This document shows positions 1 through 64,000 of a DNA stretch of 64,000 bases, in pieces. The stretch is taken from assembly GCA_002049455.2 (NCBI GenBank), contig KV919001.1, positions 1-64,000 of the forward strand, given 5' to 3'. The notes beneath the pieces are model-generated. The model was not told the DNA's origin. It saw nothing but the letters and a program-made list of their open reading frames with translations, and made no database searches. The position numbers and the translations under genes were made by a program. Origin of the DNA: Porphyra umbilicalis (Eukaryota > Rhodophyta > Bangiophyceae > Bangiales > Bangiaceae). Each line of letters starts with the position of its first letter. Position 1 is the stretch's first letter.

Positions 1-358
1 CCTCGCTCCCACGCAGCGCTCCCGCGCAGCGCTCAACGCTCGGTGCACGTCGGCTCCGCGGGCTCTGCCCAGTCGCTCAACTCGGGCACCAACAGGAGGT
101 GACAGAATCGTGGATTCGGGACTGCCTGACATGCTCCTCTCGTCAAAGCTCACCTGCCACGTGCTCCACGCGCGAAACGCCAACTGGCACGTGCTCCAAG
201 GTCGCTCCACGGTCGCTCCCACGGTCCGCTCCACAGTAGGTTCACGTTTGCTCGACGCTCGCTCCACGCTCGCGTGACGGGCCGGCGACAACTAATAGAG
301 GTGGGCGCGAGAAGCATGGCACGGAGGGATGGGAGTTGAGGCAAAAGTTTGGGAAAAA

Positions 359-478
359 ACGTACAGCACGGGGGATTCGCCTGTGATCCCTCACCAGACT
401 ACTAACCCCGCTCGCGGTCGCTTAGCTTCGGAATTCGGAATGGGTTCCGGCGCGTGTGACTCGGATATGGCCGTACGT
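359..478 (-). rRNA. 5S rRNA gene, copy 1 (reference)
   Basis: The RNA is the 5S component of the large ribosomal subunit. The 120-nt product begins ACGUACGGCCAUAUCC and ends CCCCCGUGCUGUACGU. Nine terminal bases pair into helix I with one G-U pair. Family hallmarks are GGCCAUA near the 5' end, the loop C segment CCCAUUCCGAA (RNA 36-46), GAAGCUAAGC (50-59), GGUUAGUA (72-79) with GAAU (101-104) forming loop E, and UGCUGUACG at the 3' end. The segments CGGAA (30-34) and UUCCG (46-50) form helix III, and GUCU/AGGC plus GUGA/UCAC close the helix IV-V arm over a GGGA loop. T6 follows. Ends are chosen from helix I and the T run. A protein reading of this strand or its complement is not supported. 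Confidence 0.95.
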
Positions 479-640
479 GGGATGAAAAGGTCGTCTGTGC
501 GCCTAGTCCCCGCGGACCCTCGGGCCACCGACGTGTACTCGTCGGCCTCCTACACCCTGTGACTGTCCCTCGTGTCGACGGCGGCCCCTGGGAGCAGCAG
601 GACGTCGCACCGCGACGTCGCGCCAGCGGCTAGAGCTCCT

Positions 641-666
641 CGCTCCCACGCAGCGCTCCCGCGCAG
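641..666. repeat. 13-bp direct repeat in the spacer
   Basis: Two copies of CGCTCCCRCGCAG lie side by side, followed by a related CGCTCAACGCTCGG. In family A the two copies differ by one base; in family B (for example 16605-16630) they are identical, consistent with conversion between them. Confidence 0.75.
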
Positions 667-794
667 CGCTCAACGCTCGGTGCACGTCGGCTCCGCGGGC
701 TCTGCCCAGTCGCTCAACTCGGGCACCAACAGGAGGTGACAGAATCGTGGATTCGGGACTGCCTGACATGCTCCTCTCGTCAAAGCTCACCTGC

Positions 795-829
795 CACGTG
801 CTCCACGCGCGAAACGCAACTGGCACGTG
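795..829. promoter_or_regulatory. Pair of CACGTG palindromes 29 bp apart
   Basis: CACGTG occurs at 795-800 and 824-829, both inside the longer direct repeat CACGTGCTCCA. The hexamer is the core E-box/G-box target of bHLH factors. Both are kept in families A and B. Binding is not shown; they may simply be ancestral copies of the neighbouring repeat. Confidence 0.35.
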
Positions 830-916
830 CTCCAAGGTCGCTCCACGGTCGCTCCACGGTCGCTCCACAGTAGGTTCACGTTTGCTCGACGCTCGCTCCA
901 CGCTCGCGTGACGGGC
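829..916. repeat. 11-bp minisatellite in the spacer
   Basis: Eight head-to-tail 11-mers fit exactly here: GCTCCAAGGTC, GCTCCACGGTC twice, GCTCCACAGTA, GGTTCACGTTT, GCTCGACGCTC, GCTCCACGCTC and GCGTGACGGGC. The array starts about 77 bp past the 3' end of the next 5S gene and is present in every unit. Clean length variants of the 634-bp unit come from gains of 33 or 44 bp here. Confidence 0.88.
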
Positions 917-976
917 CGGCGACAACTAATAGAGGTGGGCGCGAGAAGCATGGCACGGAGGGATGGGAGTTGAGGC

Positions 977-980
977 AAAA
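977..980 (-). terminator. Second T4 tract, possible back-up terminator
   Basis: Seven bases beyond the T6 tract the transcript strand has a second T4 tract, kept in every unit seen. Four T can end polymerase III transcription in animals, but many fungi need longer tracts, so its role is inferred. Confidence 0.45.
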
Positions 981-987
981 GTTTGGG

Positions 988-993
988 AAAAAA
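988..993 (-). terminator. Polymerase III T6 terminator of 5S copy 2
   Basis: Six A on the plus strand give T6 directly at the 3' end of the RNA; the first T is also the last paired base of helix I. Nearly every copy has the same tract. Copies 28, 38, 53, 54, 57, 74, 79, 80, 82, 87 and 95 have only T5. Confidence 0.9.
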
Positions 994-1015
994 CGTACAG
1001 CACGGGGGATTCGCC

Positions 1016-1033
1016 TGTGATCCCTCACCAGAC
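1016..1033 (-). promoter_or_regulatory. Internal box C of 5S copy 2 (present in almost every copy)
   Basis: RNA positions 80-97 cover the place of box C in known 5S genes, the main TFIIIA contact in the family. The sequence is divergent from the vertebrate box and forms the GUGA-GGGA-UCAC hairpin, so the assignment is by position. Confidence 0.6.
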
Positions 1034-1048
1034 TACTAACCCCGCTCG

Positions 1049-1063
1049 CGGTCGCTTAGCTTC
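1049..1063 (-). promoter_or_regulatory. Internal box A of 5S copy 2 (present in almost every copy)
   Basis: RNA positions 50-64 read GAAGCUAAGCGACCG. The GAAGCUAAGC core matches the box A of the type-1 internal polymerase III promoter at the same place in vertebrate 5S genes. The assignment rests on position and sequence. Copy 93 has an inserted T in this element. Confidence 0.8.
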
Positions 1064-1118
1064 GGAATTCGGAATGGGTTCCGGCGCGTGTGACTCGGAT
1101 ATGGCCGTACGTGGGATG

Positions 1119-1122
1119 AAAA
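1119..1122 (-). other. Conserved TTTT just upstream of the 5S start
   Basis: The transcript strand has TTTT 7-10 bases before the inferred 5' end of copy 2, and the same tract precedes the gene in nearly all units. It could stop transcripts arriving from the upstream unit or be a start-site element. No TATA-like box is visible here. Confidence 0.4.
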
Positions 1123-1626
1123 GGTCGTCTGTGCGCCTAGTCCCCGCGGACCCTCGGGCCACCGACGTGTACTCGTCGGCCTCCTACACCCTGTGACTGT
1201 CCCTCGTGTCGACGGCGGCCCCTGGGAGCAGCAGGACGTCGCACCGCGACGTCGCGCCAGCGGCTAGAGCTCCTCGCTCCCACGCAGCGCTCCCGCGCAG
1301 CGCTCAACGCTCGGTGCACGTCGGCTCCGCGGGCTCTGCCCAGTCGCTCAACTCGGGCACCAACAGGAGGTGACAGAATCGTGGATTCGGGACTGCCTGA
1401 CATGCTCCTCTCGTCAAAGCTCACCTGCCACGTGCTCCACGCGCGAAACGCAACTGGCACGTGCTCCAAGGTCGCTCCACGGTCGCTCCACGGTCGCTCC
1501 ACAGTAGGTTCACGTTTGCTCGACGCTCGCTCCACGCTCGCGTGACGGGCCGGCGACAACTAATAGAGGTGGGCGCGAGAAGCATGGCACGGAGGGATGG
1601 GAGTTGAGGCAAAAGTTTGGGAAAAA

Positions 1627-1746
1627 ACGTACAGCACGGGGGATTCGCCTGTGATCCCTCACCAGACTACTAACCCCGCTCGCGGTCGCTTAGCTTCGGA
1701 ATTCGGAATGGGTTCCGGCGCGTGTGACTCGGATATGGCCGTACGT
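1627..1746 (-). rRNA. 5S rRNA gene, copy 3
   Basis: Intact, T6, family A spacer. Confidence 0.95.
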
Positions 1747-2260
1747 GGGATGAAAAGGTCGTCTGTGCGCCTAGTCCCCGCGGACCCTCGGGCCACCGAC
1801 GTGTACTCGTCGGCCTCCTACACCCTGTGACTGTCCCTCGTGTCGACGGCGGCCCCTGGGAGCAGCAGGACGTCGCACCGCGACGTCGCGCCAGCGGCTA
1901 GAGCTCCTCGCTCCCACGCAGCGCTCCCGCGCAGCGCTCAACGCTCGGTGCACGTCGGCTCCGCGGGCTCTGCCCAGTCGCTCAACTCGGGCACCAACAG
2001 GAGGTGACAGAATCGTGGATTCGGGACTGCCTGACATGCTCCTCTCGTCAAAGCTCACCTGCCACGTGCTCCACGCGCGAAACGCAACTGGCACGTGCTC
2101 CAAGGTCGCTCCACGGTCGCTCCACGGTCGCTCCACAGTAGGTTCACGTTTGCTCGACGCTCGCTCCACGCTCGCGTGACGGGCCGGCGACAACTAATAG
2201 AGGTGGGCGCGAGAAGCATGGCACGGAGGGATGGGAGTTGAGGCAAAAGTTTGGGAAAAA

Positions 2261-2380
2261 ACGTACAGCACGGGGGATTCGCCTGTGATCCCTCACCAGA
2301 CTACTAACCCCGCTCGCGGTCGCTTAGCTTCGGAATTCGGAATGGGTTCCGGCGCGTGTGACTCGGATATGGCCGTACGT
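2261..2380 (-). rRNA. 5S rRNA gene, copy 4
   Basis: Intact, T6; upstream (plus-side) spacer carries the 44-bp duplication. Confidence 0.95.
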
Positions 2381-2766
2381 GGGATGAAAAGGTCGTCTGT
2401 GCGCCTAGTCCCCGCGGACCCTCGGGCCACCGACGTGTACTCGTCGGCCTCCTACACCCTGTGACTGTCCCTCGTGTCGACGGCGGCCCCTGGGAGCAGC
2501 AGGACGTCGCACCGCGACGTCGCGCCAGCGGCTAGAGCTCCTCGCTCCCACGCAGCGCTCCCGCGCAGCGCTCAACGCTCGGTGCACGTCGGCTCCGCGG
2601 GCTCTGCCCAGTCGCTCAACTCGGGCACCAACAGGAGGTGACAGAATCGTGGATTCGGGACTGCCTGACATGCTCCTCTCGTCAAAGCTCACCTGCCACG
2701 TGCTCCACGCGCGAAACGCAACTGGCACGTGCTCCAAGGTCGCTCCACGGTCGCTCCACGGTCGCT

Positions 2767-2854
2767 CCACAGTAGGTTCACGTTTGCTCGACGCTCGCTC
2801 CACGCTCGCTCCACAGTAGGTTCACGTTTGCTCGACGCTCGCTCCACGCTCGCG
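2767..2854. repeat. 44-bp tandem duplication in the minisatellite
   Basis: A 44-bp segment (2767-2810) is followed at once by a second copy (2811-2854), which makes this unit 678 bp. The gain equals four 11-bp steps. Confidence 0.9.
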
Positions 2855-2938
2855 TGACGGGCCGGCGACAACTAATAGAGGTGGGCGCGAGAAGCATGGC
2901 ACGGAGGGATGGGAGTTGAGGCAAAAGTTTGGGAAAAA

Positions 2939-3058
2939 ACGTACAGCACGGGGGATTCGCCTGTGATCCCTCACCAGACTACTAACCCCGCTCGCGGTCG
3001 CTTAGCTTCGGAATTCGGAATGGGTTCCGGCGCGTGTGACTCGGATATGGCCGTACGT
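2939..3058 (-). rRNA. 5S rRNA gene, copy 5
   Basis: Intact, T6; lies 678 bp from copy 4. Confidence 0.95.
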
Positions 3059-3440
3059 GGGATGAAAAGGTCGTCTGTGCGCCTAGTCCCCGCGGACCCT
3101 GGGCCACCGACGTGTACTCGTCGGCCTCCTACACCCTGTGACTGTCCCTCGTGTCGACGGCGGCCCCTGGGAGCAGCAGGACGTCGCACCGCGACGTCGC
3201 GCCAGCGGCTAGAGCTCCTCGCTCCCACGCAGCGCTCCCGCGCAGCGCTCAACGCTCGGTGCACGTCGGCTCCGCGGGCTCTGCCCAGTCGCTCAACTCG
3301 GGCACCAACAGGAGGTGACAGAATCGTGGATTCGGGACTGCCTGACATGCTCCTCTCGTCAAAGCTCACCTGCCACGTGCTCCACGCGCGAAACGCAACT
3401 GGCACGTGCTCCAAGGTCGCTCCACGGTCGCTCCACGGTC

Positions 3441-3506
3441 GCTCCACAGTAGGTTCACGTTTGCTCGACGCTCGCTCCACAGTAGGTTCACGTTTGCTCG
3501 ACGCTC
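3441..3506. repeat. 33-bp tandem duplication in the minisatellite
   Basis: The segment 3441-3473 is repeated exactly at 3474-3506. The gain is three 11-bp steps; with a one-base loss near 3100 it gives a 666-bp unit. Confidence 0.9.
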
Positions 3507-3604
3507 GCTCCACGCTCGCGTGACGGGCCGGCGACAACTAATAGAGGTGGGCGCGAGAAGCATGGCACGGAGGGATGGGAGTTGAGGCAAAAGTTTGGGA
3601 AAAA

Positions 3605-3724
3605 ACGTACAGCACGGGGGATTCGCCTGTGATCCCTCACCAGACTACTAACCCCGCTCGCGGTCGCTTAGCTTCGGAATTCGGAATGGGTTCCGGCGCG
3701 TGTGACTCGGATATGGCCGTACGT
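3605..3724 (-). rRNA. 5S rRNA gene, copy 6
   Basis: Intact, T6; the 33-bp duplication lies past its terminator. Confidence 0.95.
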
Positions 3725-4238
3725 GGGATGAAAAGGTCGTCTGTGCGCCTAGTCCCCGCGGACCCTCGGGCCACCGACGTGTACTCGTCGGCCTCCTACA
3801 CCCTGTGACTGTCCCTCGTGTCGACGGCGGCCCCTGGGAGCAGCAGGACGTCGCACCGCGACGTCGCGCCAGCGGCTAGAGCTCCTCGCTCCCACGCAGC
3901 GCTCCCGCGCAGCGCTCAACGCTCGGTGCACGTCGGCTCCGCGGGCTCTGCCCAGTCGCTCAACTCGGGCACCAACAGGAGGTGACAGAATCGTGGATTC
4001 GGGACTGCCTGACATGCTCCTCTCGTCAAAGCTCACCTGCCACGTGCTCCACGCGCGAAACGCAACTGGCACGTGCTCCAAGGTCGCTCCACGGTCGCTC
4101 CACGGTCGCTCCACAGTAGGTTCACGTTTGCTCGACGCTCGCTCCACGCTCGCGTGACGGGCCGGCGACAACTAATAGAGGTGGGCGCGAGAAGCATGGC
4201 ACGGAGGGATGGGAGTTGAGGCAAAAGTTTGGGAAAAA

Positions 4239-4358
4239 ACGTACAGCACGGGGGATTCGCCTGTGATCCCTCACCAGACTACTAACCCCGCTCGCGGTCG
4301 CTTAGCTTCGGAATTCGGAATGGGTTCCGGCGCGTGTGACTCGGATATGGCCGTACGT
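4239..4358 (-). rRNA. 5S rRNA gene, copy 7
   Basis: Intact, T6, family A. Confidence 0.95.
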
Positions 4359-4872
4359 GGGATGAAAAGGTCGTCTGTGCGCCTAGTCCCCGCGGACCCT
4401 CGGGCCACCGACGTGTACTCGTCGGCCTCCTACACCCTGTGACTGTCCCTCGTGTCGACGGCGGCCCCTGGGAGCAGCAGGACGTCGCACCGCGACGTCG
4501 CGCCAGCGGCTAGAGCTCCTCGCTCCCACGCAGCGCTCCCGCGCAGCGCTCAACGCTCGGTGCACGTCGGCTCCGCGGGCTCTGCCCAGTCGCTCAACTC
4601 GGGCACCAACAGGAGGTGACAGAATCGTGGATTCGGGACTGCCTGACATGCTCCTCTCGTCAAAGCTCACCTGCCACGTGCTCCACGCGCGAAACGCAAC
4701 TGGCACGTGCTCCAAGGTCGCTCCACGGTCGCTCCACGGTCGCTCCACAGTAGGTTCACGTTTGCTCGACGCTCGCTCCACGCTCGCGTGACGGGCCGGC
4801 GACAACTAATAGAGGTGGGCGCGAGAAGCATGGCACGGAGGGATGGGAGTTGAGGCAAAAGTTTGGGAAAAA

Positions 4873-4992
4873 ACGTACAGCACGGGGGATTCGCCTGTGA
4901 TCCCTCACCAGACTACTAACCCCGCTCGCGGTCGCTTAGCTTCGGAATTCGGAATGGGTTCCGGCGCGTGTGACTCGGATATGGCCGTACGT
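4873..4992 (-). rRNA. 5S rRNA gene, copy 8
   Basis: Intact, T6, family A. Confidence 0.95.
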
Positions 4993-5506
4993 GGGATGAA
5001 AAGGTCGTCTGTGCGCCTAGTCCCCGCGGACCCTCGGGCCACCGACGTGTACTCGTCGGCCTCCTACACCCTGTGACTGTCCCTCGTGTCGACGGCGGCC
5101 CCTGGGAGCAGCAGGACGTCGCACCGCGACGTCGCGCCAGCGGCTAGAGCTCCTCGCTCCCACGCAGCGCTCCCGCGCAGCGCTCAACGCTCGGTGCACG
5201 TCGGCTCCGCGGGCTCTGCCCAGTCGCTCAACTCGGGCACCAACAGGAGGTGACAGAATCGTGGATTCGGGACTGCCTGACATGCTCCTCTCGTCAAAGC
5301 TCACCTGCCACGTGCTCCACGCGCGAAACGCAACTGGCACGTGCTCCAAGGTCGCTCCACGGTCGCTCCACGGTCGCTCCACAGTAGGTTCACGTTTGCT
5401 CGACGCTCGCTCCACGCTCGCGTGACGGGCCGGCGACAACTAATAGAGGTGGGCGCGAGAAGCATGGCACGGAGGGATGGGAGTTGAGGCAAAAGTTTGG
5501 GAAAAA

Positions 5507-5626
5507 ACGTACAGCACGGGGGATTCGCCTGTGATCCCTCACCAGACTACTAACCCCGCTCGCGGTCGCTTAGCTTCGGAATTCGGAATGGGTTCCGGCG
5601 CGTGTGACTCGGATATGGCCGTACGT
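5507..5626 (-). rRNA. 5S rRNA gene, copy 9
   Basis: Intact, T6, family A. Confidence 0.95.
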
Positions 5627-6012
5627 GGGATGAAAAGGTCGTCTGTGCGCCTAGTCCCCGCGGACCCTCGGGCCACCGACGTGTACTCGTCGGCCTCCTA
5701 CACCCTGTGACTGTCCCTCGTGTCGACGGCGGCCCCTGGGAGCAGCAGGACGTCGCACCGCGACGTCGCGCCAGCGGCTAGAGCTCCTCGCTCCCACGCA
5801 GCGCTCCCGCGCAGCGCTCAACGCTCGGTGCACGTCGGCTCCGCGGGCTCTGCCCAGTCGCTCAACTCGGGCACCAACAGGAGGTGACAGAATCGTGGAT
5901 TCGGGACTGCCTGACATGCTCCTCTCGTCAAAGCTCACCTGCCACGTGCTCCACGCGCGAAACGCAACTGGCACGTGCTCCAAGGTCGCTCCACGGTCGC
6001 TCCACGGTCGCT

Positions 6013-6096
6013 CCACAGAGTTCAGTTGCTCGACGCTCGCTCCACGCTCGCTCCACAGTAGGTTCACGTTTGCTCGACGCTCGCTCCACGCTCGCG
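6013..6096. repeat. 44-bp duplication with a degraded first copy
   Basis: A 40-bp imperfect copy (6013-6052) precedes the normal 44-bp segment (6053-6096). The first copy has lost four bases, which gives a 674-bp unit. Confidence 0.85.
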
Positions 6097-6180
6097 TGAC
6101 GGGCCGGCGACAACTAATAGAGGTGGGCGCGAGAAGCATGGCACGGAGGGATGGGAGTTGAGGCAAAAGTTTGGGAAAAA

Positions 6181-6300
6181 ACGTACAGCACGGGGGATTC
6201 GCCTGTGATCCCTCACCAGACTACTAACCCCGCTCGCGGTCGCTTAGCTTCGGAATTCGGAATGGGTTCCGGCGCGTGTGACTCGGATATGGCCGTACGT
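6181..6300 (-). rRNA. 5S rRNA gene, copy 10
   Basis: Intact, T6; the imperfect 40-bp gain lies past its terminator. Confidence 0.95.
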
Positions 6301-6814
6301 GGGATGAAAAGGTCGTCTGTGCGCCTAGTCCCCGCGGACCCTCGGGCCACCGACGTGTACTCGTCGGCCTCCTACACCCTGTGACTGTCCCTCGTGTCGA
6401 CGGCGGCCCCTGGGAGCAGCAGGACGTCGCACCGCGACGTCGCGCCAGCGGCTAGAGCTCCTCGCTCCCACGCAGCGCTCCCGCGCAGCGCTCAACGCTC
6501 GGTGCACGTCGGCTCCGCGGGCTCTGCCCAGTCGCTCAACTCGGGCACCAACAGGAGGTGACAGAATCGTGGATTCGGGACTGCCTGACATGCTCCTCTC
6601 GTCAAAGCTCACCTGCCACGTGCTCCACGCGCGAAACGCAACTGGCACGTGCTCCAAGGTCGCTCCACGGTCGCTCCACGGTCGCTCCACAGTAGGTTCA
6701 CGTTTGCTCGACGCTCGCTCCACGCTCGCGTGACGGGCCGGCGACAACTAATAGAGGTGGGCGCGAGAAGCATGGCACGGAGGGATGGGAGTTGAGGCAA
6801 AAGTTTGGGAAAAA

Positions 6815-6934
6815 ACGTACAGCACGGGGGATTCGCCTGTGATCCCTCACCAGACTACTAACCCCGCTCGCGGTCGCTTAGCTTCGGAATTCGGAATGGG
6901 TTCCGGCGCGTGTGACTCGGATATGGCCGTACGT
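6815..6934 (-). rRNA. 5S rRNA gene, copy 11
   Basis: Intact, T6, family A. Confidence 0.95.
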
Positions 6935-7448
6935 GGGATGAAAAGGTCGTCTGTGCGCCTAGTCCCCGCGGACCCTCGGGCCACCGACGTGTACTCGTCG
7001 GCCTCCTACACCCTGTGACTGTCCCTCGTGTCGACGGCGGCCCCTGGGAGCAGCAGGACGTCGCACCGCGACGTCGCGCCAGCGGCTAGAGCTCCTCGCT
7101 CCCACGCAGCGCTCCCGCGCAGCGCTCAACGCTCGGTGCACGTCGGCTCCGCGGGCTCTGCCCAGTCGCTCAACTCGGGCACCAACAGGAGGTGACAGAA
7201 TCGTGGATTCGGGACTGCCTGACATGCTCCTCTCGTCAAAGCTCACCTGCCACGTGCTCCACGCGCGAAACGCAACTGGCACGTGCTCCAAGGTCGCTCC
7301 ACGGTCGCTCCACGGTCGCTCCACAGTAGGTTCACGTTTGCTCGACGCTCGCTCCACGCTCGCGTGACGGGCCGGCGACAACTAATAGAGGTGGGCGCGA
7401 GAAGCATGGCACGGAGGGATGGGAGTTGAGGCAAAAGTTTGGGAAAAA

Positions 7449-7568
7449 ACGTACAGCACGGGGGATTCGCCTGTGATCCCTCACCAGACTACTAACCCCG
7501 CTCGCGGTCGCTTAGCTTCGGAATTCGGAATGGGTTCCGGCGCGTGTGACTCGGATATGGCCGTACGT
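7449..7568 (-). rRNA. 5S rRNA gene, copy 12
   Basis: Intact, T6, family A. Confidence 0.95.
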
Positions 7569-8082
7569 GGGATGAAAAGGTCGTCTGTGCGCCTAGTCCC
7601 CGCGGACCCTCGGGCCACCGACGTGTACTCGTCGGCCTCCTACACCCTGTGACTGTCCCTCGTGTCGACGGCGGCCCCTGGGAGCAGCAGGACGTCGCAC
7701 CGCGACGTCGCGCCAGCGGCTAGAGCTCCTCGCTCCCACGCAGCGCTCCCGCGCAGCGCTCAACGCTCGGTGCACGTCGGCTCCGCGGGCTCTGCCCAGT
7801 CGCTCAACTCGGGCACCAACAGGAGGTGACAGAATCGTGGATTCGGGACTGCCTGACATGCTCCTCTCGTCAAAGCTCACCTGCCACGTGCTCCACGCGC
7901 GAAACGCAACTGGCACGTGCTCCAAGGTCGCTCCACGGTCGCTCCACGGTCGCTCCACAGTAGGTTCACGTTTGCTCGACGCTCGCTCCACGCTCGCGTG
8001 ACGGGCCGGCGACAACTAATAGAGGTGGGCGCGAGAAGCATGGCACGGAGGGATGGGAGTTGAGGCAAAAGTTTGGGAAAAA

Positions 8083-8202
8083 ACGTACAGCACGGGGGAT
8101 TCGCCTGTGATCCCTCACCAGACTACTAACCCCGCTCGCGGTCGCTTAGCTTCGGAATTCGGAATGGGTTCCGGCGCGTGTGACTCGGATATGGCCGTAC
8201 GT
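8083..8202 (-). rRNA. 5S rRNA gene, copy 13
   Basis: Intact, T6, family A. Confidence 0.95.
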
Positions 8203-8716
8203 GGGATGAAAAGGTCGTCTGTGCGCCTAGTCCCCGCGGACCCTCGGGCCACCGACGTGTACTCGTCGGCCTCCTACACCCTGTGACTGTCCCTCGTGTC
8301 GACGGCGGCCCCTGGGAGCAGCAGGACGTCGCACCGCGACGTCGCGCCAGCGGCTAGAGCTCCTCGCTCCCACGCAGCGCTCCCGCGCAGCGCTCAACGC
8401 TCGGTGCACGTCGGCTCCGCGGGCTCTGCCCAGTCGCTCAACTCGGGCACCAACAGGAGGTGACAGAATCGTGGATTCGGGACTGCCTGACATGCTCCTC
8501 TCGTCAAAGCTCACCTGCCACGTGCTCCACGCGCGAAACGCAACTGGCACGTGCTCCAAGGTCGCTCCACGGTCGCTCCACGGTCGCTCCACAGTAGGTT
8601 CACGTTTGCTCGACGCTCGCTCCACGCTCGCGTGACGGGCCGGCGACAACTAATAGAGGTGGGCGCGAGAAGCATGGCACGGAGGGATGGGAGTTGAGGC
8701 AAAAGTTTGGGAAAAA

Positions 8717-8836
8717 ACGTACAGCACGGGGGATTCGCCTGTGATCCCTCACCAGACTACTAACCCCGCTCGCGGTCGCTTAGCTTCGGAATTCGGAATG
8801 GGTTCCGGCGCGTGTGACTCGGATATGGCCGTACGT
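8717..8836 (-). rRNA. 5S rRNA gene, copy 14
   Basis: Intact, T6, family A. Confidence 0.95.
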
Positions 8837-9350
8837 GGGATGAAAAGGTCGTCTGTGCGCCTAGTCCCCGCGGACCCTCGGGCCACCGACGTGTACTCGT
8901 CGGCCTCCTACACCCTGTGACTGTCCCTCGTGTCGACGGCGGCCCCTGGGAGCAGCAGGACGTCGCACCGCGACGTCGCGCCAGCGGCTAGAGCTCCTCG
9001 CTCCCACGCAGCGCTCCCGCGCAGCGCTCAACGCTCGGTGCACGTCGGCTCCGCGGGCTCTGCCCAGTCGCTCAACTCGGGCACCAACAGGAGGTGACAG
9101 AATCGTGGATTCGGGACTGCCTGACATGCTCCTCTCGTCAAAGCTCACCTGCCACGTGCTCCACGCGCGAAACGCAACTGGCACGTGCTCCAAGGTCGCT
9201 CCACGGTCGCTCCACGGTCGCTCCACAGTAGGTTCACGTTTGCTCGACGCTCGCTCCACGCTCGCGTGACGGGCCGGCGACAACTAATAGAGGTGGGCGC
9301 GAGAAGCATGGCACGGAGGGATGGGAGTTGAGGCAAAAGTTTGGGAAAAA

Positions 9351-9470
9351 ACGTACAGCACGGGGGATTCGCCTGTGATCCCTCACCAGACTACTAACCC
9401 CGCTCGCGGTCGCTTAGCTTCGGAATTCGGAATGGGTTCCGGCGCGTGTGACTCGGATATGGCCGTACGT
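9351..9470 (-). rRNA. 5S rRNA gene, copy 15
   Basis: Intact, T6, family A. Confidence 0.95.
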
Positions 9471-9984
9471 GGGATGAAAAGGTCGTCTGTGCGCCTAGTC
9501 CCCGCGGACCCTCGGGCCACCGACGTGTACTCGTCGGCCTCCTACACCCTGTGACTGTCCCTCGTGTCGACGGCGGCCCCTGGGAGCAGCAGGACGTCGC
9601 ACCGCGACGTCGCGCCAGCGGCTAGAGCTCCTCGCTCCCACGCAGCGCTCCCGCGCAGCGCTCAACGCTCGGTGCACGTCGGCTCCGCGGGCTCTGCCCA
9701 GTCGCTCAACTCGGGCACCAACAGGAGGTGACAGAATCGTGGATTCGGGACTGCCTGACATGCTCCTCTCGTCAAAGCTCACCTGCCACGTGCTCCACGC
9801 GCGAAACGCAACTGGCACGTGCTCCAAGGTCGCTCCACGGTCGCTCCACGGTCGCTCCACAGTAGGTTCACGTTTGCTCGACGCTCGCTCCACGCTCGCG
9901 TGACGGGCCGGCGACAACTAATAGAGGTGGGCGCGAGAAGCATGGCACGGAGGGATGGGAGTTGAGGCAAAAGTTTGGGAAAAA

Positions 9985-10104
9985 ACGTACAGCACGGGGG
10001 ATTCGCCTGTGATCCCTCACCAGACTACTAACCCCGCTCGCGGTCGCTTAGCTTCGGAATTCGGAATGGGTTCCGGCGCGTGTGACTCGGATATGGCCGT
10101 ACGT
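9985..10104 (-). rRNA. 5S rRNA gene, copy 16
   Basis: Intact, T6, family A. Confidence 0.95.
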
Positions 10105-10618
10105 GGGATGAAAAGGTCGTCTGTGCGCCTAGTCCCCGCGGACCCTCGGGCCACCGACGTGTACTCGTCGGCCTCCTACACCCTGTGACTGTCCCTCGTG
10201 TCGACGGCGGCCCCTGGGAGCAGCAGGACGTCGCACCGCGACGTCGCGCCAGCGGCTAGAGCTCCTCGCTCCCACGCAGCGCTCCCGCGCAGCGCTCAAC
10301 GCTCGGTGCACGTCGGCTCCGCGGGCTCTGCCCAGTCGCTCAACTCGGGCACCAACAGGAGGTGACAGAATCGTGGATTCGGGACTGCCTGACATGCTCC
10401 TCTCGTCAAAGCTCACCTGCCACGTGCTCCACGCGCGAAACGCAACTGGCACGTGCTCCAAGGTCGCTCCACGGTCGCTCCACGGTCGCTCCACAGTAGG
10501 TTCACGTTTGCTCGACGCTCGCTCCACGCTCGCGTGACGGGCCGGCGACAACTAATAGAGGTGGGCGCGAGAAGCATGGCACGGAGGGATGGGAGTTGAG
10601 GCAAAAGTTTGGGAAAAA

Positions 10619-10738
10619 ACGTACAGCACGGGGGATTCGCCTGTGATCCCTCACCAGACTACTAACCCCGCTCGCGGTCGCTTAGCTTCGGAATTCGGAA
10701 TGGGTTCCGGCGCGTGTGACTCGGATATGGCCGTACGT
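10619..10738 (-). rRNA. 5S rRNA gene, copy 17
   Basis: Intact, T6, family A. Confidence 0.95.
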
Positions 10739-11252
10739 GGGATGAAAAGGTCGTCTGTGCGCCTAGTCCCCGCGGACCCTCGGGCCACCGACGTGTACTC
10801 GTCGGCCTCCTACACCCTGTGACTGTCCCTCGTGTCGACGGCGGCCCCTGGGAGCAGCAGGACGTCGCACCGCGACGTCGCGCCAGCGGCTAGAGCTCCT
10901 CGCTCCCACGCAGCGCTCCCGCGCAGCGCTCAACGCTCGGTGCACGTCGGCTCCGCGGGCTCTGCCCAGTCGCTCAACTCGGGCACCAACAGGAGGTGAC
11001 AGAATCGTGGATTCGGGACTGCCTGACATGCTCCTCTCGTCAAAGCTCACCTGCCACGTGCTCCACGCGCGAAACGCAACTGGCACGTGCTCCAAGGTCG
11101 CTCCACGGTCGCTCCACGGTCGCTCCACAGTAGGTTCACGTTTGCTCGACGCTCGCTCCACGCTCGCGTGACGGGCCGGCGACAACTAATAGAGGTGGGC
11201 GCGAGAAGCATGGCACGGAGGGATGGGAGTTGAGGCAAAAGTTTGGGAAAAA

Positions 11253-11372
11253 ACGTACAGCACGGGGGATTCGCCTGTGATCCCTCACCAGACTACTAAC
11301 CCCGCTCGCGGTCGCTTAGCTTCGGAATTCGGAATGGGTTCCGGCGCGTGTGACTCGGATATGGCCGTACGT
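11253..11372 (-). rRNA. 5S rRNA gene, copy 18
   Basis: Intact, T6, family A. Confidence 0.95.
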
Positions 11373-11886
11373 GGGATGAAAAGGTCGTCTGTGCGCCTAG
11401 TCCCCGCGGACCCTCGGGCCACCGACGTGTACTCGTCGGCCTCCTACACCCTGTGACTGTCCCTCGTGTCGACGGCGGCCCCTGGGAGCAGCAGGACGTC
11501 GCACCGCGACGTCGCGCCAGCGGCTAGAGCTCCTCGCTCCCACGCAGCGCTCCCGCGCAGCGCTCAACGCTCGGTGCACGTCGGCTCCGCGGGCTCTGCC
11601 CAGTCGCTCAACTCGGGCACCAACAGGAGGTGACAGAATCGTGGATTCGGGACTGCCTGACATGCTCCTCTCGTCAAAGCTCACCTGCCACGTGCTCCAC
11701 GCGCGAAACGCAACTGGCACGTGCTCCAAGGTCGCTCCACGGTCGCTCCACGGTCGCTCCACAGTAGGTTCACGTTTGCTCGACGCTCGCTCCACGCTCG
11801 CGTGACGGGCCGGCGACAACTAATAGAGGTGGGCGCGAGAAGCATGGCACGGAGGGATGGGAGTTGAGGCAAAAGTTTGGGAAAAA

Positions 11887-12006
11887 ACGTACAGCACGGG
11901 GGATTCGCCTGTGATCCCTCACCAGACTACTAACCCCGCTCGCGGTCGCTTAGCTTCGGAATTCGGAATGGGTTCCGGCGCGTGTGACTCGGATATGGCC
12001 GTACGT
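11887..12006 (-). rRNA. 5S rRNA gene, copy 19
   Basis: Intact, T6, family A. Confidence 0.95.
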
Positions 12007-12520
12007 GGGATGAAAAGGTCGTCTGTGCGCCTAGTCCCCGCGGACCCTCGGGCCACCGACGTGTACTCGTCGGCCTCCTACACCCTGTGACTGTCCCTCG
12101 TGTCGACGGCGGCCCCTGGGAGCAGCAGGACGTCGCACCGCGACGTCGCGCCAGCGGCTAGAGCTCCTCGCTCCCACGCAGCGCTCCCGCGCAGCGCTCA
12201 ACGCTCGGTGCACGTCGGCTCCGCGGGCTCTGCCCAGTCGCTCAACTCGGGCACCAACAGGAGGTGACAGAATCGTGGATTCGGGACTGCCTGACATGCT
12301 CCTCTCGTCAAAGCTCACCTGCCACGTGCTCCACGCGCGAAACGCAACTGGCACGTGCTCCAAGGTCGCTCCACGGTCGCTCCACGGTCGCTCCACAGTA
12401 GGTTCACGTTTGCTCGACGCTCGCTCCACGCTCGCGTGACGGGCCGGCGACAACTAATAGAGGTGGGCGCGAGAAGCATGGCACGGAGGGATGGGAGTTG
12501 AGGCAAAAGTTTGGGAAAAA

Positions 12521-12640
12521 ACGTACAGCACGGGGGATTCGCCTGTGATCCCTCACCAGACTACTAACCCCGCTCGCGGTCGCTTAGCTTCGGAATTCGG
12601 AATGGGTTCCGGCGCGTGTGACTCGGATATGGCCGTACGT
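12521..12640 (-). rRNA. 5S rRNA gene, copy 20
   Basis: Intact, T6; its upstream spacer lacks one base at site 2 (near 12708). Confidence 0.95.
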
Positions 12641-13153
12641 GGGATGAAAAGGTCGTCTGTGCGCCTAGTCCCCGCGGACCCTCGGGCCACCGACGTGTAC
12701 TCGTCGCCTCCTACACCCTGTGACTGTCCCTCGTGTCGACGGCGGCCCCTGGGAGCAGCAGGACGTCGCACCGCGACGTCGCGCCAGCGGCTAGAGCTCC
12801 TCGCTCCCACGCAGCGCTCCCGCGCAGCGCTCAACGCTCGGTGCACGTCGGCTCCGCGGGCTCTGCCCAGTCGCTCAACTCGGGCACCAACAGGAGGTGA
12901 CAGAATCGTGGATTCGGGACTGCCTGACATGCTCCTCTCGTCAAAGCTCACCTGCCACGTGCTCCACGCGCGAAACGCAACTGGCACGTGCTCCAAGGTC
13001 GCTCCACGGTCGCTCCACGGTCGCTCCACAGTAGGTTCACGTTTGCTCGACGCTCGCTCCACGCTCGCGTGACGGGCCGGCGACAACTAATAGAGGTGGG
13101 CGCGAGAAGCATGGCACGGAGGGATGGGAGTTGAGGCAAAAGTTTGGGAAAAA

Positions 13154-13273
13154 ACGTACAGCACGGGGGATTCGCCTGTGATCCCTCACCAGACTACTAA
13201 CCCCGCTCGCGGTCGCTTAGCTTCGGAATTCGGAATGGGTTCCGGCGCGTGTGACTCGGATATGGCCGTACGT
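13154..13273 (-). rRNA. 5S rRNA gene, copy 21
   Basis: Intact, T6; its upstream spacer has the B state at site 2. Confidence 0.95.
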
Positions 13274-13787
13274 GGGATGAAAAGGTCGTCTGTGCGCCTA
13301 GTCCCCGCGGACCCTCGGGCCACCGACGTGTACTCGTCGCCCTCCTACACCCTGTGACTGTCCCTCGTGTCGACGGCGGCCCCTGGGAGCAGCAGGACGT
13401 CGCACCGCGACGTCGCGCCAGCGGCTAGAGCTCCTCGCTCCCACGCAGCGCTCCCGCGCAGCGCTCAACGCTCGGTGCACGTCGGCTCCGCGGGCTCTGC
13501 CCAGTCGCTCAACTCGGGCACCAACAGGAGGTGACAGAATCGTGGATTCGGGACTGCCTGACATGCTCCTCTCGTCAAAGCTCACCTGCCACGTGCTCCA
13601 CGCGCGAAACGCAACTGGCACGTGCTCCAAGGTCGCTCCACGGTCGCTCCACGGTCGCTCCACAGTAGGTTCACGTTTGCTCGACGCTCGCTCCACGCTC
13701 GCGTGACGGGCCGGCGACAACTAATAGAGGTGGGCGCGAGAAGCATGGCACGGAGGGATGGGAGTTGAGGCAAAAGTTTGGGAAAAA

Positions 13788-13907
13788 ACGTACAGCACGG
13801 GGGATTCGCCTGTGATCCCTCACCAGACTACTAACCCCGCTCGCGGTCGCTTAGCTTCGGAATTCGGAATGGGTTCCGGCGCGTGTGACTCGGATATGGC
13901 CGTACGT
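13788..13907 (-). rRNA. 5S rRNA gene, copy 22
   Basis: Intact, T6; first transition unit. Confidence 0.95.
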
Positions 13908-14420
13908 GGGATGAAAAGGTCGTCTGTGCGCCTAGTCCCGCGGACCCTCGGGCCACCGACGTGTACTCGTCGGCCTCCTACACCCTGTGACTGTCCCTCG
14001 TGTCGACGGCGGCCCCTGGGAGCAGCAGGACGTCGCACCGCGACGTCGCGCCAGCGGCTAGAGCTCCTCGCTCCCACGCAGCGCTCCCGCGCAGCGCTCA
14101 ACGCTCGGTGCACGTCGGCTCCGCGGGCTCTGCCCAGTCGCTCAACTCGGGCACCAACAGGAGGTGACAGAATCGTGGATTCGGGACTGCCTGACATGCT
14201 CCTCTCGTCAAAGCTCACCTGCCACGTGCTCCACGCGCGAAAACGCAACTGGCACGTGCTCCAAGGTCGCTCCACGGTCGCTCCACGGTCGCTCCACAGT
14301 AGGTTCACGTTTGCTCGACGCTCGCTCCACGCTCGCGTGACGGGCCGGCGACAAGTAATAGAGTTGGGCGCGAGAAGCATGGCACGGAGGGATGGGAGTT
14401 GAGGCAAAAGTTGGGAAAAA

Positions 14421-14540
14421 ACGTACAGCACGGGGGATTCGCCTGTGATCCCTCACCAGACTACTAACCCCGCTCGCGGTCGCTTAGCTTCGGAATTCGG
14501 AATGGGTTCCGGCGCGTGTGACTCGGATATGGCCGTACGT
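14421..14540 (-). rRNA. 5S rRNA gene, copy 23
   Basis: Intact, T6; one base is missing between the two T tracts past the gene. Confidence 0.95.
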
Positions 14541-15054
14541 GGGATGAAAAGGTCGTCTGTGCGCCTAGTCCCGCGGACCCTCGGGCCACCGACGTGTACT
14601 CGTCGCCCTCCTACACCCTGTGACTGTCCCTCGTGTCGACGGCGGCCCCTGGGAGCAGCAGGACGTCGCACCGCGACCTCGCGCCAGCGGACAGAGCTCC
14701 TCGCTCCCACGCAGCGCTCCCGCGCAGCGCTCAACGCTCGGTGCACGTCGGCTCCGCGGGCTCTGCCCAGTCGCTCAACTCGGGCACCAACAGGAGGTGA
14801 CAGAATCGTGGATTCGGGACTGCCTGACATGCTCCTCTCGTCAAAGCTCACCTGCCACGTGCTCCACGCGCGAAAACGCAACTGGCACGTGCTCCAAGGT
14901 CGCTCCACGGTCGCTCCACGGTCGCTCCACAGTAGGTTCACGTTTGCTCGACGCTCGCTCCACGCTCGCGTGACGGGCCGGCGACAAGTAATAGAGTTGG
15001 GCGCGAGAAGCATGGCACGGAGGGATGGGAGTTGAGGCAAAAGTTTGGGAAAAA

Positions 15055-15174
15055 ACGTACAGCACGGGGGATTCGCCTGTGATCCCTCACCAGACTACTA
15101 ACCCCGCTCGCGGTCGCTTAGCTTCGGAATTCGGAATGGGTTCCGGCGCGTGTGACTCGGATATGGCCGTACGT
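15055..15174 (-). rRNA. 5S rRNA gene, copy 24
   Basis: Intact, T6, transition unit. Confidence 0.95.
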
Positions 15175-15686
15175 GGGATGAAAAGGTCGTCTGTGCGCCT
15201 AGTCCCGCGGACCCTCGGGCCACCGACGTGTACTCGTCGCCCTCCTACACCCTGTGACTGTCCCTCGTGTCGACGGCGGCCCCTGGGAGCAGCAGGACGT
15301 CGCACCGCGACCTCGCGCCAGCGGACAGAGCTCCTCGCTCCCGCGCAGCGCTCCCGCGCAGCGCTCAACGCTCGGTGCACGTCGGCTCCGCGGCTCTGCC
15401 CAGTCGCTCAACTCGGGCACCAACAGGAGGTGACAGAATCGTGGATTCGGGACTGCCTGACATGCTCCTCTCGTCAAAGCTCACCTGCCACGTGCTCCAC
15501 GCGCGAAAACGCAACTGGCACGTGCTCCAAGGTCGCTCCACGGTCGCTCCACGGTCGCTCCACAGTAGGTTCATGTTTGCTCGACGCTCGCTCCACGCTC
15601 GCGTGACGGGCCGGCGACAAGTAATAGGTTGGGCGCGAGAAGCATGGCACGGAGGGATGGGAGTTGAGGCAAAAGTTTGGGAAAAA

Positions 15687-15806
15687 ACGTACAGCACGGG
15701 GGATTCGCCTGTGATCCCTCACCAGACTACTAACCCCGCTCGCGGTCGCTTAGCTTCGGAATTCGGAATGGGTTCCGGCGCGTGTGACTCGGATATGGCC
15801 GTACGT
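15687..15806 (-). rRNA. 5S rRNA gene, copy 25
   Basis: Intact, T6, transition unit. Confidence 0.95.
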
Positions 15807-16320
15807 GGGATGAAAAGGTCGTCTGTGCGCCTAGTCCCGCGGACCCTCGGGCCACCGACGTGTACTCGTCGCCCTCCTACACCCTGTGACTGTCCCTCGT
15901 GTCGACGGCGGCCCCTGGGAGCAGCAGGACGTCGCACCGCGACCTCGCGCCAGCGGACAGAGCTCCTCGCTCCCGCGCAGCGCTCCCGCGCAGCGCTCAA
16001 CGCTCGGTGCACGTCGGCTCCGCGGGCTCTGCCCAGTCGCTCAACTCGGGCACCAACAGGAGGTGACAGAATCGTGGATTCGGGACTGCCTGACATGCTC
16101 CTCTCGTCAAAGCTCACCTGCCACGTGCTCCACGCGCGAAAACGCAACTGGCACGTGCTCCAAGGTCGCTCCACGGTCGCTCCACGGTCGCTCCACAGTA
16201 GGTTCATGTTTGCTCGACGCTCGCTCCACGCTCGCGTGACGGGCCGGCGACAAGTAATAGAGTTGGGCGCGAGAAGCATGGCACGGAGGGATGGGAGTTG
16301 AGGCAAAAGTTTGGGAAAAA

Positions 16321-16440
16321 ACGTACAGCACGGGGGATTCGCCTGTGATCCCTCACCAGACTACTAACCCCGCTCGCGGTCGCTTAGCTTCGGAATTCGG
16401 AATGGGTTCCGGCGCGTGTGACTCGGATATGGCCGTACGT
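16321..16440 (-). rRNA. 5S rRNA gene, copy 26
   Basis: Intact, T6; first full family B unit, gene unchanged from family A. Confidence 0.95.
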
Positions 16441-16955
16441 GGGATGAAAAGGTCGTCTGTGCGCCTAGTGCCCGCGGACCCTCGGGCCACCGACGTGTAC
16501 TCGTCGCCCTCCTACACCCTGTGACTGTCCCTCGTGTCGACGGCGGCCCCTGGGAGCAGCAGGACGTCGCACCGCGACCTCGCGCCAGCGGACAGAGCTC
16601 CTCGCTCCCGCGCAGCGCTCCCGCGCAGCGCTCAACGCTCGGTGCACGTCGGCTCCGCGGGCTCTGCCCAGTCGCTCAACTCGGGCACCAACAGGAGGTG
16701 ACAGAATCGTGGATTCGGGACTGCCTGACATGCTCCTCTCGTCAAAGCTCACCTGCCACGTGCTCCACGCGCGAAAACGCAACTGGCACGTGCTCCAAGG
16801 TCGCTCCACGGTCGCTCCACGGTCGCTCCACAGTAGGTTCATGTTTGCTCGACGCTCGCTCCACGCTCGCGTGACGGGACGGCGACAAGTAATAGAGTTG
16901 GGCGCGAGAAGCATGGCACGGAGGGATGGGAGTTGAGGCAAAAGTTTGGGAAAAA

Positions 16956-17075
16956 ACGTACAGCACGGGGGATTCGCCTGTGATCCCTCACCAGACTACT
17001 AACCCCGCTCGCGGTCGCTTAGCTTCGGAATTCGGAATGGGTTCCGGCGCGTGTGACTCGGATATGGCCGTACGT
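16956..17075 (-). rRNA. 5S rRNA gene, copy 27
   Basis: Intact, T6, family B. Confidence 0.95.
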
Positions 17076-17590
17076 GGGATGAAAAGGTCGTCTGTGCGCC
17101 TAGTGCCCGCGGACCCTCGGGCCACCGACGTGTACTCGTCGCCCTCCTACACCCTGTGACTGTCCCTCGTGTCGACGGCGGCCCCTGGGAGCAGCAGGAC
17201 GTCGCACCGCGACCTCGCGCCAGCGGACAGAGCTCCTCGCTCCCGCGCAGCGCTCCCGCGCAGCGCTCAACGCTCGGTGCACGTCGGCTCCGCGGGCTCT
17301 GCCCAGTCGCTCAACTCGGGCACCAACAGGAGGTGACAGAATCGTGGATTCGGGACTGCCTGACATGCTCCTCTCGTCAAAGCTCACCTGCCACGTGCTC
17401 CACGCGCGAAAACGCAACTGGCACGTGCTCCAAGGTCGCTCCACGGTCGCTCCACGGTCGCTCCACAGTAGGTTCATGTTTGCTCGACGCTCGCTCCACG
17501 CTCGCGTGACGGGACGGCGACAAGTAATAGAGTTGGGCGCGAGAAGCATGGCACGGAGGGATGGGAGTTGAGGCAAAAGTTTGGGGAAAA

Positions 17591-17710
17591 ACGTACAGCA
17601 CGGGGGATTCGCCTGTGATCCCTCACCAGACTACTAACCCCGCTCGCGGTCGCTTAGCTTCGGAATTCGGAATGGGTTCCGGCGCGTGTGACTCGGATAT
17701 GGCCGTACGT
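17591..17710 (-). rRNA. 5S rRNA gene, copy 28
   Basis: Intact; the terminator is T5 because its last T is replaced by C. Confidence 0.95.
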
Positions 17711-18225
17711 GGGATGAAAAGGTCGTCTGTGCGCCTAGTGCCCGCGGACCCTCGGGCCACCGACGTGTACTCGTCGCCCTCCTACACCCTGTGACTGTCC
17801 CTCGTGTCGACGGCGGCCCCTGGGAGCAGCAGGACGTCGCACCGCGACCTCGCGCCAGCGGATAGAGCTCCTCGCTCCCGCGCAGCGCTCCCGCGCAGCG
17901 CTCAACGCTCGGTGCACGTCGGCTCCGCGGGCTCTGCCCAGTCGCTCAACTCGGGCACCAACAGGAGGTGACAGAATCGTGGATTCGGGACTGCCTGACA
18001 TGCTCCTCTCGTCAAAGCTCACCTGCCACGTGCTCCACGCGCGAAAACGCAACTGGCACGTGCTCCAAGGTCGCTCCACGGTCGCTCCACGGTCGCTCCA
18101 CAGTAGGTTCATGTTTGCTCGACGCTCGCTCCACGCTCGCGTGACGGGACGGCGACAAGTAATAGAGTTGGGCGCGAGAAGCATGGCACGGAGGGATGGG
18201 AGTTGAGGCAAAAGTTTGGGAAAAA

Positions 18226-18345
18226 ACGTACAGCACGGGGGATTCGCCTGTGATCCCTCACCAGACTACTAACCCCGCTCGCGGTCGCTTAGCTTCGGAA
18301 TTCGGAATGGGTTCCGGCGCGTGTGACTCGGATATGGCCGTACGT
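18226..18345 (-). rRNA. 5S rRNA gene, copy 29
   Basis: Intact, T6, family B with the CGGACAGAG variant. Confidence 0.95.
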
Positions 18346-18860
18346 GGGATGAAAAGGTCGTCTGTGCGCCTAGTGCCCGCGGACCCTCGGGCCACCGACG
18401 TGTACTCGTCGCCCTCCTACACCCTGTGACTGTCCCTCGTGTCGACGGCGGCCCCTGGGAGCAGCAGGACGTCGCACCGCGACCTCGCGCCAGCGGACAG
18501 AGCTCCTCGCTCCCGCGCAGCGCTCCCGCGCAGCGCTCAACGCTCGGTGCACGTCGGCTCCGCGGGCTCTGCCCAGTCGCTCAACTCGGGCACCAACAGG
18601 AGGTGACAGAATCGTGGATTCGGGACTGCCTGACATGCTCCTCTCGTCAAAGCTCACCTGCCACGTGCTCCACGCGCGAAAACGCAACTGGCACGTGCTC
18701 CAAGGTCGCTCCACGGTCGCTCCACGGTCGCTCCACAGTAGGTTCATGTTTGCTCGACGCTCGCTCCACGCTCGCGTGACGGGACGGCGACAAGTAATAG
18801 AGTTGGGCGCGAGAAGCATGGCACGGAGGGATGGGAGTTGAGGCAAAAGTTTGGGAAAAA

Positions 18861-18980
18861 ACGTACAGCACGGGGGATTCGCCTGTGATCCCTCACCAGA
18901 CTACTAACCCCGCTCGCGGTCGCTTAGCTTCGGAATTCGGAATGGGTTCCGGCGCGTGTGACTCGGATATGGCCGTACGT
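18861..18980 (-). rRNA. 5S rRNA gene, copy 30
   Basis: Intact, T6, family B. Confidence 0.95.
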
Positions 18981-19495
18981 GGGATGAAAAGGTCGTCTGT
19001 GCGCCTAGTGCCCGCGGACCCTCGGGCCACCGACGTGTACTCGTCGCCCTCCTACACCCTGTGACTGTCCCTCGTGTCGACGGCGGCCCCTGGGAGCAGC
19101 AGGACGTCGCACCGCGACCTCGCGCCAGCGGATAGAGCTCCTCGCTCCCGCGCAGCGCTCCCGCGCAGCGCTCAACGCTCGGTGCACGTCGGCTCCGCGG
19201 GCTCTGCCCAGTCGCTCAACTCGGGCACCAACAGGAGGTGACAGAATCGTGGATTCGGGACTGCCTGACATGCTCCTCTCGTCAAAGCTCACCTGCCACG
19301 TGCTCCACGCGCGAAAACGCAACTGGCACGTGCTCCAAGGTCGCTCCACGGTCGCTCCACGGTCGCTCCACAGTAGGTTCATGTTTGCTCGACGCTCGCT
19401 CCACGCTCGCGTGACGGGACGGCGACAAGTAATAGAGTTGGGCGCGAGAAGCATGGCACGGAGGGATGGGAGTTGAGGCAAAAGTTTGGGAAAAA

Positions 19496-19615
19496 ACGTA
19501 CAGCACGGGGGATTCGCCTGTGATCCCTCACCAGACTACTAACCCCGCTCGCGGTCGCTTAGCTTCGGAATTCGGAATGGGTTCCGGCGCGTGTGACTCG
19601 GATATGGCCGTACGT
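19496..19615 (-). rRNA. 5S rRNA gene, copy 31
   Basis: Intact, T6, family B. Confidence 0.95.
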
Positions 19616-20130
19616 GGGATGAAAAGGTCGTCTGTGCGCCTAGTGCCCGCGGACCCTCGGGCCACCGACGTGTACTCGTCGCCCTCCTACACCCTGTGAC
19701 TGTCCCTCGTGTCGACGGCGGCCCCTGGGAGCAGCAGGACGTCGCACCGCGACCTCGCGCCAGCGGATAGAGCTCCTCGCTCCCGCGCAGCGCTCCCGCG
19801 CAGCGCTCAACGCTCGGTGCACGTCGGCTCCGCGGGCTCTGCCCAGTCGCTCAACTCGGGCACCAACAGGAGGTGACAGAATCGTGGATTCGGGACTGCC
19901 TGACATGCTCCTCTCGTCAAAGCTCACCTGCCACGTGCTCCACGCGCGAAAACGCAACTGGCACGTGCTCCAAGGTCGCTCCACGGTCGCTCCACGGTCG
20001 CTCCACAGTAGGTTCATGTTTGCTCGACGCTCGCTCCACGCTCGCGTGACGGGACGGCGACAAGTAATAGAGTTGGGCGCGAGAAGCATGGCACGGAGGG
20101 ATGGGAGTTGAGGCAAAAGTTTGGGAAAAA

Positions 20131-20250
20131 ACGTACAGCACGGGGGATTCGCCTGTGATCCCTCACCAGACTACTAACCCCGCTCGCGGTCGCTTAGCTT
20201 CGGAATTCGGAATGGGTTCCGGCGCGTGTGACTCGGATATGGCCGTACGT
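20131..20250 (-). rRNA. 5S rRNA gene, copy 32
   Basis: Intact, T6; its upstream spacer has GACCTCGGG, one base short, at the change between two B sub-variants. Confidence 0.95.
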
Positions 20251-20764
20251 GGGATGAAAAGGTCGTCTGTGCGCCTAGTGCCCGCGGACCTCGGGCCACC
20301 GACGTGTACTCGTCGCCCTCCTACACCCTGTGACTGTCCCTCGTGTCGACGGCGGCCCCTGGGAGCAGCAGGACGTCGCACCGCGACCTCGCGCCAGCGG
20401 ATAGAGCTCCTCGCTCCCGCGCAGCGCTCCCGCGCAGCGCTCAACGCTCGGTGCACGTCGGCTCCGCGGGCTCTGCCCAGTCGCTCAACTCGGGCACCAA
20501 CAGGAGGTGACAGAATCGTGGATTCGGGACTGCCTGACATGCTCCTCTCGTCAAAGCTCACCTGCCACGTGCTCCACGCGCGAAAACGCAACTGGCACGT
20601 GCTCCAAGGTCGCTCCACGGTCGCTCCACGGTCGCTCCACAGTAGGTTCATGTTTGCTCGACGCTCGCTCCACGCTCGCGTGACGGGACGGCGACAAGTA
20701 ATAGAGTTGGGCGCGAGAAGCATGGCACGGAGGGATGGGAGTTGAGGCAAAAGTTTGGGAAAAA

Positions 20765-20884
20765 ACGTACAGCACGGGGGATTCGCCTGTGATCCCTCAC
20801 CAGACTACTAACCCCGCTCGCGGTCGCTTAGCTTCGGAATTCGGAATGGGTTCCGGCGCGTGTGACTCGGATATGGCCGTACGT
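20765..20884 (-). rRNA. 5S rRNA gene, copy 33
   Basis: Intact, T6, first unit with the GACGCTCGGG sub-variant. Confidence 0.95.
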
Positions 20885-21400
20885 GGGATGAAAAGGTCGT
20901 CTGTGCGCCTAGTGCCCGCGGACGCTCGGGCCACCGACGTGTACTCGTCGCCCTCCTACACCCTGTGACTGTCCCTCGTGTCGACGGCGGCCCCTGGGAG
21001 CAGCAGGACGTCGCACCGCGACCTCGCGCCAGCGGATAGAGCTCCTCGCTCCCGCGCAGCGCTCCCGCGCAGCGCTCAACGCTCGGTGCACGTCGGCTCC
21101 GCGGGCTCTGCCCAGTCGCTCAACTCGGGCACCAACAGGAGGTGACAGAATCGTGGATTCGGGACTGCCTGACATGCTCCTCTCGTCAAAGCTCACCTGC
21201 CACGTGCTCCACGCGCGAAAACGCAACTGGCACGTGCTCCAAGGTCGCTCCACGGTCGCTCCACGGTCGCTCCACAGTAGGTTCATGTTTGCTCGACGCT
21301 CGCTCCACGCTCGCGTGACGGGACGGCGACAAGTAATAGAGTTGGGCGCGAGAAGCATGGCACGGAGGGATGGGAGTTGAGGCAAAAGTTTGGGGAAAAA

Positions 21401-21520
21401 ACGTACAGCACGGGGGATTCGCCTGTGATCCCTCACCAGACTACTAACCCCGCTCGCGGTCGCTTAGCTTCGGAATTCGGAATGGGTTCCGGCGCGTGTG
21501 ACTCGGATATGGCCGTACGT
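21401..21520 (-). rRNA. 5S rRNA gene, copy 34
   Basis: Intact, T6; one extra base between the two T tracts. Confidence 0.95.
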
Positions 21521-22035
21521 GGGATGAAAAGGTCGTCTGTGCGCCTAGTGCCCGCGGACGCTCGGGCCACCGACGTGTACTCGTCGCCCTCCTACACCCT
21601 GTGACTGTCCCTCGTGTCGACGGCGGCCCCTGGGAGCAGCAGGACGTCGCACCGCGACCTCGCGCCAGCGGATAGAGCTCCTCGCTCCCGCGCAGCGCTC
21701 CCGCGCAGCGCTCAACGCTCGGTGCACGTCGGCTCCGCGGGCTCTGCCCAGTCGCTCAACTCGGGCACCAACAGGAGGTGACAGAATCGTGGATTCGGGA
21801 CTGCCTGACATGCTCCTCTCGTCAAAGCTCACCTGCCACGTGCTCCACGCGCGAAAACGCAACTGGCACGTGCTCCAAGGTCGCTCCACGGTCGCTCCAC
21901 GGTCGCTCCACAGTAGGTTCATGTTTGCTCGACGCTCGCTCCACGCTCGCGTGACGGGACGGCGACAAGTAATAGAGTTGGGCGCGAGAAGCATGGCACG
22001 GAGGGATGGGAGTTGAGGCAAAAGTTTGGGAAAAA

Positions 22036-22155
22036 ACGTACAGCACGGGGGATTCGCCTGTGATCCCTCACCAGACTACTAACCCCGCTCGCGGTCGCTT
22101 AGCTTCGGAATTCGGAATGGGTTCCGGCGCGTGTGACTCGGATATGGCCGTACGT
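22036..22155 (-). rRNA. 5S rRNA gene, copy 35
   Basis: Intact, T6, family B. Confidence 0.95.
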
Positions 22156-22670
22156 GGGATGAAAAGGTCGTCTGTGCGCCTAGTGCCCGCGGACCCTCGG
22201 GCCACCGACGTGTACTCGTCGCCCTCCTACACCCTGTGACTGTCCCTCGTGTCGACGGCGGCCCCTGGGAGCAGCAGGACGTCGCACCGCGACCTCGCGC
22301 CAGCGGATAGAGCTCCTCGCTCCCGCGCAGCGCTCCCGCGCAGCGCTCAACGCTCGGTGCACGTCGGCTCCGCGGGCTCTGCCCAGTCGCTCAACTCGGG
22401 CACCAACAGGAGGTGACAGAATCGTGGATTCGGGACTGCCTGACATGCTCCTCTCGTCAAAGCTCACCTGCCACGTGCTCCACGCGCGAAAACGCAACTG
22501 GCACGTGCTCCAAGGTCGCTCCACGGTCGCTCCACGGTCGCTCCACAGTAGGTTCATGTTTGCTCGACGCTCGCTCCACGCTCGCGTGACGGGACGGCGA
22601 CAAGTAATAGAGTTGGGCGCGAGAAGCATGGCACGGAGGGATGGGAGTTGAGGCAAAAGTTTGGGAAAAA

Positions 22671-22790
22671 ACGTACAGCACGGGGGATTCGCCTGTGATC
22701 CCTCACCAGACTACTAACCCCGCTCGCGGTCGCTTAGCTTCGGAATTCGGAATGGGTTCCGGCGCGTGTGACTCGGATATGGCCGTACGT
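22671..22790 (-). rRNA. 5S rRNA gene, copy 36
   Basis: Intact, T6; site 2 in its upstream spacer lacks a base. Confidence 0.95.
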
Positions 22791-23304
22791 GGGATGAAAA
22801 GGTCGTCTGTGCGCCTAGTGCCCGCGGACGCTCGGGCCACCGACGTGTACTCGTCGCCTCCTACACCCTGTGACTGTCCCTCGTGTCGACGGCGGCCCCT
22901 GGGAGCAGCAGGACGTCGCACCGCGACGTCGCGCCAGCGGATAGAGCTCCTCGCTCCCGCGCAGCGCTCCCGCGCAGCGCTCAACGCTCGGTGCACGTCG
23001 GCTCCGCGGGCTCTGCCCAGTCGCTCAACTCGGGCACCAACAGGAGGTGACAGAATCGTGGATTCGGGACTGCCTGACATGCTCCTCTCGTCAAAGCTCA
23101 CCTGCCACGTGCTCCACGCGCGAAAACGCAACTGGCACGTGCTCCAAGGTCGCTCCACGGTCGCTCCACGGTCGCTCCACAGTAGGTTCATGTTTGCTCG
23201 ACGCTCGCTCCACGCTCGCGTGACGGGACGGCGACAAGTAATAGAGTTGGGCGCGAGAAGCATGGCACGGAGGGATGGGAGTTGAGGCAAAAGTTTGGGA
23301 AAAA

Positions 23305-23424
23305 ACGTACAGCACGGGGGATTCGCCTGTGATCCCTCACCAGACTACTAACCCCGCTCGCGGTCGCTTAGCTTCGGAATTCGGAATGGGTTCCGGCGCG
23401 TGTGACTCGGATATGGCCGTACGT
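23305..23424 (-). rRNA. 5S rRNA gene, copy 37
   Basis: Intact, T6, family B. Confidence 0.95.
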
Positions 23425-23934
23425 GGGATGAAAAGGTCGTCTGTGCGCCTAGTGCCCGCGGACCTCGGGCCACCGACGTGTACTCGTCGCCCTCCTACAC
23501 CCTGTGACTGTCCCTCGTGTCGACGGCGGCCCCTGGGAGCAGCAGGACGTCGCACCGCGACCTCGCGCCAGCGGATAGAGCTCCTCGCTCCCGCGCAGCG
23601 CTCCCGCGCAGCGCTCAACGCTCGGTGCACGTCGGCTCCGCGGGCTCTGCCCAGTCGCTCAACTCGGGCACCAACAGGAGGTGACAGAATCGTGGATTCG
23701 GGACTGCCTGACATGTCCTCTCGTCAAGCTCACCTGCCACGTGCTCCACGCGCGAAACGCAACTGGCACGTGCTCCAAGGTCGCTCCACGGTCGCTCCAC
23801 GGTCGCTCCACAGTAGGTTCATGTTTGCTCGACGCTCGCTCCACGCTCGCGTGACGGGCCGGCGACAAGTAATAGAGTTGGGCGCGAGAAGCATGGCACG
23901 GAGGGATGGGAGTTGAGGCAAAAGTTTGGGAAAA

Positions 23935-23970
23935 ACGTACAGCACGGGGATTCGCCTGTGATCCCTCACC
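23935..23970 (-). rRNA. 5S rRNA gene, copy 38 (3' end only, cut by gap)
   Basis: Only the last 36 bases of the gene precede the N run. T5 terminator and one G missing in the G5 run, as in other low-quality spots. Confidence 0.9.
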
Positions 23971-24818
23971 NNNNNNNNNNNNNNNNNNNNNNNNNNNNNN
24001 NNNNNNNNNNNNNNNNNNNNNNNNNNNNNNNNNNNNNNNNNNNNNNNNNNNNNNNNNNNNNNNNNNNNNNNNNNNNNNNNNNNNNNNNNNNNNNNNNNNN
24101 NNNNNNNNNNNNNNNNNNNNNNNNNNNNNNNNNNNNNNNNNNNNNNNNNNNNNNNNNNNNNNNNNNNNNNNNNNNNNNNNNNNNNNNNNNNNNNNNNNNN
24201 NNNNNNNNNNNNNNNNNNNNNNNNNNNNNNNNNNNNNNNNNNNNNNNNNNNNNNNNNNNNNNNNNNNNNNNNNNNNNNNNNNNNNNNNNNNNNNNNNNNN
24301 NNNNNNNNNNNNNNNNNNNNNNNNNNNNNNNNNNNNNNNNNNNNNNNNNNNNNNNNNNNNNNNNNNNNNNNNNNNNNNNNNNNNNNNNNNNNNNNNNNNN
24401 NNNNNNNNNNNNNNNNNNNNNNNNNNNNNNNNNNNNNNNNNNNNNNNNNNNNNNNNNNNNNNNNNNNNNNNNNNNNNNNNNNNNNNNNNNNNNNNNNNNN
24501 NNNNNNNNNNNNNNNNNNNNNNNNNNNNNNNNNNNNNNNNNNNNNNNNNNNNNNNNNNNNNNNNNNNNNNNNNNNNNNNNNNNNNNNNNNNNNNNNNNNN
24601 NNNNNNNNNNNNNNNNNNNNNNNNNNNNNNNNNNNNNNNNNNNNNNNNNNNNNNNNNNNNNNNNNNNNNNNNNNNNNNNNNNNNNNNNNNNNNNNNNNNN
24701 NNNNNNNNNNNNNNNNNNNNNNNNNNNNNNNNNNNNNNNNNNNNNNNNNNNNNNNNNNNNNNNNNNNNNNNNNNNNNNNNNNNNNNNNNNNNNNNNNNNN
24801 NNNNNNNNNNNNNNNNNN
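23971..24818. other. Assembly gap, 848 N
   Basis: The run begins 36 bases into 5S copy 38 and ends six bases before the 3' end of copy 39. Staying in register would need about 593 or about 1228 missing bases, so 848 fits neither and the length is probably an estimate. Confidence 0.97.
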
Positions 24819-24824
24819 GAAAAA

Positions 24825-24944
24825 ACGTACAGCACGGGGGATTCGCCTGTGATCCCTCACCAGACTACTAACCCCGCTCGCGGTCGCTTAGCTTCGGAAT
24901 TCGGAATGGGTTCCGGCGCGTGTGACTCGGATATGGCCGTACGT
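24825..24944 (-). rRNA. 5S rRNA gene, copy 39
   Basis: Intact; the T6 tract abuts the end of the N run. Confidence 0.95.
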
Positions 24945-25456
24945 GGGATGAAAAGGTCGTCTGTGCGCCTAGTCCCGCGGACCCTCGGGCCACCGACGTG
25001 TACTCGTCGGCCTCCTACACCCTGTGACTGTCCCTCGTGTCGACGGCGGCCCCTGGGAGCAGCAGGACGTCGCACCGCGACGTCGCGCCAGCGGCTAGAG
25101 CTCCTCGCTCCCACGCAGCGCTCCCGCGCAGCGCTCAACGCTCGGTGCACGTCGGCTCCGCGGGCTCTGCCCAGTCGCTCAACTCGGGCACCAACAGGAG
25201 GTGACAGAATCGTGGATTCGGGACTGCCTGACATGCTCCTCTCGTCAAAGCTCACCTGCCACGTGCTCCACGCGCGAAAACGCAACTGGCACGTGCTCCA
25301 AGGTCGCTCCACGGTCGCTCCACGGTCGCTCCACAGTAGGTTCAGTTTGCTCGACGCTCGCTCCACGCTCGCGTGACGGGCCGGCGACAAGTAATAGAGT
25401 GGGCGCGAGAAGCATGGCACGGAGGGATGGGAGTTGAGGCAAAAGTTTGGGAAAAA

Positions 25457-25576
25457 ACGTACAGCACGGGGGATTCGCCTGTGATCCCTCACCAGACTAC
25501 TAACCCCGCTCGCGGTCGCTTAGCTTCGGAATTCGGAATGGGTTCCGGCGCGTGTGACTCGGATATGGCCGTACGT
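25457..25576 (-). rRNA. 5S rRNA gene, copy 40
   Basis: Intact, T6, hybrid spacer. Confidence 0.95.
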
Positions 25577-26086
25577 GGGATGAAAAGGTCGTCTGTGCGC
25601 CTAGTCCCGCGGACCCTCGGGCCACCGACGTGTACTCGTCGCCTCCTACACCCTGTGACTGTCCCTCGTGTCGACGGCGGCCCCTGGGAGCAGCAGGACG
25701 TCGCACCGCGACGTCGCGCCAGCGGATAGAGCTCCTCGCTCCCGCAGCGCTCCCGCGCAGCGCTCAACGCTCGGTGCACGTCGGCTCCGCGGGCTCTGCC
25801 CAGTCGCTCAACTCGGGCACCAACAGGAGGTGACAGAATCGTGGATTCGGGACTGCCTGACATGCTCCTCTCGTCAAAGCTCACCTGCCACGTGCTCCAC
25901 GCGCGAAAACGCAACTGGCACGTGCTCCAAGGTCGCTCCACGGTCGCTCCACGGTCGCTCCACAGTAGGTTCATGTTTGCTCGACGCTCGCTCCACGCTC
26001 GCGTGACGGGCGGCGACAAGTAATAGAGTTGGGCGCGAGAAGCATGGCACGGAGGGATGGGAGTTGAGGCAAAAGTTTGGGAAAAA

Positions 26087-26206
26087 ACGTACAGCACGGG
26101 GGATTCGCCTGTGATCCCTCACCAGACTACTAACCCCGCTCGCGGTCGCTTAGCTTCGGAATTCGGAATGGGTTCCGGCGCGTGTGACTCGGATATGGCC
26201 GTACGT
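26087..26206 (-). rRNA. 5S rRNA gene, copy 41
   Basis: Intact, T6, hybrid spacer. Confidence 0.95.
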
Positions 26207-26717
26207 GGGATGAAAAGGTCGTCTGTGCGCCTAGTCCCGCGGACCCTCGGGCCACCGACGTGTACTCGTCGGCCTCCTACACCCTGTGACTGTCCCTCGT
26301 GTCGACGGCGGCCCCTGGGAGCAGCAGGACGTCGCACCGCGACGTCGCGCCAGCGGATAGAGCTCCTCGCTCCCACGCAGCGCTCCCGCGCAGCGCTCAA
26401 CGCTCGGTGCACGTCGGCTCCGCGGGCTCTGCCCAGTCGCTCAACTCGGGCACCAACAGGAGGTGACAGAATCGTGGATTCGGGACTGCCTGACATGCTC
26501 CTCTCGTCAAAGCTCACCTGCCACGTGCTCCACGCGCGAAAACGCAACTGGCACGTGCTCCAAGGTCGCTCCACGGTCGCTCCACGGTCGCTCCACAGTA
26601 GGTTCAGTTTGCTCGACGCTCGCTCCACGCTCGCGTGACGGGCGGCGACAATAATAGAGTTGGGCGCGAGAAGCATGGCACGGAGGGATGGGAGTTGAGG
26701 CAAAAGTTTGGGAAAAA

Positions 26718-26837
26718 ACGTACAGCACGGGGGATTCGCCTGTGATCCCTCACCAGACTACTAACCCCGCTCGCGGTCGCTTAGCTTCGGAATTCGGAAT
26801 GGGTTCCGGCGCGTGTGACTCGGATATGGCCGTACGT
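26718..26837 (-). rRNA. 5S rRNA gene, copy 42
   Basis: Intact, T6, hybrid spacer. Confidence 0.95.
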
Positions 26838-27374
26838 GGGATGAAAAGGTCGTCTGTGCGCCTAGTCCCGCGGACCCGGGCCACCGACGTGTACTCGTCG
26901 CCCTCCTACACCCTGTGACTGTCCCTCGTGTCGACGGCGGCCCCTGGGAGCAGCAGGACGTCGCACCGCGACGTCGCGCCAGCGGTAGAGCTCCTCGCTC
27001 CACGCAGCGCTCCCGCGCAGCGCTCAACGCTCGGTGCACGTCGGCTCCGCGGGCTCTGCCCAGTCGCTCAACTCGGGCACCAACAGGAGGTGACAGAATC
27101 GTGGATTCGGGACTGCCTGACATGCTCCTCTCGTCAAAGCTCACCTGCCACGTGCTCCACGCGCGAAACGCAACTGGCACGTGCTCCAAGGTCGCTCCAC
27201 GGTCGCTCCACGGTCGCTCCACAGTAGGTTCAGTTTGCTCGACGCTCGCTCACGCTCGCTCACGGCACTGCTCGACGCTCGCTACGCTCGCGTGACGGGC
27301 CGGCGACAATAATAGAGTGGGCGCGAGAAGCATGGCACGGAGGGATGGGAGTTGAGGCAAAAGTTTGGGAAAAA

Positions 27375-27494
27375 ACGTACAGCACGGGGGATTCGCCTGT
27401 GATCCCTCACCAGACTACTAACCCCGCTCGCGGTCGCTTAGCTTCGGAATTCGGAATGGGTTCCGGCGCGTGTGACTCGGATATGGCCGTACGT
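27375..27494 (-). rRNA. 5S rRNA gene, copy 43
   Basis: Intact, T6; irregular minisatellite past the terminator. Confidence 0.95.
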
Positions 27495-28041
27495 GGGATG
27501 AAAAGGTCGTCTGTGCGCCTAGTCCCGCGGACGCCTCGGGCCACCGACGTGTACTCGTCGGCCTCCTACACCCTGTGACTGTCCCTCGTGTCGACGGCGG
27601 CCCCTGGGAGCAGCAGGACGTCGCACCGCGACGTCGCGCCAGCGGTAGAGCTCCTCGCTCCCACGCAGCGCTCCCGCGCAGCGCTCAACGCTCGGTGCAC
27701 GTCGGCTCCGCGGGCTCTGCCCAGTCGCTCAACTCGGGCACCAACAGGAGGTGACAGAATCGTGGATTCGGGACTGCCTGACATGCTCCTCTCGTCAAAG
27801 CTCACCTGCCACGTGCTCCACGCGCGAAAACGCAACTGGCACGTGCTCCAAGGTCGCTCCACGGTCGCTCCACGGTCGCTCCACAGTAGGTTCAGTTGCT
27901 CGACGCTCGCTCACGCTCGCTCACAGTAGTACGTTGCTCGACGCTCGCTCCAGCTCGCGTGACGGCCGGCGACAATAATAGAGTTGGGCGCGAGAAGCAT
28001 GGCACGGAGGGATGGGAGTTGAGGCAAAAGTTTGGGAAAAA

Positions 28042-28161
28042 ACGTACAGCACGGGGGATTCGCCTGTGATCCCTCACCAGACTACTAACCCCGCTCGCGG
28101 TCGCTTAGCTTCGGAATTCGGAATGGGTTCCGGCGCGTGTGACTCGGATATGGCCGTACGT
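28042..28161 (-). rRNA. 5S rRNA gene, copy 44
   Basis: Intact, T6; irregular minisatellite past the terminator. Confidence 0.95.
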
Positions 28162-28672
28162 GGGATGAAAAGGTCGTCTGTGCGCCTAGTCCCCGCGGAC
28201 CCCGGGCCACCGACGTGTACTCGTCGGCCTCCTACACCCTGTGACTGTCCCTCGTGTCGACGGCGGCCCCTGGGAGCAGCAGGACGTCGCACCGCGACGT
28301 CGCGCCAGCGGCTAGAGCTCCTCGCTCCCACGCAGCGCTCCCGCGCAGCGCTCAACGCTCGGTGCACGTCGGCTCCGCGGGCTCTGCCCAGTCGCTCAAC
28401 TCGGGACCAACAGGAGGTGACAGAATCGTGGATTCGGGACTGCCTGACATGCTCCTCTCGTCAAAGCTCACCTGCCACGTGCTCCACGCGCGAAACGCAA
28501 CTGGCACGTGCTCCAAGGTCGCTCCACGGTCGCTCCACGGTCGCTCCACAGTAGGTTCAGTTTGCTCGACGCTCGCTCCACGCTCGCGTGACGGGCCGGC
28601 GACAATAATAGAGGTGGGCGCGGAGAAGCATGGCACGGAGGGATGGGAGTTGAGGCAAAAGTTTGGGAAAAA

Positions 28673-28792
28673 ATCGGTACAGCACGGGGGATTCGCCTGT
28701 ATCCCTCACCAGACTACTAACCCCGCTCGCGGTCGCTTAGCTTCGGAATTCGGAATGGGTTCGGCGCGTGTGACTCGGATATGGCCGTACGT
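28673..28792 (-). rRNA. 5S rRNA gene, copy 45 (altered)
   Basis: Two bases are inserted in the 3' strand of helix I, and one base is lost at each of two internal places. Probably a consensus error rather than a functional variant. Confidence 0.85.
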
Positions 28793-29298
28793 GGGATGAA
28801 AAGGTCGTCTGTGCGCCTAGTCCCGCGACCCTCGGGCCACCGACGTGTACTCGTCGGCCTCCTACACCCTGTGATGTCCCTCGTGTCGACGGCGGCCCCT
28901 GGGAGCAGCAGGACGTCGCACCGCGACGTCGCGCCAGCGGTAGAGCTCCTCGCTCCCACGCAGCGCTCCCCGCGCAGCGCTCAACGCTCGGTGCACGTCG
29001 GCTCCGCGGGCTCTGCCCAGTCGCTCAATCGGGCACCAACAGGAGGTGACAGAATCGTGGATTCGGGACTGCCTGACATGCTCCTCTCGTCAAAGCTCAC
29101 CTGCCACGTGCTCCACGCGGAAACGCAACTGGCACGTGCTCCAAGGTCGCTCCACGGTCGCTCCACGGTCGCTCCACAGTAGGTTCAGTTTGCTCGACGC
29201 TCGCTCCACGCTCGCGTGACGGGCCGGCGACAACTAATAGAGTGGCGCGAGAAGCATGGCACGGAGGGATGGGAGTTGAGGCAAAAGTTTGGGAAAAA

Positions 29299-29413
29299 AC
29301 GTACAGCACGGGGGATTCGCCTGTGATCCCTCACAGACTACTAACCCCTCGCGGTCGTTAGCTTCGGAATTCGGAATGGGTTCCGGGCGTGTGACTCGGA
29401 TATGGCCGTACGT
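29299..29413 (-). rRNA. 5S rRNA gene, copy 46 (altered, 115 nt)
   Basis: Five bases are missing at separate places, including in box A. It lies in a stretch where the spacer also loses bases. Confidence 0.85.
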
Positions 29414-29908
29414 GGGATGAAAAGGTCGTCTGTGCGCCTAGTCCCGCGGACCCTCGGGCCACCGACTGTACTCGTCGGCCTCCTACACCTGTGACTGTCC
29501 CTCGTGTCGACGGCGGCCCTGGAGCAGCAGGACGTCGCACCGCGACGTCGCGCCAGCGGCTAGAGCTCTCGCTCCCACGCAGCGCTCCCGCGCAGCGCTC
29601 AACGCTCGGTGCACGTCGGCTCGCGGCCTCTGCCCAGTCGCTCAACTCGGGCACCAACAGGAGGTGACAGAATCGTGGATTCGGGACTGCTGACATGCTC
29701 CTCTCGTCAAAGCTCACTGCCACGTGCTCCACGCGAAACGCAACTGGCACGTGCTCCAAGTCGCTCCACGGTCGTCCACGGTCGCTCCACAGTAGGTTCA
29801 GTTTGCTCGACGCTCGCTCCACGCTCGCGTGACGGGCCGGCGACAATAATAGAGTGGGCGAGAAGCATGGACGGAGGGATGGGAGTTGAGGCAAAAGTTT
29901 GGGAAAAA

Positions 29909-30028
29909 ACGTACAGCACGGGGGATTCGCCTGTGATCCCTCACCAGACTACTAACCCCGCTCGCGGTCGCTTAGCTTCGGAATTCGGAATGGGTTCCGG
30001 CGCGTGTGACTCGGATATGGCCGTACGT
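29909..30028 (-). rRNA. 5S rRNA gene, copy 47
   Basis: Intact, T6, in a damaged spacer; the 5' flank T4 tract is one T short. Confidence 0.94.
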
Positions 30029-30533
30029 GGGATGAAAGGTCGTCTGGCGCCTAGTCCGCGGACCCTCGGGCCACCGACGTGTACTCGTCGGCCTCCTACA
30101 CCCTGTGACTGTCCCTCGTGTCGACGGCGGCCCCTGGGAGCAGCAGGACGTCGCACCGCGACTCGCGCCAGGGATAGAGCTCCTCGCTCCCCGCAGCGCT
30201 CCCGCGCAGCGCTCACGCTCGGTGCACGTCGGCTCCGCGGGCTCTGCCCAGTCGCTCAACTCGGGCACCAACAGGAGGTGACAGAATCGTGGATTCGGGA
30301 CTGCCTGACATGCTCCTCTCGTCAAAGCTCACCTGCCACGTGCTCCACGCGCGAAAACGCAACTGGCACGTGCTCCAAGGTCGTCCACGGTCGCTCCACG
30401 GTCGCTCCACAGTAGGTTCATGTTTGCTCGACGCTCGCTCCACGCTCGCGTGACGGGCCGGCGACAAGTAATAGAGTTGGGCGCGAGAAGCATGGCACGG
30501 AGGGATGGAGTTGAGGCAAAAGTTTGGGAAAAA

Positions 30534-30650
30534 ACGTACAGCACGGGGGATTCGCCTGTGATCCCTCACCAGACTACTAACCCCGCTCGCGTCGCTTAGC
30601 TTCGGAATTCGGAATGGGTTCCGGCGCGTGTGACTCGGATATGCGTACGT
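30534..30650 (-). rRNA. 5S rRNA gene, copy 48 (altered, 117 nt)
   Basis: Two bases are missing close to the 5' end, where GGCC is normal, and one near RNA 63. Confidence 0.87.
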
Positions 30651-31148
30651 GGGATAAAAGGTCGTCTGTGCGCCTAGTGCCCGCGGACCCTCGGCCACCG
30701 ACGTGTACTCGTCGCCCCTACACCCTGTGACTGCCCTCGGTCGACGGGGCCCCTGGGAGCAGCAGGACGTCGCACCGCGACCTCGCGCCAGCGGATAGAG
30801 CTCCTCGCTCCCGCGCAGCGCTCCCGCGCAGCGCTCAACCTCGGTGCACGTCGGCTCCGCGGGCTCTGCCCAGTCGCTCAACTCGGGCACCAACAGGAGG
30901 TGACAGAACGTGGATTCGGACTGCCTGACATGCTCCTCTCGTCAAAGCTCACCTGCCACGTGCTCCACGCGCGAAAACGCAACTGGCACTGCTCCAAGGT
31001 CGCTCCACGGTCGCTCCACGGTCGCTCCACAGTAGGTTCATGTTTGCTCGACGCTCGCTCCACGCTCGCGTGACGGGACGCGACAAGTAATAGAGTGGCG
31101 CGAGAAGCATGGCACGAGGGATGGAGTTGAGGCAAAAGTTGGGAAAAA

Positions 31149-31267
31149 ACGTACAGCACGGGGGATTCGCCTGTGATCCCTCACCAACTACTAACCCCGC
31201 TCGCGGTCGCTTAGCTTCGGAATTCGGAATGGGTTCCGGCGCGTGTGACTCGGATATGGCCGTACGT
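31149..31267 (-). rRNA. 5S rRNA gene, copy 49 (119 nt)
   Basis: One base is missing near RNA 81; otherwise normal. Confidence 0.92.
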
Positions 31268-31780
31268 GGGATGAAAAGGTCGTCTGTGCGCCTAGTGCCC
31301 GCGGACCCTCGGGCCACCGACGTGTACTCGTCGCCCTCCTACACCCTGTGACTGTCCCTCGTGTCGACGGCGGCCCCTGGGAGCAGCAGGACGTCGCACC
31401 GCGACCTCGCGCCAGCGGATAGAGCTCCTCGCTCCCGCGCAGCGCTCCCGCGCAGCGCTCAACGCTCGGTGCACGTCGGCTCCGCGGGCTCTGCCCAGTC
31501 GCTCAACTCGGGCACCAACAGGAGGTGACAGAATCGTGGATTCGGGACTGCCTGACATGCTCCTCTCGTCAAAGCTCACCTGCCACGTGCTCCACGCGCG
31601 AAAACGCAACTGGCACGTGCTCCAAGGTCGCTCCACGGTCGCTCCACGGTCGCTCCACAGTAGGTCATGTTTGCTCGACGCTCGCTCCACGCTCGCGTGA
31701 CGGACGGCGACAAGTAATAGAGTTGGGCGCGAGAAGCATGGCACGGAGGGATGGGAGTTGAGGCAAAAGTTTGGGAAAAA

Positions 31781-31899
31781 ACGTACAGCACGGGGATTCG
31801 CCTGTGATCCCTCACCAGACTACTAACCCCGCTCGCGGTCGCTTAGCTTCGGAATTCGGAATGGGTTCCGGCGCGTGTGACTCGGATATGGCCGTACGT
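31781..31899 (-). rRNA. 5S rRNA gene, copy 50 (119 nt)
   Basis: One base is missing in the C5 run near the 3' end. Confidence 0.92.
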
Positions 31900-32410
31900 G
31901 GGATGAAAAGGTCGTCTGTGCGCCTAGTGCCCGCGGACGCTCGGGCCACCGACGTGTACTCGTCGCCTCCTACACCCTGTGACTGTCCCTCGTGTCGACG
32001 GCGGCCCCTGGGAGCAGCAGGACGTCGCACCGCGACTCGCGCCAGCGGATAGAGCTCCTCGCTCCCGCGCAGCGCTCCCGCGCAGCGCTCAACGCTCGTG
32101 CACGTCGGCTCCGCGGGCTCTGCCCAGTCGCTCAACTCGGGCACCAACAGAGGTGACAGAATCGTGGATTCGGGACTGCCTGACATGCTCCTCTCGTCAA
32201 AGCTCACCTGCCACGTGCTCCACGCGCGAAAACGCAACTGGCACGTGCTCCAAGGTCGCTCCACGGTCGCTCCACGGTCGCTCCACAGTAGGTTCATGTT
32301 TGCTCGACGCTCGCTCCACGCTCGCGTGACGGACGGCGACAAGTAATAGAGTTGGGCGCGAGAAGCATGGCACGGAGGGATGGGAGTTGAGGCAAAAGTT
32401 TGGGGAAAAA

Positions 32411-32530
32411 ACGTACAGCACGGGGGATTCGCCTGTGATCCCTCACCAGACTACTAACCCCGCTCGCGGTCGCTTAGCTTCGGAATTCGGAATGGGTTCC
32501 GGCGCGTGTGACTCGGATATGGCCGTACGT
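32411..32530 (-). rRNA. 5S rRNA gene, copy 51
   Basis: Intact, T6; extra base between the T tracts. Confidence 0.95.
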
Positions 32531-33043
32531 GGGATGAAAAGGTCGTCTGTGCGCCTAGTGCCCGCGGACCTCGGGCCACCGACGTGTACTCGTCGCCTCC
32601 TACACCCTGTGACTGTCCCTCGTGTCGACGGCGGCCCTGGGAGCAGCAGGACGTCGCACCGCGACCTCGCGCCAGCGGATAGAGCTCCTCGCTCCCGCGC
32701 AGCGCTCCCGCGCAGCGCTCAACGCTCGGTGCACGTCGGCTCCGCGGGCTCTGCCCAGTCGCTCAACTCGGGCACCAACAGGAGGTGACAGAATCGTGGA
32801 TTCGGGACTGCCTGACATGCTCCTCTCGTCAAAGCTCACCTGCCACGTGCTCCACGCGCGAAAACGCAACTGGCACGTGCTCCAAGGTCGCTCCACGGTC
32901 GCTCCACGGTCGCTCCACAGTAGGTTCATGTTTGCTCGACGCTCGCTCCACGCTCGCGTGACGGGACGGCGACAAGTAATAGAGTTGGGCGCGAGAAGCA
33001 TGGCACGGAGGGATGGGAGTTGAGGCAAAAGTTTGGGGAAAAA

Positions 33044-33163
33044 ACGTACAGCACGGGGGATTCGCCTGTGATCCCTCACCAGACTACTAACCCCGCTCGC
33101 GGTCGCTTAGCTTCGGAATTCGGAATGGGTTCCGGCGCGTGTGACTCGGATATGGCCGTACGT
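33044..33163 (-). rRNA. 5S rRNA gene, copy 52
   Basis: Intact, T6; extra base between the T tracts. Confidence 0.95.
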
Positions 33164-33674
33164 GGGATGAAAAGGTCGTCTGTGCGCCTAGTGCCCGCGG
33201 ACCTCGGGCCACCGACGTGTACTCGTCGCCTCCTACACCCTGTGACTGTCCCTCGTGTCGACGGCGGCCCCTGGGAGCAGCAGGACGTCGCACCGCGACT
33301 CGCGCCAGCGGATAGAGCTCCTCGCTCCCGCGCAGCGCTCCCGCGCAGCGCTCAACGCTCGGTGCACGTCGGCTCCGCGGGCTCTGCCCAGTCGCTCAAC
33401 TCGGGCACCAACAGGAGGTGACAGAATCGTGGATTCGGGACTGCCTGACATGCTCCTCTCGTCAAAGCTCACCTGCCACGTGCTCCACGCGCGAAAACGC
33501 AACTGGCACGTGCTCCAAGGTCGCTCCACGGTCGCTCCACGGTCGCTCCACAGTAGGTTCATGTTTGCTCGACGCTCGCTCCACGCTCGCGTGACGGGAC
33601 GGCGACAAGTAATAGAGTTGGGCGCGAGAAGCATGGCACGGAGGGATGGGAGTTGAGGCAAAAGTTTGGGAAAA

Positions 33675-33794
33675 ACGTACAGCACGGGGGATTCGCCTGT
33701 GATCCCTCACCAGACTACTAACCCCGCTCGCGGTCGCTTAGCTTCGGAATTCGGAATGGGTTCCGGCGCGTGTGACTCGGATATGGCCGTACGT
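33675..33794 (-). rRNA. 5S rRNA gene, copy 53
   Basis: Intact, T5. Confidence 0.95.
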
Positions 33795-34308
33795 GGGATG
33801 AAAAGGTCGTCTGTGCGCCTAGTGCCCGCGGACCCTCGGGCCACCGACGTGTACTCGTCGCCCTCCTACACCCTGTGACTGTCCCTCGTGTCGACGGCGG
33901 CCCCTGGGAGCAGCAGGACGTCGCACCGCGACCTCGCGCCAGCGGATAGAGCTCCTCGCTCCCGCGCAGCGCTCCCGCGCAGCGCTCAACGCTCGGTGCA
34001 CGTCGGCTCCGCGGGCTCTGCCCAGTCGCTCAACTCGGGCACCAACAGGAGGTGACAGAATCGTGGATTCGGGACTGCCTGACATGCTCCTCTCGTCAAA
34101 GCTCACCTGCCACGTGCTCCACGCGCGAAAACGCAACTGGCACGTGCTCCAAGGTCGCTCCACGGTCGCTCCACGGTCGCTCCACAGTAGGTTCATGTTT
34201 GCTCGACGCTCGCTCCACGCTCGCGTGACGGGACGGCGACAAGTAATAGAGTTGGGCGCGAGAAGCATGGCACGGAGGGATGGGAGTTGAGGCAAAAGTT
34301 TGGGAAAA

Positions 34309-34428
34309 ACGTACAGCACGGGGGATTCGCCTGTGATCCCTCACCAGACTACTAACCCCGCTCGCGGTCGCTTAGCTTCGGAATTCGGAATGGGTTCCGG
34401 CGCGTGTGACTCGGATATGGCCGTACGT
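34309..34428 (-). rRNA. 5S rRNA gene, copy 54
   Basis: Intact, T5. Confidence 0.95.
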
Positions 34429-34943
34429 GGGATGAAAAGGTCGTCTGTGCGCCTAGTGCCCGCGGACGCTCGGGCCACCGACGTGTACTCGTCGCCCTCC
34501 TACACCCTGTGACTGTCCCTCGTGTCGACGGCGGCCCCTGGGAGCAGCAGGACGTCGCACCGCGACCTCGCGCCAGCGGATAGAGCTCCTCGCTCCCGCG
34601 CAGCGCTCCCGCGCAGCGCTCAACGCTCGGTGCACGTCGGCTCCGCGGGCTCTGCCCAGTCGCTCAACTCGGGCACCAACAGGAGGTGACAGAATCGTGG
34701 ATTCGGGACTGCCTGACATGCTCCTCTCGTCAAAGCTCACCTGCCACGTGCTCCACGCGCGAAAACGCAACTGGCACGTGCTCCAAGGTCGCTCCACGGT
34801 CGCTCCACGGTCGCTCCACAGTAGGTTCATGTTTGCTCGACGCTCGCTCCACGCTCGCGTGACGGGCCGGCGACAAGTAATAGAGTTGGGCGCGAGAAGC
34901 ATGGCACGGAGGGATGGGAGTTGAGGCAAAAGTTTGGGAAAAA

Positions 34944-35063
34944 ACGTACAGCACGGGGGATTCGCCTGTGATCCCTCACCAGACTACTAACCCCGCTCGC
35001 GGTCGCTTAGCTTCGGAATTCGGAATGGGTTCCGGCGCGTGTGACTCGGATATGGCCGTACGT
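34944..35063 (-). rRNA. 5S rRNA gene, copy 55
   Basis: Intact, T6, family B. Confidence 0.95.
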
Positions 35064-35577
35064 GGGATGAAAAGGTCGTCTGTGCGCCTAGTGCCCGCGG
35101 ACGCTCGGGCCACCGACGTGTACTCGTCGCCTCCTACACCCTGTGACTGTCCCTCGTGTCGACGGCGGCCCCTGGGAGCAGCAGGACGTCGCACCGCGAC
35201 CTCGCGCCAGCGGATAGAGCTCCTCGCTCCCGCGCAGCGCTCCCGCGCAGCGCTCAACGCTCGGTGCACGTCGGCTCCGCGGGCTCTGCCCAGTCGCTCA
35301 ACTCGGGCACCAACAGGAGGTGACAGAATCGTGGATTCGGGACTGCCTGACATGCTCCTCTCGTCAAAGCTCACCTGCCACGTGCTCCACGCGCGAAAAC
35401 GCAACTGGCACGTGCTCCAAGGTCGCTCCACGGTCGCTCCACGGTCGCTCCACAGTAGGTTCATGTTTGCTCGACGCTCGCTCCACGCTCGCGTGACGGG
35501 ACGGCGACAAGTAATAGAGTTGGGCGCGAGAAGCATGGCACGGAGGGATGGGAGTTGAGGCAAAAGTTTGGGAAAAA

Positions 35578-35696
35578 ACGTACAGCACGGGGGATTCGCC
35601 TGTGATCCCTCACCAGACTACTAACCCGCTCGCGGTCGCTTAGCTTCGGAATTCGGAATGGGTTCCGGCGCGTGTGACTCGGATATGGCCGTACGT
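35578..35696 (-). rRNA. 5S rRNA gene, copy 56 (119 nt)
   Basis: One base is missing in the G4 run at RNA 70-73. Confidence 0.92.
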
Positions 35697-36208
35697 GGGA
35701 TGAAAAGGTCGTCTGTGCGCCTAGTGCCCGCGGACCCTCGGGCCACCGACGTGTACTCGTCGCCTCCTACACCCTGTGACTGTCCCTCGTGTCGACGGCG
35801 GCCCCTGGGAGCAGCAGGACGTCGCACCGCGACCTCGCGCCAGCGGATAGAGCTCCTCGCTCCCGCGCAGCGCTCCCGCGCAGCGCTCAACGCTCGGTGC
35901 ACGTCGGCTCCGCGGGCTCTGCCCAGTCGCTCAACTCGGGCACCAACAGGAGGTGACAGAATCGTGGATTCGGGACTGCCTGACATGCTCCTCTCGTCAA
36001 AGCTCACCTGCCACGTGCTCCACGCGCGAAAACGCAACTGGCACGTGCTCCAAGGTCGCTCCACGGTCGCTCCACGGTCGCTCCACAGTAGGTTCATGTT
36101 TGCTCGACGCTCGCTCCACGCTCGCGTGACGGGCGGCGACAAGTAATAGAGTTGGGCGCGAGAAGCATGGCACGGAGGGATGGGAGTTGAGGCAAAAGTT
36201 TGGGAAAA

Positions 36209-36328
36209 ACGTACAGCACGGGGGATTCGCCTGTGATCCCTCACCAGACTACTAACCCCGCTCGCGGTCGCTTAGCTTCGGAATTCGGAATGGGTTCCGG
36301 CGCGTGTGACTCGGATATGGCCGTACGT
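36209..36328 (-). rRNA. 5S rRNA gene, copy 57
   Basis: Intact, T5, hybrid spacer. Confidence 0.95.
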
Positions 36329-36839
36329 GGGATGAAAAGGTCGTCTGTGCGCCTAGTCCCGCGGACCTCGGGCCACCGACGTGTACTCGTCGCCCTCCTA
36401 CACCCTGTGACTGTCCCTCGTGTCGACGGCGGCCCCTGGGAGCAGCAGGACGTCGCACCGCGACCTCGCGCCAGCGGATAGAGCTCCTCGCTCCCCGCAG
36501 CGCTCCCGCGCAGCGCTCAACGCTCGGTGCACGTCGGCTCCGCGGGCTCTGCCCAGTCGCTCAACTCGGGCACCAACAGGAGGTGACAGAATCGTGGATT
36601 CGGGACTGCCTGACATGCTCCTCTCGTCAAAGCTCACCTGCCACGTGCTCCACGCGCGAAAACGCAACTGGCACGTGCTCCAAGGTCGCTCCACGGTCGC
36701 TCCACGGTCGCTCCACAGTAGGTTCATGTTTGCTCGACGCTCGCTCCACGCTCGCGTGACGGGCCGGCGACAAGTAATAGAGTTGGCGCGAGAAGCATGG
36801 CACGGAGGGATGGGAGTTGAGGCAAAAGTTTGGGAAAAA

Positions 36840-36959
36840 ACGTACAGCACGGGGGATTCGCCTGTGATCCCTCACCAGACTACTAACCCCGCTCGCGGTC
36901 GCTTAGCTTCGGAATTCGGAATGGGTTCCGGCGCGTGTGACTCGGATATGGCCGTACGT
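36840..36959 (-). rRNA. 5S rRNA gene, copy 58
   Basis: Intact, T6, hybrid spacer. Confidence 0.95.
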
Positions 36960-37461
36960 GGGATGAAAAGGTCGTCTGTGCGCCTAGTCCCGCGGACCCT
37001 CGGGCCACCGACGTGTACTCGTCGCCTCCTACACCCTGTGACTGTCCCTCGTGTCGACGGCGGCCCCTGGAGCAGCAGGACGTCGCACCGCGACGTCGCG
37101 CCAGCGGATAGAGCTCCTCGCTCCCACGCAGCGCTCCCGCGCAGCGCTCAACGCTCGGTGCACGTCGGCTCCGCGGGCTCTGCCCATCGCTCAACTCGGG
37201 CACCAACAGGAGGTACAGAATCGTGGATTCGGGACTGCCTGACATGCTCTCTCGTCAAAGCTCACCTGCCACGTGCTCCACGCGAAAACGCAACTGGCAC
37301 TGCTCCAAGGTCGCTCCACGGTCGCTCCACGGTCGCTCCACAGTAGGTTCATTTTGCTCGACGCTCGCTCCACGCTCGCGTGACGGGCCGCCGACAAGTA
37401 ATAGAGTGGCGCGAGAAGCATGGCACGAGGGATGGGAGTTGAGGCAAAAGTTTGGGAAAAA

Positions 37462-37580
37462 ACGTACAGCACGGGGGATTCGCCTGTGATCCCTCACCAA
37501 CTACTAACCCCGCTCGCGGTCGCTTAGCTTCGGAATTCGGAATGGGTTCCGGCGCGTGTGACTCGGATATGGCCGTACGT
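37462..37580 (-). rRNA. 5S rRNA gene, copy 59 (119 nt)
   Basis: One base is missing near RNA 81, the same loss as in copy 49. Confidence 0.92.
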
Positions 37581-38084
37581 GGATGAAAAGTCGTCTGTGC
37601 GCCTAGTCCCGCGGACCCTCGGGCCACCGACGTGTACTCGTCGCCCTCCTACACCCTGTGACTTCCCTCGGTCGACGGCGGCCCCTGGGAGCAGCAGGAC
37701 GTCGCACCGCGACTCGCGCCAGCGGATAGAGCTCCTCGCTCCCGCGCAGCGCTCCCGCGCAGCGCTCAACGCTCGGTGCACGTCGGCTCCGCGGGCTCTG
37801 CCCAGTCGCTCAACTCGGGCACCAACAGGAGGTGACAGAATCGTGGATTCGGGACTGCCTGACATGCTCCTCTCGTCAAAGCTCACCTGCCACGTGCTCC
37901 ACGCGCGAAAACGCAACTGGCACGTGCTCCAAGGTCGCTCCACGGTCGCTCCACGGTCGCTCCACAGTAGGTTCATGTTGCTCGACGCTCGCTCCACGCT
38001 CGCGTGACGGGCGGCGACAAGTAATAGATTGGGCGCGAGAAGCATGGCACGGAGGATGGAGTTGAGGCAAAAGTTTGGGAAAAA

Positions 38085-38203
38085 ACGTACAGCACGGGGG
38101 ATTCGCCTGTGATCCCTCACCAGACTACTAACCCCGCTCGCGGTCGCTTAGCTTCGGAATTCGGAATGGGTTCCGGCGCGTGTGACTCGGATATGGCCGA
38201 CGT
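38085..38203 (-). rRNA. 5S rRNA gene, copy 60 (119 nt)
   Basis: One base is missing in the 5' strand of helix I. Confidence 0.92.
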
Positions 38204-38713
38204 GGATGAAAAGGTCGTCTGTGCGCCTAGTCCCGCGGACCCTCGGCCACCGACGTGTACTCGTCGGCCTCCTACACCCTGTGACTGTCCCTCGTGTCGA
38301 CGGCGGCCCCTGGGAGCAGCAGGACGTCGCACCGCGACTCGCGCCAGCGGATAGAGCTCCTCGCTCCCACGCAGCGCTCCCGCGCAGCGCTCAACGCTCG
38401 GTGCACGTCGGCTCCGCGGCTCTGCCCAGTCGCTCAACTCGGGCACCAACAGGAGGTGACAGAATCGTGGATTCGGGACTGCCTGACATGCTCCTCTCGT
38501 CAAAGCTCACCTGCCACGTGCTCCACGCGCGAAAACGCCAACTGGCACGTGCTCCAAGGTCGCTCCACGGTCGCTCCACGGTCGCTCCACAGTAGGTTCA
38601 GTTTGCTCGACGCTCGCTCCACGCTCGCGTGACGGGACGGCGACAACTAATAGAGGTGGGCGCGAGAAGCATGGCACGGAGGGATGGGAGTTGAGGCAAA
38701 AGTTTGGGAAAAA

Positions 38714-38832
38714 ACGTACAGCACGGGGATTCGCCTGTGATCCCTCACCAGACTACTAACCCCGCTCGCGGTCGCTTAGCTTCGGAATTCGGAATGGGTT
38801 CCGGCGCGTGTGACTCGGATATGGCCGTACGT
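38714..38832 (-). rRNA. 5S rRNA gene, copy 61 (119 nt)
   Basis: One base is missing in the C5 run near the 3' end; clean family A spacer. Confidence 0.92.
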
Positions 38833-39346
38833 GGGATGAAAAGGTCGTCTGTGCGCCTAGTCCCCGCGGACCCTCGGGCCACCGACGTGTACTCGTCGGC
38901 CTCCTACACCCTGTGACTGTCCCTCGTGTCGACGGCGGCCCCTGGGAGCAGCAGGACGTCGCACCGCGACGTCGCGCCAGCGGCTAGAGCTCCTCGCTCC
39001 CACGCAGCGCTCCCGCGCAGCGCTCAACGCTCGGTGCACGTCGGCTCCGCGGGCTCTGCCCAGTCGCTCAACTCGGGCACCAACAGGAGGTGACAGAATC
39101 GTGGATTCGGGACTGCCTGACATGCTCCTCTCGTCAAAGCTCACCTGCCACGTGCTCCACGCGCGAAACGCAACTGGCACGTGCTCCAAGGTCGCTCCAC
39201 GGTCGCTCCACGGTCGCTCCACAGTAGGTTCACGTTTGCTCGACGCTCGCTCCACGCTCGCGTGACGGGCCGGCGACAACTAATAGAGGTGGGCGCGAGA
39301 AGCATGGCACGGAGGGATGGGAGTTGAGGCAAAAGTTTGGGAAAAA
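38714..39346 (-). repeat. Single clean family A unit (copy 61)
   Basis: All ten diagnostic sites are in the A state. It is flanked by hybrid units on the left and by a unit that turns to B at 39495. Confidence 0.8.
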
Positions 39347-39466
39347 ACGTACAGCACGGGGGATTCGCCTGTGATCCCTCACCAGACTACTAACCCCGCT
39401 CGCGGTCGCTTAGCTTCGGAATTCGGAATGGGTTCCGGCGCGTGTGACTCGGATATGGCCGTACGT
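39347..39466 (-). rRNA. 5S rRNA gene, copy 62
   Basis: Intact, T6; family A on its 3' side and family B on its 5' side. Confidence 0.95.
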
Positions 39467-39979
39467 GGGATGAAAAGGTCGTCTGTGCGCCTAGTGCCCG
39501 CGGACCCTCGGGCCACCGACGTGTACTCGTCGCCCTCCTACACCCTGTGACTGTCCCTCGTGTCGACGGCGGCCCCTGGGAGCAGCAGGACGTCGCACCG
39601 CGACCTCGCGCCAGCGGATAGAGCTCCTCGCTCCCGCGCAGCGCTCCCGCGCAGCGCTCAACGCTCGGTGCACGTCGGCTCCGCGGGCTCTGCCCAGTCG
39701 CTCAACTCGGGCACCAACAGGAGGTGACAGAATCGTGGATTCGGGACTGCCTGACATGCTCCTCTCGTCAAAGCTCACCTGCCACGTGCTCCACGCGCGA
39801 AACGCAACTGGCACGTGCTCCAAGGTCGCTCCACGGTCGCTCCACGGTCGCTCCACAGTAGGTTCATGTTTGCTCGACGCTCGCTCCACGCTCGCGTGAC
39901 GGGCCGGCGACAAGTAATAGAGTGGGCGCGAGAAGCATGGCACGGAGGGATGGGAGTTGAGGCAAAAGTTTGGGAAAAA

Positions 39980-40099
39980 ACGTACAGCACGGGGGATTCG
40001 CCTGTGATCCCTCACCAGACTACTAACCCCGCTCGCGGTCGCTTAGCTTCGGAATTCGGAATGGGTTCCGGCGCGTGTGACTCGGATATGGCCGTACGT
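39980..40099 (-). rRNA. 5S rRNA gene, copy 63
   Basis: Intact, T6, mosaic spacers on both sides. Confidence 0.95.
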
Positions 40100-40614
40100 G
40101 GGATGAAAAGGTCGTCTGTGCGCCTAGTCCCCGCGGACCCTCGGGCCACCGACGTGTACTCGTCGGCCTCCTACACCCTGTGACTGTCCCTCGTGTCGAC
40201 GGCGGCCCCTGGGAGCAGCAGGACGTCGCACCGCGACGTCGCGCCAGCGGATAGAGCTCCTCGCTCCCGCGCAGCGCTCCCGCGCAGCGCTCAACGCTCG
40301 GTGCACGTCGGCTCCGCGGGCTCTGCCCAGTCGCTCAACTCGGGCACCAACAGGAGGTGACAGAATCGTGGATTCGGGACTGCCTGACATGCTCCTCTCG
40401 TCAAAGCTCACCTGCCACGTGCTCCACGCGCGAAAACGCAACTGGCACGTGCTCCAAGGTCGCTCCACGGTCGCTCCACGGTCGCTCCACAGTAGGTTCA
40501 TGTTTGCTCGACGCTCGCTCCACGCTCGCGTGACGGGACGGCGACAAGTAATAGAGGTGGGCGCGAGAAGCATGGCACGGAGGGATGGGAGTTGAGGCAA
40601 AAGTTTGGGAAAAA

Positions 40615-40734
40615 ACGTACAGCACGGGGGATTCGCCTGTGATCCCTCACCAGACTACTAACCCCGCTCGCGGTCGCTTAGCTTCGGAATTCGGAATGGG
40701 TTCCGGCGCGTGTGACTCGGATATGGCCGTACGT
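40615..40734 (-). rRNA. 5S rRNA gene, copy 64
   Basis: Intact, T6, mosaic. Confidence 0.95.
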
Positions 40735-41247
40735 GGGATGAAAAGGTCGTCTGTGCGCCTAGTCCCGCGGACCCTCGGGCCACCGACGTGTACTCGTCGC
40801 CTCCTACACCCTGTGACTGTCCCTCGTGTCGACGGCGGCCCCTGGGAGCAGCAGGACGTCGCACCGCGACCTCGCGCCAGCGGATAGAGCTCCTCGCTCC
40901 CGCGCAGCGCTCCCGCGCAGCGCTCAACGCTCGGTGCACGTCGGCTCCGCGGGCTCTGCCCAGTCGCTCAACTCGGGCACCAACAGGAGGTGACAGAATC
41001 GTGGATTCGGGACTGCCTGACATGCTCCTCTCGTCAAAGCTCACCTGCCACGTGCTCCACGCGCGAAAACGCAACTGGCACGTGCTCCAAGGTCGCTCCA
41101 CGGTCGCTCCACGGTCGCTCCACAGTAGGTTCATGTTTGCTCGACGCTCGCTCCACGCTCGCGTGACGGGCCGGCGACAAGTAATAGAGTTGGGCGCGAG
41201 AAGCATGGCACGGAGGGATGGGAGTTGAGGCAAAAGTTTGGGAAAAA

Positions 41248-41367
41248 ACGTACAGCACGGGGGATTCGCCTGTGATCCCTCACCAGACTACTAACCCCGC
41301 TCGCGGTCGCTTAGCTTCGGAATTCGGAATGGGTTCCGGCGCGTGTGACTCGGATATGGCCGTACGT
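41248..41367 (-). rRNA. 5S rRNA gene, copy 65
   Basis: Intact, T6, mosaic. Confidence 0.95.
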
Positions 41368-41879
41368 GGGATGAAAAGGTCGTCTGTGCGCCTAGTGCCC
41401 GCGGACCTCGGGCCACCGACGTGTACTCGTCGCCTCCTACACCCTGTGACTGTCCCTCGTGTCGACGGCGGCCCCTGGGAGCAGCAGGACGTCGCACCGC
41501 GACGTCGCGCCAGCGGATAGAGCTCCTCGCTCCCGCGCAGCGCTCCCGCGCAGCGCTCAACGCTCGGTGCACGTCGGCTCCGCGGGCTCTGCCCAGTCGC
41601 TCAACTCGGGCACCAACAGGAGGTGACAGAATCGTGGATTCGGGACTGCCTGACATGCTCCTCTCGTCAAAGCTCACCTGCCACGTGCTCCACGCGCGAA
41701 ACGCAACTGGCACGTGCTCCAAGGTCGCTCCACGGTCGCTCCACGGTCGCTCCACAGTAGGTTCATGTTTGCTCGACGCTCGCTCCACGCTCGCGTGACG
41801 GGACGGCGACAAGTAATAGAGTTGGGCGCGAGAAGCATGGCACGGAGGGATGGGAGTTGAGGCAAAAGTTTGGGAAAAA

Positions 41880-41999
41880 ACGTACAGCACGGGGGATTCG
41901 CCTGTGATCCCTCACCAGACTACTAACCCCGCTCGCGGTCGCTTAGCTTCGGAATTCGGAATGGGTTCCGGCGCGTGTGACTCGGATATGGCCGTACGT
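41880..41999 (-). rRNA. 5S rRNA gene, copy 66
   Basis: Intact, T6, mosaic. Confidence 0.95.
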
Positions 42000-42513
42000 G
42001 GGATGAAAAGGTCGTCTGTGCGCCTAGTGCCCGCGGACCCTCGGGCCACCGACGTGTACTCGTCGGCCTCCTACACCCTGTGACTGTCCCTCGTGTCGAC
42101 GGCGGCCCCTGGGAGCAGCAGGACGTCGCACCGCGACTCGCGCCAGCGGATAGAGCTCCTCGCTCCCGCGCAGCGCTCCCGCGCAGCGCTCAACGCTCGG
42201 TGCACGTCGGCTCCGCGGGCTCTGCCCAGTCGCTCAACTCGGGCACCAACAGGAGGTGACAGAATCGTGGATTCGGGACTGCCTGACATGCTCCTCTCGT
42301 CAAAGCTCACCTGCCACGTGCTCCACGCGCGAAAACGCAACTGGCACGTGCTCCAAGGTCGCTCCACGGTCGCTCCACGGTCGCTCCACAGTAGGTTCAT
42401 GTTTGCTCGACGCTCGCTCCACGCTCGCGTGACGGGACGGCGACAAGTAATAGAGTTGGGCGCGAGAAGCATGGCACGGAGGGATGGGAGTTGAGGCAAA
42501 AGTTTGGGAAAAA

Positions 42514-42633
42514 ACGTACAGCACGGGGGATTCGCCTGTGATCCCTCACCAGACTACTAACCCCGCTCGCGGTCGCTTAGCTTCGGAATTCGGAATGGGT
42601 TCCGGCGCGTGTGACTCGGATATGGCCGTACGT
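42514..42633 (-). rRNA. 5S rRNA gene, copy 67
   Basis: Intact, T6, family B. Confidence 0.95.
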
Positions 42634-43148
42634 GGGATGAAAAGGTCGTCTGTGCGCCTAGTGCCCGCGGACCCTCGGGCCACCGACGTGTACTCGTCGC
42701 CCTCCTACACCCTGTGACTGTCCCTCGTGTCGACGGCGGCCCCTGGGAGCAGCAGGACGTCGCACCGCGACCTCGCGCCAGCGGATAGAGCTCCTCGCTC
42801 CCGCGCAGCGCTCCCGCGCAGCGCTCAACGCTCGGTGCACGTCGGCTCCGCGGGCTCTGCCCAGTCGCTCAACTCGGGCACCAACAGGAGGTGACAGAAT
42901 CGTGGATTCGGGACTGCCTGACATGCTCCTCTCGTCAAAGCTCACCTGCCACGTGCTCCACGCGCGAAAACGCAACTGGCACGTGCTCCAAGGTCGCTCC
43001 ACGGTCGCTCCACGGTCGCTCCACAGTAGGTTCATGTTTGCTCGACGCTCGCTCCACGCTCGCGTGACGGGCCGGCGACAAGTAATAGAGTTGGGCGCGA
43101 GAAGCATGGCACGGAGGGATGGGAGTTGAGGCAAAAGTTTGGGAAAAA

Positions 43149-43268
43149 ACGTACAGCACGGGGGATTCGCCTGTGATCCCTCACCAGACTACTAACCCCG
43201 CTCGCGGTCGCTTAGCTTCGGAATTCGGAATGGGTTCCGGCGCGTGTGACTCGGATATGGCCGTACGT
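43149..43268 (-). rRNA. 5S rRNA gene, copy 68
   Basis: Intact, T6, family B with the A state at site 2. Confidence 0.95.
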
Positions 43269-43783
43269 GGGATGAAAAGGTCGTCTGTGCGCCTAGTGCC
43301 CGCGGACCCTCGGGCCACCGACGTGTACTCGTCGGCCTCCTACACCCTGTGACTGTCCCTCGTGTCGACGGCGGCCCCTGGGAGCAGCAGGACGTCGCAC
43401 CGCGACCTCGCGCCAGCGGATAGAGCTCCTCGCTCCCGCGCAGCGCTCCCGCGCAGCGCTCAACGCTCGGTGCACGTCGGCTCCGCGGGCTCTGCCCAGT
43501 CGCTCAACTCGGGCACCAACAGGAGGTGACAGAATCGTGGATTCGGGACTGCCTGACATGCTCCTCTCGTCAAAGCTCACCTGCCACGTGCTCCACGCGC
43601 GAAAACGCAACTGGCACGTGCTCCAAGGTCGCTCCACGGTCGCTCCACGGTCGCTCCACAGTAGGTTCATGTTTGCTCGACGCTCGCTCCACGCTCGCGT
43701 GACGGGACGGCGACAAGTAATAGAGTTGGGCGCGAGAAGCATGGCACGGAGGGATGGGAGTTGAGGCAAAAGTTTGGGAAAAA

Positions 43784-43903
43784 ACGTACAGCACGGGGGA
43801 TTCGCCTGTGATCCCTCACCAGACTACTAACCCCGCTCGCGGTCGCTTAGCTTCGGAATTCGGAATGGGTTCCGGCGCGTGTGACTCGGATATGGCCGTA
43901 CGT
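43784..43903 (-). rRNA. 5S rRNA gene, copy 69
   Basis: Intact, T6, family B. Confidence 0.95.
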
Positions 43904-44416
43904 GGGATGAAAAGGTCGTCTGTGCGCCTAGTGCCCGCGGACCTCGGGCCACCGACGTGTACTCGTCGCCTCCTACACCCTGTGACTGTCCCTCGTGTCG
44001 ACGGCGGCCCCTGGGAGCAGCAGGACGTCGCACCGCGACCTCGCGCCAGCGGATAGAGCTCCTCGCTCCCGCGCAGCGCTCCCGCGCAGCGCTCAACGCT
44101 CGGTGCACGTCGGCTCCGCGGGCTCTGCCCAGTCGCTCAACTCGGGCACCAACAGGAGGTGACAGAATCGTGGATTCGGGACTGCCTGACATGCTCCTCT
44201 CGTCAAAGCTCACCTGCCACGTGCTCCACGCGCGAAAACGCAACTGGCACGTGCTCCAAGGTCGCTCCACGGTCGCTCCACGGTCGCTCCACAGTAGGTT
44301 CATGTTTGCTCGACGCTCGCTCCACGCTCGCGTGACGGGACGGCGACAAGTAATAGAGTTGGGCGCGAGAAGCATGGCACGGAGGGATGGGAGTTGAGGC
44401 AAAAGTTTGGGAAAAA

Positions 44417-44536
44417 ACGTACAGCACGGGGGATTCGCCTGTGATCCCTCACCAGACTACTAACCCCGCTCGCGGTCGCTTAGCTTCGGAATTCGGAATG
44501 GGTTCCGGCGCGTGTGACTCGGATATGGCCGTACGT
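44417..44536 (-). rRNA. 5S rRNA gene, copy 70
   Basis: Intact, T6, GACGCTCGGG sub-variant upstream. Confidence 0.95.
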
Positions 44537-45051
44537 GGGATGAAAAGGTCGTCTGTGCGCCTAGTGCCCGCGGACGCTCGGGCCACCGACGTGTACTCGT
44601 CGGCCTCCTACACCCTGTGACTGTCCCTCGTGTCGACGGCGGCCCCTGGGAGCAGCAGGACGTCGCACCGCGACCTCGCGCCAGCGGATAGAGCTCCTCG
44701 CTCCCGCGCAGCGCTCCCGCGCAGCGCTCAACGCTCGGTGCACGTCGGCTCCGCGGGCTCTGCCCAGTCGCTCAACTCGGGCACCAACAGGAGGTGACAG
44801 AATCGTGGATTCGGGACTGCCTGACATGCTCCTCTCGTCAAAGCTCACCTGCCACGTGCTCCACGCGCGAAAACGCAACTGGCACGTGCTCCAAGGTCGC
44901 TCCACGGTCGCTCCACGGTCGCTCCACAGTAGGTTCATGTTTGCTCGACGCTCGCTCCACGCTCGCGTGACGGGACGGCGACAAGTAATAGAGTTGGGCG
45001 CGAGAAGCATGGCACGGAGGGATGGGAGTTGAGGCAAAAGTTTGGGAAAAA

Positions 45052-45171
45052 ACGTACAGCACGGGGGATTCGCCTGTGATCCCTCACCAGACTACTAACC
45101 CCGCTCGCGGTCGCTTAGCTTCGGAATTCGGAATGGGTTCCGGCGCGTGTGACTCGGATATGGCCGTACGT
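45052..45171 (-). rRNA. 5S rRNA gene, copy 71
   Basis: Intact, T6, family B with some A states. Confidence 0.95.
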
Positions 45172-45685
45172 GGGATGAAAAGGTCGTCTGTGCGCCTAGT
45201 GCCCGCGGACCCTCGGGCCACCGACGTGTACTCGTCGCCTCCTACACCCTGTGACTGTCCCTCGTGTCGACGGCGGCCCCTGGGAGCAGCAGGACGTCGC
45301 ACCGCGACGTCGCGCCAGCGGATAGAGCTCCTCGCTCCCGCGCAGCGCTCCCGCGCAGCGCTCAACGCTCGGTGCACGTCGGCTCCGCGGGCTCTGCCCA
45401 GTCGCTCAACTCGGGCACCAACAGGAGGTGACAGAATCGTGGATTCGGGACTGCCTGACATGCTCCTCTCGTCAAAGCTCACCTGCCACGTGCTCCACGC
45501 GCGAAAACGCAACTGGCACGTGCTCCAAGGTCGCTCCACGGTCGCTCCACGGTCGCTCCACAGTAGGTTCATGTTTGCTCGACGCTCGCTCCACGCTCGC
45601 GTGACGGGCCGGCGACAAGTAATAGAGTTGGGCGCGAGAAGCATGGCACGGAGGGATGGGAGTTGAGGCAAAAGTTTGGGAAAAA

Positions 45686-45805
45686 ACGTACAGCACGGGG
45701 GATTCGCCTGTGATCCCTCACCAGACTACTAACCCCGCTCGCGGTCGCTTAGCTTCGGAATTCGGAATGGGTTCCGGCGCGTGTGACTCGGATATGGCCG
45801 TACGT
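45686..45805 (-). rRNA. 5S rRNA gene, copy 72
   Basis: Intact, T6, start of the A-like block. Confidence 0.95.
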
Positions 45806-46316
45806 GGGATGAAAAGGTCGTCTGTGCGCCTAGTCCCGCGGACCTCGGGCCACCGACGTGTACTCGTCGGCCTCCTACACCCTGTGACTGTCCCTCGTGT
45901 CGACGGCGGCCCCTGGGAGCAGCAGGACGTCGCACCGCGACGTCGCGCCAGCGGCTAGAGCTCCTCGCTCCCACGCAGCGCTCCCGCGCAGCGCTCAACG
46001 CTCGGTGCACGTCGGCTCCGCGGGCTCTGCCCAGTCGCTCAACTCGGGCACCAACAGGAGGTGACAGAATCGTGGATTCGGGACTGCCTGACATGCTCCT
46101 CTCGTCAAAGCTCACCTGCCACGTGCTCCACGCGCGAAACGCAACTGGCACGTGCTCCAAGGTCGCTCCACGGTCGCTCCACGGTCGCTCCACAGTAGGT
46201 TCATGTTTGCTCGACGCTCGCTCCACGCTCGCGTGACGGGCCGGCGACAAGTAATAGAGTGGGCGCGAGAAGCATGGCACGGAGGGATGGGAGTTGAGGC
46301 AAAAGTTTGGGAAAAA

Positions 46317-46436
46317 ACGTACAGCACGGGGGATTCGCCTGTGATCCCTCACCAGACTACTAACCCCGCTCGCGGTCGCTTAGCTTCGGAATTCGGAATG
46401 GGTTCCGGCGCGTGTGACTCGGATATGGCCGTACGT
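46317..46436 (-). rRNA. 5S rRNA gene, copy 73
   Basis: Intact, T6, family A upstream. Confidence 0.95.
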
Positions 46437-46948
46437 GGGATGAAAAGGTCGTCTGTGCGCCTAGTCCCGCGGACCCTCGGGCCACCGACGTGTACTCGTC
46501 GGCCTCCTACACCCTGTGACTGTCCCTCGTGTCGACGGCGGCCCCTGGGAGCAGCAGGACGTCGCACCGCGACGTCGCGCCAGCGGCTAGAGCTCCTCGC
46601 TCCCACGCAGCGCTCCCGCGCAGCGCTCAACGCTCGGTGCACGTCGGCTCCGCGGGCTCTGCCCAGTCGCTCAACTCGGGCACCAACAGGAGGTGACAGA
46701 ATCGTGGATTCGGGACTGCCTGACATGCTCCTCTCGTCAAAGCTCACCTGCCACGTGCTCCACGCGCGAAACGCAACTGGCACGTGCTCCAAGGTCGCTC
46801 CACGGTCGCTCCACGGTCGCTCCACAGTAGGTTCACGTTTGCTCGACGCTCGCTCCACGCTCGCGTGACGGGCCGGCGACAACTAATAGAGGTGGGCGCG
46901 AGAAGCATGGCACGGAGGGATGGGAGTTGAGGCAAAAGTTTGGGAAAA

Positions 46949-47067
46949 ACGTACAGCACGGGGGATTCGCCTGTGATCCCTCACCAGACTACTAACCCGC
47001 TCGCGGTCGCTTAGCTTCGGAATTCGGAATGGGTTCCGGCGCGTGTGACTCGGATATGGCCGTACGT
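46949..47067 (-). rRNA. 5S rRNA gene, copy 74 (119 nt)
   Basis: T5, and one base missing in the G4 run at RNA 70-73. Confidence 0.92.
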
Positions 47068-47578
47068 GGGATGAAAAGGTCGTCTGTGCGCCTAGTCCCG
47101 CGGACCTCGGGCCACCGACGTGTACTCGTCGGCCTCCTACACCCTGTGACTGTCCCTCGTGTCGACGGCGGCCCCTGGGAGCAGCAGGACGTCGCACCGC
47201 GACGTCGCGCCAGCGGATAGAGCTCCTCGCTCCCACGCAGCGCTCCCGCGCAGCGCTCAACGCTCGGTGCACGTCGGCTCCGCGGGCTCTGCCCAGTCGC
47301 TCAACTCGGGCACCAACAGGAGGTGACAGAATCGTGGATTCGGGACTGCCTGACATGCTCCTCTCGTCAAAGCTCACCTGCCACGTGCTCCACGCGCGAA
47401 ACGCAACTGGCACGTGCTCCAAGGTCGCTCCACGGTCGCTCCACGGTCGCTCCACAGTAGGTTCATGTTTGCTCGACGCTCGCTCCACGCTCGCGTGACG
47501 GGCGGCGACAACTAATAGAGTTGGGCGCGAGAAGCATGGCACGGAGGGATGGGAGTTGAGGCAAAAGTTTGGGAAAAA

Positions 47579-47698
47579 ACGTACAGCACGGGGGATTCGC
47601 CTGTGATCCCTCACCAGACTACTAACCCCGCTCGCGGTCGCTTAGCTTCGGAATTCGGAATGGGTTCCGGCGCGTGTGACTCGGATATGGCCGTACGT
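47579..47698 (-). rRNA. 5S rRNA gene, copy 75
   Basis: Intact, T6; first gene of the 632-bp sub-array. Confidence 0.95.
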
Positions 47699-48210
47699 GG
47701 GATGAAAAGGTCGTCTGTGCGCCTAGTCCCGCGGACCCTCGGGCCACCGACGTGTACTCGTCGCCTCCTACACCCTGTGACTGTCCCTCGTGTCGACGGC
47801 GGCCCCTGGGAGCAGCAGGACGTCGCACCGCGACGTCGCGCCAGCGGCTAGAGCTCCTCGCTCCCACGCAGCGCTCCCGCGCAGCGCTCAACGCTCGGTG
47901 CACGTCGGCTCCGCGGGCTCTGCCCAGTCGCTCAACTCGGGCACCAACAGGAGGTGACAGAATCGTGGATTCGGGACTGCCTGACATGCTCCTCTCGTCA
48001 AAGCTCACCTGCCACGTGCTCCACGCGCGAAACGCAACTGGCACGTGCTCCAAGGTCGCTCCACGGTCGCTCCACGGTCGCTCCACAGTAGGTTCACGTT
48101 TGCTCGACGCTCGCTCCACGCTCGCGTGACGGGCCGGCGACAACTAATAGAGGTGGGCGCGAGAAGCATGGCACGGAGGGATGGGAGTTGAGGCAAAAGT
48201 TTGGGAAAAA

Positions 48211-48330
48211 ACGTACAGCACGGGGGATTCGCCTGTGATCCCTCACCAGACTACTAACCCCGCTCGCGGTCGCTTAGCTTCGGAATTCGGAATGGGTTCC
48301 GGCGCGTGTGACTCGGATATGGCCGTACGT
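48211..48330 (-). rRNA. 5S rRNA gene, copy 76
   Basis: Intact, T6, 632-bp sub-array. Confidence 0.95.
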
Positions 48331-48842
48331 GGGATGAAAAGGTCGTCTGTGCGCCTAGTCCCGCGGACCCTCGGGCCACCGACGTGTACTCGTCGCCTCC
48401 TACACCCTGTGACTGTCCCTCGTGTCGACGGCGGCCCCTGGGAGCAGCAGGACGTCGCACCGCGACGTCGCGCCAGCGGCTAGAGCTCCTCGCTCCCACG
48501 CAGCGCTCCCGCGCAGCGCTCAACGCTCGGTGCACGTCGGCTCCGCGGGCTCTGCCCAGTCGCTCAACTCGGGCACCAACAGGAGGTGACAGAATCGTGG
48601 ATTCGGGACTGCCTGACATGCTCCTCTCGTCAAAGCTCACCTGCCACGTGCTCCACGCGCGAAACGCAACTGGCACGTGCTCCAAGGTCGCTCCACGGTC
48701 GCTCCACGGTCGCTCCACAGTAGGTTCACGTTTGCTCGACGCTCGCTCCACGCTCGCGTGACGGGCCGGCGACAACTAATAGAGGTGGGCGCGAGAAGCA
48801 TGGCACGGAGGGATGGGAGTTGAGGCAAAAGTTTGGGAAAAA

Positions 48843-48962
48843 ACGTACAGCACGGGGGATTCGCCTGTGATCCCTCACCAGACTACTAACCCCGCTCGCG
48901 GTCGCTTAGCTTCGGAATTCGGAATGGGTTCCGGCGCGTGTGACTCGGATATGGCCGTACGT
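48843..48962 (-). rRNA. 5S rRNA gene, copy 77
   Basis: Intact, T6, 632-bp sub-array. Confidence 0.95.
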
Positions 48963-49474
48963 GGGATGAAAAGGTCGTCTGTGCGCCTAGTCCCGCGGAC
49001 CCTCGGGCCACCGACGTGTACTCGTCGCCTCCTACACCCTGTGACTGTCCCTCGTGTCGACGGCGGCCCCTGGGAGCAGCAGGACGTCGCACCGCGACGT
49101 CGCGCCAGCGGCTAGAGCTCCTCGCTCCCACGCAGCGCTCCCGCGCAGCGCTCAACGCTCGGTGCACGTCGGCTCCGCGGGCTCTGCCCAGTCGCTCAAC
49201 TCGGGCACCAACAGGAGGTGACAGAATCGTGGATTCGGGACTGCCTGACATGCTCCTCTCGTCAAAGCTCACCTGCCACGTGCTCCACGCGCGAAACGCA
49301 ACTGGCACGTGCTCCAAGGTCGCTCCACGGTCGCTCCACGGTCGCTCCACAGTAGGTTCACGTTTGCTCGACGCTCGCTCCACGCTCGCGTGACGGGCCG
49401 GCGACAACTAATAGAGGTGGGCGCGAGAAGCATGGCACGGAGGGATGGGAGTTGAGGCAAAAGTTTGGGAAAAA

Positions 49475-49594
49475 ACGTACAGCACGGGGGATTCGCCTGT
49501 GATCCCTCACCAGACTACTAACCCCGCTCGCGGTCGCTTAGCTTCGGAATTCGGAATGGGTTCCGGCGCGTGTGACTCGGATATGGCCGTACGT
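49475..49594 (-). rRNA. 5S rRNA gene, copy 78
   Basis: Intact, T6, last of the 632-bp sub-array. Confidence 0.95.
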
Positions 49595-50103
49595 GGGATG
49601 AAAAGGTCGTCTGTGCGCCTAGTCCCGCGGACCCTCGGGCCACCGACGTGTACTCGTCGCCTCCTACACCCTGTGACTGTCCCTCGTGTCGACGGCGGCC
49701 CCTGGGAGCAGCAGGACGTCGCACCGCGACGTCGCGCCAGCGGCTAGAGCTCCTCGCTCCCACGCAGCGCTCCCGCGCAGCGCTCAACGCTCGGTGCACG
49801 TCGGCTCCGCGGGCTCTGCCCAGTCGCTCAACTCGGGCACCAACAGGAGGTGACAGAATCGTGGATTCGGGACTGCCTGACATGCTCCTCTCGTCAAAGC
49901 TCACCTGCCACGTGCTCCACGCGCGAAACGCAACTGGCACGTGCTCCAAGGTCGCTCCACGGTCGCTCCACGGTCGCTCCACAGTAGGTTCATGTTTGCT
50001 CGACGCTCGCTCCACGCTCGCGTGACGGGCCGGCGACAATAATAGAGTGGGCGCGAGAAGCATGGCACGGAGGGATGGGAGTTGAGGCAAAAGTTTGGGA
50101 AAA

Positions 50104-50223
50104 ACGTACAGCACGGGGGATTCGCCTGTGATCCCTCACCAGACTACTAACCCCGCTCGCGGTCGCTTAGCTTCGGAATTCGGAATGGGTTCCGGCGCGT
50201 GTGACTCGGATATGGCCGTACGT
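50104..50223 (-). rRNA. 5S rRNA gene, copy 79
   Basis: Intact, T5. Confidence 0.95.
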
Positions 50224-50737
50224 GGGATGAAAAGGTCGTCTGTGCGCCTAGTGCCCGCGGACCCTCGGGCCACCGACGTGTACTCGTCGCCCTCCTACAC
50301 CCTGTGACTGTCCCTCGTGTCGACGGCGGCCCCTGGGAGCAGCAGGACGTCGCACCGCGACCTCGCGCCAGCGGATAGAGCTCCTCGCTCCCCGCAGCGC
50401 TCCCGCGCAGCGCTCAACGCTCGGTGCACGTCGGCTCCGCGGGCTCTGCCCAGTCGCTCAACTCGGGCACCAACAGGAGGTGACAGAATCGTGGATTCGG
50501 GACTGCCTGACATGCTCCTCTCGTCAAAGCTCACCTGCCACGTGCTCCACGCGCGAAAACGCAACTGGCACGTGCTCCAAGGTCGCTCCACGGTCGCTCC
50601 ACGGTCGCTCCACAGTAGGTTCATGTTTGCTCGACGCTCGCTCCACGCTCGCGTGACGGGACGGCGACAAGTAATAGAGTTGGGCGCGAGAAGCATGGCA
50701 CGGAGGGATGGGAGTTGAGGCAAAAGTTTGGGGAAAA

Positions 50738-50856
50738 ACGTACAGCACGGGGGATTCGCCTGTGATCCCTCACCAGACTACTACCCCGCTCGCGGTCGCT
50801 TAGCTTCGGAATTCGGAATGGGTTCCGGCGCGTGTGACTCGGATATGGCCGTACGT
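50738..50856 (-). rRNA. 5S rRNA gene, copy 80 (119 nt)
   Basis: T5, and one base missing at GGUUAG (RNA 72-77). Confidence 0.92.
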
Positions 50857-51363
50857 GGGATGAAAAGGTCGTCTGTGCGCCTAGTGCCCGCGGACGCTCG
50901 GGCCACCGACGTGTACTCGTCGCCTCCTACACCCTGTGACTGTCCCTCGTGTCGACGGCGGCCCCTGGGAGCAGCAGGACGTCGCACCGCGACCTCGCGC
51001 CAGGATAGAGCTCCTCGCTCCCGCGCAGCGCTCCCGCGCAGCGCTCAACGCTCGGTGCACGTCGGCTCGCGGGCTTGCCCAGTCGCTCAACTCGGGCACC
51101 AACAGGAGGTGACAGAATCGTGGATTCGGGACTGCCTGACATGCTCCTCTCGTCAAAGCTCACCTGCCACGTGCTCCACGCGCGAAACGCAACTGGCACG
51201 TGCTCCAAGGTCGCTCCACGGTCGCTCCACGGTCGCTCCACAGTAGGTTCATGTTTGCTCGACGCTCGCTCCACGCTCGCGTGACGGGCCGGCGACAATA
51301 ATAGAGTGGGCGCGAGAAGCATGGCACGGAGGGATGGGAGTTGAGGCAAAAGTTTGGGAAAAA

Positions 51364-51482
51364 ACGTACAGCACGGGGGATTCGCCTGTGATCCCTCACC
51401 AGACTACTAACCCCGCTCGCGGTCGCTTAGCTTCGGAATTCGGAATGGGTTCCGGCGCGTGTGACCGAATATGGCCGTACGT
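51364..51482 (-). rRNA. 5S rRNA gene, copy 81 (119 nt, altered)
   Basis: One base missing and one substitution near RNA 15-20, next to the collapsed gap. Confidence 0.9.
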
Positions 51483-51571
51483 GGGATGAAAAGGTCGTCT
51501 GTGCGCCTAGTCCCGCGACCCACGGGCCACCGACGTGTACTCGTCGGCCCCTACACCCTGTGACTGTCCCT

Positions 51572-51572
51572 N
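51572..51572. other. Single N marking a collapsed gap
   Basis: Left of the N is sequence that normally lies about 80 bp upstream of a 5S start; right of it is minisatellite. About 300 bp of spacer are missing here. Confidence 0.9.
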
Positions 51573-51698
51573 CGCTCACAGTAGTTCACGTTTGCTCGAC
51601 GCTCGCTCCACGCTCGCGTGACGGCGGCGACAATAATAGAGGTGGGCGCGAGAAGCATGGCACGGAGGGATGGGAGTTGAGGCAAAAGTTTGGGAAAA

Positions 51699-51816
51699 AC
51701 GTACAGCACGGGGGATTCGCCTGTGATCCCTACCAGACTACTAACCCGCTCGCGGTCGCTTAGCTTCGGAATTCGGAATGGGTTCCGGCGCGTGTGACTC
51801 GGATATGGCCGTACGT
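51699..51816 (-). rRNA. 5S rRNA gene, copy 82 (118 nt)
   Basis: T5, with one base missing near RNA 88 and one in the G4 run at RNA 70-73. Confidence 0.9.
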
Positions 51817-52198
51817 GGGATGAAAAGGTCGTCTGTCGCCTAGTCCCGCGGACCTCGGGCCACCGACGTGTACTCGTCGGCCTCCTACACCCTGTGACTG
51901 TCCCTCGTGTCGACGGCGGCCCCTGGGAGCAGCAGGACGTCGCACCGCGACGTCGCGCCAGCGGCTAGAGCTCCTCGCTCCCACGCAGCGCTCCCGCGCA
52001 GCGCTCAACGCTCGGTGCACGTCGGCTCCGCGGGCTCTGCCCAGTCGCTCAACTCGGGCACCAACAGGAGGTGACAGAATCGTGGATTCGGGACTGCCTG
52101 ACATGCTCCTCTCGTCAAAGCTCACCTGCCACGTGCTCCACGCGCAAACGCAACTGGCACGTGCTCCAAGGTCGCTCCACGGTCGCTCCACGGTCGCT

Positions 52199-52286
52199 CC
52201 ACAGTAGGTTCACGTTTGCTCGACGCTCGCTCCACGCTCGCTCCACAGTAGGTTCACGTTTGCTCGACGCTCGCTCCACGCTCGCG
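52199..52286. repeat. 44-bp tandem duplication in the minisatellite
   Basis: Same event and same boundaries as at 2767-2854, here with copies 52199-52242 and 52243-52286, in another family A unit. Confidence 0.88.
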
Positions 52287-52370
52287 TGACGGGCCGGCGA
52301 CAACTAATAGAGGTGGGCGCGAGAAGCATGGCACGGAGGGATGGGAGTTGAGGCAAAAGTTTGGGAAAAA

Positions 52371-52490
52371 ACGTACAGCACGGGGGATTCGCCTGTGATC
52401 CCTCACCAGACTACTAACCCCGCTCGCGGTCGCTTAGCTTCGGAATTCGGAATGGGTTCCGGCGCGTGTGACTCGGATATGGCCGTACGT
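52371..52490 (-). rRNA. 5S rRNA gene, copy 83
   Basis: Intact, T6; the 44-bp duplication lies past its terminator. Confidence 0.95.
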
Positions 52491-53004
52491 GGGATGAAAA
52501 GGTCGTCTGTGCGCCTAGTCCCCGCGGACCCTCGGGCCACCGACGTGTACTCGTCGGCCTCCTACACCCTGTGACTGTCCCTCGTGTCGACGGCGGCCCC
52601 TGGGAGCAGCAGGACGTCGCACCGCGACGTCGCGCCAGCGGCTAGAGCTCCTCGCTCCCACGCAGCGCTCCCGCGCAGCGCTCAACGCTCGGTGCACGTC
52701 GGCTCCGCGGGCTCTGCCCAGTCGCTCAACTCGGGCACCAACAGGAGGTGACAGAATCGTGGATTCGGGCCTGCCTGACATGCTCCTCTCGTCAAAGCTC
52801 ACCTGCCACGTGCTCCACGCGCGAAACGCAACTGGCACGTGCTCCAAGGTCGCTCCACGGTCGCTCCACGGTCGCTCCACAGTAGGTTCACGTTTGCTCG
52901 ACGCTCGCTCCACGCTCGCGTGACGGGCCGGCGACAACTAATAGAGGTGGGCGCGAGAAGCATGGCACGGAGGGATGGGAGTTGAGGCAAAAGTTTGGGA
53001 AAAA

Positions 53005-53124
53005 ACGTACAGCACGGGGGATTCGCCTGTGATCCCTCACCAGACTACTAACCCCGCTCGCGGTCGCTTAGCTTCGGAATTCGGAATGGGTTCCGGCGCG
53101 TGTGACTCGGATATGGCCGTACGT
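53005..53124 (-). rRNA. 5S rRNA gene, copy 84
   Basis: Intact, T6, family A. Confidence 0.95.
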
Positions 53125-53636
53125 GGGATGAAAAGGTCGTCTGTGCGCCTAGTCCCGCGGACCCTCGGGCCACCGACGTGTACTCGTCGGCCTCCTACAC
53201 CCTGTGACTGTCCCTCGTGTCGACGGCGGCCCCTGGGAGCAGCAGGACGTCGCACCGCGACGTCGCGCCAGCGGCTAGAGCTCCTCGCTCCCACGCAGCG
53301 CTCCCGCGCAGCGCTCAACGCTCGGTGCACGTCGGCTCCGCGGGCTCTGCCCAGTCGCTCAACTCGGGCACCAACAGGAGGTGACAGAATCGTGGATTCG
53401 GGCTGCCTGACATGCTCCTCTCGTCAAAGCTCACCTGCCACGTGCTCCACGCGCGAAACGCAACTGGCACGTGCTCCAAGGTCGCTCCACGGTCGCTCCA
53501 CGGTCGCTCCACAGTAGGTTCACGTTTGCTCGACGCTCGCTCCACGCTCGCGTGACGGGCCGGCGACAACTAATAGAGGTGGGCGCGAGAAGCATGGCAC
53601 GGAGGGATGGGAGTTGAGGCAAAAGTTTGGGAAAAA

Positions 53637-53756
53637 ACGTACAGCACGGGGGATTCGCCTGTGATCCCTCACCAGACTACTAACCCCGCTCGCGGTCGCT
53701 TAGCTTCGGAATTCGGAATGGGTTCCGGCGCGTGTGACTCGGATATGGCCGTACGT
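53637..53756 (-). rRNA. 5S rRNA gene, copy 85
   Basis: Intact, T6, family A. Confidence 0.95.
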
Positions 53757-54269
53757 GGGATGAAAAGGTCGTCTGTGCGCCTAGTCCCCGCGGACCCTCG
53801 GGCCACCGACGTGTACTCGTCGGCCTCCTACACCCTGTGACTGTCCCTCGTGTCGACGGCGGCCCCTGGGAGCAGCAGGACGTCGCACCGCGACGTCGCG
53901 CCAGCGGCTAGAGCTCCTCGCTCCCACGCAGCGCTCCCGCGCAGCGCTCAACGCTCGGTGCACGTCGGCTCCGCGGGCTCTGCCCAGTCGCTCAACTCGG
54001 GCACCAACAGGAGGTGACAGAATCGTGGATTCGGGACTGCCTGACATGCTCCTCTCGTCAAAGCTCACCTGCCACGTGCTCCACGCGCGAAACGCAACTG
54101 GCACGTGCTCCAAGGTCGCTCCACGGTCGCTCCACGGTCGCTCCACAGTAGGTTCATGTTTGCTCGACGCTCGCTCCACGCTCGCGTGACGGGCCGGCGA
54201 CAATAATAGAGTTGGGCGCGAGAAGCATGGCACGGAGGGATGGGAGTTGAGGCAAAAGTTTGGGAAAAA

Positions 54270-54389
54270 ACGTACAGCACGGGGGATTCGCCTGTGATCC
54301 CTCACCAGACTACTAACCCCGCTCGCGGTCGCTTAGCTTCGGAATTCGGAATGGGTTCCGGCGCGTGTGACTCGGATATGGCCGTACGT
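54270..54389 (-). rRNA. 5S rRNA gene, copy 86
   Basis: Intact, T6; start of a clean B block. Confidence 0.95.
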
Positions 54390-54902
54390 GGGATGAAAAG
54401 GTCGTCTGTGCGCCTAGTGCCCGCGGACCTCGGGCCACCGACGTGTACTCGTCGCCCTCCTACACCCTGTGACTGTCCCTCGTGTCGACGGCGGCCCCTG
54501 GGAGCAGCAGGACGTCGCACCGCGACCTCGCGCCAGCGGATAGAGCTCCTCGCTCCCGCGCAGCGCTCCCGCGCAGCGCTCAACGCTCGGTGCACGTCGG
54601 CTCCGCGGGCTCTGCCCAGTCGCTCAACTCGGGCACCAACAGGAGGTGACAGAATCGTGGATTCGGGACTGCCTGACATGCTCCTCTCGTCAAAGCTCAC
54701 CTGCCACGTGCTCCACGCGCGAAAACGCAACTGGCACGTGCTCCAAGGTCGCTCCACGGTCGCTCCACGGTCGCTCCACAGTAGGTTCATGTTTGCTCGA
54801 CGCTCGCTCCACGCTCGCGTGACGGGACGGCGACAAGTAATAGAGTTGGGCGCGAGAAGCATGGCACGGAGGGATGGGAGTTGAGGCAAAAGTTTGGGAA
54901 AA

Positions 54903-55022
54903 ACGTACAGCACGGGGGATTCGCCTGTGATCCCTCACCAGACTACTAACCCCGCTCGCGGTCGCTTAGCTTCGGAATTCGGAATGGGTTCCGGCGCGTG
55001 TGACTCGGATATGGCCGTACGT
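54903..55022 (-). rRNA. 5S rRNA gene, copy 87
   Basis: Intact, T5. Confidence 0.95.
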
Positions 55023-55536
55023 GGGATGAAAAGGTCGTCTGTGCGCCTAGTGCCCGCGGACCTCGGGCCACCGACGTGTACTCGTCGCCCTCCTACACCC
55101 TGTGACTGTCCCTCGTGTCGACGGCGGCCCCTGGGAGCAGCAGGACGTCGCACCGCGACCTCGCGCCAGCGGATAGAGCTCCTCGCTCCCGCGCAGCGCT
55201 CCCGCGCAGCGCTCAACGCTCGGTGCACGTCGGCTCCGCGGGCTCTGCCCAGTCGCTCAACTCGGGCACCAACAGGAGGTGACAGAATCGTGGATTCGGG
55301 ACTGCCTGACATGCTCCTCTCGTCAAAGCTCACCTGCCACGTGCTCCACGCGCGAAAACGCAACTGGCACGTGCTCCAAGGTCGCTCCACGGTCGCTCCA
55401 CGGTCGCTCCACAGTAGGTTCATGTTTGCTCGACGCTCGCTCCACGCTCGCGTGACGGGCCGGCGACAAGTAATAGAGTTGGGCGCGAGAAGCATGGCAC
55501 GGAGGGATGGGAGTTGAGGCAAAAGTTTGGGAAAAA

Positions 55537-55656
55537 ACGTACAGCACGGGGGATTCGCCTGTGATCCCTCACCAGACTACTAACCCCGCTCGCGGTCGCT
55601 TAGCTTCGGAATTCGGAATGGGTTCCGGCGCGTGTGACTCGGATATGGCCGTACGT
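55537..55656 (-). rRNA. 5S rRNA gene, copy 88
   Basis: Intact, T6, family B. Confidence 0.95.
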
Positions 55657-56171
55657 GGGATGAAAAGGTCGTCTGTGCGCCTAGTGCCCGCGGACCCTCG
55701 GGCCACCGACGTGTACTCGTCGCCCTCCTACACCCTGTGACTGTCCCTCGTGTCGACGGCGGCCCCTGGGAGCAGCAGGACGTCGCACCGCGACCTCGCG
55801 CCAGCGGATAGAGCTCCTCGCTCCCGCGCAGCGCTCCCGCGCAGCGCTCAACGCTCGGTGCACGTCGGCTCCGCGGGCTCTGCCCAGTCGCTCAACTCGG
55901 GCACCAACAGGAGGTGACAGAATCGTGGATTCGGGACTGCCTGACATGCTCCTCTCGTCAAAGCTCACCTGCCACGTGCTCCACGCGCGAAAACGCAACT
56001 GGCACGTGCTCCAAGGTCGCTCCACGGTCGCTCCACGGTCGCTCCACAGTAGGTTCATGTTTGCTCGACGCTCGCTCCACGCTCGCGTGACGGGACGGCG
56101 ACAAGTAATAGAGTTGGGCGCGAGAAGCATGGCACGGAGGGATGGGAGTTGAGGCAAAAGTTTGGGAAAAA

Positions 56172-56291
56172 ACGTACAGCACGGGGGATTCGCCTGTGAT
56201 CCCTCACCAGACTACTAACCCCGCTCGCGGTCGCTTAGCTTCGGAATTCGGAATGGGTTCCGGCGCGTGTGACTCGGATATGGCCGTACGT
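56172..56291 (-). rRNA. 5S rRNA gene, copy 89
   Basis: Intact, T6, family B. Confidence 0.95.
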
Positions 56292-56806
56292 GGGATGAAA
56301 AGGTCGTCTGTGCGCCTAGTGCCCGCGGACCCTCGGGCCACCGACGTGTACTCGTCGCCCTCCTACACCCTGTGACTGTCCCTCGTGTCGACGGCGGCCC
56401 CTGGGAGCAGCAGGACGTCGCACCGCGACCTCGCGCCAGCGGATAGAGCTCCTCGCTCCCGCGCAGCGCTCCCGCGCAGCGCTCAACGCTCGGTGCACGT
56501 CGGCTCCGCGGGCTCTGCCCAGTCGCTCAACTCGGGCACCAACAGGAGGTGACAGAATCGTGGATTCGGGACTGCCTGACATGCTCCTCTCGTCAAAGCT
56601 CACCTGCCACGTGCTCCACGCGCGAAAACGCAACTGGCACGTGCTCCAAGGTCGCTCCACGGTCGCTCCACGGTCGCTCCACAGTAGGTTCATGTTTGCT
56701 CGACGCTCGCTCCACGCTCGCGTGACGGGACGGCGACAAGTAATAGAGTTGGGCGCGAGAAGCATGGCACGGAGGGATGGGAGTTGAGGCAAAAGTTTGG
56801 GAAAAA

Positions 56807-56926
56807 ACGTACAGCACGGGGGATTCGCCTGTGATCCCTCACCAGACTACTAACCCCGCTCGCGGTCGCTTAGCTTCGGAATTCGGAATGGGTTCCGGCG
56901 CGTGTGACTCGGATATGGCCGTACGT
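56807..56926 (-). rRNA. 5S rRNA gene, copy 90
   Basis: Intact, T6, GACGCTCGGG sub-variant. Confidence 0.95.
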
Positions 56927-57441
56927 GGGATGAAAAGGTCGTCTGTGCGCCTAGTGCCCGCGGACGCTCGGGCCACCGACGTGTACTCGTCGCCCTCCTA
57001 CACCCTGTGACTGTCCCTCGTGTCGACGGCGGCCCCTGGGAGCAGCAGGACGTCGCACCGCGACCTCGCGCCAGCGGATAGAGCTCCTCGCTCCCGCGCA
57101 GCGCTCCCGCGCAGCGCTCAACGCTCGGTGCACGTCGGCTCCGCGGGCTCTGCCCAGTCGCTCAACTCGGGCACCAACAGGAGGTGACAGAATCGTGGAT
57201 TCGGGACTGCCTGACATGCTCCTCTCGTCAAAGCTCACCTGCCACGTGCTCCACGCGCGAAAACGCAACTGGCACGTGCTCCAAGGTCGCTCCACGGTCG
57301 CTCCACGGTCGCTCCACAGTAGGTTCATGTTTGCTCGACGCTCGCTCCACGCTCGCGTGACGGGACGGCGACAAGTAATAGAGTTGGGCGCGAGAAGCAT
57401 GGCACGGAGGGATGGGAGTTGAGGCAAAAGTTTGGGAAAAA

Positions 57442-57561
57442 ACGTACAGCACGGGGGATTCGCCTGTGATCCCTCACCAGACTACTAACCCCGCTCGCGG
57501 TCGCTTAGCTTCGGAATTCGGAATGGGTTCCGGCGCGTGTGACTCGGATATGGCCGTACGT
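57442..57561 (-). rRNA. 5S rRNA gene, copy 91
   Basis: Intact, T6, GACGCTCGGG sub-variant. Confidence 0.95.
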
Positions 57562-58076
57562 GGGATGAAAAGGTCGTCTGTGCGCCTAGTGCCCGCGGAC
57601 GCTCGGGCCACCGACGTGTACTCGTCGCCCTCCTACACCCTGTGACTGTCCCTCGTGTCGACGGCGGCCCCTGGGAGCAGCAGGACGTCGCACCGCGACC
57701 TCGCGCCAGCGGATAGAGCTCCTCGCTCCCGCGCAGCGCTCCCGCGCAGCGCTCAACGCTCGGTGCACGTCGGCTCCGCGGGCTCTGCCCAGTCGCTCAA
57801 CTCGGGCACCAACAGGAGGTGACAGAATCGTGGATTCGGGACTGCCTGACATGCTCCTCTCGTCAAAGCTCACCTGCCACGTGCTCCACGCGCGAAAACG
57901 CAACTGGCACGTGCTCCAAGGTCGCTCCACGGTCGCTCCACGGTCGCTCCACAGTAGGTTCATGTTTGCTCGACGCTCGCTCCACGCTCGCGTGACGGGA
58001 CGGCGACAAGTAATAGAGTTGGGCGCGAGAAGCATGGCACGGAGGGATGGGAGTTGAGGCAAAAGTTTGGGAAAAA

Positions 58077-58196
58077 ACGTACAGCACGGGGGATTCGCCT
58101 GTGATCCCTCACCAGACTACTAACCCCGCTCGCGGTCGCTTAGCTTCGGAATTCGGAATGGGTTCCGGCGCGTGTGACTCGGATATGGCCGTACGT
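58077..58196 (-). rRNA. 5S rRNA gene, copy 92
   Basis: Intact, T6; its upstream spacer has single-base insertions. Confidence 0.95.
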
Positions 58197-58712
58197 GGGA
58201 TGAAAAGGTCGTCTGTGCGCCTAGTGCCCGCGGACCTCGGGCCACCGACGTGTACTCGTCGCCCTCCTACACCCTGTGACTGTCCCTCGTGTCGACGGCG
58301 GCCCCTGGGAGCAGCAGGACGTCGCACCGCGACCGTCGCGCCAGCGGATAGAGCTCCTCGCTCCCGCGCAGCGCTCCCGCGCAGCGCTCAACGCTCGGTG
58401 CACGTCGGCTCCGCGGGCTCTGCCCAGTCGCTCAACTCGGGCACCAACAGGAGGTGACAGAATCGTGGATTCGGGACTGCCTGACATGCTCCTCTCGTCA
58501 AAGCTCACCTGCCACGTGCTCCACGCGCGAAAACGCAACTGGCACGTGCTCCAAGGTCGCTCCACCGGTCGCTCCACGGTCGCTCCACAGTAGGTTCATG
58601 TTTGCTCGACGCTCGCTCCACGCTCGCGTGACGGGACGGCGGCAAGTAATAGAGTTGGGCGCGAGAAGCATGGCACGGAGGGATGGGAGTTGAGGCAAAA
58701 GTTTGGGAAAAA

Positions 58713-58786
58713 ACGTACAGCACGGGGGATTCGCCTGTGATCCCTCACCAGACTACTAACCCCGCTCGCGGTCGCTTTAGCTTCGG
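58713..58786 (-). pseudogene. 5S rRNA pseudogene, copy 93 (5' part deleted)
   Basis: The 3' part, RNA 48-120, and the T6 tract are present. A 53-bp deletion then joins the gene interior to the A4 tract of the 5' flank, removing RNA 1-47 and the start site. A T is also inserted in box A. The break has AA microhomology on both sides. Without the 5' strand of helix I and most of helices II and III it cannot make a normal 5S rRNA. It may be real or an assembly error, since it lies in a damaged stretch. Confidence 0.85.
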
Positions 58787-59315
58787 AAAAGGTGCGTCTG
58801 TGCGCCTAGTGCCCGCGGACCCTCGGGCCACCGACGTGTACTCGTCGGCCTCCTACACCCTGTGACTGTCCCTCGTGTCGACGGCGGCCCCTGGGAGCAG
58901 CAGGACGTCCGCACCGCGACGTCGCGCCAGCGGTAGAGCTCCTCGCTCCACGCAGCGCTCCCGCGCAGCGCTCAACGCTCGGTGCACGTCGGCTCCGCGG
59001 GCTCTGCCCAGTCGCTCAACTCGGGCACCAACAGGAGGTGACAGAATCGTGGATTCGGGACTGCCTGACATGCTCCTCTCGTCAAAGCTCACCTGCCACG
59101 TGCTCCACGCGCGAAAACGCAACTGGCACGTGCTCCAAGGTCGCTCCACGGTCGCTCCACGGTCGCTCCACAGTAGGTTCAGTTGCTCGACGTCGCATCC
59201 AGTGTCAGTGCTCGACGCTCGCTCCACGCTCGCGTGACGGGCGGCGACAATAATAGAGTGGGCGCGAGAAGCATGGCACGGAGGGATGGGAGTTGAGGCA
59301 AAAGTTTGGGAAAAA

Positions 59316-59435
59316 ACGTACAGCACGGGGGATTCGCCTGTGATCCCTCACCAGACTACTAACCCCGCTCGCGGTCGCTTAGCTTCGGAATTCGGAATGG
59401 GTTCCGGCGCGTGTGACTCGGATATGGCCGTACGT
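59316..59435 (-). rRNA. 5S rRNA gene, copy 94
   Basis: Intact, T6; last gene before the second N run. Confidence 0.95.
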
Positions 59436-59867
59436 GGGATGAAAAGGTCGTCTGTGCGCCTAGTCCCGCGGACCCTGGGCCACCGACGTGTACTCGTCGG
59501 CCTCCTACACCCTGTGACTGTCCCTCGTGTCGACGGCGGCCCCTGGGAGCAGCAGGACGTCGCACCGCGACGTCGCGCCAGCGGTAGAGCTCCTCGCTCC
59601 CACGCAGCGCTCCCGCGCAGCGCTCAACGCTCGGTGCACGTCGGCTCCGCGGGCTCTGCCCAGTCGCTCAACTCGGGCACCAACAGGAGGTGACAGAATC
59701 GTGGATTCGGGACTGCCTGACATGCTCCTCTCGTCAAAGCTCACCTGCCACGTGCTCCACGCGCGAAAACGCAACTGGCACGTGCTCCAAGGTCGCTCCA
59801 CGGTCGCTCACGTGCTCCACAGTAGGTTCAGTGCTCACGCTCGCTCACGTCGCTCACAGTAGGTTCA

Positions 59868-60116
59868 NNNNNNNNNNNNNNNNNNNNNNNNNNNNNNNNN
59901 NNNNNNNNNNNNNNNNNNNNNNNNNNNNNNNNNNNNNNNNNNNNNNNNNNNNNNNNNNNNNNNNNNNNNNNNNNNNNNNNNNNNNNNNNNNNNNNNNNNN
60001 NNNNNNNNNNNNNNNNNNNNNNNNNNNNNNNNNNNNNNNNNNNNNNNNNNNNNNNNNNNNNNNNNNNNNNNNNNNNNNNNNNNNNNNNNNNNNNNNNNNN
60101 NNNNNNNNNNNNNNNN
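59868..60116. other. Assembly gap, 249 N, probably hiding one 5S gene
   Basis: The flanks are minisatellite on the left and the 5' flank of a 5S gene on the right. A normal unit has about 280 bp between these points, including a whole 5S gene. Flanking copies 94 and 95 are 1267 bp apart, about two units. Confidence 0.85.
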
Positions 60117-60582
60117 CCACCGACGTGTACTCGTCGGGCCCTCCTTCACCCTGTGACTGTCCCTCGGTCGACGGTGGCCCTGGGAGCAGCAGGACGTCGC
60201 ACCGCGACGTCGCGCCAGTGGATAGAGCTCCTCGCTCCCCGCAGCGCTCCCGCGCAGCGCTCAACTCTCGGTGCACGTCGGCTCCGCGGGCTCTGCCCAG
60301 TCGCTCAACTCGGGCACCAACGGAGGTGACAGAATCGTGGATTCGGGACTGCCTGACATGCTCCTCTCGTCAAAGCTCACCTGCCACGTGCTCCACGCGC
60401 GAAAACGCAACTGGCACGTGCTCCAAGGTCGCTCCACGGTCGCTCCACGGTCGCTCCACAGTAGGTTCATGTTTGCTCGACGCTCGCTCCACGCTCGCGT
60501 GACGGGACGGCGACAAGTAATAGAGTTGGGCGCGAGAAGCATGGCACGGAGGGATGGGAGTTGAGGCAAAAGTTTGGGAAAA

Positions 60583-60702
60583 ACGTACAGCACGGGGGAT
60601 TCGCCTGTGATCCCTCACCAGACTACTAACCCCGCTCGCGGTCGCTTAGCTTCGGAATTCGGAATGGGTTCCGGCGCGTGTGACTCGGATATGGCCGTAC
60701 GT
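60583..60702 (-). rRNA. 5S rRNA gene, copy 95
   Basis: Intact, T5; first gene after the second N run. Confidence 0.95.
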
Positions 60703-61218
60703 GGGATGAAAAGGTCGTCTGTGCGCCTAGTGCCCGCGGACGCTCGGGCCACCGACGTGTACTCGTCGGCCTCCTACACCCTGTGACTGTCCCTCGTGTC
60801 GACGGCGGCCCCTGGGAGCAGCAGGACGTCGCACCGCGACCTCGCGCCAGCGGATAGAGCTCCTCGCTCCCGCGCAGCGCTCCCGCGCAGCGCTCAACTC
60901 TCGGTGCACGTCGGCTCCGCGGGCTCTGCCCAGTCGCTCAACTCGGGCACCAACAGGAGGTGACAGAATCGTGGATTCGGGACTGCCTGACATGCTCCTC
61001 TCGTCAAAGCTCACCTGCCACGTGCTCCACGCGCGAAAACGCAACTGGCACGTGCTCCAAGGTCGCTCCACGGTCGCTCCACGGTCGCTCCACAGTAGGT
61101 TCATGTTTGCTCGACGCTCGCTCCACGCTCGCGTGACGGGACCGGCGACAAGTAATAGAGTTGGGCGCGAGAAGCATGGCACGGAGGGATGGGAGTTGAG
61201 GCAAAAGTTTGGGAAAAA

Positions 61219-61338
61219 ACGTACAGCACGGGGGATTCGCCTGTGATCCCTCACCAGACTACTAACCCCGCTCGCGGTCGCTTAGCTTCGGAATTCGGAA
61301 TGGGTTCCGGCGCGTGTGACTCGGATATGGCCGTACGT
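61219..61338 (-). rRNA. 5S rRNA gene, copy 96
   Basis: Intact, T6; the spacer past its terminator carries both alternative bases at one diagnostic site (near 61141). Confidence 0.95.
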
Positions 61339-61853
61339 GGGATGAAAAGGTCGTCTGTGCGCCTAGTGCCCGCGGACCCTCGGGCCACCGACGTGTACTC
61401 GTCGCCCTCCTACACCCTGTGACTGTCCCTCGTGTCGACGGCGGCCCCTGGGAGCAGCAGGACGTCGCACCGCGACCTCGCGCCAGCGGATAGAGCTCCT
61501 CGCTCCCGCGCAGCGCTCCCGCGCAGCGCTCAACGCTCGGTGCACGTCGGCTCCGCGGGCTCTGCCCAGTCGCTCAACTCGGGCACCAACAGGAGGTGAC
61601 AGAATCGTGGATTCGGGACTGCCTGACATGCTCCTCTCGTCAAAGCTCACCTGCCACGTGCTCCACGCGCGAAAACGCAACTGGCACGTGCTCCAAGGTC
61701 GCTCCACGGTCGCTCCACGGTCGCTCCACAGTAGGTTCATGTTTGCTCGACGCTCGCTCCACGCTCGCGTGACGGGACGGCGACAAGTAATAGAGTTGGG
61801 CGCGAGAAGCATGGCACGGAGGGATGGGAGTTGAGGCAAAAGTTTGGGAAAAA

Positions 61854-61973
61854 ACGTACAGCACGGGGGATTCGCCTGTGATCCCTCACCAGACTACTAA
61901 CCCCGCTCGCGGTCGCTTAGCTTCGGAATTCGGAATGGGTTCCGGCGCGTGTGACTCGGATATGGCCGTACGT
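61854..61973 (-). rRNA. 5S rRNA gene, copy 97
   Basis: Intact, T6, family B. Confidence 0.95.
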
Positions 61974-62488
61974 GGGATGAAAAGGTCGTCTGTGCGCCTA
62001 GTGCCCGCGGACGCTCGGGCCACCGACGTGTACTCGTCGGCCTCCTACACCCTGTGACTGTCCCTCGTGTCGACGGCGGCCCCTGGGAGCAGCAGGACGT
62101 CGCACCGCGACCTCGCGCCAGCGGATAGAGCTCCTCGCTCCCGCGCAGCGCTCCCGCGCAGCGCTCAACGCTCGGTGCACGTCGGCTCCGCGGGCTCTGC
62201 CCAGTCGCTCAACTCGGGCACCAACAGGAGGTGACAGAATCGTGGATTCGGGACTGCCTGACATGCTCCTCTCGTCAAAGCTCACCTGCCACGTGCTCCA
62301 CGCGCGAAAACGCAACTGGCACGTGCTCCAAGGTCGCTCCACGGTCGCTCCACGGTCGCTCCACAGTAGGTTCATGTTTGCTCGACGCTCGCTCCACGCT
62401 CGCGTGACGGGACGGCGACAAGTAATAGAGTTGGGCGCGAGAAGCATGGCACGGAGGGATGGGAGTTGAGGCAAAAGTTTGGGAAAAA

Positions 62489-62608
62489 ACGTACAGCACG
62501 GGGGATTCGCCTGTGATCCCTCACCAGACTACTAACCCCGCTCGCGGTCGCTTAGCTTCGGAATTCGGAATGGGTTCCGGCGCGTGTGACTCGGATATGG
62601 CCGTACGT
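62489..62608 (-). rRNA. 5S rRNA gene, copy 98
   Basis: Intact, T6, family B. Confidence 0.95.
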
Positions 62609-63124
62609 GGGATGAAAAGGTCGTCTGTGCGCCTAGTGCCCGCGGACGCTCGGGCCACCGACGTGTACTCGTCGGCCTCCTACACCCTGTGACTGTCCCT
62701 CGTGTCGACGGCGGCCCCTGGGAGCAGCAGGACGTCGCACCGCGACCTCGCGCCAGCGGATAGAGCTCCTCGCTCCCGCGCAGCGCTCCCGCGCAGCGCT
62801 CAACGCTCGGTGCACGTCGGCTCCGCGGGCTCTGCCCAGTCGCTCAACTCGGGCACCAACAGGAGGTGACAGAATCGTGGATTCGGGACTGCCTGACATG
62901 CTCCTCTCGTCAAAGCTCACCTGCCACGTGCTCCACGCGCGAAAACGCAACTGGCACGTGCTCCAAGGTCGCTCCACGGTCGCTCCACGGTCGCTCCACA
63001 GTAGGTTCATGTTTGCTCGACGCTCGCTCCACGCTCGCGTGACGGGACGGCGACAAGTAATAGAGTTGGGCGCGAGAAGCATGGCACGGAGGGATGGGAG
63101 TTGAGGCAAAAGTTTGGGGAAAAA

Positions 63125-63244
63125 ACGTACAGCACGGGGGATTCGCCTGTGATCCCTCACCAGACTACTAACCCCGCTCGCGGTCGCTTAGCTTCGGAAT
63201 TCGGAATGGGTTCCGGCGCGTGTGACTCGGATATGGCCGTACGT
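63125..63244 (-). rRNA. 5S rRNA gene, copy 99
   Basis: Intact, T6; extra base between the T tracts. Confidence 0.95.
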
Positions 63245-63760
63245 GGGATGAAAAGGTCGTCTGTGCGCCTAGTGCCCGCGGACGCTCGGGCCACCGACGT
63301 GTACTCGTCGGCCTCCTACACCCTGTGACTGTCCCTCGTGTCGACGGCGGCCCCTGGGAGCAGCAGGACGTCGCACCGCGACCTCGCGCCAGCGGATAGA
63401 GCTCCTCGCTCCCGCGCAGCGCTCCCGCGCAGCGCTCAACGCTCGGTGCACGTCGGCTCCGCGGGCTCTGCCCAGTCGCTCAACTCGGGCACCAACAGGA
63501 GGTGACAGAATCGTGGATTCGGGACTGCCTGACATGCTCCTCTCGTCAAAGCTCACCTGCCACGTGCTCCACGCGCGAAAACGCAACTGGCACGTGCTCC
63601 AAGGTCGCTCCACGGTCGCTCCACGGTCGCTCCACAGTAGGTTCATGTTTGCTCGACGCTCGCTCCACGCTCGCGTGACGGGACGGCGACAAGTAATAGA
63701 GTTGGGCGCGAGAAGCATGGCACGGAGGGATGGGAGTTGAGGCAAAAGTTTGGGGAAAAA

Positions 63761-63880
63761 ACGTACAGCACGGGGGATTCGCCTGTGATCCCTCACCAGA
63801 CTACTAACCCCGCTCGCGGTCGCTTAGCTTCGGAATTCGGAATGGGTTCCGGCGCGTGTGACTCGGATATGGCCGTACGT
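63761..63880 (-). rRNA. 5S rRNA gene, copy 100
   Basis: Intact, T6; extra base between the T tracts. Its upstream spacer is cut by the window end. Confidence 0.95.
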
Positions 63881-64000
63881 GGGATGAAAAGGTCGTCTGT
63901 GCGCCTAGTGCCCGCGGACGCTCGGGCCACCGACGTGTACTCGTCGCCCTCCTACACCCTGTGACTGTCCCTCGTGTCGACGGCGGCCCCTGGGAGCAGC

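Follow-up and report, generated by a model that had tools for sequence, protein, structure and literature searches.

A homogenised tandem array of 5S rRNA genes, very probably from a red alga, and a second array carrying a different 5S sequence class

Identity, extent and copy number of the array

The window, which designates here the whole stretch of 64,000 nucleotides that was analysed (1..64000), is occupied by tandemly repeated 5S rRNA genes on the minus strand. It corresponds to bases 1-64000 of contig C241 (123,096 bases), in an assembly of 83,822,817 bases distributed over 665 contigs. When the window was searched with cmscan, using 4227 Rfam families and their gathering thresholds, every match obtained belonged to RF00001 (5S_rRNA). 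There are 98 of them, all located on the minus strand and all spanning model positions 1-120, with scores of 53.5-88 bits, the gathering score being 38, and E-values ranging from 1.8e-17 to 2.3e-8. A preliminary description, made from the letters of the sequence, had proposed a 5S rDNA array with 120-nt genes in a single orientation and had predicted about 100 minus-strand matches to this family, and both expectations were borne out. The copy that it had placed at 359-478 was recovered as the first of the series: the Rfam match covers 358-478 and the 120-nt gene itself occupies 359..478 on the minus strand (83.4 bits, E 3e-16), with a sequence, called type I below, that is identical in 84 other copies of the window. 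No tRNA was found in the window by ARAGORN, and no match to the 5S repeat unit was found among plasmid sequences.

The extent of the array was established by a blastn search of contig C241 using the 5S gene as query. It was detected at 164 places, 162 of which contain an aligned stretch of at least 110 bases and are counted here as full-length copies. The window holds 98 of these full-length copies together with both of the remaining fragments, so that the earlier figure of at least 100 genes is slightly high for the window and holds for the contig. The first fragment (23935..23970, minus strand, 37 aligned columns) is cut by a run of 848 N (23971..24818). The second (58713..58788, minus strand) is an internally deleted gene whose 5' part is absent, the blastn alignment covering gene positions 46-120 only. 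Another run of 249 N is found at 59868..60116, and the earlier statement that no other gene interrupts the array applies with the stretches under these two runs hidden from view. On the left, the array is truncated by the start of the contig; its right end, placed by eye, lies at about position 103,970 of 123,096. Within the window, the units follow one another head to tail, in a single orientation and at regular intervals, the spacing between successive core motifs being 631-636 bp in 77 of the 97 intervals, as expected of a tandem array.

At the level of the genome, a 24-base core with up to one mismatch was found 215 times, 161 times on C241 and 54 times on a second contig, C77, the latter count being taken from the examined part of C77 and more diverged genomic copies being able to escape a search of this type. 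The genome-wide Rfam search for 5S scored 47 of 4277 candidates, so that diverged copies may be missed there as well. The 5.8S gene was detected on five contigs (C301, C207, C2, C171 and C23) and was not found on C241 or C77 among the 39 candidates scored out of 1711; hence no linkage between 5S and 45S units was seen.

Anatomy of the gene and of the repeat unit

The repeat unit of about 635 bp is composed of the 120-nt gene, a T-run and a spacer of about 515 bp that includes an 11-bp minisatellite. In the unit table, one complete unit of 634 bp extends over 479..1112 on the minus strand and comprises the gene at 993-1112 and its downstream spacer, in which about seven copies of the minisatellite were delimited by Tandem Repeats Finder (829..907). 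Longer units of 657-678 bp are also present and carry 31-44 extra bases, because they contain additional copies of the 11-bp minisatellite.

The structural hallmarks listed in the preliminary description were all retrieved in the type I gene. Helix I is formed of nine standard pairs out of nine, one of them a G-U pair, and the letters of loop C, GAAGCTAAGC and GGTTAGTA/GAAT are present in the sequence. Over the whole Rfam structure, 30 of the 34 pairs are standard. The predicted single-strand fold is unexceptional (z -1.24, with 18 of 200 shuffles folding at least as well), and the identification of the gene as 5S therefore rests on the covariance model and not on fold energy. The T-run terminator mentioned in the same description can also be observed: on C241, the last T of the gene is followed by T5 in 147 copies, by T4 in 14 and by no T in one. 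A T4 or T5 thus stands directly after the gene in 161 of the 162 copies, in the position of the terminator of a Pol III type 1 gene. In the first gene, the run is made of six T at 354..359 on the minus strand, the first of which is the last base of the gene, and is presumed to act as a Pol III terminator.

Eukaryotic 5S genes are transcribed by RNA polymerase III with TFIIIA, TFIIIC and TFIIIB from an intragenic promoter, in which TFIIIA binds an A box, an intermediate element and a C box, and transcription stops at a T-run. The units described here can be expected to follow this scheme: the single 120-nt 5S gene of each unit, oriented on the minus strand, would be transcribed by polymerase III from the promoter located within the gene by means of these three factors, with termination at the T-run. 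The high copy number would supply the 5S rRNA that the cell requires. Long tandem arrays of 5S genes are a common feature of eukaryotic genomes, and the window is, in itself, ordinary. We consider it almost certain that it lies inside the principal 5S rRNA gene array of the nucleus, whose copies are presumably the working genes and would be transcribed by polymerase III.

Homogeneity of the units and spacer haplotypes

The full-length genes are remarkably uniform, 85 of 98 in the window and 143 of 162 on C241 being letter-identical over 120 nt. The 13 non-identical copies of the window are all confined to the region between 28.6 and 51.9 kb. The full-length copies of C241 delimit 161 intervals; diversity was computed from the 156 that were aligned, five having been dropped for their length or their N content. 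In these 156 units, the number of substitutions per site is 0.00027 in the gene versus 0.0078 in the spacer, and segregating sites are found at 4 of 120 gene positions versus 61 of 515 spacer positions (Fisher p 0.004). The gene is thus more conserved than the spacer and the units are homogenised, as in a 5S array. The low diversity of the gene may partly reflect a recent expansion of the array rather than selection.

Two spacer haplotypes, Ia and Ib, are separated by nine columns of the alignment. Haplotype Ia is found at 0.5-13.9 kb and 91.8-96.2 kb, and again around 46-49 and 52-53 kb, and haplotype Ib is almost pure at 16.4-22.8 kb and 60.7-91 kb. The rest of the array is a mosaic of the two, including four units at 13908..16440 (minus strand) in which the nine diagnostic columns shift stepwise from Ia to Ib. 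We infer that blocks and mosaics of this kind are the product of unequal exchange and gene conversion, from which such a pattern is expected. The same two processes would maintain the likeness of the units, selection would hold the gene nearly free of variants, and the spacer would be left to drift.

A different explanation of part of these observations has to be considered, namely that the genes are real but that the length of the array and the order of its units are partly an artefact of assembly, in which case the copy number and the haplotype blocks would be unreliable. The copy number does rest on an assembly that contains N runs (848, 1 and 249 bases in the window) and deletions resembling errors. 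Most units show 0-4 deletion events, but as many as 15 are counted per unit near 25-31, 36-38 and 50-51 kb, with a further increase around 97 kb, and these deletion-rich units are read here as probable assembly error. Furthermore, two genes at 51364..51816 (minus strand) are separated by about 333 bp, with a single N at 51572, which is either a shortened unit or a fault of the assembly. The regions at 1-13 kb and 60.7-91 kb argue against a general artefact, however, since they are almost free of deletions and their spacing is 634-636 bp except in units lengthened by the minisatellite. An artefact affecting array length and unit order is therefore possible, but we hold it to be doubtful.

A second array with a different 5S sequence class

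The additional core matches reported above belong to a second array. On contig C77 (273,551 bases), 54 5S genes are found between 80,530 and 116,759; they share the minus strand, and their units measure about 681 bp. Relative to the type I gene, this type II gene is characterised by six changes, C25A, G26T, C59A, G72C, T75C and C105A. Positions 25, 59, 72, 75 and 105 are changed in all 54 copies (position 105 being A in 52 and G in two), and position 26 is changed in 53. Exactly these six changes are found in 24 of the 54 copies, which are consequently identical, and 21 distinct sequences are present in total. A T4 or T5 follows the gene in 53 of the 54 copies. Two 5S sequence classes therefore exist in separate arrays, on C241 and C77, as in a dual 5S system. 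The possibility that type II is the derived form was considered and left unsettled, the letters of the Rfam consensus being split between the two types: it agrees with type I at positions 59, 72 and 75, with type II at 25 and 105, and with neither at 26.

The spacers of the two arrays are recognisably related. The genes differ at 6 of 120 sites versus 147 of 514 aligned sites for the spacers, 48 gap columns being left aside (p 2e-9). Had type II evolved without constraint, about 17 changes would be expected in the gene, assuming that half of the spacer divergence arose on each side, and the probability of observing six or fewer is 0.001. Within C77, pi is 0.0137 in the gene versus 0.0420 in the spacer, that is a third of the spacer value. 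The small number of gene changes relative to those of the spacer, together with this lower gene diversity, so suggests that either selection or conversion by type I acted on the type II gene over much of its past. Segregating sites within C77, on the other hand, are not clearly fewer in the gene (19 of 120) than in the spacer (119 of 561; p 0.21). Moreover, the standard pair 26-54 is lost through G26T and the standard pair 72-107 through G72C, neither loss being compensated, so that 28 of the 34 Rfam pairs are standard in type II versus 30 in type I. The predicted fold is also weaker (-34.1 versus -42.6 kcal/mol), although neither value is far from those of shuffled sequences. Because of the two broken helix pairs and of the weak-looking constraint within C77, type II is most likely, to judge by these sequence comparisons, a minor or decaying class.

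It could nevertheless be argued that C77 encodes a second working 5S class, the window then belonging to one of the two halves of a dual 5S system. The separate homogenisation of the 54 copies, with 24 identical sequences and six near-fixed diagnostic positions, the conserved T-run, the excess of spacer over gene divergence and the reduced gene diversity all favour this proposal. It is opposed by the two uncompensated breaks, the weaker fold and a proportion of segregating sites in the gene that is not clearly lower than in the spacer, and conversion from type I could equally preserve the similarity of the genes. Taken together, these data make a second working class unlikely. A system in which two working classes in separate arrays are used in different life phases is still less probable; if true, ribosomes could carry two kinds of 5S RNA that are distinguished by loop E and by helices III and IV. 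The oocyte and somatic 5S genes of the Xenopus type constitute a dual 5S system, and a comparable system would exist in a red alga if type II were transcribed. The reading of type II as a minor or decaying class is retained here.

Surroundings of the array and retroelements

Beyond the array, the 2-kb windows of C241 from position 104,001 onward have a GC content of 74-85%. A reverse-transcriptase frame was identified in this region (PF00078, 36.1 bits versus a cut-off of 29.6), together with a second frame whose score of 26.5 bits falls below the same cut-off. Between the two frames lies an isolated 5S copy (115,829-115,948 of C241, 67.1 bits) that carries G-to-A changes at positions 43, 50, 60 and 90 and an A-to-G change at position 92. 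Junctions between reverse-transcriptase elements and 5S units are located at about 103,970 and 116,256 on C241 and, by eye only, at about 117,100 on C77. The family of these elements is represented by 113 matched stretches on many contigs, some of them being pieces of one copy, and the position of an element beside the array is therefore no evidence of targeting. A retrotransposon targeting 5S genes was also considered and set aside, given this genome-wide distribution and the lack, by eye, of a common spacer position at the junctions.

The proposal that the C241 array is a 5S-derived satellite or a collection of pseudogenes, mostly untranscribed, with working genes elsewhere, could invoke its repetitive and GC-rich nature, the adjoining retrotransposon DNA and the 19 of 162 full-length copies that differ from the main form, but it is highly improbable when genes remain identical in the other 143 copies while their spacers vary, and when the core pattern, allowing one mismatch, was found nowhere but on C241 and in the more divergent array of C77, more diverged copies elsewhere being able to escape this search and the Rfam search, which scored 47 of 4277 candidates.

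Comparison with other 5S arrays

A study of Tribolium beetles (PMC11202950) describes in Tribolium castaneum a tandem 5S rDNA in which a gene of 121 bp alternates with a spacer of 71 bp. The organisation reported here is similar in that a 5S gene and a non-transcribed spacer are repeated in arrays recovered from a long-read assembly. It differs by its dimensions (120 + about 515 bp), by its 11-bp minisatellite and by its non-animal host. According to the same study, 5S units of Tribolium freemani are associated with Jockey-like retrotransposons (PMC11202950). Reverse-transcriptase elements are likewise found beside 5S units in the present genome; unlike those of T. freemani as described there, they border the end of the array, beyond the limit of the window, and belong to a family spread over many contigs.

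Two classes of 5S rDNA within one genome are described for freshwater stingrays (PMC3123226), whose clusters are separately homogenised, and for the duckweed Spirodela polyrhiza (PMC11070557). The present genome resembles them by its two kinds of 5S unit, and differs from them by its host, very probably a red alga, and by a second class with two uncompensated helix-pair breaks. No title dealing with a red-algal 5S array was found among the literature matches listed, which is not proof of absence. The array of C241 provides an assembled example from what is very probably a red alga and, with that of C77, the two arrays of this single genome constitute a small test bed in which likeness within an array can be set against drift between arrays.

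A separate observation concerns the assembly itself. Ten of its 11 matches to the phycobilisome family PF00502 are grouped on a single contig of 185,000 bases, C665. The phycocyanin beta frame of this contig has phycocyanin beta chains as best PDB matches. For the phycoerythrin beta frame, the best match is labelled 'Bacterial fluorescent protein beta', followed by R-phycoerythrin beta chains, and chains named as cryptophyte score lower. Of the possible hosts, a red alga is much the most probable; a narrower placement in the Bangiales (Porphyra, Pyropia), considered from the 5S sequence, is not adopted. C665 would be the plastid of the host, and the assembly is presumed to be unmixed.

5S copies outside the main array

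A second 5S array is carried by another contig of the assembly (C77:80530-116759), where 54 copies are arranged in units of about 681 bp. This version of the gene differs from that of the window at six positions, and the array may represent a minor class, a decaying class or a candidate second working class. An isolated copy, with four G-to-A changes and one A-to-G change, is also found beyond the main array at C241:115829-115948, flanked on both sides by stretches bearing reverse transcriptase.

Array flank and sequence quality

The GC content of the main array's flank (C241:104001-123096) is 74-85% in 2-kb windows, well above the 63-65% of the 5S array on the same contig. Its reverse-transcriptase domain recurs on a single strand at a spacing of about 8 kb on contigs C57, C394, C210, C596, C271, C24 and C36, as head-to-tail clusters of LINE-like elements would. 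Such clusters mark the centromeres of some green algae.

Within the window, many single-base deletions are observed in the units at 25000-31300, 36300-38800 and 49600-51800, which adjoin cleanly repeated units and look like unpolished long-read sequence.
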